Below, one piece after another: positions 1-54,810 of a DNA stretch of 54,810 bases. Under the pieces are notes generated by a model. That model was given only the letters and a program-made list of their open reading frames with translations, did no database searches and had not been told where the DNA came from. Position numbers and translations under genes: made by a program. This stretch comes from Maritimibacter sp. (GTDB lineage Bacteria > Pseudomonadota > Alphaproteobacteria > Rhodobacterales > Rhodobacteraceae): NCBI GenBank assembly GCA_002695005.1, contig NZNT01000004.1, positions 1-54,810 of the forward strand. Reading direction: 5' to 3'. Positions within the stretch are counted from its first letter, which is position 1. Every line of letters begins with the position of its first letter.

Positions 1-9
1 ACCCGGTAA

Positions 10-1185
<1,176 letters not shown>

Positions 1186-1223
1186 GATGGCCTCCTTTAT
1201 CTTGGCGGTGCGCCTCTCGGGCC

Positions 1224-1260
1224 CACCCTACGGTGTGGTAGGGTGCGGGGACGTCCCCGC
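1224..1260 (-). promoter_or_regulatory. Tandem hairpins between fusA and tuf
   Basis: The short fusA-tuf gap holds two adjacent inverted repeats. One has 8-bp arms, CACCCTAC at 1224-1231 and GTAGGGTG at 1238-1245, with a 6-base loop. The other has 6-bp arms, GCGGGG at 1245-1250 and CCCCGC at 1255-1260, with a 4-base loop. They share one base. Neither is followed by a T run on the minus strand, so a plain terminator is unlikely. An RNA processing or stability element that allows separate dosage of tuf is the best guess. Confidence 0.5.
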
Positions 1261-1268
1261 ACCGCTGC

Positions 1269-3392
1269 TTATGCGTATTTCGACTGGATCTCTTCCGAGA
1301 TGTTCGCCGGCACCGGCTCGTAGTGGGCGAACTGCATGGTGAAGTTCGCGCGACCCGAGGACATGGAGCGCAGGTTGTTGATGTAGCCGAACATGTTGGC
1401 GAGCGGCACGAAGGCGTTGATCGCCACCGCGTTGCCGCGCGGTTCCTGGCCGGTCACCTGGCCACGACGCGAGGTGAGGTCACCGATGATGTTGCCGGTA
1501 TACTCTTCCGGCGACACGACCTCGACCTTCATCATCGGCTCGAGCAGCTTGGCGCCCGCCTTGCGAAGACCTTCACGCATACACATGCGCGAGGCGATTT
1601 CGAAGGCGAGAACGCTCGAGTCAACGTCGTGGTACTTGCCGTCGATCAGCGCGACCTTGAAGTCGATGACCGGGAAGCCGGCGAGCGGACCGGAGTCCAT
1701 GACCGAGTTGATGCCCTTCTCGACGCCCGGGATGTATTCCTTGGGCACCGAACCACCGACGATCTTCGACTCGAACGAGTAGCCTTCGCCCGGCTCGGTC
1801 GGCGAGATGACCATCTTGACCTCGGCGAACTGACCGGACCCACCCGACTGTTTCTTGTGGGTGTAGGTGTGCTCGATCTCGTGACCGATGGTCTCGCGGT
1901 AAGCCACCTGCGGCGCGCCGATGTTGGCTTCCACCTTGAACTCGCGCTTGAGGCGGTCGACGAGGATGTCGAGGTGAAGTTCGCCCATGCCCTTCATGAT
2001 TGTCTGACCGGACTCGAGGTCGGTTTCGACTCGGAAGGACGGATCCTCGGCAGCGAGACGCTGGAGGCCCTGGGACATCTTCTCCTGGTCGGCCTTCGTC
2101 TTGGGCTCGACGGCGATTTCGATCACCGGATCGGGGAAGGTCATCGTTTCGAGAACGACCTGCGCGTTGGTGGCGCAGAGCGTGTCACCGGTGGTGGTCT
2201 CTTTCAGACCGGCCAGCGCGATGATGTCACCCGCGAACGCCTCTTCGATCTCTTCACGATCGTTCGAGTGCATCATCATCATCCGGCCAATGCGCTCTTT
2301 CTTGCCCTTGGTCGAGTTGATGATGTTGTCGCCCTTGTTCAGGACGCCCGAGTAGATCCGGGTGAAGGTCAACGAGCCGACGAAGGGGTCGTTCATGATT
2401 TTGAACGCCAGCGCCGAGAACGCCATGCTGTCATCCGCGCGACGCGGGATGTTGCGGGTCTCGGTCTCGTCGTCCGGCGCAAAGCCCATGTAGTCGACCA
2501 CGTCGAGCGGGCTCGGCAGGAAGTCGACGACAGCGTTGAGCAGCGGCTGAACACCCTTGTTCTTGAACGCCGAGCCGCCGAGGACGGGCACGAATTTCAG
2601 GTCGAGGCAGCCCTTGCGGATCAGCGAGCGCAGCGTCGGGATGTCGGGCTCTTCGCCTTCGAGGTAGGCCATCATCGCGTCGTCGTCCATTTCGACGGCG
2701 TTCTCGATGAGGTGCGAGCGCCACTCGTCGGCGGTCGCCTTGAGGTCGTCACGGATCGGACGACGCTCCCACGAAGCACCAAGGTCTTCGCCGAGCCAGA
2801 CCCACTCTTCCATCGTGACGAGGTCGACGATGCCTTCGAGCTTGTCTTCGGCACCGATCGGGAAGTTCACCGGAACCGGGGTCGCACCGGTGCGGTCCTT
2901 GATCATCTGCACGCAGTTGAAGTAGTCGGCGCCGATCTTGTCCATCTTGTTGACGAAGACGAGACGCGGAACCTTGTAGCGATCGGCCTGACGCCACACC
3001 GTTTCGGTCTGCGGCTCGACGCCGGCGTTGCCATCGAGCAGCGCAACGGCGCCGTCGAGAACGGCGAGCGAACGCTCGACTTCGATGGTGAAGTCGACGT
3101 GGCCGGGGGTGTCGATGATGTTGAAGCGAACCTTCACGTCATCGGTGCCCTCGTCGGTCGGGTCTTCCTGCCACTGCCAGAAGGTCGTGGTCGCAGCCGA
3201 GGTGATGGTGATCCCCCGTTCCTGCTCCTGCTCCATCCAGTCCATGGTCGCGGCGCCGTCGTGCACTTCGCCGATCTTGTGGGACCGGCCGGTGTAGTAA
3301 AGGATGCGCTCCGTGGTCGTGGTCTTGCCGGCATCAATGTGCGCCATGATGCCGAAGTTACGGTAGCGTTCGAGGGGATATACGCGTGCCAT
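1269..3392 (-). CDS. fusA: Elongation factor G
   Basis: This 707-residue GTPase drives ribosomal translocation and, with RRF, subunit recycling. Visible motifs are the P loop AHIDAGKTT near residue 17, the DTPGH switch II motif near residue 95 and NKMDK near residue 149, followed by the long domain II-V region. Length fits bacterial EF-G1. It starts 27 bases downstream of rpsG and is followed by tuf, the normal str-operon order. Fusidic-acid region residues were not examined in detail. Confidence 0.99.
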
Positions 3393-3419
3393 TGGAATGG
3401 GCCTCTCGGGAGTGTTCGG

Positions 3420-3890
3420 TTACCAGCGGTAGTGGCTGAACGCGCGGTTCGCGTCGGCCATCTTGTGGGTGTCTTCGCGCTTCTTCACGGCGGTGCCGCG
3501 GCCGTTGACCGCGTCGAGCAGTTCGCCGGCGAGGCGCTCTTCCATCGTGTTTTCGTTGCGCGCACGGCAGGCGGTGATGAGCCAGCGGATCGCGAGGGCT
3601 TCACGGCGCTCCGGGCGAACCTCGACCGGCACCTGGTAGGTGGCACCACCGACGCGGCGCGAGCGGACCTCGACCGAGGGTTTGATGTTGTCGAGCGCTT
3701 CGTGGAAGATTTCCACCGGCGCGCGCTTCACCTTGTCCTCGACGCGACCCAGCGCGTTGTAGACGATTTTCTCGGCGACGGACTTTTTACCATCGATCAT
3801 GAGATTGTTCATGAACTTGGTCAGAACCTTATCGCCATACTTGGCGTCAGGCAGAATTTCGCGCTTTTCAGCGGCGTGACGACGGGACAT
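3420..3890 (-). CDS. rpsG: 30S ribosomal protein S7
   Basis: The 156-residue protein is a primary assembly protein of the 30S head and contacts tRNA at the E site. The start [11 protein letters not shown], the [13 protein letters not shown] segment and the C-terminal NRAFSHYRW ending are typical of S7. It lies 12 bases after rpsL and 27 bases before fusA, within the str operon. In other bacteria S7 represses its own operon; no S7 target was identified here. Confidence 0.99.
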
Positions 3891-3902
3891 TCCGCTCTCT
3901 CC

Positions 3903-4274
3903 TTACTTCGGACGCTTCGCGCCGTATTTCGAACGACGCTGCTTACGGTCTTTGACGCCCTGGGTATCCAGCACACCGCGAAGGATGTGGTAACGGACAC
4001 CCGGAAGGTCTTTCACACGGCCGCCACGGATGAGCACGACGGAGTGCTCTTGCAGGTTGTGGCTCTCACCGGGGATGTAGCTGATGACTTCGTAGCCATT
4101 GGTCAGACGGACCTTGGCGACTTTCCGCATGGCGGAGTTCGGCTTCTTCGGGGTCGTTGTGTACACCCGGGTGCAGACGCCGCGCTTCTGCGGGTTCCCC
4201 TCGAGGTGCATGGACTTGTTGGTCCGGCGTTTCGGCTGCCGCGGCTTGCGGATCAGCTGTTGGATCGTTGGCAT
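3903..4274 (-). CDS. rpsL: 30S ribosomal protein S12
   Basis: The 123-residue protein lies in the decoding centre of the 30S subunit. The start [10 protein letters not shown] was chosen because it matches the universal S12 N terminus; an in-frame upstream extension exists but is not S12-like. The TTPKKPNSA and [13 protein letters not shown] segments carry the lysines where streptomycin resistance changes usually arise, and both are wild type. It is the first gene of the str operon, about 230 bases downstream of a strong promoter at 4505-4533. Confidence 0.99.
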
Positions 4275-4504
4275 TGGGCTCGTTTCCCCGTGTTGCAACA
4301 CTATGTTCGTGGGGCGCGCGCCCCGGTTCATTCAGATTTCAGCGCCTTTCGCGTCCGAAAAACGCAAGATACCGCACCCGCCCCAGTCAGCCGGGGCGAC
4401 GCGGTGGGTTCATCAGAGGATCGGGGCACAAGGCCCGGATCATGGCCACTTCAGTTCTGCAGACGGACGGGCGGAGACACTTCCCCTGTTGTCCGGGTGC
4501 GCGC

Positions 4505-4533
4505 CGTATATGGGGAGTCGTATGCCTTGTCAA
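4505..4533 (-). promoter_or_regulatory. Sigma-70-type promoter for rpsL-rpsG-fusA-tuf
   Basis: On the minus strand a perfect -35 box TTGACA (4533-4528) is followed after exactly 17 bases by TATACG (4510-4505). The first base of rpsL lies about 230 bases downstream, leaving a long 5' leader. This is the only obvious signal in the 399-base gap 4275-4673 between rpsL and the divergent lipoprotein gene; no small gene was recognised there. Confidence 0.7.
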
Positions 4534-4673
4534 CGGCGATGGGCCAGAATCCGCGGCGCGCGCCCGAAAAGCCTATCGTCCTTGCAAAAAAGCCGTTTCA
4601 GGCGGATAATCAAGGACATTCGGTAGGGCGGAACAACCGCCCACCATTTTTGAGCAATCGAGGCGAGCAGACA

Positions 4674-5312
4674 ATGAATATTCTTCAGATTACCGCGGCT
4701 CTGGCCGCCTGTACCGCCATGAGCGGGTGCGCGATCTTCGGGGGTCAGGCCATCTCCGGGCAAGGGGCCGAGCTTCTCGACAGTTCGCCCGGTGTCGACG
4801 TTTCGCGTCTGGACGATCCCGCGGGCGAGGCCGATTTCCAGGCCGCCTACCAGTTCATCCAGGGGCAGGACGCGACCACGAACATGCCCAACAGCGGGAG
4901 CGCGACCTACCTTGGCGGCTTCGGGGCGGATGCCACGGGGGACGTCAACGGTTTCATGACCGGGGCGCTGAGCATGACGGTGAACAACCTCAACAACGGC
5001 ACGGTCACGGGCACGGCGGACGAGTTCGCGCTCTACAATGGCGACGGGTCGCTCAACCGTGACTTCTCGGGCGAGGTCTTTCTGAACGGCGGGGTGACGG
5101 GCACTGCCATCACCGCTGCGGGCACGGACAACATCCGCGACAACTCCACCGGGCAGGAAAGCGACGCCACGCTGACCCTCAACGGCGCGTTCCGGGACGT
5201 GACCCGTCAGGGCCGGGCCAGCGCGGCCACCGGCACGGCAACGGGGAGCGGGACCGGCGGGTTCGACTTCGCCCTGAGCGACGGGAAGTTCTTCCTCGTC
5301 GGGCAGGACTGA
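4674..5312 (+). CDS. Outer-membrane-type lipoprotein with beta-barrel-like C terminus
   Basis: The 212-residue product begins with a hydrophobic signal ending in MSGC, with Cys19 as the likely lipidated residue, so it is probably a lipoprotein. The rest is rich in Gly, Thr, Asn and Asp and has alternating short strands. The ending, an F-D-F-A-L-S-D-G-K-F-F-L-V-G pattern, resembles the C-terminal strands of transferrin-binding-protein-B-like barrels, which are widespread in Rhodobacterales as uncharacterised lipoproteins. A ligand cannot be named. It lies 15 bases upstream of a glycosyltransferase on the same strand and diverges from rpsL. The fold assignment is from memory of the pattern and is tentative. 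Confidence 0.75.
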   Translation: MNILQITAALAACTAMSGCAIFGGQAISGQGAELLDSSPGVDVSRLDDPAGEADFQAAYQFIQGQDATTNMPNSGSATYLGGFGADATGDVNGFMTGALSMTVNNLNNGTVTGTADEFALYNGDGSLNRDFSGEVFLNGGVTGTAITAAGTDNIRDNSTGQESDATLTLNGAFRDVTRQGRASAATGTATGSGTGGFDFALSDGKFFLVGQD

Positions 5313-5327
5313 CCGGCGGGCCGCGGC

Positions 5328-6365
5328 ATGGCCACGGTTCCCGGCAGCCTCGCGCTTCTGTCTGTGCGCAATGAGGGCCCGTTCCTGTTGGAATGGGTCG
5401 CTTGGTACCGGATGCTCGGATTCGACCGGATCCTCGTCATGCATAACGACTGCACGGACCACTCGCCGCAGCTCCTGCGGCTTTTGGAGCGCGAAGGGGT
5501 CCTGACCCAGAAAAAGCACCAGCCGGACCCTGCGCGCCCGCCGCAGCCGCAGGCACACCGTCTGGCCGCGAAGCAGGACATCCTGCGTGAAGCACAATGG
5601 GCCTGGGTCTGCGACACGGACGAGTTCCTCGTGATCCATCCCGGCGAGGGGCTGCTGTCCGACCTTGTCGCCGCCTGGCCGGAGGGCGCCGAGGCGATGG
5701 CGGTGCATTGGAAGATCTACGGGACCGACGGGGCGGAAGCCTGGGTCGATCAGCTTGTCCACCGCTCGACCCTGCGCTGTGCCGCGCCGGACGCCCAGCA
5801 GAACACGCAGTTCAAATGCCTCACCCGGACGCCCGCGCACTGGGGCTGGCTGCGGTCCCACGGGCCGAAGGAGTGGCAGGGGCCGGGCGCGTGGGAGGAC
5901 GCCGCGAACCGGATCGTGCTGGCCGATGGTTCCCCCCTCGAAGGCTACTCGCCGGAACAGTCGCCCGCCAACGGCACGCCCCGCGACCGGATCACGCACG
6001 AGCTGGCTCAGGTGAACCATTACGCGCTCCAGTCGCGCGAGCGGTTCCTGTTGAAGAAGGGCACGCTTGGCGCGGCGGCGCTTCTGGACCGCTACACGGA
6101 CGATTTTTTCCTGCGCTTCGATCATAACGAGGACGAGGACGGCGCGGCCCTGAAATACGCCGAGCGGTTCGATGCGGAATACGCGCGGCTGACGGCGATA
6201 CCCGGTGTGCTGAGGCTCCACCACCTGTGCTGCGCCGACTACCTCATGGCCATCGCGGACAAGCTCGGCAGGCCGCATGAGGCCTATCCGGCCATTGCGG
6301 CCCATCGGGAGACCGCCCAGGCACTCCCCGCTCACAGCCGCCCGGCCAAGGGCCCAGCGACCTGA
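5328..6365 (+). CDS. Glycosyltransferase family 2-like protein
   Basis: The 345-residue protein resembles the Glyco_tranf_2_4 group often found in roseobacters. Its N terminus has the RNEGPFLLEWVAWYRMLGF type of segment, and a CDTDEF motif near residue 93 fits the metal- and sugar-nucleotide-binding DxD site. No membrane segment is obvious, so the protein is probably cytosolic. It follows the lipoprotein by 15 bases and may be co-transcribed with it; a role in modifying a surface polymer is possible but not shown. It converges on rpoC. Confidence 0.8.
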   Translation: MATVPGSLALLSVRNEGPFLLEWVAWYRMLGFDRILVMHNDCTDHSPQLLRLLEREGVLTQKKHQPDPARPPQPQAHRLAAKQDILREAQWAWVCDTDEFLVIHPGEGLLSDLVAAWPEGAEAMAVHWKIYGTDGAEAWVDQLVHRSTLRCAAPDAQQNTQFKCLTRTPAHWGWLRSHGPKEWQGPGAWEDAANRIVLADGSPLEGYSPEQSPANGTPRDRITHELAQVNHYALQSRERFLLKKGTLGAAALLDRYTDDFFLRFDHNEDEDGAALKYAERFDAEYARLTAIPGVLRLHHLCCADYLMAIADKLGRPHEAYPAIAAHRETAQALPAHSRPAKGPAT

Positions 6366-6427
6366 CGTTTCCAGACGGCGCGGGCTGACGCCCGCACATG
6401 TCGAACTGCGCTCGGGCCGCGAAGGCC

Positions 6428-6477
6428 CCGGAGGGCGCTGCCCTCCGGACCTCCCGGGATATTTTCCGACCGGAAAG
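6428..6477. repeat. Intergenic hairpin repeat, copy A
   Basis: A hairpin with 8-bp arms (CCGGAGGG at 6428-6435 and CCCTCCGG at 6441-6448) is followed by ACCTCCCGGGATATTT and then ACCGGAAAG. The same layout occurs at 21831-21879. Both copies lie between convergent genes, which suggests a dispersed, terminator-like repeat. Confidence 0.7.
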
Positions 6478-6485
6478 CCCAACGA

Positions 6486-6514
6486 AAAAGCCCCGCCGGT
6501 GGGGCGGGGCTTTT
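6486..6514 (-). terminator. Rho-independent terminator after rpoC, probably bidirectional
   Basis: A perfect 12-bp stem (AAAAGCCCCGCC at 6486-6497 and GGCGGGGCTTTT at 6503-6514) with a 5-base loop lies 22 bases beyond the rpoC stop. The flanking A and T runs give a U tract in either direction, so it can end both rpoC transcripts and those of the converging glycosyltransferase. Confidence 0.9.
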
Positions 6515-6535
6515 CCTGTGTCTTGTGTCAGCAGA

Positions 6536-10780
<4,245 letters not shown>

Positions 10781-10833
10781 TTGGATTTCCTCAAATCTGT
10801 TCCGGTTGGGGGGATGGGGTGAGGCTCAGCGCC

Positions 10834-14976
<4,143 letters not shown>

Positions 14977-15167
14977 AAGGTGTGCACCTTTATTGTTTTC
15001 TCACTGACCGCAAGACCGCCGGGGCACCGGTCTGCTGGCCGCTCGAAACGGGGGTTCGGATCCATACCTGGAAACCTTCCCACAGGTCTCCGCCCGATCC
15101 TTGAACCGCGCCTTGGGGAAGGTCACCGAAGCCGCTGCTTCGATATGGCCCTCGCCAAGACAGGTTC

Positions 15168-15197
15168 GGCTGGACCCGGATTTCTCCGGACCCAGCC
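15168..15197 (-). promoter_or_regulatory. Hairpin in the rplL-rpoB gap
   Basis: In the 256-base gap 14977-15232 an interrupted stem forms from GGCTGG (15168-15173) with CCAGCC (15192-15197), and CCGG with CCGG inside it, separated by a two-base internal mismatch. There is no T tract on the minus strand. Bacteria often have a partial attenuator or RNase III site here to set rpoBC below rplJL; that role is inferred from position. Confidence 0.45.
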
Positions 15198-15232
15198 TCG
15201 ATTTTCGCGCCGGAGCTTGCGCTCCGCAGGCC

Positions 15233-15610
15233 TCAGGCCAGTTCCACCTCGGCGCCAGCTGCTTCCAGCTTGCCTTTGATGTCTTCGGCTTCGGCTTTGT
15301 CGACGCCTTCCTTGATCTTGCCGCCGGCTTCGACCAGGTCCTTGGCTTCTTTCAGGCCAAGACCGGTGATGCCGCGGACTTCCTTGATGACGGCAATCTT
15401 GTTGCCACCAGCCGACTTGAGAACAACGTCGAATTCCGTCTTCTCTTCTTCGGCAGCGCCACCGGCGTCGCCAGCCGGGCCGGCCATCATGACAGCGCCG
15501 CCAGCAGCGGGCTCGATGCCGTATTCGTCTTTGAGGATCTCTTTGAGTTCCTGAGCTTCGAGAAGGGTCAGACCCACGATCTCTTCAGCAAGTTTCTTCA
15601 GATCAGCCAT
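15233..15610 (-). CDS. rplL: 50S ribosomal protein L7/L12
   Basis: The 125-residue stalk protein recruits translational GTPases. The N-terminal dimerisation helix, an Ala/Gly-rich hinge at about residues 35-55, and the C-terminal domain with the [20 protein letters not shown]-type segment and LKEAKDLVE helix are all present. It follows rplJ by 72 bases, the standard arrangement. Confidence 0.99.
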
Positions 15611-15682
15611 AGTACTGTTTCCGTTTCTTTAAGGTGTGTTCCAACGTGAGCGATTGCAACGCTACGTCGGCCTCTAGATTGC

Positions 15683-16195
15683 TTACGCAGCCTTTTCCTC
15701 GATGGTGGAAAGGATGGATGCGATGTTCGAAGCAGGGGCGCCAATGGCACCGGCGATGTTCGACGCGGGCGCGCCAATGCACGAGGCGATCTGAGCGAGA
15801 AGCTCTTCGCGCGACGGCATCTTGGCGACACGGCCGACACCAGCGGTGTCGAGTGCCTCCTCGCCCATAGCACCACCAAGGATCTGAAGCTTTTCATTAT
15901 CCTTGGCGTACTTATCCATGACCTTGGCCGCAGCCACGGGGTCTTCGGAATAGGCGAGTACGGTCATGCCCGTCAGGTATTCGGCGATCGAAGCCGCCTG
16001 TTTGCCTTCAAGGGCGATCTTGGCGAGCCTGTTCTTGGCAACACGCACCGAACCACCCGCTTCCCGCATTTGGGCGCGGAGGTCCTGCATCTCAGCAACC
16101 GTGAGGCCTTCGTAGTGGGCAACCACAACGACGCCAGAGCTTTCGAAGATCTGGCCGAGTTCCTCGACCACTTTCTCTTTCTGGGCTCTATCCAC
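15683..16195 (-). CDS. rplJ: 50S ribosomal protein L10
   Basis: The 170-residue protein anchors L7/L12 dimers to 23S rRNA through its C-terminal helix. The start is a GTG ([13 protein letters not shown]) preceded by TTGGAG. The KNRLAKIAL segment is typical of L10. Unlike most bacteria, rplJ is not next to rplA here: about 29 kb of catabolic genes lie upstream, so it must rely on its own promoter in 16196-16683. Paired hairpins directly upstream fit L10 autoregulation. Confidence 0.99.
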
Positions 16196-16212
16196 AGTTT
16201 CACTCCAAGTAT

Positions 16213-16260
16213 GGAGGGTGTGACCCCTCCGGCTCTTATTTCACCGGGTGCAGGCACCCG
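16213..16260 (-). promoter_or_regulatory. Probable rplJ leader with two hairpins
   Basis: Just upstream of the rplJ GTG are two inverted repeats: GGAGGG/CCCTCC at 16213-16230 with a 6-base loop, and CGGGTG/CACCCG at 16245-16260 with a 4-base loop. Structured leaders bound by the L10-L12 complex control rplJL in many bacteria. Further upstream on the minus strand, TTGCCT and CATATT spaced by 17 bases (about 16458-16490) could be the promoter, but the match is modest. The rest of 16261-16590 shows no gene. Confidence 0.45.
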
Positions 16261-16593
16261 ATGGTCGGGTCCTTACGGGTCCGTCCAAGATCACCCGAGG
16301 CACCTGTCGGTGGCCCGAAGAAATCTGGTCTTTTCCCGTCTCAGGCAGGATTTATGGATTGCTCCACCCGCCGTCTCGGACGAAACGCAAAACAGCGCAC
16401 GACGAATCGCACGCTGGTTACGTTTGGCTTAACTAGCCGGTCGGGTCGGGAATTCCAAGACGGAATATGACATTTTTCGCGCCCGCAGGCAAGCTTTGGC
16501 GCATACAGCGCATTCTGGCCTGCACCGGGGGTGGCACTGCCCCACGCTGAACATTCTGCGCGGCGCACTGCACCCGTGGCATCAAGCCCGCGT

Positions 16594-16626
16594 GTTGCGA
16601 TTGCAATTCTTTGTTGACATCGCAAC
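16594..16626 (+). promoter_or_regulatory. Promoter and palindromic operator pair of the Liv operon
   Basis: A 14-bp palindrome, GTTGACATCGCAAC, lies at 16613-16626 and contains a perfect -35 box TTGACA at 16615-16620. A degenerate copy, GTTGCGATTGCAAT, lies at 16594-16607 (11 of 14 matches to the reverse-strand form). The same palindrome occurs twice upstream of the O-demethylase gene at 25262-25309. A repressor bound here would block RNA polymerase. The MarR protein at 21289 is the natural candidate. Confidence 0.6.
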
Positions 16627-16683
16627 CCATCATGGGGAACCTGAAAGAACGCCGGCACTCGAAACCGGCCAAGGGAGGATACT

Positions 16684-17853
16684 ATGAAACTCAATCTCAC
16701 CGGCCTTTCGGCCGCGGCTGTCCTGTTGCTTGGAACGAGCCTCGGCGCACAAGCCGATACGATAAAAGTGGGCGTGGTCGCGCCGTTTTCCGGCCCCTTC
16801 GCTCTCTACGGCAAACAGTTCCAGGAAGCGATCGAAGTCTATCAGGCTCAGAACGGCACCACCGCGGGCGAGCATGACATCGAATTCGTCTACAAGGATT
16901 CCGGCGGCCCGAACCCGGATCAGGCCCGCGCGCTGACGCAGGAGCTGCTCATCAAGGACCAGGTCGACTACCTTGCGGGCTACGTCTTCACGCCGAACGC
17001 GTTGGCCGTCGCGCCGCTGCTCGACCAGTCCGAGACGCCGCTCGTCATCTTCAACGCCGCCACCAGCGCTATCAACGCCCAGTCGGATTTCTATCTGCGC
17101 ACGTCCTATACCCTGTGGCAGGTCTCCGCGCCGATGGCCGAATGGGCCTATGAGCAGGGCATCCGCGAGGTCGTGACCACCGTCACCGATTACGGTCCCG
17201 GCATCGATGCCGAGAACGCCTTTGTCGCGGCCTTTGAAGAGGCGGGGGGCACGATCCTGGATTCGATCCGGATGCCGCTGTCGACCACCGACTTCACACC
17301 CTTCATCCAGTCGATCCGCGAGCAGTCGCCGGACGCGCTGTTCACTTTCCTGCCGGGCGGCCCCCCGACTTTCGGCTTCACCAAGACCTATAACGAGAAC
17401 GGCCTGCGCGACGAAGGGATCATGTTCCTTGGCACCGCCGAAACGGAGGAGTCGAACCTTCAGGCGTTCGGGGATGCGGCCATCGGGCTGACCACCGCCT
17501 ATCACTATTCCGCCGACCACGACTCGGACCTGAACCGCGAATTCATCGCCAAGAATACCGAGATGCATCCGGACGCGGTGACGAACTGGGCGACCATCGG
17601 CGCCTATGACGGCACCCATGTCATCTACGAGATGGTCAAGAATGCAGGCTCGGACGGCCCGGCGGCCGTGGAAAGCGTGCTTGGCATGGAATGGGAAAGC
17701 CCGCGCGGCCCGCTGACCATGGACCCCGAGACCCGGACCGTGATCCAGAACGTCTATATCCGCGAAGTTGAGCGGGATGATGAGAGCGGGATGCTGGTCA
17801 ACCGCGAAAAGGGCGTGATCGCCACCGTGGGCGACCTCGGCTGGCCCGAGTAA
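16684..17853 (+). CDS. ABC transporter substrate-binding protein, Liv family
   Basis: The 389-residue protein begins with a typical signal peptide ending near AQA-D at about residue 25, followed by the TIKVGVVAPFSGPFA start of type I periplasmic binding proteins of the branched-chain amino acid family. An AGGGAGGATA ribosome binding site precedes the ATG. Members of this family also bind aromatic acids such as coumarate and benzoate derivatives. Because it is encoded opposite an aryl O-demethylation cluster and shares its operator motif, an aromatic acid ligand is more likely than leucine, but this is inference. Confidence 0.9.
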   Translation: MKLNLTGLSAAAVLLLGTSLGAQADTIKVGVVAPFSGPFALYGKQFQEAIEVYQAQNGTTAGEHDIEFVYKDSGGPNPDQARALTQELLIKDQVDYLAGYVFTPNALAVAPLLDQSETPLVIFNAATSAINAQSDFYLRTSYTLWQVSAPMAEWAYEQGIREVVTTVTDYGPGIDAENAFVAAFEEAGGTILDSIRMPLSTTDFTPFIQSIREQSPDALFTFLPGGPPTFGFTKTYNENGLRDEGIMFLGTAETEESNLQAFGDAAIGLTTAYHYSADHDSDLNREFIAKNTEMHPDAVTNWATIGAYDGTHVIYEMVKNAGSDGPAAVESVLGMEWESPRGPLTMDPETRTVIQNVYIREVERDDESGMLVNREKGVIATVGDLGWPE

Positions 17854-17911
17854 GACTGACGGCGGGCGGCCCTTCGGGTCGCCCGCGTCCCTGAACACGA
17901 CGCAGGCACAC

Positions 17912-18775
17912 ATGTCGCTTATCCTCAACATCCTGATCGACGGGGTCGCCTATGGCATGATCCTGTTCATGATCTCGGTCGGCCTGTCGGTGACGATGGG
18001 CCTGATGCGGGTCATCAACCTTGCGCATGGCGGGTTCGCATTGGTGGGCGGGGCCGTGGGGCACTGGCTTATCGCCGATCAGGGGATGAGCTTCTGGCTC
18101 GCCGCGCCGCTGGGCATCGCAGGTGCCGTCGCGCTCGCCTGGCCGCTGGAACGGCTGATCTATCGCCGGATCTACGGCTTCGGGGATCTGCAACAGGTGC
18201 TGGCCACCATCGGCCTGACCTTCCTGATGATCGCGACCGTGAACCGTCTGCTCGGCTCATCGCTGCTCGCCCTGCCGCTGCCCGAGGTGCTGGCCCAGAG
18301 CGTCGACCTCGGCTTCCGGACCCTGCCCCTGCACCGGCTGATCGTCATCGGCGTCGGGATCGCGGTGATCGCGGGGCTCTGGCTCCTGATCGACCGCACC
18401 CGGTTCGGCATCCGCCTGCGCGCCGCCGTCGACAACCGCGCGACCGCGTCCGCCATCGGGATCAACACCGGGCTAATCTATTCCGTCACCTTCTGCCTGG
18501 GCGCGGGCCTCGCCGCGCTCGGCGGTATCCTGGGGGCCGAGATGATGCCGATCGAGGCCTATTACCCGTTGCGCTACATGGTGCTGTTCCTGATCGTCGT
18601 CGCGGTGGGCGGCATGGGGTCGATCTCGGGCTCGTTCGCGGCTGCGCTGGGACTTGGCATCCTCGACACCGCGACGCGCTACCTCGTGCCCGACTTCGGG
18701 ACGATCTTCTTCTACGGCTGCATCATCCTGTTCCTGGCACTCAGACCCAACGGATTGTGGGGGCGCACGGCATGA
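17912..18775 (+). CDS. livH: ABC transporter permease, LivH type
   Basis: The 287-residue inner-membrane protein has the hydrophobic profile of LivH permeases, with a start MSLILNILIDGVAYGMILFM and the conserved GLMRVINLAHGGF segment near residue 30. It lies 58 bases after the binding protein and overlaps livM by four bases (ATGA). It forms the channel with LivM for the substrate captured by the 16684 protein. Confidence 0.93.
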   Translation: MSLILNILIDGVAYGMILFMISVGLSVTMGLMRVINLAHGGFALVGGAVGHWLIADQGMSFWLAAPLGIAGAVALAWPLERLIYRRIYGFGDLQQVLATIGLTFLMIATVNRLLGSSLLALPLPEVLAQSVDLGFRTLPLHRLIVIGVGIAVIAGLWLLIDRTRFGIRLRAAVDNRATASAIGINTGLIYSVTFCLGAGLAALGGILGAEMMPIEAYYPLRYMVLFLIVVAVGGMGSISGSFAAALGLGILDTATRYLVPDFGTIFFYGCIILFLALRPNGLWGRTA

Positions 18776-19758
18776 GCGACACGACCATCACCCCCAAACG
18801 TACGGGCCGGATCGCGGGTGTTCCGTTCCTCGGCGAAGCGATCCTGATCGCTGTCGTCATCGCGGCCTATTTCCTGTTTCCCTACAACCTCGCCTTCCTG
18901 ACCCGCATCCTCATCATGGTGCTGCTGGTCCTGTCGCTCGACCTCGTTCTGGGGTTCGCGGGCATCGCCACGCTGGGACAGGCTGCGATGTATGGCACCG
19001 GGGCCTATGCCGCGGGGCTGTTCGCGGTTCATGTGACCGCCGCGCCCCTGCCTGGTCTGGTCGTGGGTGCGCTGGCGGGGGCCGTGCTCGCCTTCGTCTC
19101 CGGCCTCGTTCTGATGCGCGCGCGGGGCCTCACGCTCATCATGCTGACCATCGCCGTCGCCTCCATCTGTCACGAGATCGCGAACAAGGCGCGTGATGTG
19201 ACCGGCGGCGCAGACGGGTTGCGCGGTATCCGGATGGAGCCCGTGGTGGGGCTCTTCGAGTTCGATTTCATCGGCAAGACGGCCTATTGGTACGTCTTCG
19301 TCGTGGTCTTTGCGGTGTTCCTGTTGCTCAAGCGGCTGGCCAATGCGCCGCTGGGGCTGAGCCTCAAGGGCATCCACGAAAGCCCCGAGCGCATGGCGGC
19401 CATCGGCGCGCCTGTCTACCGGCGGCTCGTGCTGGCCTATACGCTGGGCGGGGGTATCGCCGGGGTCGCGGGGGCGCTCGCCGCACAGGTGACGCAGCTC
19501 GTGAGCCTTGAGGTCTACAGCTTCAACCTGTCGGCCGAGGCGCTCATCATGCTTATCCTCGGCGGCACCGGGCGGCTTTACGGTGCGGTGATCGGGACGG
19601 TCATCTTCATGACGGTGCATCACGTCGCCGCCGCGGCCGATCCGTTCAACTGGCTGTTCCTGATCGGTCTGATGGTTCTGGGCGTCGTGTTCTTCCTGCC
19701 AAGGGGGCTGTCCCACCTGCCCACGGCCCTCGCGCGTCTGATGCGGGGGCGGACATGA
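18772..19758 (+). CDS. livM: ABC transporter permease, LivM type
   Basis: The 328-residue permease contains the GFAGIATLGQAAMYGTGAY signature of LivM proteins near residue 60 and about eight or more membrane segments. The ATG at 18772 overlaps the livH stop codon and was preferred over a GTG 15 bases upstream because ATGA coupling is the rule in this operon. Its end overlaps livG by four bases. Confidence 0.93.
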   Translation: MSDTTITPKRTGRIAGVPFLGEAILIAVVIAAYFLFPYNLAFLTRILIMVLLVLSLDLVLGFAGIATLGQAAMYGTGAYAAGLFAVHVTAAPLPGLVVGALAGAVLAFVSGLVLMRARGLTLIMLTIAVASICHEIANKARDVTGGADGLRGIRMEPVVGLFEFDFIGKTAYWYVFVVVFAVFLLLKRLANAPLGLSLKGIHESPERMAAIGAPVYRRLVLAYTLGGGIAGVAGALAAQVTQLVSLEVYSFNLSAEALIMLILGGTGRLYGAVIGTVIFMTVHHVAAAADPFNWLFLIGLMVLGVVFFLPRGLSHLPTALARLMRGRT

Positions 19759-20504
19759 GCGGGCTTCAGGTACGCGGCCTCAACAAGAGTTTCGGCGGGC
19801 TGACGGTCGCGCAGGACATCCACCTCGACCTGCCGCCCGGATCGCGCACCGCGCTGATCGGGCCGAACGGGGCAGGCAAGACGACGTTCTCGAACCTCAT
19901 CACCGGCATTCTCACCCCAAGCGCGGGCGAGATCACGTTGGACGGACAGGACCTGCGGGCGTTGAACGAGGCGCAGCGGGTCAAGGCAGGCGTCGCCAAG
20001 ACATTCCAGATCACCACCCTGTTTCGCGATCTCACGGTGCGCCAGAACCTTCGCCTGGCCCAACAAGAGCGCGACGAACGGGGACGCGCCTGGTTCCGGC
20101 GGGCCGATAGCTGGGGCGAGGCCGAGGACGAGATCGACGCGCAACTCGGCGCATTCCGCCTGATGGATATGGGCGACAAGCGGGTCGATGACCTTGCCTA
20201 TGGACAGCAGCGACTGGTCGAGATGGCGATGACGCTGATGCTGAAGCCCCGTGTTCTGATCCTCGACGAACCGGCGGCGGGGGTGCCGTCTTCGGACAGC
20301 CACCTCATCACCGATGCGATCGAGGCATTGCCCGACGACCTTGCCGTGCTCATCATCGAGCATGACATGAAGCTCGTCTTTCGCGTTGCGCGGTCGATCA
20401 TCGTGCTGGTGAACGGCGCGATCCTGACCCAGGGCACGCCGGAGGAGATCGCGGCGAACCAGCAGGTGCGGGACCTGTATCTCGGAGGGCGCAATCATGG
20501 CTGA
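19755..20504 (+). CDS. livG: ABC transporter ATP-binding protein, LivG type
   Basis: The 249-residue ATPase has Walker A GPNGAGKT near residue 37, a signature-region variant LAYGQQR near residue 152 and Walker B VLILDEPAAG near residue 172. The YGQQR form instead of LSGGQ is normal for LivG. It pairs with LivF to power the importer. Its end overlaps livF by eight bases. Confidence 0.94.
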   Translation: MSGLQVRGLNKSFGGLTVAQDIHLDLPPGSRTALIGPNGAGKTTFSNLITGILTPSAGEITLDGQDLRALNEAQRVKAGVAKTFQITTLFRDLTVRQNLRLAQQERDERGRAWFRRADSWGEAEDEIDAQLGAFRLMDMGDKRVDDLAYGQQRLVEMAMTLMLKPRVLILDEPAAGVPSSDSHLITDAIEALPDDLAVLIIEHDMKLVFRVARSIIVLVNGAILTQGTPEEIAANQQVRDLYLGGRNHG

Positions 20505-21210
20505 TCCGATCCTGTCGCTGGACAACGTTGTGGCGGGCTATGGCGACACGACCGTTCTGCATGGCGTGAGCTTCGACGTGCCCAAGGGCCAGCGGCTTGC
20601 CATCATCGGGCGCAACGGGGTGGGCAAGACCACGCTTCTGGGCACGATCATGGGGCTCACGCAGCTTCATTCCGGCCACGTCGCGATGGGCGGGCGGGTC
20701 ATCGACCGGGTGGCGCCGCACCGGCGGGCGGGCACCGGGCTTGGGCTCGTGCCGCAGACGCGCGACATCTTCCCGTCCCTCTCGGTCGAGGAGAACCTGC
20801 TCTCCGGCCTGCGCGGCGATGCCACGCTGGAGGAGGCCTTTGCGCTCTTCCCTCGGCTCAAGGAGCGGCGGCGCAACGGCGGCGGGCAGTTGTCGGGTGG
20901 CGAGCAGCAAATGCTTGCCATCGCGCGCACGCTCATGGGGCGACCCGAGGTGCTGATGCTGGACGAACCGCTCGAAGGGCTGGCCCCGGTGATCTGCGAC
21001 ATGCTGATGGAGACGTTCGAGACGCTGTCCGCCGACGGGCGCCACACGCTCCTCCTCGTCGAACAGCACACCGAACTCGCGCTCGACTTCGCCGACCGTG
21101 TCATCATCCTCGACGCCGGCGAGATCGTGCAGGACGCGAGCGCCGAGGCTCTGCGGGCCGATCCGTCGATCATCGAACGCCACGTCGGCGTCGGACTGGC
21201 CGGCGCATGA
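20497..21210 (+). CDS. livF: ABC transporter ATP-binding protein, LivF type
   Basis: The 237-residue ATPase has Walker A GRNGVGKT near residue 36, the signature LSGGEQQ near residue 132 and Walker B VLMLDEPLEG near residue 152. It is the last gene of the five-gene transporter operon. The MarR gene begins 78 bases later on the same strand and may be read through from this operon. Confidence 0.94.
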   Translation: MADPILSLDNVVAGYGDTTVLHGVSFDVPKGQRLAIIGRNGVGKTTLLGTIMGLTQLHSGHVAMGGRVIDRVAPHRRAGTGLGLVPQTRDIFPSLSVEENLLSGLRGDATLEEAFALFPRLKERRRNGGGQLSGGEQQMLAIARTLMGRPEVLMLDEPLEGLAPVICDMLMETFETLSADGRHTLLLVEQHTELALDFADRVIILDAGEIVQDASAEALRADPSIIERHVGVGLAGA

Positions 21211-21288
21211 GGCCCGCAACCTTGACTTGGCGTGGCGGAGCGGACAGGTGGATGTCGTTAACGGACGAACAAGACAGGACGTGCCGCA

Positions 21289-21795
21289 GTGAGAGGTGAC
21301 CGGACAGTGTGTCCCGAGGGCCGGATTTCAAGCCCGACCCGCCGCAACAAGGACGGGCGGGATATCGTCGATATCACCACCTATATCCCCTATTTTTTGT
21401 CGTCCGTGAACAACGCGCTCTCGCTGGGCGCGTCATCGGAATATCTGAAAACCTTCGGGATCGGCATTGCCGACTGGCGCGTGATTTCCATGCTGGCGAT
21501 CGAGCCGCGCATTCCCGCCGCGCGGATCGTCGAGGTCATCTCGATCGACAAGGGCGCGACGAGCCGGTCGCTCAACAAGCTGGCCGAGTTGGGGCTCGTG
21601 GACTTCGAAGCGATGGAAAGCGATCCCCGGCGACGGACCTGGGAGCTGAACGCCGCCGGATACGAGTTGCACGACCGAATCCTCGCCGCTGCGCTGGAAC
21701 GCGAGAAAAAGCTGATCGAAGGGGCCGACCCGGATGATCTGGAGGCGTTCCTGCGGGTGATCCGCCTGATGCGAAAGAACGTGGACCGGCTCTAG
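21289..21795 (+). CDS. MarR-family transcriptional regulator (module A)
   Basis: The 168-residue protein has the MarR winged-helix layout: a dimerisation helix, then PAARIVEVISIDKGATSRSLNKLAELGLV as the helix-turn-helix region (about residues 75-105), then a wing with the DPRRRTWELN segment near residue 110. The start is taken as GTG at 21289; a start some residues downstream is possible. MarR proteins next to aromatic catabolic genes usually repress until an aromatic acid or its CoA ester binds. It lies between the Liv operon and the convergent ligase and O-demethylase operon. The palindromes at 16594-16626 and 25262-25309 are its likely targets. Confidence 0.88.
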   Translation: MRGDRTVCPEGRISSPTRRNKDGRDIVDITTYIPYFLSSVNNALSLGASSEYLKTFGIGIADWRVISMLAIEPRIPAARIVEVISIDKGATSRSLNKLAELGLVDFEAMESDPRRRTWELNAAGYELHDRILAAALEREKKLIEGADPDDLEAFLRVIRLMRKNVDRL

Positions 21796-21830
21796 CGCTT
21801 TCGCCACGGACCGGGGCCCGCGGCGACCCG

Positions 21831-21879
21831 CCGGGGGGCCAGCCCCCCGGACCCCCCGGGATATTTCAAGACCGGAAAG
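21831..21879. repeat. Intergenic hairpin repeat, copy B
   Basis: A perfect 8-bp stem (CCGGGGGG at 21831-21838 and CCCCCCGG at 21843-21850) with a 4-base loop is followed by ACCCCCCGGGATATTT and then ACCGGAAAG. It matches the layout of copy A at 6428-6477 and likewise lies between convergent gene ends (marR and the thioesterase gene), where it probably stops transcription from both sides. Confidence 0.7.
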
Positions 21880-21883
21880 AGGC

Positions 21884-22303
21884 TCAGGTTTCGCCCTTGA
21901 AGCGGGCCACGAGTTCGGCGGGGATCGGGGCGGACTTGATACCGCGTTCCGGGTCTTTCATTGTCCAGACACGCGTTTCCGTGCCTTCGACACAGACCTT
22001 GCCGTCCTTGGTGAGCGTGTGGCGGATGTCGAAACTGCGCTCTTTCACTTCGGCGATTTCGGTCGTGATCTCGACGTCGTCACCATAGCGGCAGGGCGCC
22101 TTGAACGTTGCGCGGGTATCGACCAGCGGGCAGCCCGCGGCGTCGAACCGCGCGAGCATCTCCTGCTTGGGCCAGCCCGCGGCCTCATACAGCATCGTGG
22201 TGCCGTGATCGAACCAGCGAAAGAACTGCGGGTTGAAGACGATCCCGGCAGGGTCGCAATCGCCCCATTCGACGCGGCGTGTCAGGGTGCTCGACAACAT
22301 CAC
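21884..22303 (-). CDS. Acyl-CoA thioesterase, 4-hydroxybenzoyl-CoA thioesterase type
   Basis: The 139-residue hot-dog-fold protein contains WGDCDPAGIVFNPQFFRWFD near residue 13. This is very close to the active-site segment of the Pseudomonas 4-hydroxybenzoyl-CoA thioesterase, whose catalytic Asp is the one in CDPAG. It would hydrolyse an aroyl-CoA or related thioester in the cytosol. Its start overlaps the stop of the upstream CoA ligase by four bases, so the two are translationally coupled. Having ligase and thioesterase as neighbours suggests either a CoA-ester step that ends in the free acid or a salvage role. Confidence 0.88.
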   Translation of the reverse strand: MMLSSTLTRRVEWGDCDPAGIVFNPQFFRWFDHGTTMLYEAAGWPKQEMLARFDAAGCPLVDTRATFKAPCRYGDDVEITTEIAEVKERSFDIRHTLTKDGKVCVEGTETRVWTMKDPERGIKSAPIPAELVARFKGET

Positions 22304-23718
22304 TTGTTCCTCTCGTCATAGACCCGCTTGGCCTTCATTTCCGACTTCGGAAGGCTGTCCGGTGCCGCCACCTCGACCGCGCAGCGTATTTCGCAACGGG
22401 TGCGGATCGCTTTCGCCACGTCGCCGGCCACGTTGCCGTCAGGGTGTTCGACCACCACGGTCATCACGTCCAGCCCATCCTCCTGAGTGGTCAGTCGGAT
22501 CTGGAATTCGTCGCCCGTTCCGGGATAGGCGCGCACGGCTTCCTCGATCTGAACCGGGAAGAACTTGATACCGCGCAGGTTGATGAGGTCATCCGAGCGG
22601 CCCGTCATGCATCCCATGCCGCGCACATGGTTGCGCCCGCAGGCGCAGGGCTCATGGCTGAGGCGGGTGTAATCACCGACGAGGAACCGAAGCTGGGCCG
22701 AGCTTTCCGAGTTCAGGTTCGTGCAGACCGTCAGCCCGCGCTCGCCCTCGGCCACCGGGGTGAGGCCGTTCGGATCGACCGTTTCCCAGACCTGAATGTC
22801 CTCCATCAGGTGAATGAACGGCTCATCCCCCTCCTGGTATTCCGGGCAGGAATAGCCGCCGCAATGGGGCGAAGCCTCGGTGCAGCCATAGAATTCGAGC
22901 GACTTGGCGCCCCAAAGGTCCTGAATCCGCTCCAGCGTGCCCGCGACACCCGAAAACGGCTCGCCCCCCGTGACCAGCCATTTGACCGAGGTCTTGGCGG
23001 GGTCCTTGCCCATGTCCTGCATCACCCGGCCGAGGTAGAGCAGGTAGGACGGCGTGCAGATCAGCGTGGTCGGGTTGAACCGTTCGATGAGCGACGCGCG
23101 GGCATGGCCGTCCATCCCGCCGCCCGGCACGACAGGCAGACCCATCTTGGCCAGCGTGTATTGCACGCCCCAAGCAAAGACATGGGGGCCGAAGCCGGTC
23201 ATCGGCAGGCCCACGTCGCCCTTGCGCAGACCGCCGGAATAAAGCGCGCGGGCGTTCGCCTGCTCCCAATACTGACGGTCGAAATGGGTGTAGCGAAACA
23301 CGCGCGGCGTGCCGGTGGAGCCGGAGGAGGAAAACAGCATCCAGCCCCGGTCGGCCCATTCAGCCTCGCCACAAGTGGTGTAGGTGCCATAGGGCGGATG
23401 CGCCTCGGCGTCCTCCATCATCTCCTGCTTGGTCACGACCGGCCAGTTGGCGATCATGCTGTCCACGTCCCTGAGGTCCGTGGGCGCGACGCCCAGCTTG
23501 TCGAAACGGCGACGGTAGAAGTCGCTGTTTTCATATAGAAACGGTGCGACGGCCGCGATCTTTTCATCCTGCACCGCGCGGATCTGGTCGCGCGACCATG
23601 TGTCCTTGTCCGACCAGTAATCCTCGTTCAGCGGCGCGTCGCGGTCTTCGTGGTATTTCTCCAGAACCGCTTTCCACGCCGTGCGGGTCTCATCCGCCCG
23701 TGTCGTCGCTGTCGTCAT
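22300..23718 (-). CDS. Phenylacetate-CoA ligase family protein (aryl-CoA ligase)
   Basis: The 472-residue protein has the adenylate-forming P-loop motif SSSGSTGTPR near residue 130, a YGCTEASPHCGG segment in the A5 position, and the SDDLINLRGIKFFPVQIEE segment typical of PaaK-like ligases near residue 368. It would activate an aromatic or aryl-alkanoic acid to its CoA ester with ATP. It lies 49 bases downstream of the O-demethylase gene and overlaps the thioesterase gene. The exact acid cannot be read from sequence. A CoxG-like or paa gene context is absent, which argues against simple phenylacetate degradation. Confidence 0.85.
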   Translation of the reverse strand: MTTATTRADETRTAWKAVLEKYHEDRDAPLNEDYWSDKDTWSRDQIRAVQDEKIAAVAPFLYENSDFYRRRFDKLGVAPTDLRDVDSMIANWPVVTKQEMMEDAEAHPPYGTYTTCGEAEWADRGWMLFSSSGSTGTPRVFRYTHFDRQYWEQANARALYSGGLRKGDVGLPMTGFGPHVFAWGVQYTLAKMGLPVVPGGGMDGHARASLIERFNPTTLICTPSYLLYLGRVMQDMGKDPAKTSVKWLVTGGEPFSGVAGTLERIQDLWGAKSLEFYGCTEASPHCGGYSCPEYQEGDEPFIHLMEDIQVWETVDPNGLTPVAEGERGLTVCTNLNSESSAQLRFLVGDYTRLSHEPCACGRNHVRGMGCMTGRSDDLINLRGIKFFPVQIEEAVRAYPGTGDEFQIRLTTQEDGLDVMTVVVEHPDGNVAGDVAKAIRTRCEIRCAVEVAAPDSLPKSEMKAKRVYDERNK

Positions 23719-23767
23719 GTCGTCCTCCCTCGACGAAACCCCGGCGGCGTGCCGCCGGGGTCATCCA

Positions 23768-25222
23768 TTACGCGTCCTCGAGCGAGCCGCGCTTGATGCC
23801 GATGTCCGAGCGATAGCTTTGCGCGGCCTTGGAAATCGGGCTCGGCGCGACCGTGGCGCGGATTTTCACCTGACGGTGCGGTTCGATGTTGCCCGCGCTG
23901 CGGCTCCCGCCGCCATCTTCGCCCCAGATCAGGACGACCTCGGTGCCCGGCTCGGCAAAATCCATGTCCACAGAGGCCAGCGACATCATCGCCTTTTCGT
24001 TCGCCGTGTAGCCCGGATAGGTCGCGAGCCCGATCATGTTGCCGTCCGTGTCCTCGACCCGGTCGTAGTGCATCCGCGCGATGGCGGCGAGCGGCATGGT
24101 GATCGGCAGCGGCGGCACTTCGCCCGTATCCTCGAGCTGGCTCTGCTGGACCTTCATCACGTCCTCGGCGTTCCAAACAAGCGTCACCTTGCGGCGATGC
24201 GGCTTGTCCTTCATCGCCTCGAGCGCGTCGCGCCCGATGTAGTCATGGTCGAACTTGATGATGTGGCCATAGTTCACGTCGTAAGGCGTGACGTAGTAAT
24301 CCTCGATATTCTCGGAATAGAGGCTGCCGCCCAGCGACATCCGCATCGAGGCGTGCTTGGGCGACATCCAGCGGCGGTAGTCTTCGGTGCCCTGCCCGGT
24401 ATAGACGCCGGACACGGGCACGGCCCACCAGCCGCTTTCGATCACGGTGGTGAAATAGGCGATGGAGCCGACCATGCGCAGGCCGTATTTCTTGCCGGTC
24501 TTTTGGATGAGCCGCTTCACGTCGCGATACTCGTCCCAGGGCCCGTAAATCTCCAGCCCGGGCATCCCGCCCATCGAGTGACGCATACCGCGCGCCGTGT
24601 GACCGCCCAGCTTGATCTCGGCGGATTTGAAGAACTTGATCTCGGGCAGAGGCCCGCCGTTCAATTCCTCCAGAAGCTCCCACGCCTTCGGGCCTTCGAC
24701 CTGAAACCGGTAGAACTCGCGGCGCTTGTTCTTGTTCAGCGTCCACATCGGGTCTTCTTCGGTGGTCACGTCGTAGTCGAGCGTCTCGGCATTGTATTTC
24801 ACCCAGTCGGTCGTCGCCGGGTTGCCCACGACCATGTAGTCGTTCTCGGCCATGTGATAGAGGATCGCGTCGCCGATCAGATAGCCCTCGGGCGAACAGC
24901 AGACGAGCTGCTTGGCCGCGCCGATTTCAAAATTCTTGAAGGTGTTGACCGACAGATACTGCGTGAAGGCCAGCGCATCCTTGCCCCGCACATGGAGCGA
25001 ATGCATGTGGTAGGTCTGGTCATGCACCGCGATGGTGTTGCGCCAGGCGGTCTGTTCATCGCGCCACGTCGTGAACTCGGGGCGAACACCGTCGCCGGGC
25101 ATCATCTGGGTATAGATGGTGAGCGCGTTCTTCGGCGGGTTCTGGAACAGGTGATCCGTGACGTTCGGAATTGTCTCCATCAGCTCGGCGAGCGACTGGG
25201 GACCGTCGGATTTGATGGCCAT
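23768..25222 (-). CDS. LigM/DesA-like tetrahydrofolate-dependent O-demethylase (GcvT superfamily)
   Basis: The 484-residue protein belongs to the GcvT aminomethyltransferase fold. Along much of its length it resembles the vanillate/syringate O-demethylases LigM and DesA: a WRDEQTAWRNTIAVHDQTYHM-type N terminus near residue 53, RFQVEGPKAWE near residue 175, NIEDYYVTPYDVNYG near residue 311 and KFDHDYIGRDALEA near residue 329. LigM moves the aryl methyl group to tetrahydrofolate, giving 5-methyl-THF. It is longer than DmdA (about 370 residues), so DMSP demethylation is less likely. MetF and a MetV-like protein are encoded directly upstream and would oxidise the methyl-THF. A GGGAGGAAG ribosome binding site precedes the ATG. 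The substrate is unproven. Confidence 0.82.
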   Translation of the reverse strand: MAIKSDGPQSLAELMETIPNVTDHLFQNPPKNALTIYTQMMPGDGVRPEFTTWRDEQTAWRNTIAVHDQTYHMHSLHVRGKDALAFTQYLSVNTFKNFEIGAAKQLVCCSPEGYLIGDAILYHMAENDYMVVGNPATTDWVKYNAETLDYDVTTEEDPMWTLNKNKRREFYRFQVEGPKAWELLEELNGGPLPEIKFFKSAEIKLGGHTARGMRHSMGGMPGLEIYGPWDEYRDVKRLIQKTGKKYGLRMVGSIAYFTTVIESGWWAVPVSGVYTGQGTEDYRRWMSPKHASMRMSLGGSLYSENIEDYYVTPYDVNYGHIIKFDHDYIGRDALEAMKDKPHRRKVTLVWNAEDVMKVQQSQLEDTGEVPPLPITMPLAAIARMHYDRVEDTDGNMIGLATYPGYTANEKAMMSLASVDMDFAEPGTEVVLIWGEDGGGSRSAGNIEPHRQVKIRATVAPSPISKAAQSYRSDIGIKRGSLEDA

Positions 25223-25261
25223 GGGCTTCCTCCCTTCATGACGTGACAGCAGACGATATGC

Positions 25262-25309
25262 GTTGCGGTGTCAACACATGACATGACGGGTTGGCGTTGC
25301 GATGTCAAC
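25262..25309 (-). promoter_or_regulatory. Duplicated palindromic operator upstream of the O-demethylase gene
   Basis: The 117-base gap between metF and the O-demethylase gene contains two copies of an 18-base unit that differ at one base. Each holds the palindrome GTTGCGRTGTCAAC, at 25262-25275 and 25296-25309, with starts 34 bases apart. On the minus strand each copy contains TTGACA, a perfect -35 box, so an internal promoter is likely although no good -10 is seen. The same palindrome lies in the Liv promoter at 16613-16626. Confidence 0.65.
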
Positions 25310-25339
25310 ACGAGGCGCGGACTTTTTGCCGGTCTTGCG

Positions 25340-26323
25340 TCAGGCGATTTCCTTTTGCGGGCGTGCGATCCCCGCTTCGCGCAGAATATCCGCGACGAGG
25401 TGTTCGCGCCGGTAGGCCATGATGTGAACGCCCGAGACGCCCGCGATCTCCTTCACCTGCTGGATCAGCTCGACACAGATCCGGCGCCCCTCCTCCCCCG
25501 GCTTGTCAGCCTTTTCCAGACGGTCGATCACGGCGTCGGGGATATGCAGACCGGGCACGTTCGAGCGCATCCAGCGCGCAGCCTTGGCTGAAGCGAGCGG
25601 CCCGACACCGGCAAGCAGGAACACGCGCTTGTCCAACCCCCTGTCGCGCACTCGCTCCATGAAGCGTTCAAAGCGGGGAATGTCGAAAATGTAGTTCGTC
25701 TGGATGAAGTCCGCGCCCGCATCCACCTTTTTGGCCAGCCGCTCGGCCCGGAAATCGACGGGATCGACACAGGGGTTCTCGGCCGCGCCGATGAACAGCC
25801 GGGGCGGCTTGACGATCTCCCGGCCGGACAGGAACCGGCCCTCGTCGCGCATCGTGCGGATCATGCGGATGAGCGAAACGGAATCGAGGTCGAAGACCGG
25901 CTTCGCCCCCGGCTGATCCCCTGCCCCCACATCGTCGCCGGTGAGGCAAAGCACATTGCGCACCCCCATCGCCGCCGCGCCCAGAACATCGCCCTGAATG
26001 GCGATCCGGTTCCGGTCACGGCAGGAAATCTGGTAGACCGAGCCGTGGCCGGTGCGGGTGAGGAGCGAACAGATCCCGAGCGAGGACATGTGGCAGTTGG
26101 CCCCCGACGCATCCGTCGCGTTGATCGCATCGGTGACTTCGGACAGCGGCTTGGCCGCCGCGAACACGTCCTCCGGGTCCGCGCTGTCGGGCGGGTTCAA
26201 TTCCGACGTGACGGCGAATTCCCCGGCCCGCAGGACACGTTCCAGCACGCTGCCGGATTTGTGCCCCTCGGGGATCGGCTCATAGGGGCGGATGGCGTTC
26301 GGGTCGGAAAAGAACAGGCTCAT
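25340..26323 (-). CDS. metF: Methylenetetrahydrofolate reductase
   Basis: The 327-residue protein is a MetF-type TIM barrel that interconverts 5,10-methylene-THF and 5-methyl-THF with FAD. The ELNPPDSADPEDV start region, the NVLCLTGDD segment near residue 122, ADFIQTNYIFD near residue 208 and PGLHIPDAVIDRL near residue 262 are characteristic. Its start overlaps the MetV-like gene stop by four bases. In this setting it probably runs in the oxidative direction, taking methyl groups from O-demethylation into the C1 pool. No folD, purU or fhs gene is in the window, so later steps must be encoded elsewhere. Confidence 0.93.
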   Translation of the reverse strand: MSLFFSDPNAIRPYEPIPEGHKSGSVLERVLRAGEFAVTSELNPPDSADPEDVFAAAKPLSEVTDAINATDASGANCHMSSLGICSLLTRTGHGSVYQISCRDRNRIAIQGDVLGAAAMGVRNVLCLTGDDVGAGDQPGAKPVFDLDSVSLIRMIRTMRDEGRFLSGREIVKPPRLFIGAAENPCVDPVDFRAERLAKKVDAGADFIQTNYIFDIPRFERFMERVRDRGLDKRVFLLAGVGPLASAKAARWMRSNVPGLHIPDAVIDRLEKADKPGEEGRRICVELIQQVKEIAGVSGVHIMAYRREHLVADILREAGIARPQKEIA

Positions 26324-26889
26324 CGTGCGGCCCCCTCCTTGCGGGTCTCTTCGGTCAGCGGGGCTGAGGTCGGGGCGCTCTTGCGGGCCTCGGGATAGGC
26401 GCGGGCGAGGGCCGTTCGGTTGCTCTCGACCGATTCCGCGAGCGCTTGAACCCGCTCACGGCTCGCCCGCAGCCAGGCGGAGCTGCCGTGCAGACGCCGG
26501 TCCACGGGGGGCAGGACGACCTCGATCTTGTCACCATGCTTCATCCGCGACGCGCCATCCCAGGCCTCGACCCAGACACAGCGCATGTCCGGCTTCACCT
26601 CGCAGAACCCACCGGGGCGCACACCGCCGCAGGGACCGTTGCGAAGCTGCTTGGGGCAGTTCATCGGGCAGGACATGCCGGTGGAGGACAAGACGCATTG
26701 CCCGCACATCTGGCAGTCGAACAAGAGACCCTTGAGCTGCTTTTCGACAAAGGCGACGGGACGTTCGAGCCTGCCGTAGCCGATCCGGGTCAGGAGCGGG
26801 TCCAGCGCGGCGAGCACGGTTTCGAACCGCTGGTAGATCCACTCGAACTGCCGTGACCGGCGCACGGCGAATCGGCGCAAGGCGTACAT
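26320..26889 (-). CDS. MetV-like methylenetetrahydrofolate reductase C-terminal-domain protein
   Basis: The 189-residue protein has a cysteine cluster in the middle: CQMCGQC near residue 60, then CPMNCPKQL and NGPCGG, then further Cys near residue 95. This is the pattern of the MetV / MTHFR C-terminal domain, thought to hold metal or an iron-sulfur cluster and to partner MetF. Such proteins are best known from acetogenic MetVF complexes but also occur in aerobic bacteria beside GcvT-like demethylases. It is the first gene of the operon that runs into metF with an ATGA overlap, and has its own promoter at 26914-26941. The redox partner of this MetVF pair cannot be told from sequence. Confidence 0.85.
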   Translation of the reverse strand: MYALRRFAVRRSRQFEWIYQRFETVLAALDPLLTRIGYGRLERPVAFVEKQLKGLLFDCQMCGQCVLSSTGMSCPMNCPKQLRNGPCGGVRPGGFCEVKPDMRCVWVEAWDGASRMKHGDKIEVVLPPVDRRLHGSSAWLRASRERVQALAESVESNRTALARAYPEARKSAPTSAPLTEETRKEGAAR

Positions 26890-26913
26890 GGCGTTCCTCC
26901 CTTTTGTTCCGGC

Positions 26914-26941
26914 ATGTTAGCGCGGCAGGGCACGCTGTCCA
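26914..26941 (-). promoter_or_regulatory. Promoter of the metV-metF operon
   Basis: On the minus strand TGGACA (26941-26936) and TAACAT (26919-26914) are spaced by 16 bases, five and four matches to consensus. The ATG of the MetV-like gene lies 24 bases downstream of the -10 box, with GGGAGG between. No copy of the GTTG-N6-CAAC palindrome is seen here. Confidence 0.5.
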
Positions 26942-26975
26942 AAACACTGTTGGGAGAAGAGGCGCCGCCGACCCC

Positions 26976-27854
26976 TCAGGTCACGCGGGCAAGGAACGTC
27001 AGAACCGCCGGGGCGATGCGCTCTGCCGCATCAGGGTCGAGGTGGAAGTGATGGTCGCCCGCGACCTCGAGGCAGGTGTAGTCCGCGATCACATCGCGGG
27101 CGAGGCGCACCATCCCTTGCGCCTTGTCGCGCTTGTGCAAAAGGCCCGCGTCACCCCAGATGTTGAGCACCGGGCAGGTGAGGCCGCGCAGGACGGTTTC
27201 GACATCCGCCTGGCTGAGCCGGACCGCAGAACTCGCGAACAGGCGCGGGTCGCCACGCAGGCGGACGCCTTCGGCCACGGCTTCGAGCGCGCGGTCGGCC
27301 AGCGCCTCGGAGGTCTGACGGGAATTGCCCTGTTCCTGCCGCCGCGCGACATAGGCCGCGCGCGACGGGAAGGTGCGCGGCGCACGCGCCTTCATCTTGC
27401 GCGTCTGTTCGATGAAGGCCCGCAAGGTCGTCACGGTGGCCTCCGGATCGCTGGGTTCCGGCACCAGCGAGTCGAGCGCGATCAGGGCGCGCACCCGCTC
27501 AGGCTGGGCGGCTGCGAACAGGGTCGAGATGTTCGCGCCGCGCGAGTGGCCCAGAAGCACGCAGTCAGCCCAGCCAAGCTGGTCGATCACGTCGGCGATC
27601 TGCGGAAGGTCGTCCCAGATGTTATACGTCGCATGCGCGGCGCGGTGGCCGCTGTGGCCCTGTCCGCTCAGGTCGAGCGCGACGACATGGCAGCCGGTGA
27701 GGCGCGGGGCCAATTCGGCGAAGCTCGCCGCGTGATCCATCCAGCCGTGCAGGGCGAGAATCGGAGTGCCGTCCTCAGGCCCCCAGGCCAGCCCGGCGAG
27801 GGTCAGTCCATCCACGTCCCAACTGCATTCACGGGGGTCGATCGTCTGTGTCAT
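26976..27854 (-). CDS. Alpha/beta hydrolase
   Basis: The 292-residue protein has the oxyanion-hole region LHGWMDH near residue 35, the nucleophile elbow GHSRG near residue 101 and a late GDHHFHLD carrying the likely catalytic His. The start at 27854 (MTQTIDPRE) was preferred over an upstream in-frame ATG because family similarity begins there. No signal peptide is seen. It lies 65 bases after the RND pump gene on the same strand and could share its transcript. An esterase or lactonase acting on pathway or pump substrates is possible but unproven. Confidence 0.85.
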   Translation of the reverse strand: MTQTIDPRECSWDVDGLTLAGLAWGPEDGTPILALHGWMDHAASFAELAPRLTGCHVVALDLSGQGHSGHRAAHATYNIWDDLPQIADVIDQLGWADCVLLGHSRGANISTLFAAAQPERVRALIALDSLVPEPSDPEATVTTLRAFIEQTRKMKARAPRTFPSRAAYVARRQEQGNSRQTSEALADRALEAVAEGVRLRGDPRLFASSAVRLSQADVETVLRGLTCPVLNIWGDAGLLHKRDKAQGMVRLARDVIADYTCLEVAGDHHFHLDPDAAERIAPAVLTFLARVT

Positions 27855-27919
27855 GGGTCCGTCCTGCGCTGCCTCGCCACGCGCATAGCGCATTTCGCAC
27901 GCCACGGAAAACCGCAGAG

Positions 27920-30900
27920 TCAGGCTTCGGCAGCCGCAGCCATTTCCCGCGCCAGCCGTTTCTCGGCCTCCACTTTGGGCTTCGTGAACCGGGCGAGGAG
28001 GAGATAGACCACCGGGGTCAGAAAGAGCGTCGACAACGTGGCGAGGCCAAGCCCGCCCACGATCACCCAGCCCAGCGCCTCCCGCGCCTCGGCCCCGGCA
28101 CCCGACGACAGGATCAGGGGCACCCCGCCCAGAACGGTCGAGGTCATGGTCATCATCACCGGGCGCAGCCGGATGGTGGACGCCTCGAAAATCGCGTCGC
28201 GCAGGGCATAGCCCCGGTCGCGTAACTGGTTCGCGAACTCCACGATCAGAATCCCGTTCTTGGCCATGATGCCTATGAGCATCACCAGACCGATCTGCGA
28301 ATAGACGTTGAGCGACAGGCCCGTCAGCACCATCGCAATGGCCGCACAGGCAAGTCCGAAGGGCACGGTGGACATGACGACCACCGCCGAGACGAAGCTT
28401 TCGAATTGCGCCGACAGCACGAGGAAGACGACGAGGATCGCGAAGCCGAAGGTCATGAACAGGCCCGAGGAGGTCTGGTCCAGCGTCGCGGCTTCGGCCA
28501 GCGGCACGATCCGGTTTTCCTCGGCCAGCAACTCGTCGCCCAGACGCTCCACCGCCTCCATCGCCGCGCCCAGCGACATGGCGGGGGTCAGGCCGGCGGA
28601 GATCTCGACCGAGCGGTTCTGCCCCTCCCGGTTCAGTTCCGGCGCCACCGCGCGCTCCGTCAGCGTCACGAAAGTGGACATGGGGATCATCTGGCCGTCG
28701 CCTGCGCGCACGAAGACGTTTTCAAGGTCGGAAGGATCGTTCACCGGGTTCGAGGACGACAGCATCTGGATGTCATAGGACGTGTCGTCAATGAACAGCT
28801 CGCCCACCGAGCGACCATCCAGCACGGCCCGCAACGCCTCGCCCAGCCCGGTGATGTCGACGCCGAGGTCGGCGGCACGGCGGCGGTCGATCTCGACAAA
28901 AAGCTGCGGCATGGTCGTCTCGAACCCGAGCCGCACGTTGCCGAACGCCGGGTTCTCGGACATGCGCGCGACAAGGTCTTCCGCCACGCCCGCAAGCTGA
29001 TCGTAATTGTTGCCCGTGATCGCGAAGGTCAGGCCCCGGCCCGCCCCCCGGATGCCAAGGGAATTGGGCTGGATCACGAAGGCGCGCAAGCCGATCACAT
29101 CGCCTAGCGCCGCGTTGATGTCCCCCGCGATTTCGTCCTGGCTTCGGTCCCGCTGATCCCACGGGGCAAGGCCCATGACCATGAAGCCGCGCGACGTGTT
29201 GCCGCCGAAACCGGTGATGGAGAAAACGCTGGTGACTTCACCGCTTTCGCGCAGGTGTTCGATCCCATGCTCGATCTCGGCCATCTTGCCGGTGGTGTAG
29301 TTGAGCGCGACGCCCTGCGGCGCAGTGACCGAAAGGAGCACGACCGCCCGGTCTTCACGCGGGGTCAGCTCGCTCCGGATGCCCCCCGCCATGAACCACG
29401 CCGTAGCGCCAAAGAGCGCGGCGATGGCCAGCACGACAAATGGCGCGCGCAGCGACAGGGTGAGAACCCCGCGATAGAGCGCGACGAGCCGGTTGCCCAG
29501 CCAGACGAGCGGCCCGCGCGGATTCGGGTTGACCGGCTTGGTCAGCAGGCGGCTCGCCAGCACCGGGCAAAGCGTAAGCGCCACGACGGAGGACAGCATG
29601 ACCGCTATGGCGAGCGTGAAGCCGAACTCGCGAAACAGCCCGCCCACCTGACCGGGCAGGAACGACAGCGGTATGAACACGGCGGCCAGCGTCGCGGTGG
29701 TTGTGACGACGGCAAAGAAGACCTCCTTCGTCGCGATCACGGCGGCGGCGCGCGGGCCGGTGCCGCGCGTCCGGTGGCGCACGATGTTCTCCAGCACCAC
29801 GATGGCGTCGTCCACGACCATGCCCGTAGCCAGCACGAGCGCGAGCAGGGTCAGGATGTTGACCGAGAAGCCGACAAGGTAAAGCGCGGCGAGCGTGCCG
29901 ATCAGCGCGACCGGCATGGTGAGCGCCGGGATCAGCGTCGCGCGCAGGTTGCGCAGGAATAGAAAGATGATCGCGATCACGATGGCGACGGCCAGCCCGA
30001 GGGTCTTGAGCACTTCCTGAATCGAGCCGTTGATGAAAATCGCGTCGTCCGAGCTGACGAAAATATCCACATCGTCGGGAAGCGTCTGCGACAGCTCATC
30101 CACGACCCGGTGGACGTTCTCGGAGATTTCCAGCGTGTTCGACGTGGCCTGCCGGATGATGCCGATACCCACCCCGGTCTGGCCGTTGGCGCGCAGCACG
30201 GTCTCATTCGGCGCCGGGCCAAGCGAAACCTGCGCGACGTCGCCCAGGAGCACGTTTTCCGCGACCTCCAGTTCCTCGAAGGCTTCGGTGGTCGAGATCA
30301 TCGCGGTCGTGCGCACGTTGATCGTCTGGCGCGCCCCCGACAGGTCGCCCGCCGGCACGTCGAAGGCGACCGTGGCAAGCGCGCTGCGCAGGTTGGCCAG
30401 CGTCAGCCCCCGCGCGGCCAGTTTGCGCTGGTCTATGTCGACGCGAAAGATCGGTGCGCGGTCGCCGTAGACCTGAAGATCGGCCACACCGGTGACCGAA
30501 AACAGCCTGTCCTCGACCCGGTCCGACACGAGCTGCGTCAGCTCCTGCGGTGAGCGGGAGGGCGATGTGACCGAGACCCGCAGCACGGGCTGGGCGTTGG
30601 CATCGGCCTTGACGATCCGAGGGTCATCGGCCCCCTCCGGCAACTGGTTCGAAATCCGCGCCATCGCGTCGCGCGTGTCCGTCGCGGCCACGTCGAGATC
30701 CACGCTGTCGCCGAATTCCAGCGTCACCCGGCTGCGTCCGTAGCGCGAGCTGGATGAAATCGTCCGGATTCCCGAGACGCGGCCCACGGCCCCCTCGACC
30801 CGCGCCGTGATCTCCTGATCCACGGTTTCCGGAGATGCGCCGGGGAAGTTCGTCGTGACCGTGACCACGGGGCTGTCCACATCCGGCAATTCGCGAATCT

Positions 30901-31054
30901 CGATGCCCGACAGACCGGCGAAACCCGCGATCAGGATCAGCGCGGAGAGGACAAAGGCGAGGATGGGGCGGCGCACAAACAGGCCGATCCCCCCGGTCTC
31001 CTGCGGTGGGACGTGCGGTGTTTCGTCCGGGGTCTGATCGGGTTCGTCGTTCAT
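27920..31054 (-). CDS. RND-family multidrug efflux pump, inner-membrane subunit
   Basis: The 1044-residue protein matches AcrB/MexB-type RND pumps in length and layout: an N-terminal membrane helix, a long porter domain, a cluster of helices with GMVVDDAIVVLENI near residue 405 (the two Asp of the proton relay), a second periplasmic loop and a C-terminal helix cluster. It expels hydrophobic or aromatic compounds using the proton gradient. The adaptor gene is 14 bases upstream. No outer-membrane TolC-like gene is present nearby, so a shared factor is needed. Confidence 0.95.
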   Translation of the reverse strand: MNDEPDQTPDETPHVPPQETGGIGLFVRRPILAFVLSALILIAGFAGLSGIEIRELPDVDSPVVTVTTNFPGASPETVDQEITARVEGAVGRVSGIRTISSSSRYGRSRVTLEFGDSVDLDVAATDTRDAMARISNQLPEGADDPRIVKADANAQPVLRVSVTSPSRSPQELTQLVSDRVEDRLFSVTGVADLQVYGDRAPIFRVDIDQRKLAARGLTLANLRSALATVAFDVPAGDLSGARQTINVRTTAMISTTEAFEELEVAENVLLGDVAQVSLGPAPNETVLRANGQTGVGIGIIRQATSNTLEISENVHRVVDELSQTLPDDVDIFVSSDDAIFINGSIQEVLKTLGLAVAIVIAIIFLFLRNLRATLIPALTMPVALIGTLAALYLVGFSVNILTLLALVLATGMVVDDAIVVLENIVRHRTRGTGPRAAAVIATKEVFFAVVTTTATLAAVFIPLSFLPGQVGGLFREFGFTLAIAVMLSSVVALTLCPVLASRLLTKPVNPNPRGPLVWLGNRLVALYRGVLTLSLRAPFVVLAIAALFGATAWFMAGGIRSELTPREDRAVVLLSVTAPQGVALNYTTGKMAEIEHGIEHLRESGEVTSVFSITGFGGNTSRGFMVMGLAPWDQRDRSQDEIAGDINAALGDVIGLRAFVIQPNSLGIRGAGRGLTFAITGNNYDQLAGVAEDLVARMSENPAFGNVRLGFETTMPQLFVEIDRRRAADLGVDITGLGEALRAVLDGRSVGELFIDDTSYDIQMLSSSNPVNDPSDLENVFVRAGDGQMIPMSTFVTLTERAVAPELNREGQNRSVEISAGLTPAMSLGAAMEAVERLGDELLAEENRIVPLAEAATLDQTSSGLFMTFGFAILVVFLVLSAQFESFVSAVVVMSTVPFGLACAAIAMVLTGLSLNVYSQIGLVMLIGIMAKNGILIVEFANQLRDRGYALRDAIFEASTIRLRPVMMTMTSTVLGGVPLILSSGAGAEAREALGWVIVGGLGLATLSTLFLTPVVYLLLARFTKPKVEAEKRLAREMAAAAEA

Positions 31055-31068
31055 GGCCTGCCCTCCGC

Positions 31069-32250
31069 TCAGGACTTGCGCAGGGGCAAGTCGGGACGTG
31101 CGAGCGCGGCGCGGTCGTCCTCGACCTCCACCTCGGCGCCCGGGCGCAGCGTCTGCACCCCCTCGATCACCACCGGCTCACCGGGTTCGAGCGCGCCCTC
31201 CACCAGCACCGCTTCGGAATTGCGCTGGCGAATTTCGACCGGCACCCGCACCGCCTTGCCCTCGCGCACGGTCCAGACGAAGGAGCCGTCCGAGGACCAC
31301 TGAACGGCGAGCGGATCGACCGTCGGATAAGGGTCGCCTTCGAAGGCCAGCTCGACCTCGACCGACATCCCTTCCCGCAGCCTGTCGCCGTCGTTGGCAA
31401 GCTGGCCCAGCACCCGCACGGTGCGGCTGTTGCGGTCGACCACGTTGTCGATGGCCACCACCTCGCCCTCAATCTCGACCCCCGGAAGGGCGAGCGGGCT
31501 CGCGGTGATCGACATGCCGGTTTCGAGCGACCCGAGCACACGCTCCGGCACGCGGAAGTCGATCTGGATTTCGCTGCGGTCCGACAGGACGACGAGTTCC
31601 TCGGTCGCGCTCACGCGGTCGCCGACCTCGTATTCCAGCAGCCCGGCCCAGCCCGCGATCGGCGCACGCACCACGCGCTGATCGAGGTCGAATTCCGCCT
31701 GCCGCACGCTCAGTTCGGCGGTGCGCAACGCAAGCTCCGCCTCGCTCAGGGCCACCGCGGTCGCCGAACCGGCCTGCCGCAGCCGGTCGAGCCGGTCGGC
31801 ATCCGATTGCGCATCTTCGAGCAGGAGTCGGGCGCGGTCGAGCGCGATGGTTTCTGCCTCGTCATCGAGGTGGAAGATGACGGTGCCTTCCTCGACCATG
31901 TCGCCTGCGCGAAAGCCGATCTCGGTGATCCGCCCGCTGGCCTCGGCGCGGACCGCGACAGACCGCAGCGCGCGACCGTCGCCGATGGCGGTGATCCGGT
32001 CATTGAGCGCGCCCGTCCCGACAGGTGCGGTGATGACCTTGGCCGGGCCGAACCCGCCGAACCGGCGCGGCCCGCTGGCTTCCTCTGCTGCCTCGGCGGG
32101 CGGCAGGCCGATCACGTCGGAGATCCCGGCTTCGTCGAGCCACGCCCGCGCCGATGGCACCTGTGTCACCCAGATGGCGAGAAACGCCGCCACGACGGCG
32201 GTGACTGCGACAATCTGGATGAGGGCCGATTTGATCCAGCCAAACCGCAT
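31069..32250 (-). CDS. RND efflux pump periplasmic adaptor (membrane fusion protein)
   Basis: The 393-residue protein begins with a membrane anchor at about residues 10-30, followed by the lipoyl-like ALRSVAVRAEASGRITEIGF segment near residue 90, a helical hairpin and the VRAPIAGWAGLLEYEVGDRV half near residue 190. This is the HlyD/MdtA-like adaptor pattern. It would link the pump at 27920 to an outer-membrane channel. It is the first gene of the pump operon. The 262-base gap up to the divergent oxidoreductase at 32513 shows no further gene. Confidence 0.93.
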   Translation of the reverse strand: MRFGWIKSALIQIVAVTAVVAAFLAIWVTQVPSARAWLDEAGISDVIGLPPAEAAEEASGPRRFGGFGPAKVITAPVGTGALNDRITAIGDGRALRSVAVRAEASGRITEIGFRAGDMVEEGTVIFHLDDEAETIALDRARLLLEDAQSDADRLDRLRQAGSATAVALSEAELALRTAELSVRQAEFDLDQRVVRAPIAGWAGLLEYEVGDRVSATEELVVLSDRSEIQIDFRVPERVLGSLETGMSITASPLALPGVEIEGEVVAIDNVVDRNSRTVRVLGQLANDGDRLREGMSVEVELAFEGDPYPTVDPLAVQWSSDGSFVWTVREGKAVRVPVEIRQRNSEAVLVEGALEPGEPVVIEGVQTLRPGAEVEVEDDRAALARPDLPLRKS

Positions 32251-32512
32251 CTATGTCAAAACCTTACCTGTGCCGGTCCGCCCGCGGGCGGGTCCTTGGC
32301 GTTCGCGCGAACCTATCAGCAAGACGTTAGGCGGCACCAGCCGTCATGGCGTGCCGCCCCTCTGTGTCCCGCCGGGCGATCCTGTCCCGACCCACCGTAG
32401 GGCGCTTACAGCGCGCTGTCTTTTCACATTCCGGTAAGGCACCACGAAACCCACGCCTGTTGTCGCCCCCGCCCGTGGCGGCTATCCGGGAGGAAACGGG
32501 GCTGGGAGGGCC

Positions 32513-33532
32513 ATGACCATGATGAACCGGCAATGGGTGCTCGACACCTATCCAGACGGCGCGGCGACCGAGGCAACGTGGCGCATGGTCGAAACCGAGC
32601 GGCCAGAACCGGGCCCGGGACAGATCCTGATCCGCGTGAAATGGCTCTCGCTCGATCCTTACATGCGCGGCCGCATTTCGCCCGCCGCGAACTATGCCGC
32701 CGGTGTCGCGCCCGGCGGTGTCATGCATGGCGGCGGTGTGGGCGAGGTCATCGCGTCCAACCACCCCGACTGGAATGTGGGCGACATGGCCGAGTCGATG
32801 AGCGTCGGCTGGCAGGAATACGCGGTGCTGACGCCCGACCTGCCCGGTTCGGCCGCCACCAACCGGGTGCCCGAGGGCGTTCCGGAACAGGCGACGCTGT
32901 CGTGGCTCGGGATGCCCGGCCTGACCGCCTATGTCGGCCTGACCGAGATCGGGCGACCCGTGCCCGGCGACGTACTCGTCGTCTCGGCGGCCTCCGGGGC
33001 GGTCGGGCAACTCGTGGGCCAGATCGCCAAGCTTATGGGCGCGACCGTCATCGGGATCGCGGGCAGCGACGACAAGCTAAACCATTGCCGCGCGCTCGGT
33101 TTCGATGCCGGCATCAACTACAAGACCTGCCCGGACATCGGCGCGGCCCTCGACGATCTCGCCCCCAACGGCGTGAACGTGTTCTTCGACAACACCGGCG
33201 GGCCGATCCATGACGCGGTACTGTCGCGGCTCGCCACCCGCGCCCGCGTCATCATCTGCGGCCGCATCGCGGTGGTGGACAAGGCACCAAGCGAGGATAT
33301 CGGCCTGCGCGCGTCCTCACGCCTCATCGTCACCCGCGCCCGGATCGAGGGGCTCATCGTCTTCGACTGGTGGCACCGGCGCGACGAGGCTTTCGCCAAG
33401 CTCGCCCAATGGTATCGCGACGGTCACATCCAGTATCGCGAGGACGTGCTCGACGGGTTCGAACGGGTGCCCGAAGCGTTCGTTCGGATGATGACCGGGG
33501 CCAAGCAGGGCAAACAGCTCGTCCGCCTCTGA
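32513..33532 (+). CDS. NADP-dependent MDR-superfamily oxidoreductase (zinc-free)
   Basis: The 339-residue protein resembles the medium-chain reductases grouped with CurA, YfmJ and leukotriene B4 dehydrogenase, which reduce the double bond of enals and enones with NADPH. The start MTMMNRQWVLDTYPDG, the SLDPYMRGR motif near residue 44 and the Rossmann segment VVSAASGAVGQLVGQIAK near residue 157 are typical, and the catalytic-zinc cysteines of alcohol dehydrogenases are absent. It is monocistronic, divergent from the pump operon and convergent with the P450 operon. It could reduce unsaturated side chains of catabolic intermediates. Confidence 0.9.
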   Translation: MTMMNRQWVLDTYPDGAATEATWRMVETERPEPGPGQILIRVKWLSLDPYMRGRISPAANYAAGVAPGGVMHGGGVGEVIASNHPDWNVGDMAESMSVGWQEYAVLTPDLPGSAATNRVPEGVPEQATLSWLGMPGLTAYVGLTEIGRPVPGDVLVVSAASGAVGQLVGQIAKLMGATVIGIAGSDDKLNHCRALGFDAGINYKTCPDIGAALDDLAPNGVNVFFDNTGGPIHDAVLSRLATRARVIICGRIAVVDKAPSEDIGLRASSRLIVTRARIEGLIVFDWWHRRDEAFAKLAQWYRDGHIQYREDVLDGFERVPEAFVRMMTGAKQGKQLVRL

Positions 33533-33549
33533 TCGGGGTCGAGTTTTTC

Positions 33550-34728
33550 CTAACGCGTCACCACGTCGAACGAGACGCTGAGAGGGCCGTATTCCGGCCA
33601 GTTGGTCATATCCATGTCGCCGCGTTGCTCCAGCCGCGCGGTTTTCTGGGTGAGTTGCTTGAGCGTCTCGCGCAACAGCACGCGTGCCAGCGGTGCGCCG
33701 GGGCACATATGCGGCCCGCGCCCGAAGGTCAGCAGATCGCGCGCCTCGCGGTCGAGCCGGTAGGTATGCGGGTCGGGAAACACGTCCTCGTCCCGATTGG
33801 CCGAGGTGAACACGATGGCCACCGGATCGCCCTTGGAGATCGGGCATCCGGAAATCTCGGTATCCTCCCGCGCCGTGCGCGCGAAGCCGCGATACGGGGT
33901 GTAGAGCCGCAAGAGCTCCTCCAACGCGTCGGGCACGAGATCGGGATTCTCGGACAGCTCCGCGTGATGCTCCGGGTGGCGCGACAGGTGGACCGCCATC
34001 GACCCGATGAAGGTCGTGGGCGCGATGATCCCCACCAGCAGAAACTGGCGCAGCGCGCCGAGGATCAGGTCGTCGGCCAGCGGTTCGCCATCCACCCGCA
34101 CCGCCAGAAGGCTCGCCGTCGGGTCCGCGTCGGGGTCGCGCGGGTTGGCGTGACGGTCCGCGATCAGGTCGGCGGCAATGTCGTAAAGCTCGTCGGACTT
34201 CTGGCGCAGCAGGTCGAAGTCCTGCCGTTGCAACGCCATGTTGAACTCGGCCCCCACCTCGCGGATCAACTCGGCCTTGTCGGGCGAGAGGTTGAAGAAA
34301 TCGGCCAGCAGCGCGATCGGCAGGAGGAAGGAAAACTCCTTGCAGATGTCGCCCCCGCCCGCCTCGATCCAGGGGTCCAGAAACCGGGCCACCATGACTT
34401 CGAGCTTCGGCTCCCATTCCTTGAGGCGGTTCGGCGTCAGGAACTTCTGGATCGCGTTGCGATAGGGCGTGTTGGCCGGCGGATCGAGGTGCAGCGGAGG
34501 CCGGCGCTGTGTGGTCGCCACGCGCGGCACCACGTTCTGCACCGTGGTCGTGAACATCTGCCAGTCTTCCAGAACGGCCTTGGCATCGGCGTGTTTGGTC
34601 ACGGCCCAAAAACCACCCATTTCGTCCGACCACGCGACCGGGCAATGGCTGCGCAACTCGGCGAACAGCGCGTGCGGGCTGTCGAAGTCTTCGGTCTCGG
34701 GGACCGTGAAGTCGGGCTTGTGGCTCAT
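33550..34728 (-). CDS. Cytochrome P450 (second of pair)
   Basis: The 392-residue soluble P450 has the ExxR motif EELLR near residue 270 and the haem-binding loop FGRGPHMCPGAPLAR with Cys342 as the iron ligand. In the I helix, where class I bacterial P450s have an acid-Thr pair, it reads GIIAPTT (residues 233-239), so the Asp/Glu is replaced and the Thr is shifted. The ATG at 34728 overlaps the stop of the upstream P450 gene by four bases; a far longer frame upstream is only read-through of the neighbour. No ferredoxin or reductase gene is nearby. Substrate unknown. Confidence 0.92.
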   Translation of the reverse strand: MSHKPDFTVPETEDFDSPHALFAELRSHCPVAWSDEMGGFWAVTKHADAKAVLEDWQMFTTTVQNVVPRVATTQRRPPLHLDPPANTPYRNAIQKFLTPNRLKEWEPKLEVMVARFLDPWIEAGGGDICKEFSFLLPIALLADFFNLSPDKAELIREVGAEFNMALQRQDFDLLRQKSDELYDIAADLIADRHANPRDPDADPTASLLAVRVDGEPLADDLILGALRQFLLVGIIAPTTFIGSMAVHLSRHPEHHAELSENPDLVPDALEELLRLYTPYRGFARTAREDTEISGCPISKGDPVAIVFTSANRDEDVFPDPHTYRLDREARDLLTFGRGPHMCPGAPLARVLLRETLKQLTQKTARLEQRGDMDMTNWPEYGPLSVSFDVVTR

Positions 34729-35942
34729 GTCGCACCTCGCATGTCGAGCGTCAGGGTGTTGATGCCGAATTCGGTCCAGCGGCCCCATGTCGGGGTGCCA
34801 ACTACGCTCAGTCCCGGCTGCGCGGTCAGCGCATCGGTCATCACGTCGATCTGTAATTTCGCCATCGCCTGCCCCATGCACATATGCGTCGAATAGCCGA
34901 ACGTGATGTGTCGGTTGGGGCTGCGGCGCGGATCGAAAGTCTCGGGGTCGTCGAACGCCCGCGGGTCGCGGTTTGCCGAACCGTAGTTCATCGCGACCGG
35001 CGTGCCCTTGGGGATGAAGGTGCCGTTCAGGACCGTATCCTTCGCCGCCACGCGGGCGAGGCTCTGGTTCGCCGGGTAGAACCGCAGGATCTCGTCCCGA
35101 AAGGTGGGCTTCACCGACGGATCGTCCCGCAGAAGCTGCGCGTGCTCCGGGTTGGTCGCCAGATGCCACGCCAGCGAATTCATCAGGCAGCGCGAGGCGA
35201 TGTGACCGCCCACGAGCAGAAGCCGCACCATGCCCGCAAGCTCGGTCTCGGTGAACGGCTCGCCCTTCACCGGTTGGGCGAGGATGGAGGACACCATGTC
35301 GCTCTCCGGATCCCGCGGCTCGCTCAGACGGCTCTGCGCCAGCTTGATCGCGAAGGCATCGACGCCCTTGGACATCTTCGCCGCCGTGCCCATGTCGCGG
35401 CTCTGGATCGCGTGGACGTAGGTGGCCGACAGACGCCCGATCTCCAGCGACTCTTCCGTGTCGAACCCCACGATCAGACCCAGCGAGCCCTGGCTCATCG
35501 GCTCGCCGATCTGAACGGGGAAGTCCACGTTTCCGGCGTCCTTGTCCTTCGCCTCGTCGATCAGCCGGTCCACGAGGTCGCGCAACTGCGGCTCGAACGT
35601 CTTGATCTTGTTCGACTTGAACGATGGGTTCATCGCCTTGCGATACCGCTCGCTCTCGGGCGGGTCTTTTTGCAGCGGCAGGCGCGGCAGACCCAGCTTG
35701 GGCGAGGCAGGGACGATGGACAGCTTGGTCGCGGTGAACGTCTCGTGATCCTTCTCGACCGTCTGAATGTCCTCGTAGCGCATCACGGTGAAGAACCCGC
35801 CCCACTTGTCGCTCCACGCGACCGGGTGCGATTCGCGCAGCGCGCGCCAGACAGCCGGGTAGGTGTCGATGGTTTCAGGGTCGTGCGGGTCCCAGACCGG
35901 GTCCGGGGCCCGCCTCAGTTCATCAATCTGTTCGGCAGCCAT
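34725..35942 (-). CDS. Cytochrome P450 (first of pair)
   Basis: The 405-residue P450 has the ExxR motif EILR near residue 284 and a haem loop FGYSTHMCMGQAMAK with Cys355. The usual second Gly of FGxGxHxC is Ser. Its I helix reads LLLVGGHIASR (about residues 241-251). This aligns without gaps to LLLVGGLDT of P450cam and puts Ile248-Ala249 where Asp-Thr are expected. The ATG at 35942 overlaps the 3' end of the TRAP dctM gene by 28 bases, so transporter and P450s share one transcript. The product probably acts on the imported compound, but the chemistry is uncertain given the missing residues. Confidence 0.92.
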   Translation of the reverse strand: MAAEQIDELRRAPDPVWDPHDPETIDTYPAVWRALRESHPVAWSDKWGGFFTVMRYEDIQTVEKDHETFTATKLSIVPASPKLGLPRLPLQKDPPESERYRKAMNPSFKSNKIKTFEPQLRDLVDRLIDEAKDKDAGNVDFPVQIGEPMSQGSLGLIVGFDTEESLEIGRLSATYVHAIQSRDMGTAAKMSKGVDAFAIKLAQSRLSEPRDPESDMVSSILAQPVKGEPFTETELAGMVRLLLVGGHIASRCLMNSLAWHLATNPEHAQLLRDDPSVKPTFRDEILRFYPANQSLARVAAKDTVLNGTFIPKGTPVAMNYGSANRDPRAFDDPETFDPRRSPNRHITFGYSTHMCMGQAMAKLQIDVMTDALTAQPGLSVVGTPTWGRWTEFGINTLTLDMRGAT

Positions 35943-37192
35943 AGGGTGATCTCCGGAACGTAGGTGATAAGGATGAGGAAGCACGCCATGATCAGGACGA
36001 AGGGCACCATCCCGCGGATGGCCTCCGACATCGGCGCCTTCGAGATCGACGACAGAACGAAGAGGTTCAGGCCGATCGGCGGGGTGAGGAAGGCGATCTC
36101 CATGTTCACGATCAGCACGATGCCGAAGTGCACCGGGTCGATGCCAAGAGGCGCCAGCACCGGCAGGATGATCGGCGTCACGATCAGCATCACCGCGATG
36201 GCGTCGAGGAACATGCCCAGGATCAGCATCATGATGTTGAGCGCGAGCAGGAACTGCCACGGCTTCAGGTCCGCCTCGATGGCGAACTCCACCAGCTTCG
36301 TGGGCACCCCGGACCCGGTGATCCAGTGCGCGAAAAGCAGCGCGAACATGACGATGAACGACACGCCCGACGCGGCCTTCATGCCCTCGGCGGTCATCGA
36401 GAAAATCTCGCGCAGCGTGACCTCGCGATAAACGAAGACGGCGACCAGAACGCTCGCCACAGCCGCCACGCCCGCGCTTTCGGTCACGGTCGTGTAGCCG
36501 GAATAGATGCCGACGAAGACGAACAGCGGGATCGCCACGGCCGGCAGCGCCTTGAGGTTTTTGCGGATGAACTCCTCCCGCGTCGCCCGCTCGCCCGAGG
36601 CATAGCCCTTGCGACGGGAGTAGAACATGACCCATGCGCCCAGGAGCAGCGCCTGAATGAGACCGGGGATGACCCCCGCGATGAACAGGCGCGGCACGCT
36701 TTCCTCGGCGATGAGGCCGTAAAGGATCATCGACAGCGAGGGCGGGATCAGGATGCCCATCGTGCCGGAGGCCCCCACGAGGCCCAGCGCGAAGGGCCGG
36801 TCATAATTGCGCGCGACCATCGCCGGGATCAGGAATGTCCCCATCGCCATTGCGGTCACGACGGACGACCCGGAAATCGCGGCGAACAGCGTCGTCGCGA
36901 TCACGGCGACCAGACCCAGACCGCCCTTGAAATGGCCGACCCACGTTTCCGCCGCGTCGATGATGATGCGCGCGATGCCGCCTTTCTGCATGAAGGTCGC
37001 CGCCAGCACGAAGAACGGCACGGCAAGGAAGGTGGGCGAGTTGAGGCCCGACACGGTATGCGCCGCGGCGTCCATCAGGGGGCGGCCCTCGATGGCGATC
37101 ATCACCATCGCGGTTGCGCCCAGCGCCACGAAGATCGGCGCGCCGAGCGCCATGAGGAGGAGCATTCCTCCGAGACCGATAAAGGCGTCCAT
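35915..37192 (-). CDS. dctM: TRAP transporter large permease (DctM), transporter 1
   Basis: The 425-residue membrane protein has the DctM profile of about twelve hydrophobic segments, with GASGTMGILIPPSLSMILYG near residue 140 and a later EIAFLTPPIGLNLFV segment near residue 365. It carries the sodium-coupled transport path. It follows dctQ by three bases and overlaps the first P450 gene by 28 bases, a tight link between uptake and oxidation. Confidence 0.94.
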   Translation of the reverse strand: MDAFIGLGGMLLLMALGAPIFVALGATAMVMIAIEGRPLMDAAAHTVSGLNSPTFLAVPFFVLAATFMQKGGIARIIIDAAETWVGHFKGGLGLVAVIATTLFAAISGSSVVTAMAMGTFLIPAMVARNYDRPFALGLVGASGTMGILIPPSLSMILYGLIAEESVPRLFIAGVIPGLIQALLLGAWVMFYSRRKGYASGERATREEFIRKNLKALPAVAIPLFVFVGIYSGYTTVTESAGVAAVASVLVAVFVYREVTLREIFSMTAEGMKAASGVSFIVMFALLFAHWITGSGVPTKLVEFAIEADLKPWQFLLALNIMMLILGMFLDAIAVMLIVTPIILPVLAPLGIDPVHFGIVLIVNMEIAFLTPPIGLNLFVLSSISKAPMSEAIRGMVPFVLIMACFLILITYVPEITLWLPNRLMN

Positions 37193-37195
37193 CGG

Positions 37196-37711
37196 TTACT
37201 CCCCCCGTTCCGGCACGTCGGACAGATGTCCGAACGGACGCTGACCGTTCATCAGCATGAGCGCACAGCGCACGAGGATCAGGGCCATGCCCACAGGCAG
37301 CGGCAGGAACACCGCGAACCCCTGAGGCGTGCGCAGGGATGAGCCGGAGCGTTCGTCCAGCAGGTTCGCGAATTCATAGGCCTGCCAGCCATAGACCAGC
37401 ATGACGGCGATAAAGGCGATGGCGAAGATCGACATGGCCCAGCCGAGCACACGGCGGGCGCGCGGGCTGAGAGCCGCGATGAAGACCTCGGTGTGCAGGT
37501 GGCGATCCTCCTGCACGATGGCGGCGCCCGCGAGGACGGTCGCCCAGATGATGAAGTAGATCGACACTTCGGTCGCCCAGTCGACCGCGTTGCCCGGCGA
37601 CAGTACGCGCAGCAGCCCGCCGCCCAGGAAGATCGCCAGTGCGATGATCAGCAGCAAGCCGATGAGAAAGGTCTCGATGCGAGACCATATCGTGAGAATA
37701 CGGGTAATCAT
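37196..37711 (-). CDS. dctQ: TRAP transporter small permease (DctQ), transporter 1
   Basis: The 171-residue protein has four hydrophobic segments and the WATVLAGAAIVQEDRHLHTEVF pattern near residue 55 that is common in DctQ subunits. It lies 54 bases after dctP and three bases before dctM. It forms the membrane complex with DctM. Confidence 0.9.
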   Translation of the reverse strand: MITRILTIWSRIETFLIGLLLIIALAIFLGGGLLRVLSPGNAVDWATEVSIYFIIWATVLAGAAIVQEDRHLHTEVFIAALSPRARRVLGWAMSIFAIAFIAVMLVYGWQAYEFANLLDERSGSSLRTPQGFAVFLPLPVGMALILVRCALMLMNGQRPFGHLSDVPERGE

Positions 37712-37765
37712 GGGTGACCTGTCGGTTGCGTTGCCCCGCGTCCCTGCAGGGCAACGCGTTTTTTC

Positions 37766-38779
37766 TTACATGCTGCCGTCGAGCGCTTCGGTGACGCGCG
37801 CGATGAAATCGGCATCCATACCGCCGTCAGAGACGATCGAGTCCTGAAGGTCGAGAAGCTCCTGTCGCTTCGCCGCAACCATGTCGAGATCGGCATCGAG
37901 CACGGTCACACCGTTGGCGGCGAGCGTCTCGCGCGCCTTGGCCATTTCGTCCGCAGCGTAGCCGGCGGCCCATTCGCCGACCTCTGTCCAAGTGTCACGG
38001 ATGATGGCCTGCTGCTCGTCCGTCAGCTTGTCCATCGTGCGTTGCGACACGACCGGCATGTAAAAGCCCCATCCCGCATTGTCCGCGAAGATGTGCTTGA
38101 TCCCGGATTCCCACAGCTTGCCGCCGATGATGGTCAGCTCGGTCACGCCGCCCATCCCGTCGATCTGGCCTTGCGAGAGCAGAAGCGGGATCTCGGACCG
38201 GCGCGCGGCCTGCGGGGCGCCGCCCATTTCCTTGAGAACGCCGACCACGACCGGCGAGGGCGGCGTGGCGAGCTTGAGCCCGGTCAGGTCGTCATAGCTT
38301 TCGACGACCGTTTCGGTGGTGAAGGCGGTATGCTGCGGCGCGAAGAGAAAGGCGGCGCCCGGCACGGCGATGCCTTTCTCGGCGAGCATATCGCTGACCT
38401 CACCCGCGATCGGCCCTTCAAGAACCGCCTGCGCTTCTTCCGCCGTGCGCCCGAAGAACACCGGCAGGATCGAGAACGACAGGTTCGGCTCGAACTGGCT
38501 CATGGTCACGTTGGCCTGGATCGACATATCCAGCGCGCCCGAGGCGAGAGCGCGGATCGCGTCAGCCGACTTGTACAGCTGCGCGGCCGGGAAGACCTCG
38601 ACGGTCATTTCGCCGCCCGATGCCTCTTCGATGGCCTCGGCCCAGCGCTCGGCGGCGAGGTTGCGCACATGGCCCGGCGGGGTTTCCACCGAAAGGCGCA
38701 GCTCGGTTTCGGCCATAACGGCGCTGCCCGCCGTGGCCATGAGGGCGCCAAGCACCGTCGTCTTGATGAAGTCCTTCAT
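37766..38779 (-). CDS. dctP: TRAP transporter substrate-binding protein (DctP), transporter 1
   Basis: The 337-residue protein starts at 38779 after a strong GGGAGGAG site and has a signal peptide ending AVMA near residue 23. It shows the DctP fold, with EVFPAAQLYKSADAIRALASG near residue 61. At the position of the usual carboxylate-binding Arg, the segment reads GLKLATPP, placing Ala171 where Arg is expected. The ligand may therefore lack the normal carboxylate contact, for example a neutral phenolic or terpenoid compound. An in-frame upstream extension was not used because it lacks a signal peptide and overlaps the leader. Confidence 0.9.
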   Translation of the reverse strand: MKDFIKTTVLGALMATAGSAVMAETELRLSVETPPGHVRNLAAERWAEAIEEASGGEMTVEVFPAAQLYKSADAIRALASGALDMSIQANVTMSQFEPNLSFSILPVFFGRTAEEAQAVLEGPIAGEVSDMLAEKGIAVPGAAFLFAPQHTAFTTETVVESYDDLTGLKLATPPSPVVVGVLKEMGGAPQAARRSEIPLLLSQGQIDGMGGVTELTIIGGKLWESGIKHIFADNAGWGFYMPVVSQRTMDKLTDEQQAIIRDTWTEVGEWAAGYAADEMAKARETLAANGVTVLDADLDMVAAKRQELLDLQDSIVSDGGMDADFIARVTEALDGSM

Positions 38780-38831
38780 AGTCTCCTCCCTGAAGGTTTG
38801 AAAAAACGCCGGGGTTGTATCCCGGCTTGGG

Positions 38832-38960
38832 TTATTCGGTCGTCTCGCAGGCCACGGATCCCGTGCCTGTCGCGTGTATGATGAGGACAAGAGGCGCGTG
38901 AGACCCGTCCGGCGTTTGCCCGGAACCGGCGGCAAAAATGCCTTCAAGCGCATGCGCCAT
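38832..38960 (-). CDS. Possible 42-residue leader or small protein upstream of dctP
   Basis: A short frame begins with ATG at 38960, seven bases after a very strong GGGAGG site, and ends with TAA at 38832, 52 bases before dctP. Its product begins MAHALEGIFAAGSGQ and ends SVACETTE. No known family is recognised. The strong ribosome binding site so far from dctP (about 185 bases) is hard to explain unless this frame, or another start at 38965, is translated. It could be a leader peptide or merely chance. Confidence 0.35.
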   Translation of the reverse strand: MAHALEGIFAAGSGQTPDGSHAPLVLIIHATGTGSVACETTE

Positions 38961-38980
38961 CTCATCTCCTCCCTATTTAT

Positions 38981-39137
38981 GTATCTTTGTGAACTATTTT
39001 CGGCCTGTCAATGACAGAATGCCGCAGCGCATGTGGGGCCTGAGCGAACCCGGGCGCCAGCGCGCCTTAAGGCGCATCAACGCCGAGCCCATGGCCAGAC
39101 TGTGAGCCACGCTGACCATCTTGTTCACTCGATGAAC
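38981..39137. promoter_or_regulatory. Divergent promoter region with MarR-type operators
   Basis: The 430-base gap 38780-39209 separates dctP from a divergent MarR gene. A perfect palindrome, GTTCA-CTCGA-TGAAC, lies at 39123-39137 and overlaps TATTAT, a good -10 for the MarR gene. A related half-site, ATAGTTCAC on the minus strand (38997-38989), lies just downstream of a perfect minus-strand -35 box TTGACA at 39011-39006. One protein bound at both could repress both directions. Confidence 0.55.
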
Positions 39138-39209
39138 TATATTATCGCCTCCTCGGCTTGCAATACGAAGCCGAATTGGGGAGTCTGTGGGGAAGTTGGA
39201 GGACCATTC

Positions 39210-39707
39210 GTGAACGACACCAGCCAAACCGGCAAGAACCGGATCATACTCGGTCCGCTTTCGTCCGACCTGCCTTTCATGATCCGCAACCTCCATTCGA
39301 TGCTGCGCTCGGTCGGCGTGTCGATCCGTGCGCCCCTGAACCTCGAATCGGGCTCCATCGGCATCCTCTGCCTTATCTGGGTCAATCCCGGCATCTCGCA
39401 GAACGATCTGGCCGAAAACCTTGCGATGAAGAAGTCGGCCATCGCCAAGCTCGTCAAATCCCTGGAAGCGCAGGGTTATCTGGAACGGCAGCGCGTCGCG
39501 GGCGACCGGCGCATGAACGCGATCACCCTGACCTCCGAGGGCCACAAACTGGTCGCCGCGATCCGTGAGTTGTCGGTGCCGCTGAACCAGGAAGTCACCG
39601 AAGGAATCTCCCGCGAAGACCTCGCGGTGTTCTTCCGCGTGCTGGAAAAACTCCACGCCTCGCTGTCTTCGCGCGTGTCGATCCAGCCATCTTCCGGGGC
39701 GGACTGA
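39210..39707 (+). CDS. MarR-family transcriptional regulator (module C)
   Basis: The 165-residue protein starts at GTG 39210, six bases after GGAGGA; the in-frame upstream region is not MarR-like. The winged helix lies at about residues 60-100, with SQNDLAENLAMKKSAIAKLVKSLEAQGYL as the DNA-binding helices and ERQRVAGDRRMNAITLT as the wing. It is transcribed away from the TRAP-P450 operon and probably controls it through the operators at 38981-39137. Confidence 0.88.
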   Translation: MNDTSQTGKNRIILGPLSSDLPFMIRNLHSMLRSVGVSIRAPLNLESGSIGILCLIWVNPGISQNDLAENLAMKKSAIAKLVKSLEAQGYLERQRVAGDRRMNAITLTSEGHKLVAAIRELSVPLNQEVTEGISREDLAVFFRVLEKLHASLSSRVSIQPSSGAD

Positions 39708-39783
39708 CCCCCCGACATCTTGATCGGGCACATGGGGCACCCCTATCTGACACCCCAGACATCGAAACATCGAGGCAGGACAG

Positions 39784-40152
39784 ATGCGCAACGCGGCCCT
39801 CATGCTCGGCATCATCGGCGGACTGATCGCCATGGTCGTGGGTTTTTTCAACTACGGCTACACCGAGGTCGTCCGGAACAACGTCGAGATCGGCGAGGCG
39901 TTCGGATTCGTCCAGAACGAGGAATTCATCCGGATGGCGAGCTTCATGGCCCCGCTTCTGGCCATCGCCGGGGGCGCCATGGCCAAGGTGCGCGCGCTCT
40001 GGGGTGGTATTCTCCTGCTGCTCGCGGGTGCGATGATGTATTACGCCTTCGGCTTCGGGGTCTTCACAATGTTCCCCATCGGCTTCTGCCTCGTGGGCGG
40101 ACTGCTGGCCATCGCCGCCGGGCGTCCGGACGAGCCAAAGGCGCACTTCTGA
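39784..40152 (+). CDS. Small membrane protein of unknown function
   Basis: The 122-residue protein has hydrophobic segments at about residues 4-24, 49-65, 70-90 and 92-110, so it probably spans the inner membrane four times. The N-terminal part holds a short polar loop with VVRNNVEIGEAFGFVQNEEF. No family was recognised with confidence; small roseobacter membrane proteins of this kind are common. It stands alone, 76 bases after a MarR gene and 104 bases before the second TRAP operon. Confidence 0.7.
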   Translation: MRNAALMLGIIGGLIAMVVGFFNYGYTEVVRNNVEIGEAFGFVQNEEFIRMASFMAPLLAIAGGAMAKVRALWGGILLLLAGAMMYYAFGFGVFTMFPIGFCLVGGLLAIAAGRPDEPKAHF

Positions 40153-40166
40153 CGGGCTTCACCGGT

Positions 40167-40236
40167 GCAAATCTCACGAATCCGTTTGATTTGCGCATTT
40201 TGTTTGATATCCATCATTATTGAGATCCGGCAAATC
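40167..40236 (+). promoter_or_regulatory. Phased GCAAATC repeats upstream of TRAP operon 2
   Basis: GCAAATC occurs at 40167-40173, inverted (GATTTGC) at 40188-40194 and direct again at 40230-40236, with start-to-start distances of 21 and 42 bases, two and four helical turns. GTTTGAT also repeats at 40184 and 40202. The 104-base gap ends in GGGAGGATATC before dctP. These look like binding sites for a dimeric regulator, perhaps the MarR protein encoded at 43170. Confidence 0.5.
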
Positions 40237-40256
40237 GGACTCACAGGGAGGATATC

Positions 40257-41276
40257 ATGAAAAAGACCACCGTCGCGCTTGGCGCGATCCTGACCGCAAT
40301 GGTCCCCGCAACCCTCGCCGCGCAGGAAGTCACCCTGCGTCTGTCGCATTGGGTGCCGCCGACCATCGCCCCCGCATCGAAGGGCATCCAGCCCTGGGCC
40401 GAAGCCGTGATGGAGGCCTCGGACGGCCGCATCCAGATCGACATTTTCCCGGCCCAGCAGCTTGGCCGTGCGCCCGACCACTATGACATGGCCAAGGACG
40501 GAATCGTCGACCTGTCCTATGTGAACCCCGGCTATACCGCAGGCCGTTTCCCGATCTATGCCGCGACTGAGATCCCCTTCATGGTCTCCGACAGCGTTCA
40601 GGGCGCGATGGCGATCCATGAATGGTATGCCGAATACGGCGCGCAGCAGGAGATGTCGGACGTGAAGGTCTGCTTCGTGCATCCCCACGCCCCCGGCGCG
40701 CTGCACACGCAGGAAACCGTGACGAGCCCCGAGGGTATATCCGGCAAGAACGTGCGCCCGGCCCACGCCACCATGGCGCGCTTCGTCTCGCTTCTCGGCG
40801 GTGGCCCCGTTCAGGTGCCCGCCCCGGAAGTGCGCGAAGCTCTGTCCAAGGGCACGGCCGAAGCCGTCACCTTCCCCTGGGGGTCGATGTACGACTTCAA
40901 ACTGACCGAGGAAGTGCCTGTCCACCTCGACATGCCGTTCTATCTCTCGGCACAGGTCATGGTGATGAACAAGGACAGCTACGAGGGCCTTTCGGACGAG
41001 AACAAGGCCGTGATCGACGATCACTGCACGCCCGAATGGACCGGCAAGGTCGCGCAGGGCTGGTACGAGGACGACATGGCCGCGAAGGAACGGCTCATGG
41101 CCGACGACAGCCAGACGTTCAACACGCCCACCGAAGAAGAGGTCCAGGCATGGCGTGACGCCGCGGCCCCGCTGATCGACGAGTGGAAGGCTGCCGTGAG
41201 CGACAAGGGCGGCGATGCCGACGCGATCCTCGAGGCTTACATGGCAGCGCTTCAGGCGCGTAACGCCGACTACTGA
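40257..41276 (+). CDS. dctP: TRAP transporter substrate-binding protein (DctP), transporter 2
   Basis: The 339-residue protein has a signal peptide ending near LAA-Q at residue 22 and then EVTLRLSHWVPP, the usual start of mature DctP proteins. Arg167 in GKNVRPAH lies where family members bind the ligand carboxylate, so an organic acid ligand is likely. This differs from the DctP of transporter 1. It leads the dctPQM-marR-ligase operon. Confidence 0.93.
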   Translation: MKKTTVALGAILTAMVPATLAAQEVTLRLSHWVPPTIAPASKGIQPWAEAVMEASDGRIQIDIFPAQQLGRAPDHYDMAKDGIVDLSYVNPGYTAGRFPIYAATEIPFMVSDSVQGAMAIHEWYAEYGAQQEMSDVKVCFVHPHAPGALHTQETVTSPEGISGKNVRPAHATMARFVSLLGGGPVQVPAPEVREALSKGTAEAVTFPWGSMYDFKLTEEVPVHLDMPFYLSAQVMVMNKDSYEGLSDENKAVIDDHCTPEWTGKVAQGWYEDDMAAKERLMADDSQTFNTPTEEEVQAWRDAAAPLIDEWKAAVSDKGGDADAILEAYMAALQARNADY

Positions 41277-41338
41277 GCCTGAAACCCGGCGCGGGGGCTC
41301 GTGGTCCCCGCGCCACCTTTTCCGTCCGGGAACACATC

Positions 41339-41881
41339 ATGGATAGCAGCCCCGCCCCCCGGCCCGTGCGCCGGGTGATCCGGTTCATCGAACGCATCGC
41401 CGGCGTGATCCTTGGCCTCGTCACGATCCTCATCGTGGCCTCGGCCATCGGGCGTTACGGCTTCGCCCGTCCGATCCCGGACGCTTTCGACGTCTCGCGC
41501 CTGATGCTCGGCATCGCCATCGCCTGGGGCATGGCCTCGGTCGGTTATCACGGCAGCCACATCAAGGTGGACCTGTTGGCACAGGCGCTGCGCCCCGCCG
41601 CGCGCAAATGGCTCAACCTCTTCGCCTGGGCGGTGCTCTTCGCCTTCACCGCCGTGATGACGTGGAAAATCTTCGGACGGGTCATGTCCACGATGGGCGG
41701 CGGCGACTCCACGATGGACCTGCGCCTGCCGCATTGGCCCTTCTTCCTCGCCATATGGGCGGGGCTCATCGCGGCGCTCTTCGCCATCGCTGTGCGCATC
41801 TGGCTCATCGCCCGCTCGAACAGCGATCTGGGCGAGTTCGACGGGATCGACGAAAAGCTCATCAAGGACCAGAAGAAATGA
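41339..41881 (+). CDS. dctQ: TRAP transporter small permease (DctQ), transporter 2
   Basis: The 180-residue protein has four hydrophobic segments, with IAWGMASVGYHGSHIKVDLLAQ-type DctQ sequence near residue 60. Its stop overlaps the dctM start (ATGA). It lies 62 bases after dctP and forms the membrane complex with the next gene product. Confidence 0.9.
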   Translation: MDSSPAPRPVRRVIRFIERIAGVILGLVTILIVASAIGRYGFARPIPDAFDVSRLMLGIAIAWGMASVGYHGSHIKVDLLAQALRPAARKWLNLFAWAVLFAFTAVMTWKIFGRVMSTMGGGDSTMDLRLPHWPFFLAIWAGLIAALFAIAVRIWLIARSNSDLGEFDGIDEKLIKDQKK

Positions 41882-43170
41882 GCAACGAGCTTATCGCAGG
41901 TGGCGGCTTCGTCATCCTCTTCGCCCTCATGGCCGTGCGTGTGCCCATCGGGATCGCCATGGGCATCGTCGGCGTGGGCGGGTTCGCCAGCGTCGTGGGG
42001 CTCAAACCCGCGCTGAACCTGCTGTCCAATTCGCCCATCGCGGCGATCACCGATTTCAACCTCACCCTCATTCCGTTCTTCATCCTGATGGGCGTGCTGG
42101 CCACCAATTCCGGCATGTCCTCGGAGCTGTTCCGCGCGGGACGCGCCTGGCTGGGAGGTTTCAAGGGCGGCCTCGGCCTTGCCTCCGTCGGGGCCTGCGG
42201 CGGCTTCGCGGCAATCTGCGGCTCCTCGGTCGCGACGGCTGCGACCATGACCAAGATCGCCTATCCGGAGATGAAAAAGGCAGGCTACAGCGACGCCTCG
42301 GCCACCGGTATCATCGCGGCAGGCGGCACGCTGGGCATCCTGATCCCACCCTCGGTCGTCCTCGCGATCTACGGCTTCATCACCGAAACCGACATCGGCA
42401 CGCTGTTCATCGCGGGCATCGTGCCCGGCATCCTCGCGCTGCTTCTCTACATGCTCACCGTGCGGATTTGGTACGGTCGTCAGCTCCCCGCCGCCGAGCC
42501 CTTTCGGCTGAGCGAAGGGCTCTCGGCGCTGCGCGGCGTCTGGGCCGTGGGCCTGCTGTTCATCGCCGTGATCCTGTCGATCTATTTCGGCATCGTCACG
42601 GCGACCGAGGCGGCCGCGGTCGGCGCGCTCCTCACCGCACTCATCGGGATCGCGCGCGGTCGGCTGAACATGTCCAGCCTGCTCGACAGCTTGGTCGAGG
42701 CGCTGCGTACCTCGGTCGCGATCTACACTGTCCTGATCGGGGCCACCCTGTTCGGCTACTTCCTCGCCATCACCCAGGTCCCGCAGGACATCACCAGTTT
42801 CCTGACCGAGATCGGCGGCGGGCGCTACGGCACGCTGGCCCTCATCCTGCTGTTGTTCTTCGTGATGGGCTGCTTCCTTGACGCGATGGCGATGATCATC
42901 CTGATGGTTCCCATCGTCTTCCCGGTCGTGACCGCGCTTGGCTTCGATCCGGTGTGGTTCGGCGTCATCATCGTGATGACGGTCGAACTCGGCCTCATCA
43001 CGCCGCCGGTCGGCATGAACGTCTATGTCATCAATTCGATTGCCAGCCGGGTGAGCCTGACCACGATCTTCAAGGGCGTCACGCCCTTCGTGGTGATCGA
43101 CATCTTCCGCCTCATCCTGCTTATCGCCTTCCCCGCGCTCGTGCTGTTCCTGCCGTCGAGCATGAACTGA
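41878..43170 (+). CDS. dctM: TRAP transporter large permease (DctM), transporter 2
   Basis: The 430-residue membrane protein starts at the ATG that overlaps the dctQ stop. It has the DctM signatures IIAAGGTLGILIPPSVVLAIYG near residue 145 and ELGLITPPVGMNVYVINSI near residue 370. The gene ends in TGATG, where the last A starts the MarR gene, so the regulator is translationally coupled to the transporter. Confidence 0.94.
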   Translation: MSNELIAGGGFVILFALMAVRVPIGIAMGIVGVGGFASVVGLKPALNLLSNSPIAAITDFNLTLIPFFILMGVLATNSGMSSELFRAGRAWLGGFKGGLGLASVGACGGFAAICGSSVATAATMTKIAYPEMKKAGYSDASATGIIAAGGTLGILIPPSVVLAIYGFITETDIGTLFIAGIVPGILALLLYMLTVRIWYGRQLPAAEPFRLSEGLSALRGVWAVGLLFIAVILSIYFGIVTATEAAAVGALLTALIGIARGRLNMSSLLDSLVEALRTSVAIYTVLIGATLFGYFLAITQVPQDITSFLTEIGGGRYGTLALILLLFFVMGCFLDAMAMIILMVPIVFPVVTALGFDPVWFGVIIVMTVELGLITPPVGMNVYVINSIASRVSLTTIFKGVTPFVVIDIFRLILLIAFPALVLFLPSSMN

Positions 43171-43658
43171 TGGGCGATACCGGGATCATCCGCGACGTGG
43201 CCGATCTCACCGAACCTGACGTGCTGGCACACGCGGTCTCCTACCGCATCCGGCTGCTTCAGATCGCCTCCTACAAGGCGTTCGAGCAGAAGGCGACCGG
43301 CCACGGCTCCGCCCCGCGCTACTTCGGGATGCTGAAGCTTGTCGAGGCCAACCCCGGCATCACACAGACCCGGCTGGCGGAGGCGATCTTTCTCGACCGT
43401 TCCTCGCTTGTCCCGATCCTCGACACGCTGACACGCGAAGGCTGGATCGAGCGGCGCAAGGCCCCCGAGGACCGGCGCGTGCGCCGGGTCCACCTGACCC
43501 CGGACGGCGCGCAAAAGCTCTCGGCACTCGAGGTCGAAGTGCGCGCGCACGAAACGGCGCTGACCGACGGGCTGAGCCAGGAGGACAAGGACCGGCTTCT
43601 CGTCCTGCTCGACCGGCTGGATACGAACCTGCGACGACTGCACCAGGATCAGGCATGA
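43170..43658 (+). CDS. MarR-family transcriptional regulator (module D)
   Basis: The 162-residue protein starts at ATG 43170, sharing one base with the dctM stop. It contains TQTRLAEAIFLDRSSLVPILDTLTREGWI as the winged-helix core (about residues 65-95) and the wing ERRKAPEDRRVRRVHLT. Its last codons overlap the acyl-CoA ligase start by four bases. A MarR locked between a transporter and a CoA ligase suggests that the CoA ester made by the ligase is the effector, as in FerR-like regulators; this is inference. Confidence 0.88.
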   Translation: MGDTGIIRDVADLTEPDVLAHAVSYRIRLLQIASYKAFEQKATGHGSAPRYFGMLKLVEANPGITQTRLAEAIFLDRSSLVPILDTLTREGWIERRKAPEDRRVRRVHLTPDGAQKLSALEVEVRAHETALTDGLSQEDKDRLLVLLDRLDTNLRRLHQDQA

Positions 43659-45466
43659 CCATCAGGACCGCATCGGACATCGCCACGCTCGAAGCGCGGG
43701 GTTTCGACACTGTCTTCCCACATCAAACCCCGTGGGACATCCTGCGCCATCAGGCCGCGACCCGGCCCGACGCGGTCGCGATCCGCTATATCCACGATGC
43801 CGCCGACCCCAGCCGTGACGAAGCCGTCACCTATGCCGATTTCGCCAGCCGTGTCATGGGGGCCGCACGGCTGTTTCGCGCGAATGGCGTGACGGCGGAG
43901 AAATCCGTGGCGATCCTCACCCAGCACACCGTATCCGCCCAGACCGCCCTGTGGGGCGCGCAGGTGGCGGGGCGGGCCTGTCCGATCAACCCGATGCTCA
44001 AACCAGATCACATCGCATCGCTGATCCGCGCGGCGGATGCCGGAGCGGTTGTCATCATGGGGGTGAACGGCGAGCTGGACTATTGGTCGGCGCTCGTGCC
44101 CGCCCTGCGGGCCGAAGGGATCGACCTGCCGATTTTCGCTTGCGACGCTGACGCGGACAGCCCCGGCGCCGATGGCGTCTTCGAGGAGCGGATCGCCCGC
44201 CCCGGCGAAGACATCGTGCCGGAAGGCGACCAGACCGCGCTCGCCGCCTTCTATCATACCGGCGGCACCACCGGCGCGCCGAAGCTCGTGCAGCACATGC
44301 GGCTGAACGAAGCGCATGTCGCCCGTTCCTGCGCGCTCATGCACGACCTTGGTCCCGAGGACGTGGTGGTGAACGGCTTTCCGCTGTTCCACGTCGCGGG
44401 GGCTTTCGTTTATGGCCTGTCCACCATCTCCGCCGGCGGCACGCTCGTCGTGCCCGGTCGGCTCGGGATGCGCAACGCGGCGTTCATGGGGTCGATCTGG
44501 CAACAGGTGGAGCGCCTTGGGATCACCGTTCTCGGTGTCGTGCCGACGATCCTCGCGACGTTGAAAGCCACGCCCGTCGACGCGGACATCTCGACGCTGA
44601 AATGGCTCCTTACCGGCGGCTCTCCCCTGCCGACCGAGCTTGCCGAGGCGGCAGAGGCGCACACGGGCGTCCCGGTGCGCAACATCCTCGGCATGACGGA
44701 ATGCGCGGGGGCCATCGCGGTGGAGCCGGTGCAGGGCTCGCGCACGCCCCTGTCCTGCGGCTTGCGCATGCCGTTCTCCGAGATCGCGATCTTTGGCGAG
44801 ACCGAGGGGGACGCGGACCCGGCCAAGCCCCTTGCACCGGGCGAAACCGGCATCGTCGCCTTGCGCGGCCCCAATGTCGCTGCGGGCTACTCCGACCCCG
44901 CACGCAATGCGGGCACGTTCCTCGATGGTGGTTGGCTCGTCTCCGGCGATCTGGGGAGGGTCGACGACGCGGGGCGGCTGTTCATCGTCGGGCGCAAGAA
45001 GGACGTGATCATCCGGGGCGCCCACAACATCGACCCACAAATGATCGAAGACGCGCTGTTGGCGCACCCGGACGTTCTCAACGCCGCTGCCGTGGGTATG
45101 CCAGATGCCTATGCCGGCGAACTCCCCGTCGCCTTCGCCGAAACCCGGGCGGGCGCGACAGTGACCGAAGCCGCGCTCATCGACTTCCTGCGCGACCGGA
45201 TCGAAGACCCGGTGGCCCTGCCGAAACGGGTCGGGATGGTCGAAGCCATGCCGCTCACGCCAGTCGGCAAGATCTTCAAGCCGACCCTGCGCGCCGAAGC
45301 GATCCGCTGGGCCATTGCGGCGGCTGGCGAGACGCTCGGTGTGAGCCCCGACGTGCGCGTGGATGACAAGCTCGCCACGACCGTCGCGGTGCCGGCGGAC
45401 AGGTTTGGTGAGATGCGCGACGCACTCGCGGGGATGCCGATCACCCTCACGGTCGTCGCGATCTGA
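43655..45466 (+). CDS. AMP-forming acyl-CoA ligase
   Basis: The 603-residue enzyme has the adenylation P loop YHTGGTTGAPK near residue 205, NILGMTECAG near residue 345, the A8 hinge SGDLGRVDDAGRLFIVGRKK near residue 430 and the catalytic Lys region TPVGKIFKP near residue 540. It would activate the acid brought in by TRAP transporter 2. It is the last gene of that operon and overlaps the MarR gene. It converges on rplA, separated by a terminator. The acid is unknown; an aromatic or medium-chain acid is plausible. Confidence 0.9.
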   Translation: MTIRTASDIATLEARGFDTVFPHQTPWDILRHQAATRPDAVAIRYIHDAADPSRDEAVTYADFASRVMGAARLFRANGVTAEKSVAILTQHTVSAQTALWGAQVAGRACPINPMLKPDHIASLIRAADAGAVVIMGVNGELDYWSALVPALRAEGIDLPIFACDADADSPGADGVFEERIARPGEDIVPEGDQTALAAFYHTGGTTGAPKLVQHMRLNEAHVARSCALMHDLGPEDVVVNGFPLFHVAGAFVYGLSTISAGGTLVVPGRLGMRNAAFMGSIWQQVERLGITVLGVVPTILATLKATPVDADISTLKWLLTGGSPLPTELAEAAEAHTGVPVRNILGMTECAGAIAVEPVQGSRTPLSCGLRMPFSEIAIFGETEGDADPAKPLAPGETGIVALRGPNVAAGYSDPARNAGTFLDGGWLVSGDLGRVDDAGRLFIVGRKKDVIIRGAHNIDPQMIEDALLAHPDVLNAAAVGMPDAYAGELPVAFAETRAGATVTEAALIDFLRDRIEDPVALPKRVGMVEAMPLTPVGKIFKPTLRAEAIRWAIAAAGETLGVSPDVRVDDKLATTVAVPADRFGEMRDALAGMPITLTVVAI

Positions 45467-45477
45467 CAGGTGCGACG

Positions 45478-45504
45478 AAAAAGGGCGGACCCGCAGGCCC
45501 GCCC
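45478..45504 (-). terminator. Rho-independent terminator after rplA
   Basis: On the minus strand GGGCGGGCC and GGTCCGCCC form a 9-bp stem with one G-U pair and a TGCG loop, followed by TTTTT. It lies 25 bases past the rplA stop. It ends the rplKA transcript, confirming that rplKA is separated from rplJL transcriptionally in this genome. Confidence 0.88.
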
Positions 45505-45528
45505 CTCTCAATTCAAATCGTGTGCGGC

Positions 45529-46227
45529 TTAGTTGCCGGTGGCGTTCTCGATGTCGATCGACACGCCCGGGCCCATCGTCGAGGAGATCGAGACCTTCTT
45601 CAGGTACGAGCCCTTCGCGCCGGCCGGCTTGGCCTTGGACACGGCGTCCACGAACGCGCGCACGTTCTCGGCCAGCTTGCCTTCGTCGAACGAGGCTTTG
45701 CCGATCCCGGCGTGGATGATCCCGGCCTTCTCGACCTTGAACTGGACCTCACCGCCCTTGGCGGCTTCCACGGCTTCCTTGATGTCCATCGTCACGGTAC
45801 CGACCTTGGGGTTCGGCATCAGGTTACGGGGACCGAGAACCTTACCCAGACGGCCGACGACCGGCATCATGTCGGGTGTGGCGATGCAGCGATCGAAGTC
45901 GATCTTGCCGCCTTGAACGGTTTCCATCAGGTCTTCGGCGCCCACGATGTCGGCGCCGGCTGCCTTGGCTTCCTCGGCCTTGTCTCCACGGGCGAAGACG
46001 GCCACGCGGACCTCTTTACCGGTGCCGTTCGGCAGCGACACCTTGCCACGGACCATCTGGTCGGCGTGGCGCGGATCGACGCCGAGGTTCATCGCGATCT
46101 CGACCGACTCGTCGAACTTGGCGGAGGCGTTGGCCTTCACCAGAGCGACCGCGTCCTCGACGGTGACGTTCATCTTGTCGGCGAACTGCTCACGGGCGGC
46201 GCGGGTGCGTTTTCCAAGCTTTGCCAT
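45529..46227 (-). CDS. rplA: 50S ribosomal protein L1
   Basis: The 232-residue protein binds 23S rRNA at the L1 stalk and helps release the E-site tRNA. The start [15 protein letters not shown] and the segment [18 protein letters not shown] near residue 130 are diagnostic. It follows rplK by one base and is followed by a terminator, not by rplJ. Confidence 0.99.
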
Positions 46228-46228
46228 C

Positions 46229-46654
46229 TTACTTCACCTCGATGCCCATGGAGCGGGCGGAGCCCAGGACGATTTTCATCGCTGCTTCGATGTCGTTGGC
46301 GTTCAGGTCTTTCATCTTCGCTTCCGCGATTTCCTTGACCTGTGCGACCGACACGGTGCCGACGGTGCCACGGCCCGGCGTGCTTGCGCCCGACTTCAGC
46401 TTCGCGGCCTTCTTCAGGAAGTAGGACGCCGGGGGCGTCTTGATGTCCATCGTGAAGGACTTGTCCTGGTAGTAGGTGATCTCGGTCGGGCAAGGCGCAC
46501 CCTGCTCCATCTCCTGCGTCTTGGCGTTGAACGCCTTGCAGAATTCCATGATGTTGATGCCACGCTGACCGAGGGCGGGACCCACCGGCGGCGAGGGGTT
46601 GGCTTGACCTGCAGGAATCTGCAGCTTCATCTTGCCAGCAAGTTTCTTGGCCAT
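46229..46654 (-). CDS. rplK: 50S ribosomal protein L11
   Basis: The 141-residue protein lies in the GTPase-associated centre. The start [18 protein letters not shown] was chosen because it is the universal L11 N terminus and has an AGGAGAGG site; an in-frame upstream extension is not L11-like. [20 protein letters not shown] near residue 24 is typical. Confidence 0.99.
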
Positions 46655-46881
46655 CTGGCCTCTCCTTATTCCAACAGCCTCCCGACGCGTCGCGAGGCCT
46701 TTGTTGCCGTGGTCAGGTCCGGACGTCGCGACGCCCTCGCCTCCCACAAAAGATGAACAGGGCACGCGCGAGGCTGCCCTGAACGGGGCGGAAATACCGC
46801 CTCGTCCCGCCAATGGCAAGGGATTCGTTTGCAGCCCGCGCCCGCCGCCCTATCCTGCCGACCGAACGCGGAGGCCACGGT

Positions 46882-47505
46882 ATGATGATTACCGACATCG
46901 AGGACTACTTCACCCGGGGCTGCGGGCGCTGCGACCGGTTCGACACGCCGGATTGCTCGATCCAGCAGTGGAAGAGGGGCCAGAACACGCTGCGCGAGAT
47001 CTGCCTCGACATGGGCCTGTCCGAGCATGTGAAATGGGCGCATCCCGTCTACATGCACGCTGGCCGCAACATCGCTCTGATGGGCGCTTTTCGCGGCGAC
47101 TTCCGGTTCACCTTCATGAACGGTGTTTTGCTCAAAGACCCCGAGGGCGTGCTGAAGCCCGCCGGGCCGAATTCGCAGGTCCGGAACGTCCTCTTCTTCA
47201 CCTCCAACGACGACCCCGCCCAGATGGAGCCGATCATCCGCGCCTACCTCGCCGAGCTGATGGAGTACGCCGAACGCGGCGTGAAGCCCCCCAAGGTCGT
47301 GCGCGAGGTCGAGATACCCGAGGAACTGACCGAAGCGCTCGACGCCGACCCGGAGCTCGCCGAAGCCTTCGCCGCCCTCACGCCGGGGCGCCAGAAAAGC
47401 TATACCTTCAACCTTAACCAAGCCAAGAAGCCGGAGACCCGCTTCGCGCGGATCGAGAAGTTCCGCGACAAGATCTTCGCAGGCAAGGGCGCGATGGACC
47501 GCTAG
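46882..47505 (+). CDS. YdeI/OmdA-like protein (DUF1801 family)
   Basis: The 207-residue protein has the DUF1801 core (HVKWAHPVYMHAGRNIALMGAFRG near residue 55) and a C-terminal OmdA-like helix region with TPGRQKSYTFNLNQAKKPETR near residue 170. Its N terminus has clustered Cys residues (CGRCDRF, PDC). YdeI in enterics has been linked to bacteriocin or stress protection, but the molecular role is unclear. ATG 46882 was chosen because it follows a good GGAGG site. It is convergent with the serine hydrolase, with stops one base apart. Confidence 0.75.
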   Translation: MMITDIEDYFTRGCGRCDRFDTPDCSIQQWKRGQNTLREICLDMGLSEHVKWAHPVYMHAGRNIALMGAFRGDFRFTFMNGVLLKDPEGVLKPAGPNSQVRNVLFFTSNDDPAQMEPIIRAYLAELMEYAERGVKPPKVVREVEIPEELTEALDADPELAEAFAALTPGRQKSYTFNLNQAKKPETRFARIEKFRDKIFAGKGAMDR

Positions 47506-47506
47506 C

Positions 47507-48454
47507 TCAACGTCCGGACAGCAGGCTGAAGGCCCAGTCGGTATCCGCGTCTTCCTCGCCGGCCAGAACCACCGCGATGTCGCCCGTAGTCCGGTCCATC
47601 ACAACGTCCGAGGAAAAGCCAAGGTCGCCACCGGAATGACCCACCCAGTCACCCGAGACGACGATACCCATGCCATAGTCTTCGCCGATCGGGTCTATCA
47701 GCATCTGCGCGCGCATCGCGTCCGACAGGAGGCGTTCGGAGCCGAACAACGCGTCGTAGAAGGCCACGAGATCGCGCGCGGAGGCGAGCACACCGCCATC
47801 CCCGAACCCTTGATGTGCGTAGTAGTCCCGGACATGGCTCCGTCCCGCATGGCCGCGGGGAAATCCCTCCGGCAGCGCGCGTGACCCGGCCACGAAACTG
47901 TCGAGCATTCCTGCGGGTGCAAAGACCTCGCGCGCCATGACCTCGGCGTAACTGTCACCGCTCAGGGTCTCCAGCACGATCCCGAGGATCAGGTAATTGG
48001 TGTTCGAGTAATCGAAATCGGTGCCGGGCGCGAAAATCGCTGCTTCCGGCAGGGCATAGGTGAGGGCCACTTCGGGCTTCTGGACCCGATCCGGATCGTC
48101 GCGGGCATCCTCGACGTAATCGGGCCAGTAATACTCACCCAGCCCGCTGGTCATGGTCAGAAGATGGCGGATCGTCACCCCGTCCAGACCGTCGAGATCG
48201 GGCCAGTCGTGGTCGATGGTGGTGACGGGATCATCGAGATCCAGATCTCCCCGTTCGACCAGCCGCAGCACCGCTACCGCCGTCATGGTCTTCCCGACCG
48301 ATGCGACGGCAAAAGGGGTGCGCTCGTCTACTCCGTCACCCGATACGTCCAACACAGGCTCCCCGCCGATATGCGCATACCGCACCCAGGGCGTCTCATG
48401 CGCCCAAAGACCCTGCGGCAGCAGGAGCAACGCCAAAAGCCACGCACCACGCAA
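47507..48454 (-). CDS. Serine hydrolase, beta-lactamase class C / penicillin-binding type
   Basis: The 315-residue protein contains the SxxK motif ASVGKT (Ser52, Lys55 with this start), a YSN motif in the middle and HSGG near the end, all in the order of class C beta-lactamase-like hydrolases. A signal peptide RGAWLLALLLLPQGLWA begins directly at the TTG start at 48454, which follows a strong GGGAGGGG site. The ATG at 48496 has no such site, and its first 14 codons are the nusG terminator stem. Esterase, peptidase or lactamase activity cannot be told apart by sequence alone. Confidence 0.82.
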   Translation of the reverse strand: MRGAWLLALLLLPQGLWAHETPWVRYAHIGGEPVLDVSGDGVDERTPFAVASVGKTMTAVAVLRLVERGDLDLDDPVTTIDHDWPDLDGLDGVTIRHLLTMTSGLGEYYWPDYVEDARDDPDRVQKPEVALTYALPEAAIFAPGTDFDYSNTNYLILGIVLETLSGDSYAEVMAREVFAPAGMLDSFVAGSRALPEGFPRGHAGRSHVRDYYAHQGFGDGGVLASARDLVAFYDALFGSERLLSDAMRAQMLIDPIGEDYGMGIVVSGDWVGHSGGDLGFSSDVVMDRTTGDIAVVLAGEEDADTDWAFSLLSGR

Positions 48455-48491
48455 AAGAAAACCCCTCCCGGACCCACGTCCCGAAGGGGTT
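48452..48491 (-). terminator. Rho-independent terminator after nusG, overlapping the next gene
   Basis: On the minus strand a 14-position stem (AACCCCTTCGGGAC with GTCCGGGAGGGGTT, one G-G mismatch, GTGG loop) is followed by TTCTTTTG. It starts 35 bases past the nusG stop. Its descending arm contains the GGGAGG that serves the serine hydrolase TTG start, so terminator and ribosome binding site share bases. Confidence 0.85.
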
Positions 48492-48525
48492 AGCATGTTT
48501 TCGCGAAGACGCGTGAGCAGCTTGT

Positions 48526-49059
48526 TCAGTTCTGCTTGGAGACCTGCGTGTATTCCAGCTCGACCGGCGTGGCGCGGCCGAAGATGGAGACCGAGACCTT
48601 TAGGCGCTGGTTGTCCTCGTCCACGCCCTCGACCATGCCGTCGAAGCCCTCGAACGGGCCGTCGGTGACATTGACCTTTTCGCCGATCTCGAAGGTGATC
48701 AGGGTGCGCGGCGCTTCCACGCCTTCCTCGACACGGCCAAGGATCGCCTCGACCTCCGCATCGCGCATCGGCATCGGGCGGCCCTGCGGACCGAGGAAGC
48801 CGGTGACGCGGTTGATCGAGTTGATGAGGTGATAGCCCTCGTCGGACATTTCCATGTGGACGAGCACATAGCCCGGCATGAAGCGGCGCTCGGTCGGGAC
48901 TTTCTTGCCCCGGCGCACTTCGATCACTTCTTCGGTCGGAACCAGAACCTCGTCGATCTCTTCACCGAGATCGGCGTCGACCACGGCAGTCCTGATCTGC
49001 TCGGCGATCTTCTTCTCGAAGTTCGAGAGAACGCTCACCGAATACCACCGTTTCGCCAT
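48526..49059 (-). CDS. nusG: Transcription termination/antitermination protein NusG
   Basis: The 177-residue protein has the NGN domain start MAKRWYSVSVLSNFEKK and a C-terminal KOW domain with NVTDGPFEGFDGMVEGV near residue 125. NusG couples RNA polymerase to Rho or to the ribosome. The start matches the family; an upstream in-frame stretch does not. An intrinsic-terminator-like hairpin lies between secE and this gene. Confidence 0.98.
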   Translation of the reverse strand: MAKRWYSVSVLSNFEKKIAEQIRTAVVDADLGEEIDEVLVPTEEVIEVRRGKKVPTERRFMPGYVLVHMEMSDEGYHLINSINRVTGFLGPQGRPMPMRDAEVEAILGRVEEGVEAPRTLITFEIGEKVNVTDGPFEGFDGMVEGVDEDNQRLKVSVSIFGRATPVELEYTQVSKQN

Positions 49060-49120
49060 CGTGCTTGTCCTGTTCCTGCGGGCGACGGACGCCGCCCTTT
49101 TCAACTTTTGCCCCGGGGGT

Positions 49121-49155
49121 AAAAAACGGGCGTGCAATTCGAATCATTGCACGCC
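49121..49155 (-). terminator. Intrinsic terminator-like hairpin between secE and nusG
   Basis: A perfect 9-bp stem (GGCGTGCAA at 49129-49137 and TTGCACGCC at 49147-49155) is followed on the minus strand by CGTTTTTT. It lies 101 bases past the secE stop and 61 bases before nusG. It would end or attenuate secE transcripts before nusG. Confidence 0.8.
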
Positions 49156-49255
49156 TGCGGGGAATGGTCGCTCATCTACCGCCGTGCGCGGGGTTTTTCA
49201 AGCCTCGCCGCACCGGGCCCGGTCGGGGCCGCACTGCGGCCCGCCTTCGGCGTTG

Positions 49256-49453
49256 TCAGCCGAAGACGCCGAGGATGCCGGTCAGACCGCTGCGGATCGC
49301 AAGATCGACGAGCGAGAAGAACACGGCCACCAGCGCGGTAAGCGCGATGACCATCCCGGAGGTCAGCATGACTTCGCGGCGCGTGGGCCATGTGACCTTC
49401 GACACCTCCGAGCGAACCTGCTGGATGAACTGGAACGGGTTGGTCCTGGCCAT
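49256..49453 (-). CDS. secE: Preprotein translocase subunit SecE
   Basis: The 65-residue inner-membrane protein has the conserved QVRSEVSKVTWPTRREVM amphipathic segment near residue 10, followed by one membrane helix (GMVIALTALVAVFFSLVDLA). It is the short, single-helix SecE form and stabilises SecY. Start 49453 has MARTNPFQF, the usual alphaproteobacterial start. It lies downstream of an unknown membrane gene. Confidence 0.97.
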   Translation of the reverse strand: MARTNPFQFIQQVRSEVSKVTWPTRREVMLTSGMVIALTALVAVFFSLVDLAIRSGLTGILGVFG

Positions 49454-49546
49454 GAGTTTCCCTTCTCGCGTAACCAAGGCGGCAGATACGCCACGCGGCG
49501 GGGGTTTTCAACCCGCGTCTCACCGCAACGCGCGCGCCGGGCAGGA

Positions 49547-51199
49547 TCAGCGCAGGGCGCGGGCCTGTTCTGCGAAGCGGTCGAATGGGTCGGCTTTCAT
49601 CCGGTCGCACATGTCCACGTTGACCGCCATCGGGCTTGCAGGCTTGCCCCGGCCTCCCGATTTCACCCAGGCGCGGCTGCCGGAAAGGCGCGCCCCGATC
49701 CGGGCCGCCGGATCGGCGGTGAGCGGCGGCTCCGCACCATGAGGACGGGCCTGCGCCTCAGCGACACGACGTCCGCCCCGCAGCCGCAACAGGATCGTCA
49801 TCGCCATCAGGATACCGGCCAGCGTGTAGAACACCATCGGTTCGGCGAAGGGCACGATCCCCTCGACAGGCAGGCTTACCATCTGCGCACCGGGGCCGGT
49901 GAGGTATCCGCAGGCCGCCAGGATCGCGGCAAGACCGAACAGGAAGCGCACAGGCCTCCCCCGCTTCGCGGCGACCTGCGCAGGTTTTTTGGGCGCCCGC
50001 ACAGGCTCGATCTCCTCGGGCGCCGTATCAGGTGCCATGCGGCCGGCTGCCCGGATGGCCGACTGCATTTTCATGAAACGCACGGCGATGATGAGGACCG
50101 ACAAAGGCAAGACAACGAAAAGCGCCGCGATCGGCAGAACGGTGACCAGCGCGGCAAGGTCGGAATTGCCGCGCCCCGCCAACACGAGCGCCAGCGTCAC
50201 CGCGCCAAGCATAAGCCCCCCGCCGCCAAAGATCGTGCGCCGAACCGCCTTGCGAAACCGTTTGCGCGCCACGTCTGCGAGCCGGGCCGCACGCGTGTGC
50301 TGCGCCTTGGGCGTGGGTGCGGCCTCTGGCGCGGCAACGGGCGGCGGCGCATTGCGAAGCGCGATCCGGCCCAGCGGGCTGTCTGGCGCGATATCCTTGG
50401 ACAGCTCCACGTCGCGCGACCTGGCCTTGAACGTATAGTCGTAGTCCATCGCCTTGTTCGCGCCGGCGGGCGCCTGCACCTGCACGGCCTTGCGCGGATC
50501 GATGGCCCGCGACGCCGCGCTCGGCTTGCGGCCCCAGCCGAACATGCGCTTGGCCAGCCCCAGAAGCGCGATGGCCAACGCCGCCGCCCAGAAATTCTTG
50601 CGCGCGCTCTCGGGCGCACCCTGCGCTGCCAGCGCGACCTCGCGCCCTTCGAGGAAAGGGTCGAGGTAGAAGAAATCGTCGGCCTTGCGCAGCCCCTGCT
50701 CTGCGATGGCGTCGGACACCATCGCCGACATCGACTCGCCGGTGCTCGCAAAACCGCCGAAGCGGAACACGGGGACATCGCCCTGATAGGCGGCGATGAA
50801 GTCGTCGATATTGTCGATGAAATGGTCCCGCTCACGCGCGGTGAACACGATGGCCGCGCGTACGGTGCGCGAAGCCGGGTCGTCGCCCACACCGAACACC
50901 ATGTAAAGATAGCGTTCCGAGGTCTTCACGCCGTTCGTGCGCTTGGTCAGGGTGTAATTGTAGTCGGTGTTGATCCAGCCGACGACATTCACCTCGCGGG
51001 CCGGGCCGATATGCACTTCCTCATCGAACAGGGCGAGATCCACCGGATCGGGCGCGCCCAGTTCGAGCGCCACGCCGCGCGCGGCCTCGGCCTCCATCTC
51101 GTGAGAATAGACTTCCTGGCCCAGGTACGCGACGCCGCCCGCGATCGGCACATAGGCCCACCACGGCAACATGAAGAAGAGGATAATCAGCCTTTGCAC
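49547..51199 (-). CDS. Membrane protein of unknown function (550 residues)
   Basis: The product has an N-terminal hydrophobic segment (about residues 3-27), then a long soluble domain (about 30-200), then a membrane segment near 205-222, a Pro/Ala-rich linker near 290-310, and four more hydrophobic segments between about 325 and 485. The soluble part contains WINTDYNYTLTKRTNG and YLYMVFGVGDD. No family was recognised. It sits between tRNA-Trp and secE, an unusual place. Base composition appears like its neighbours. Confidence 0.8.
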   Translation of the reverse strand: MQRLIILFFMLPWWAYVPIAGGVAYLGQEVYSHEMEAEAARGVALELGAPDPVDLALFDEEVHIGPAREVNVVGWINTDYNYTLTKRTNGVKTSERYLYMVFGVGDDPASRTVRAAIVFTARERDHFIDNIDDFIAAYQGDVPVFRFGGFASTGESMSAMVSDAIAEQGLRKADDFFYLDPFLEGREVALAAQGAPESARKNFWAAALAIALLGLAKRMFGWGRKPSAASRAIDPRKAVQVQAPAGANKAMDYDYTFKARSRDVELSKDIAPDSPLGRIALRNAPPPVAAPEAAPTPKAQHTRAARLADVARKRFRKAVRRTIFGGGGLMLGAVTLALVLAGRGNSDLAALVTVLPIAALFVVLPLSVLIIAVRFMKMQSAIRAAGRMAPDTAPEEIEPVRAPKKPAQVAAKRGRPVRFLFGLAAILAACGYLTGPGAQMVSLPVEGIVPFAEPMVFYTLAGILMAMTILLRLRGGRRVAEAQARPHGAEPPLTADPAARIGARLSGSRAWVKSGGRGKPASPMAVNVDMCDRMKADPFDRFAEQARALR

Positions 51200-51320
51200 A
51201 ACCTACCCCGGAGCAAACATCGCAGGGTCATATTTCACAGGACAATTCGGGCGGCTTTGGGGCGCTGTCGGGGTAAAATGCGGGGAACGAGGGCGGCACG
51301 GTATGGCTAACCGGCGGGTC

Positions 51321-51396
51321 TGGCAGGGGCAGCAGGGCTCGAACCCGCGACCTACGGTTTTGGAGACCGTCGCTCTACCAACTGAGCTATACCCCT
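51321..51396 (-). tRNA. tRNA-Trp (anticodon CCA)
   Basis: The minus strand folds as a 76-base tRNA beginning AGGGGTATAGCTCAG and ending TGCCCCTG-CCA, with CCA encoded. The acceptor stem has one G-T pair. The anticodon stem ACGGT/ACCGT encloses CTCCAAA, giving anticodon CCA. The T loop GTTCGAGCC is normal. tRNA-Trp near secE and tuf is the common arrangement. Confidence 0.98.
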
Positions 51397-51491
51397 AGGA
51401 CCGGCCCGGGAGATACGCCATGCGCCGGTTCGTTTCAAGGGCAATATGCCCCGTCCTTGGCGGCTTTCGCCCTGCGTGCTAATCGCGGTCC

Positions 51492-52328
51492 ATGACAGCG
51501 CGCGATTTTTCGATTTTCGACGACAGCCCGTGGTTCCCGGGCGGCCCCGACCGGCTTGGACACGCGCGCGCCGTGCCCACGATGCTGGCCCATGAAGAGG
51601 AGCTTTTGCTCCACTGGCTGACCGCCGAATGGGCGCGCGGCGACGGTGCCGTGGTGGACCTTGGCTGTTTTGCGGGCGGCTCGACCGCCCGTCTGGCCGA
51701 GGGGCAAAAAACGGCGGGTCACACCGCCCCGATCCACGCCTGGGACAGGTTCGGCGCGGACGAGGCGACCAAGCGCCGCTGGCTCTACCCGGCAGGGGTC
51801 GCACCGTTCGAGGGCCAAGACCTCCTGCCCGCTGCGACCGCGTTCCTCGCCCCCTGGGCCGACCGCGTCACGCTGCACCAGGGCGACCTGCGGGAGGAGG
51901 GCTGGGACGGCGGCCCCATCGAAGTGCTGGTCATCGACGCATCCAAGTCCACCCAGACGCTCGACGCCATTGCGCGGAGTTTCTATCCGGCGCTGCGCCC
52001 CGGCGCGGTCATCGTCCAGTGCGGGGCGCTCCACTGGCGCGAACCGTGGGTGGTCGCGCAGATGACGCTCCTGCGCGACTGGGTGACGCCCGTCGCTCAT
52101 GCCCACGACACCACGCTTGTTTATGGCGTGACCCGTGCCATGGACGATTTCGCTGTGCGCGAAGGGTTGACGACCGGCCTCAGGGATTCGGCGCTCACAG
52201 CCATCCTGAAGTCGGCCCGACCCGTCTATGACGACTTCGCCCTGACCGAACATCTGGACACGGCGCTCGCCGGGATCGCCCGCTCCCCGGGTATCCGCAC
52301 GGCGTGGAAGATGGTGCCGGACGCCTGA
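51492..52328 (+). CDS. Class I SAM-dependent methyltransferase-like protein
   Basis: The 278-residue protein has a motif I-like VVDLGCFAGGST near residue 54, followed by IHAWDRFG near residue 80 and IEVLVIDASKS near residue 140 in the motif II region. This suggests a Rossmann methyltransferase fold. The acceptor is unknown. It diverges from tRNA-Trp and converges on the MAPEG gene, with stops four bases apart. Confidence 0.7.
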   Translation: MTARDFSIFDDSPWFPGGPDRLGHARAVPTMLAHEEELLLHWLTAEWARGDGAVVDLGCFAGGSTARLAEGQKTAGHTAPIHAWDRFGADEATKRRWLYPAGVAPFEGQDLLPAATAFLAPWADRVTLHQGDLREEGWDGGPIEVLVIDASKSTQTLDAIARSFYPALRPGAVIVQCGALHWREPWVVAQMTLLRDWVTPVAHAHDTTLVYGVTRAMDDFAVREGLTTGLRDSALTAILKSARPVYDDFALTEHLDTALAGIARSPGIRTAWKMVPDA

Positions 52329-52331
52329 GCC

Positions 52332-52700
52332 TCAGAAAACGGCCAGCGCCATCATCACCAGCCCGATGACCGCCACGGTCCAGGCCAGCGTCCGCACCCC
52401 GGGAATCCCGGTGAGGTAGAGCGGCAGATAGGCCACGCGCGCGAGCACGAAGATCATCGCCCCGGTCGTCGCATCCGCCTCCAGAAACACCGCCAGCAGC
52501 GCCAGCACGATGAACACTGGCAGGCTCTCCTGCCAGTTGGCCAGCGCCCGCCTGGCCCGTCCGGCGAGCGGGCCGGGCTTGGGCAGATCGTCGCGCCCGG
52601 CCATGTGAGTCGAGATCCCCTCGGTCGGGAAATAAAGCATGGTCGGCGTCAGAACATAGACGACGTGCAGGACGATCGCGGCCAGAATCCAGGTCAGCAT
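52332..52700 (-). CDS. MAPEG-family membrane protein
   Basis: The 122-residue protein has four hydrophobic segments and the RARRALANWQESLPVFIVLALL segment near residue 48 that is typical of bacterial MAPEG proteins. These may act in glutathione or eicosanoid-like chemistry, but most bacterial members lack a known role. It stands alone on the minus strand. Confidence 0.85.
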   Translation of the reverse strand: MLTWILAAIVLHVVYVLTPTMLYFPTEGISTHMAGRDDLPKPGPLAGRARRALANWQESLPVFIVLALLAVFLEADATTGAMIFVLARVAYLPLYLTGIPGVRTLAWTVAVIGLVMMALAVF

Positions 52701-52770
52701 CAGGTATCTCCTCCCTCAATGAACTGACCCGACCCTAGCCGCGTAACCCCCCATCACCTAACGCTGTTTT

Positions 52771-53436
52771 CTAAAGACCGCGTGAGCGAAGGCAGTCGTC
52801 CAGTGCGCCGACATCCGCCGAGGCCAGCACTGGGACGAGGGTGCGGATGTCGTCCGGGTCGCGGTCCCACCACGCCAGCCGGTCGAGCCGGTCGCAGACC
52901 GCGTCAGGGAAGCGCCGCCGGATCACCCGGCCCTGATTGCCCGCCACGATGGACCACGACGGTACGTCCCGCGTGACCACCGCGCCGGAGCCCACGATCA
53001 CACCGTCGCCCAGCGTCACGCCCGGCATGATCCGGGCGCTGTCACCGATCCAGACGTCATTGCCGATCACGGTATCCCCGCCCTTGGCGAATTCCTCGGC
53101 GAAGAGGTCCATGAGCGAATGGTCGAAGACCGCGAAGGGAAAGCTCGTGAACCACCGCTTCGGATGATCCGCCGAGGATGTGATGAACCGGGTGCCATTG
53201 GCGAACTGGCAGAACTTGCCGATCACCAGCCGCTCGGGCGCGCCCGGATGCAGGTAGGGCGCGATCCGGGCCGCGTAGTCCGTGACCGGCTCGAAATCGT
53301 TGTAATAGCTGTAGTCGCCCACCTCGATATTCGGGTGGTCGATCACGGATTTGAGCCAGACGGTATTTTCATAGGTGCTGCCATCGGGCAGCGTGATGGG
53401 GTGACGCGCGTTCGCGTCGAGAAACGGGACAGCCAT
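52771..53436 (-). CDS. CatB-related (xenobiotic) O-acetyltransferase
   Basis: The 221-residue protein is of the left-handed beta-helix hexapeptide type, with repeats in TVIGNDVWIGDSARIMPGVT near residue 124 and GVIVGSGAVVTRDVP after it. The likely catalytic His is in SSADHPKRW near residue 90. Family members acetylate chloramphenicol or streptogramins, but most chromosomal copies act on unknown sugars or alcohols. Resistance should not be assumed. Confidence 0.88.
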   Translation of the reverse strand: MAVPFLDANARHPITLPDGSTYENTVWLKSVIDHPNIEVGDYSYYNDFEPVTDYAARIAPYLHPGAPERLVIGKFCQFANGTRFITSSADHPKRWFTSFPFAVFDHSLMDLFAEEFAKGGDTVIGNDVWIGDSARIMPGVTLGDGVIVGSGAVVTRDVPSWSIVAGNQGRVIRRRFPDAVCDRLDRLAWWDRDPDDIRTLVPVLASADVGALDDCLRSRGL

Positions 53437-53551
53437 GCTGATCTCCTGTCATTGCGTTGCAAGAAAGGGTGAGATCAGCTCTTGTCCATTTGCGCCTCCA
53501 TCAGTGGTGGGCAGTGAATAACATGTATCGCCCGCGCGGAAAACCCTGGCG

Positions 53552-54547
53552 TCAGCGGCGGCGTCGCCCGATCCGGATCCAGCGCACCCGCCAGAGAAAG
53601 AACACGAGCGCCGCGACCAGGACCGTGAGCCAGCCCACCAGCCAGTAGAACGCGTCGCCATCGTTCACCCCCGGCATCCCGCCCACGTTCACGCCGAACA
53701 GCCCGGTCAGGAACCCGAGCGGCAGGAAGATGACCGAGACGACCGACATGACGAACATGTTGCGGTTCAGCCGGTCCGAGAGCTGCCCCGACAGCTCCTC
53801 GCGCAGGATCATCGCCTGGTCGCGCAACTCGTCAAGGTCTTCGACGATCCGCGTCATCTTGACCGCCTCCTCTTCGATCTCGCGATGGGTTTCGGTGTCG
53901 ATGAACGGCACGTCCGCCTCGGCCACGGCGCGGATCACGTCGCGCTGCGGGGCGATGAAGCGTTTGGCCGCAATGACCTGAAGCCGCATGTTCACGACCG
54001 CGCCGCGCAGGTGATCGCCGACCTCCGCGACGATCTGTTCCTCCAGCGCCTCCGCCTGCGTGTCGAGATCGCTCTGAAATTCACCGATCCGGCCGGTAAT
54101 GTCCTCGATAAGCGCAACAAGAAACGCGCCGGCCGTCTCTGGCCCCTGCCCTTGCGACAGCGCAGCATCCAGCCGCTCGATGGCACGCACGCGGCGCAGC
54201 GACACGGTGACGATCCGGTGCGCGTCGATCCACAGGCGCAGCGAGATCATGTCCTCGGGATCTTCGCCCTCGTTGAAGTTGATCGCGCGCAGGATGATCA
54301 TCAGCCCGTCGCCCAGCCGCGACAGGCGCGGGCGCGAGGCCGGATCGACCAGCGCCTCCACCGCCTGCGGGTCGAGATAGTCGAGGTGCTGCGCGATCCA
54401 TGTCTCGGCATCATCGTGTGTGCCGTCGATATGCACCCAGCCCAACGTGTCGTCCCGTAACACCGCGCGCAGCTCATCCTCACCGATGGACTGGCCGCGG
54501 TTCGGGCCGTTCAGAACATGGGCATACTGGATATGGGTGTCGGTCAT
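53552..54547 (-). CDS. zntB: CorA-family metal transporter, ZntB-like
   Basis: The 331-residue protein starts at 54547 (MTDTHIQYAHVLNG). It has a long cytosolic alpha/beta and helical N-terminal part, then two C-terminal membrane helices joined by GVNVGGMPGVNDGDAF near residue 286. The GVN loop resembles ZntB more than the GMN of CorA magnesium channels. Zinc transport is therefore more likely, though cobalt or other metals cannot be excluded. It lies between tuf (right edge) and an acetyltransferase gene. Confidence 0.88.
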   Translation of the reverse strand: MTDTHIQYAHVLNGPNRGQSIGEDELRAVLRDDTLGWVHIDGTHDDAETWIAQHLDYLDPQAVEALVDPASRPRLSRLGDGLMIILRAINFNEGEDPEDMISLRLWIDAHRIVTVSLRRVRAIERLDAALSQGQGPETAGAFLVALIEDITGRIGEFQSDLDTQAEALEEQIVAEVGDHLRGAVVNMRLQVIAAKRFIAPQRDVIRAVAEADVPFIDTETHREIEEEAVKMTRIVEDLDELRDQAMILREELSGQLSDRLNRNMFVMSVVSVIFLPLGFLTGLFGVNVGGMPGVNDGDAFYWLVGWLTVLVAALVFFLWRVRWIRIGRRRR

Positions 54548-54644
54548 GGCCGCAGGATGGTCGGGCCGCCGGGAAAAGGGAAGGGTTCTCGGACTTGGAC
54601 CGCAACGGGTGCGGCGAGGAGTGCCCGTGACCACTGGAGCGGAC

Positions 54645-54675
54645 AAGGAAAAGGGCCGCGACTGGCGCGGCCCTT
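54645..54675 (-). terminator. Rho-independent terminator after the right-edge tuf copy
   Basis: A perfect 10-bp stem (AAGGGCCGCG at 54651-54660 and CGCGGCCCTT at 54666-54675) with a 5-base loop is followed on the minus strand by TTTTCC. It lies 45 bases past the tuf stop at 54721 and separates tuf from the zntB-like gene. Confidence 0.85.
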
Positions 54676-54711
54676 CTGAGTGTCTTCAACCGGTTTGGTC
54701 CACTTTAGCGG

Positions 54712-54810
54712 ACCCGGTAATTACTCGACGATTTTCGAGACGACGCCGGAGCCGACGGTGCGGCCGCCTTCGCGGATGGCGAAGCGGAGGCCGTCTTCCA
54801 TGGCGATCGG
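54712..54810. repeat. Right copy of the 99-bp terminal direct repeat
   Basis: These bases equal bases 1-99 exactly and in the same orientation. The match covers the tuf 3' end and nine bases of flank. See the left copy for the assembly reading. Confidence 0.95.
54721..54810 (-). CDS. tuf: Elongation factor Tu, second copy (3' end only)
   Basis: The last 90 coding bases, encoding the C-terminal 29 residues of EF-Tu and the stop codon, are present before the window ends. They are identical to the first tuf copy, as are the nine bases after the stop. Two tuf genes, one near tRNA-Trp and secE and one after fusA, are usual in proteobacteria and are kept alike by gene conversion. Here the context beyond the stop differs from what can be seen at the left edge, so this is a second locus. 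Confidence 0.93.

Follow-up and report, generated by a model that had tools for sequence, protein, structure and literature searches.

The rplA-rplJ seam of Rhodobacteraceae, a probable integrase-free insertion hotspot, and its 29-kb catabolic block in Maritimibacter sp.

The integrase-free hotspots outlined by Oliveira et al. (2017, PMC5635113) are intervals whose contents change between the same two core genes, which need no mobility genes and for which double recombination at the flanks was proposed. The break-up of operon clusters outlined by Brandis, in Gammaproteobacteria and Bacilli, consists of the insertion of genes between operons (counted at <10 kb) and a later full disconnection. 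The rplKAJL-rpoBC cluster, in turn, was described as the best conserved block among 38 proteobacterial operons, in which splits occur mainly between rplKA and rplJL-rpoBC (PMC4481853, 2015); in Rhodobacteraceae this split is common and not rare. Hotspots and seam splitting are already published, and what is added here is the terminator pattern and the shared cargo; no description of the rplA-rplJ seam in Rhodobacteraceae was found in the literature searched.

The locus was analysed in Maritimibacter sp., contig NZNT01000004.1, and the whole stretch of 54,810 nucleotides is referred to here as the window. On this single contig without N, rplJ and rplA lie on one strand and 29,336 bp apart, and the whole interval between them, 16196-45528, corrects the 16684-45466 of the first-pass annotation, within which 27 catabolic, transport and regulatory genes were counted (Table 1), which bears out the claim that a catabolic block splits rplA from rplJ. 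Rather than a single island, the block is a set of modules, and most congeners carry three of these (A, B and C) elsewhere.

Table 1. Features of the rplA-rplJ interval and its flanks (window coordinates).
Feature	Position	Strand	Basis or remark
rplJ + rplL	15233..16195	-	translation; pair kept across genera
rplJ	15683-16195	-	translation
Conserved region upstream of rplJ (block left edge)	16196..16418	-	congener comparison; boundary about 16387-16418
Module A (ABC uptake, MarR regulator, thioesterase, CoA ligase, DesA/LigM-like O-demethylase)	16612..25243	mixed	congener comparison
livK-H-M-G-F type ABC transporter	16684..21210	+	starts 16684, 17912, 18757, 19755, 20497; livK by Pfam/NCBIfam, livH, livM, livG, livF by translation only
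MarR-family regulator 1	21289..21795	+	
4HBT/YbgC-type thioesterase	21884..22303	-	
PaaK-like CoA ligase	22300..23718	-	
GcvT-fold tetrahydrofolate-dependent O-demethylase-like, DesA/LigM relative	23768..25222	-	profile and structure match
Methylene-THF reductase, MetF-like	25340-26323	-	
Methylene-THF reductase C-terminal-domain protein	26320-26889	-	
Alpha/beta hydrolase	26976..27905	-	
RND exporter	27920-31054	-	
Membrane-fusion protein	31069-32250	-	
NADPH-dependent oxidoreductase, curcumin-reductase-like	32513..33532	+	under that model's cut-off
Module B	33562..39712	mixed	
Module B cytochromes P450, two	about 33550-34700 and 34725-35870		
Module B TRAP transporter 1	35915-38965		dctM1 by translation only
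Module B MarR regulator 2	39033-39707		
Module C	39772..45466	+	
Module C 122-aa ORF	39784-40152	+	no family match
Module C TRAP transporter 2	40257-43170	+	
Module C MarR regulator 3	ORF 42954-43658	+	
Module C acyl-CoA synthetase	43655-45466	+	
Terminator-like hairpin and T tract 3' of rplA	about 45477-45502	-	own hairpin scan and RNA fold
rplA	45529..46227	-	final gene of upstream ribosomal unit
rplK	46229..46654	-	upstream core gene; translation

At the right edge of the block, the homology to congeners stops at 45479-45528, and the assertion that rplA has a terminator of its own stands, given a hairpin whose stem is supported by RNA folding (z -2.85); another terminator scan reported none. 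The region upstream of rplJ is conserved; no Rfam L10 leader reached a gathering-score match at rplJ (only Rhodo-rpoB and tRNA were listed), a sigma-70 consensus promoter was looked for and not found upstream of the gene, and the rplJ promoter was not located. The edges are indeed free of marks of mobility, in that neither an integrase nor a transposase was found among the block genes by translations and family profiles, no repeats of at least 25 nt were found at the edges, and the sole tRNA reported by ARAGORN, a tRNA-Trp (51321-51396), is 5 kb beyond rplA and outside the block.

The gap survey covered the best 150 of 184 and the best 150 of 181 matching genomes, in which distant members are under-represented; 135 genomes were common to both listings, 123 of them with both genes on one contig and strand. 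In the initial matches for the two genes, 14 genomes of other families were taken out by hand. Among these 123 genera, restricted to the best-listed matches, 29,336 bp is the largest co-linear rplA-rplJ gap. Control junctions were read in 60 of the 123, which were picked by hand in favour of long contigs rather than at random, and the counts were compared by Fisher tests. The rplA-rplJ junction reaches at least 1 kb in 32/60 genera, in disagreement with the strongly conserved order that the first-pass annotation had assumed, and the split itself is unexceptional, only its size being so. The same length is found in 37/39 cases at rpoC-rpsL, 11/60 at nusG-rplK, 4/60 at rplL-rpoB and 1/59 at secE-nusG, and in none at rplJ-rplL (0/60), rpoB-rpoC (0/58, with the widest at 953 bp), rpsL-rpsG (0/37), rpsG-fusA (0/20) or rplK-rplA (0/60, with a gap of at most 8 bp in all 60 genera). 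This corresponds to the pattern of Brandis, i.e., insertions between operons with the intra-operon pairs kept, the exceptions or near exceptions being the 953-bp rpoB-rpoC gap and the one secE-nusG gap of >1 kb.

Filled and fully separated states are also both present in Rhodobacteraceae, although the insertion here is of 29 kb, co-linear and recorded with its terminator state. Full separation of rplA and rplJ is given by coordinates in G041 and G207, and in G073, G174, G175 and G202 the two genes are on different contigs with >100 kb free on both sides. While the breakdown of this cluster, the most conserved in bacteria, is usually inferred from ancient events, this family presents the closed, the open and empty, the filled and the fully separated states together, and given that all of these coexist and that a hairpin accompanies the open state, the order of the steps is directly testable. 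On an rpoB tree of 67 rows, at least 19 changes of seam state are required, close to what shuffling gives (mean 21.6, range 16-26), and 23/64 branches are weak, so the seam events cannot be timed. One genome per species was compared. The rplA-rplJ adjacency is, for practical purposes, an unsafe marker in Rhodobacteraceae.

The state of the seam is accompanied by a terminator-like hairpin after rplA, which is present in none of the 21 intervals below 300 bp, in 6/6 at 300-500 bp and in 35/41 above 500 bp (41/47 from 300 bp upwards, six of the 41 intervals above 500 bp having none by our own scan), with the thresholds of 300, 500 and 1000 bp having been fixed after the distribution was seen. The hairpin is absent from the seams of 226-284 bp and mostly present from 334 bp upwards; closed seams, however short of hairpins, are largely occupied by the rplJ leader, which leaves less space for one. 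Well-supported branches provide 5-7 independent pairs, for which the sign test stays above 0.05, and the terminators could be later than the insertions.

The contents of the seam differ between genomes, with no filler group in more than 7 of the 38 genomes with called fillers, where genes were called by a simple codon-composition script and not by a gene finder. Nevertheless, 39 of the 59 filler proteins fall into ten groups, each in 2 to 7 genomes, and part of the cargo may for this reason be inherited or favoured. The seam of G103, for example, holds a NiFe hydrogenase cluster. No integrase or transposase is present among the 25 listed of the 40 filler Pfam families. A recombination scar was found in 1/43 intervals examined, that of G105, in which the last 274 bp of rplA are duplicated at 96% past a 2.5-kb insert; partial copies of rplA or rplJ were sought in the 42 other intervals of at least 500 bp and not found, a 24-nt match in G103 being near chance.

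Taken as a whole, these data suggest, with a probability of roughly 0.7, that the rplA-rplJ seam is an integrase-free insertion hotspot of Rhodobacteraceae, marked by a terminator, in which circulating catabolic modules are gathered. The terminator behind rplA and a promoter presumed for rplJ itself would insulate both units and make insertion tolerable, while the incoming DNA may be joined by homologous recombination on the conserved ribosomal flanks or by illegitimate joining, with the modules then accumulating in the opened seam. The hotspots outlined by Oliveira et al. are within species, and the word "ribosomal" is absent from the main text of that paper, whereas here the hotspot would act across genera, inside rplKAJL-rpoBC, and its open state carries a terminator.

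The modules themselves are typical of the genus. In the 7 Maritimibacter congeners, 1.2-2.8 kb of other sequence lies between rplA and rplJ, and the genes of the block are absent from this interval there and from the other annotated intervals, in agreement with the claim of a lineage-specific block, so that an old fixed arrangement does not apply. Nonetheless, with the NZNT01000004.1 genome counted, desA, P450 and acs are each present in 6/8 Maritimibacter genomes, the tested module proteins are 74-95% identical to the congener versions, and most congeners hold modules A, B and C elsewhere in the genome, in varying contexts. A plasmid origin was considered and rejected for the piece of module A (none of 691 records matches 80% of it at a single location, and the top listed record covers 58%) and for that of module B (none of 345, the top listed record covering 13%).

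In M. dapengensis (G005), module C lies within this same cluster of ribosomal genes but in a different gap, between rpoC and rpsL. This placement fits a broader and rather doubtful proposal, that the seams between ribosomal operons of Rhodobacteraceae are shared docking sites, in which ribosomal genes conserved between genera would serve as homology arms for cassettes, catabolic and other, and the gain of a terminator after rplA would open the site; if so, the presence of module C in a different seam in each of the two species would reflect the movement of a single cassette from one dock to another. The glycosyltransferase in the rpoC-rpsL gap of the present genome does not match any filler of the rplA-rplJ seam at E 0.001.

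It is unlikely that the seam received one catabolic region through a single chromosomal rearrangement within the lineage, without a hotspot or transfer between species, even though the genus-typical modules agree with it. The P450 and desA genes are 57-61 kb apart in HTCC2654 and G005 alike, and modules A and B may thus once have shared a region, and one HTCC2654 neighbour of module A sits on contig C20 of the present genome without module A; C20 as an emptied old site is not supported, given that the other HTCC2654 flank has no clear match. On the other hand, the neighbourhood of module A is unlike in every pair of genomes compared, and the tree tests reject G000+G003 for module A (p 0.0006 and 1e-8) and G000+G001+G006+G007, a clade chosen after the identities were known, for rpoB (p 0.0001). 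Judged by these sequence trees, the history of module A disagrees with that of rpoB, which, with the unlike neighbourhoods, also counts in favour of the hotspot. A single rearrangement also has to face the different seam of module C in G005 and an RND gene with no match at E 1e-200 in the 7 congeners, and it leaves the family-wide openness of the seam unexplained.

It is far less probable that the block is a decayed genomic island or integrative element placed by a site-specific recombinase, for which the duplicated 3' end of rplA in G105 looks like an integrase footprint, but the block has neither integrase, tRNA target nor edge repeats, the listed filler families include none of this kind, the module proteins resemble those of congeners, and the GC of the block (0.61-0.69) is similar to that of its flanks. 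An assembly or binning error that fused a catabolic contig with the ribosomal cluster, conceivable in a draft of 30 contigs whose window is an entire contig, is the least probable of all, since it needs two separate joins, with no N and no edge repeats, in spite of genus-typical modules and of a split that recurs in assemblies of 4 contigs (G041) and 2 contigs (G207).

Regarding the cargo, the predicted functions would comprise uptake, CoA activation, O-demethylation of methoxylated aromatic acids, with the C1 unit passing via methylene-THF reductase, P450 oxidations and efflux, and nothing found requires a ribosomal position for them. The product of 23768-25222 aligns with the solved LigM (residues 46-468 of 484) but remains under both NCBIfam cut-offs for syringate/vanillate O-demethylases of the DesA and LigM type (496.7 against 800 and 463.9 against 580), and its substrate was for this reason left unassigned. 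Each of modules A, B and C has a MarR regulator of its own.

The window makes up all of contig C4 (54,810 bases) in a draft genome of 30 contigs. Read on the minus strand, it runs secE, nusG, rplK, rplA, the block, rplJ, rplL, rpoB, rpoC, rpsL, rpsG, fusA and tuf, and the separation of rplK-rplA from rplJ-rplL by a large catabolic block, as proposed by the first-pass annotation, can be seen directly in this order, with 27 genes counted in an interval of 29,336 bp (named through Pfam, NCBIfam and solved-structure searches, and in five cases from their translations alone). The edges of the block are clean, and the homology ends sharply when the window is aligned with seven congeners. With regard to an assembly error, the window contains no N bases. 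With regard to a mobile island, no repeat of at least 25 nt was found near the edges, no tRNA was found at them, and no mobility gene is present among the named genes of the block, in agreement with the earlier reading, in which no integrase, transposase, tRNA site or flanking repeat was seen.

An old fixed arrangement, the refuting case named by the first-pass annotation, would place the same genes between rplA and rplJ in the relatives; the genes of the block are absent from this interval in the relatives examined, and the old arrangement is therefore set aside in favor of a lineage-specific block. In the seven congeners, the interval spans 1.2-2.8 kb and holds other genes: three of them carry a DMSP-lyase-family cupin and three an Rrf2 regulator with a reductase, and HTCC2654 has an Flp-like and a glycosyltransferase-like protein, both assigned by reading only, without a Pfam match.

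The rplA-rplJ junction is unusual throughout the Rhodobacteraceae. Among 198 genera drawn evenly, both genes were found in 135 (among the best 150 of 184 and 150 of 181 matches), and, among these matches, they lie on one contig and strand in 123, with a gap of less than 400 bp in 60 and a larger one in 63, two of which have the genes far apart in reversed order. The largest co-linear gaps among the 123 listed genera are those of the window (29.3 kb) and G103, a genome of another genus (20.8 kb). In other families of the class, 14 genomes had both genes, and the gap, counted by hand, was below 500 bp in 12 and 1.2 kb in one, while in another the genes lie on opposite strands, 10.9 kb apart.

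The control junctions were measured in 60 of the 123 listed genera, chosen by hand in favor of long contigs, and the strong conservation claimed for the rplK-rplA-rplJ-rplL order holds for its two outer pairs, but not for the middle junction (see table). Given these counts, the insertions occur mainly at the seams between the presumed transcription units of the cluster. The turnover of the rplA-rplJ seam is fast: a quick rpoB tree with 67 rows requires 19 or more changes of its state (a gap of at least 1 kb), a count that is close to the mean of 21.6 from 200 shuffles and gives no timing of the events.

Junctions of the ribosomal cluster and coordinates of the associated features
Feature	Coordinates	Genera with gap of at least 1 kb	Remarks
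rplA-rplJ	16195-45529	32/60	rplJ start, rplA end
rpoC-rpsL	4332-6535	37/39	family-2 glycosyltransferase gene (5328-6365), no similarity to rplA-rplJ fillers at E 0.001
nusG-rplK	46655-48525	11/60	OmdA/DUF1801 protein (46813-47505); serine-hydrolase-like protein (47507-48496, named by reading only)
rplL-rpoB		4/60	
secE-nusG		1/59	
rpoB-rpoC		0/58	one gap of 953 bp
rplK-rplA		0/60	
rplJ-rplL		0/60	
rpsL-rpsG		0/37	
rpsG-fusA		0/20	
End of congener homology, rplJ side	16387-16418		
End of congener homology, rplA side	45479-45528		
Module A	16612-25243		uptake, O-demethylase (23768-25222)
Module B	33562-39712		about 3.5 kb extra between TRAP genes and MarR 2 in some relatives, absent here at 38802-39191
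Module C	39772-45466		TRAP, MarR 3, acyl-CoA synthetase
ORF beside tRNA-Trp	49547-51199		minus strand, 550 aa, no Pfam match; may not be a gene
Module C, M. dapengensis	L262:6125-13088		with two more ORFs, between rpoC and rpsL
Hydrogenase genes in the insert of G103	L162:7630-15146, L163:310-1182		NiFe hydrogenase subunits, hypF, hypC, hypB
rplA 3' end and repeat, G105	L166:874-1147, L166:3638-3911		274 bp
Cupins in the seam	L070:6478-7197, L067:5182-6000, L071:3038-3775, L208:5298-6059		three congeners, one other genus; the first possibly DddQ-like (weak similarity)

The seam comes in discrete states. None of the 21 intervals shorter than 300 bp has a T-run hairpin within 130 nt past rplA; such a hairpin is present in all six of 300-500 bp and in 35 of the 41 longer than 500 bp, with 0.25 expected by shuffling across the 27 intervals below 500 bp and 0.65 across the 41 above. 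The six hairpin-bearing intervals of 300-500 bp, too small for a sizeable gene, represent either a step that precedes insertion or the scars that follow loss. A sign test of the hairpin against interval length on well-supported branches did not reach significance, and related genomes are not independent. In the window, a strong hairpin (z -2.85) forms when the RNA 3' of rplA is folded, in line with the terminator that the first-pass annotation assigned to this gene; a separate terminator scan of the window did not report it, perhaps because the T run can become part of the stem. Ahead of rplJ in the window, a search for a consensus promoter found none.

Leaving out the window and G103, 59 called proteins from 38 of 40 intervals of at least 500 bp cluster into 29 groups, 10 of which (39 proteins) recur across 2 to 7 genomes; another 18 are single. 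The Pfam families recognized (25 of 40 listed) include glycosyltransferases (7), Hint-domain proteins (5), cytidylyltransferase-like proteins (5), DMSP-lyase cupins (4), and RTX repeats (3). The contents of the seam vary widely, yet some kinds recur, either by inheritance or by preference. The recurrence slightly lowers the probability, put at about 0.7, that the seam is an integrase-free insertion hotspot that collects circulating modules; it makes a site-specific island slightly more likely and an assembly error slightly less so, both staying improbable.

The block itself is made up of several parts. Three of its genes (desA in module A, a P450 gene in module B, and the acyl-CoA synthetase gene in module C) are each found in six of the eight Maritimibacter genomes, including that of the window, and lie outside the rplA-rplJ seam in the other carriers; the RND exporter had no match in the other seven genomes at the threshold used. 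In G005, the presumed M. dapengensis genome, module C occupies the rpoC-rpsL seam, elsewhere in this ribosomal cluster. When the surroundings of module A in the window genome, G001, M. dapengensis, and the congeners G006 and G007 were compared in pairs, with one another or with HTCC2654, nothing else was common to any pair compared, with two exceptions: M. dapengensis and HTCC2654 both have module B and another stretch at differing distances, and a related TRAP transporter adjoins module A in G007. Between the P450 and desA genes lie 57-61 kb in HTCC2654 and M. dapengensis. The roughly 3.5-kb addition to module B in HTCC2654 would encode, by reading only, a CoA-transferase and a 2-hydroxyacyl-CoA-dehydratase-like pair.

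Splits of rplKAJL-rpoBC at the same position as in the window, between rplKA and rplJL, are reported in PMC4481853. For other bacterial groups, PMC8046335 reconstructs how the wider cluster came apart in steps through insertion and disconnection, and integrase-free hotspots with recombination at the core flanks are established within species (PMC5635113), whereas the present comparison is made across genera. As no description of a terminator-marked seam, or of one module in two seams, was found in the portions of the literature searched, these two features are judged to be what is new here, as an addition to the known phenomenon of hotspots and rplKA/rplJL splits.

Module A has moved between species or been exchanged, given that the gene-tree test for transfer revealed a conflict with rpoB. 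In two protein sets of module A, the window genome groups with G001, G006, and G007, and its pairing with HTCC2654 is rejected (p 0.0006 and 1e-8); on rpoB DNA, M. dapengensis clusters with G006 and G007, and the grouping obtained from module A is rejected (p 0.0001), the rpoB pairing of the window genome with HTCC2654 being weak (support 68/85).

In G105, from another genus, the last 274 bp of rplA are repeated at 96% identity beyond an insert of 2.5 kb, and a second hairpin, identified by eye, follows; similarity to the repeat reaches only 82-88% in the best of the other genera. Recombination at the end of rplA, or an integrase that uses this end, would be expected to leave such a footprint. 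As no such repeat was found in the other 42 intervals scanned, we only infer the route in the window. The G105 insert holds an RTX-like ORF, by reading.

Judged by protein family alone, the cargo may serve the use of methoxylated aromatic acids, for which it has an ABC uptake system, a PaaK-like CoA ligase, a thioesterase, a tetrahydrofolate-dependent O-demethylase of DesA/LigM type, and proteins of the methylene-THF reductase family. The P450s and TRAP transporters (two of each), the three MarR regulators, and the acyl-CoA synthetase would fit related substrates. The O-demethylase scores below the curated cut-offs and is DesA/LigM-like by family only. The window genome has four further relatives of this enzyme, with 34-46% identity, and two weak ones, on contigs C29, C5, and C18.
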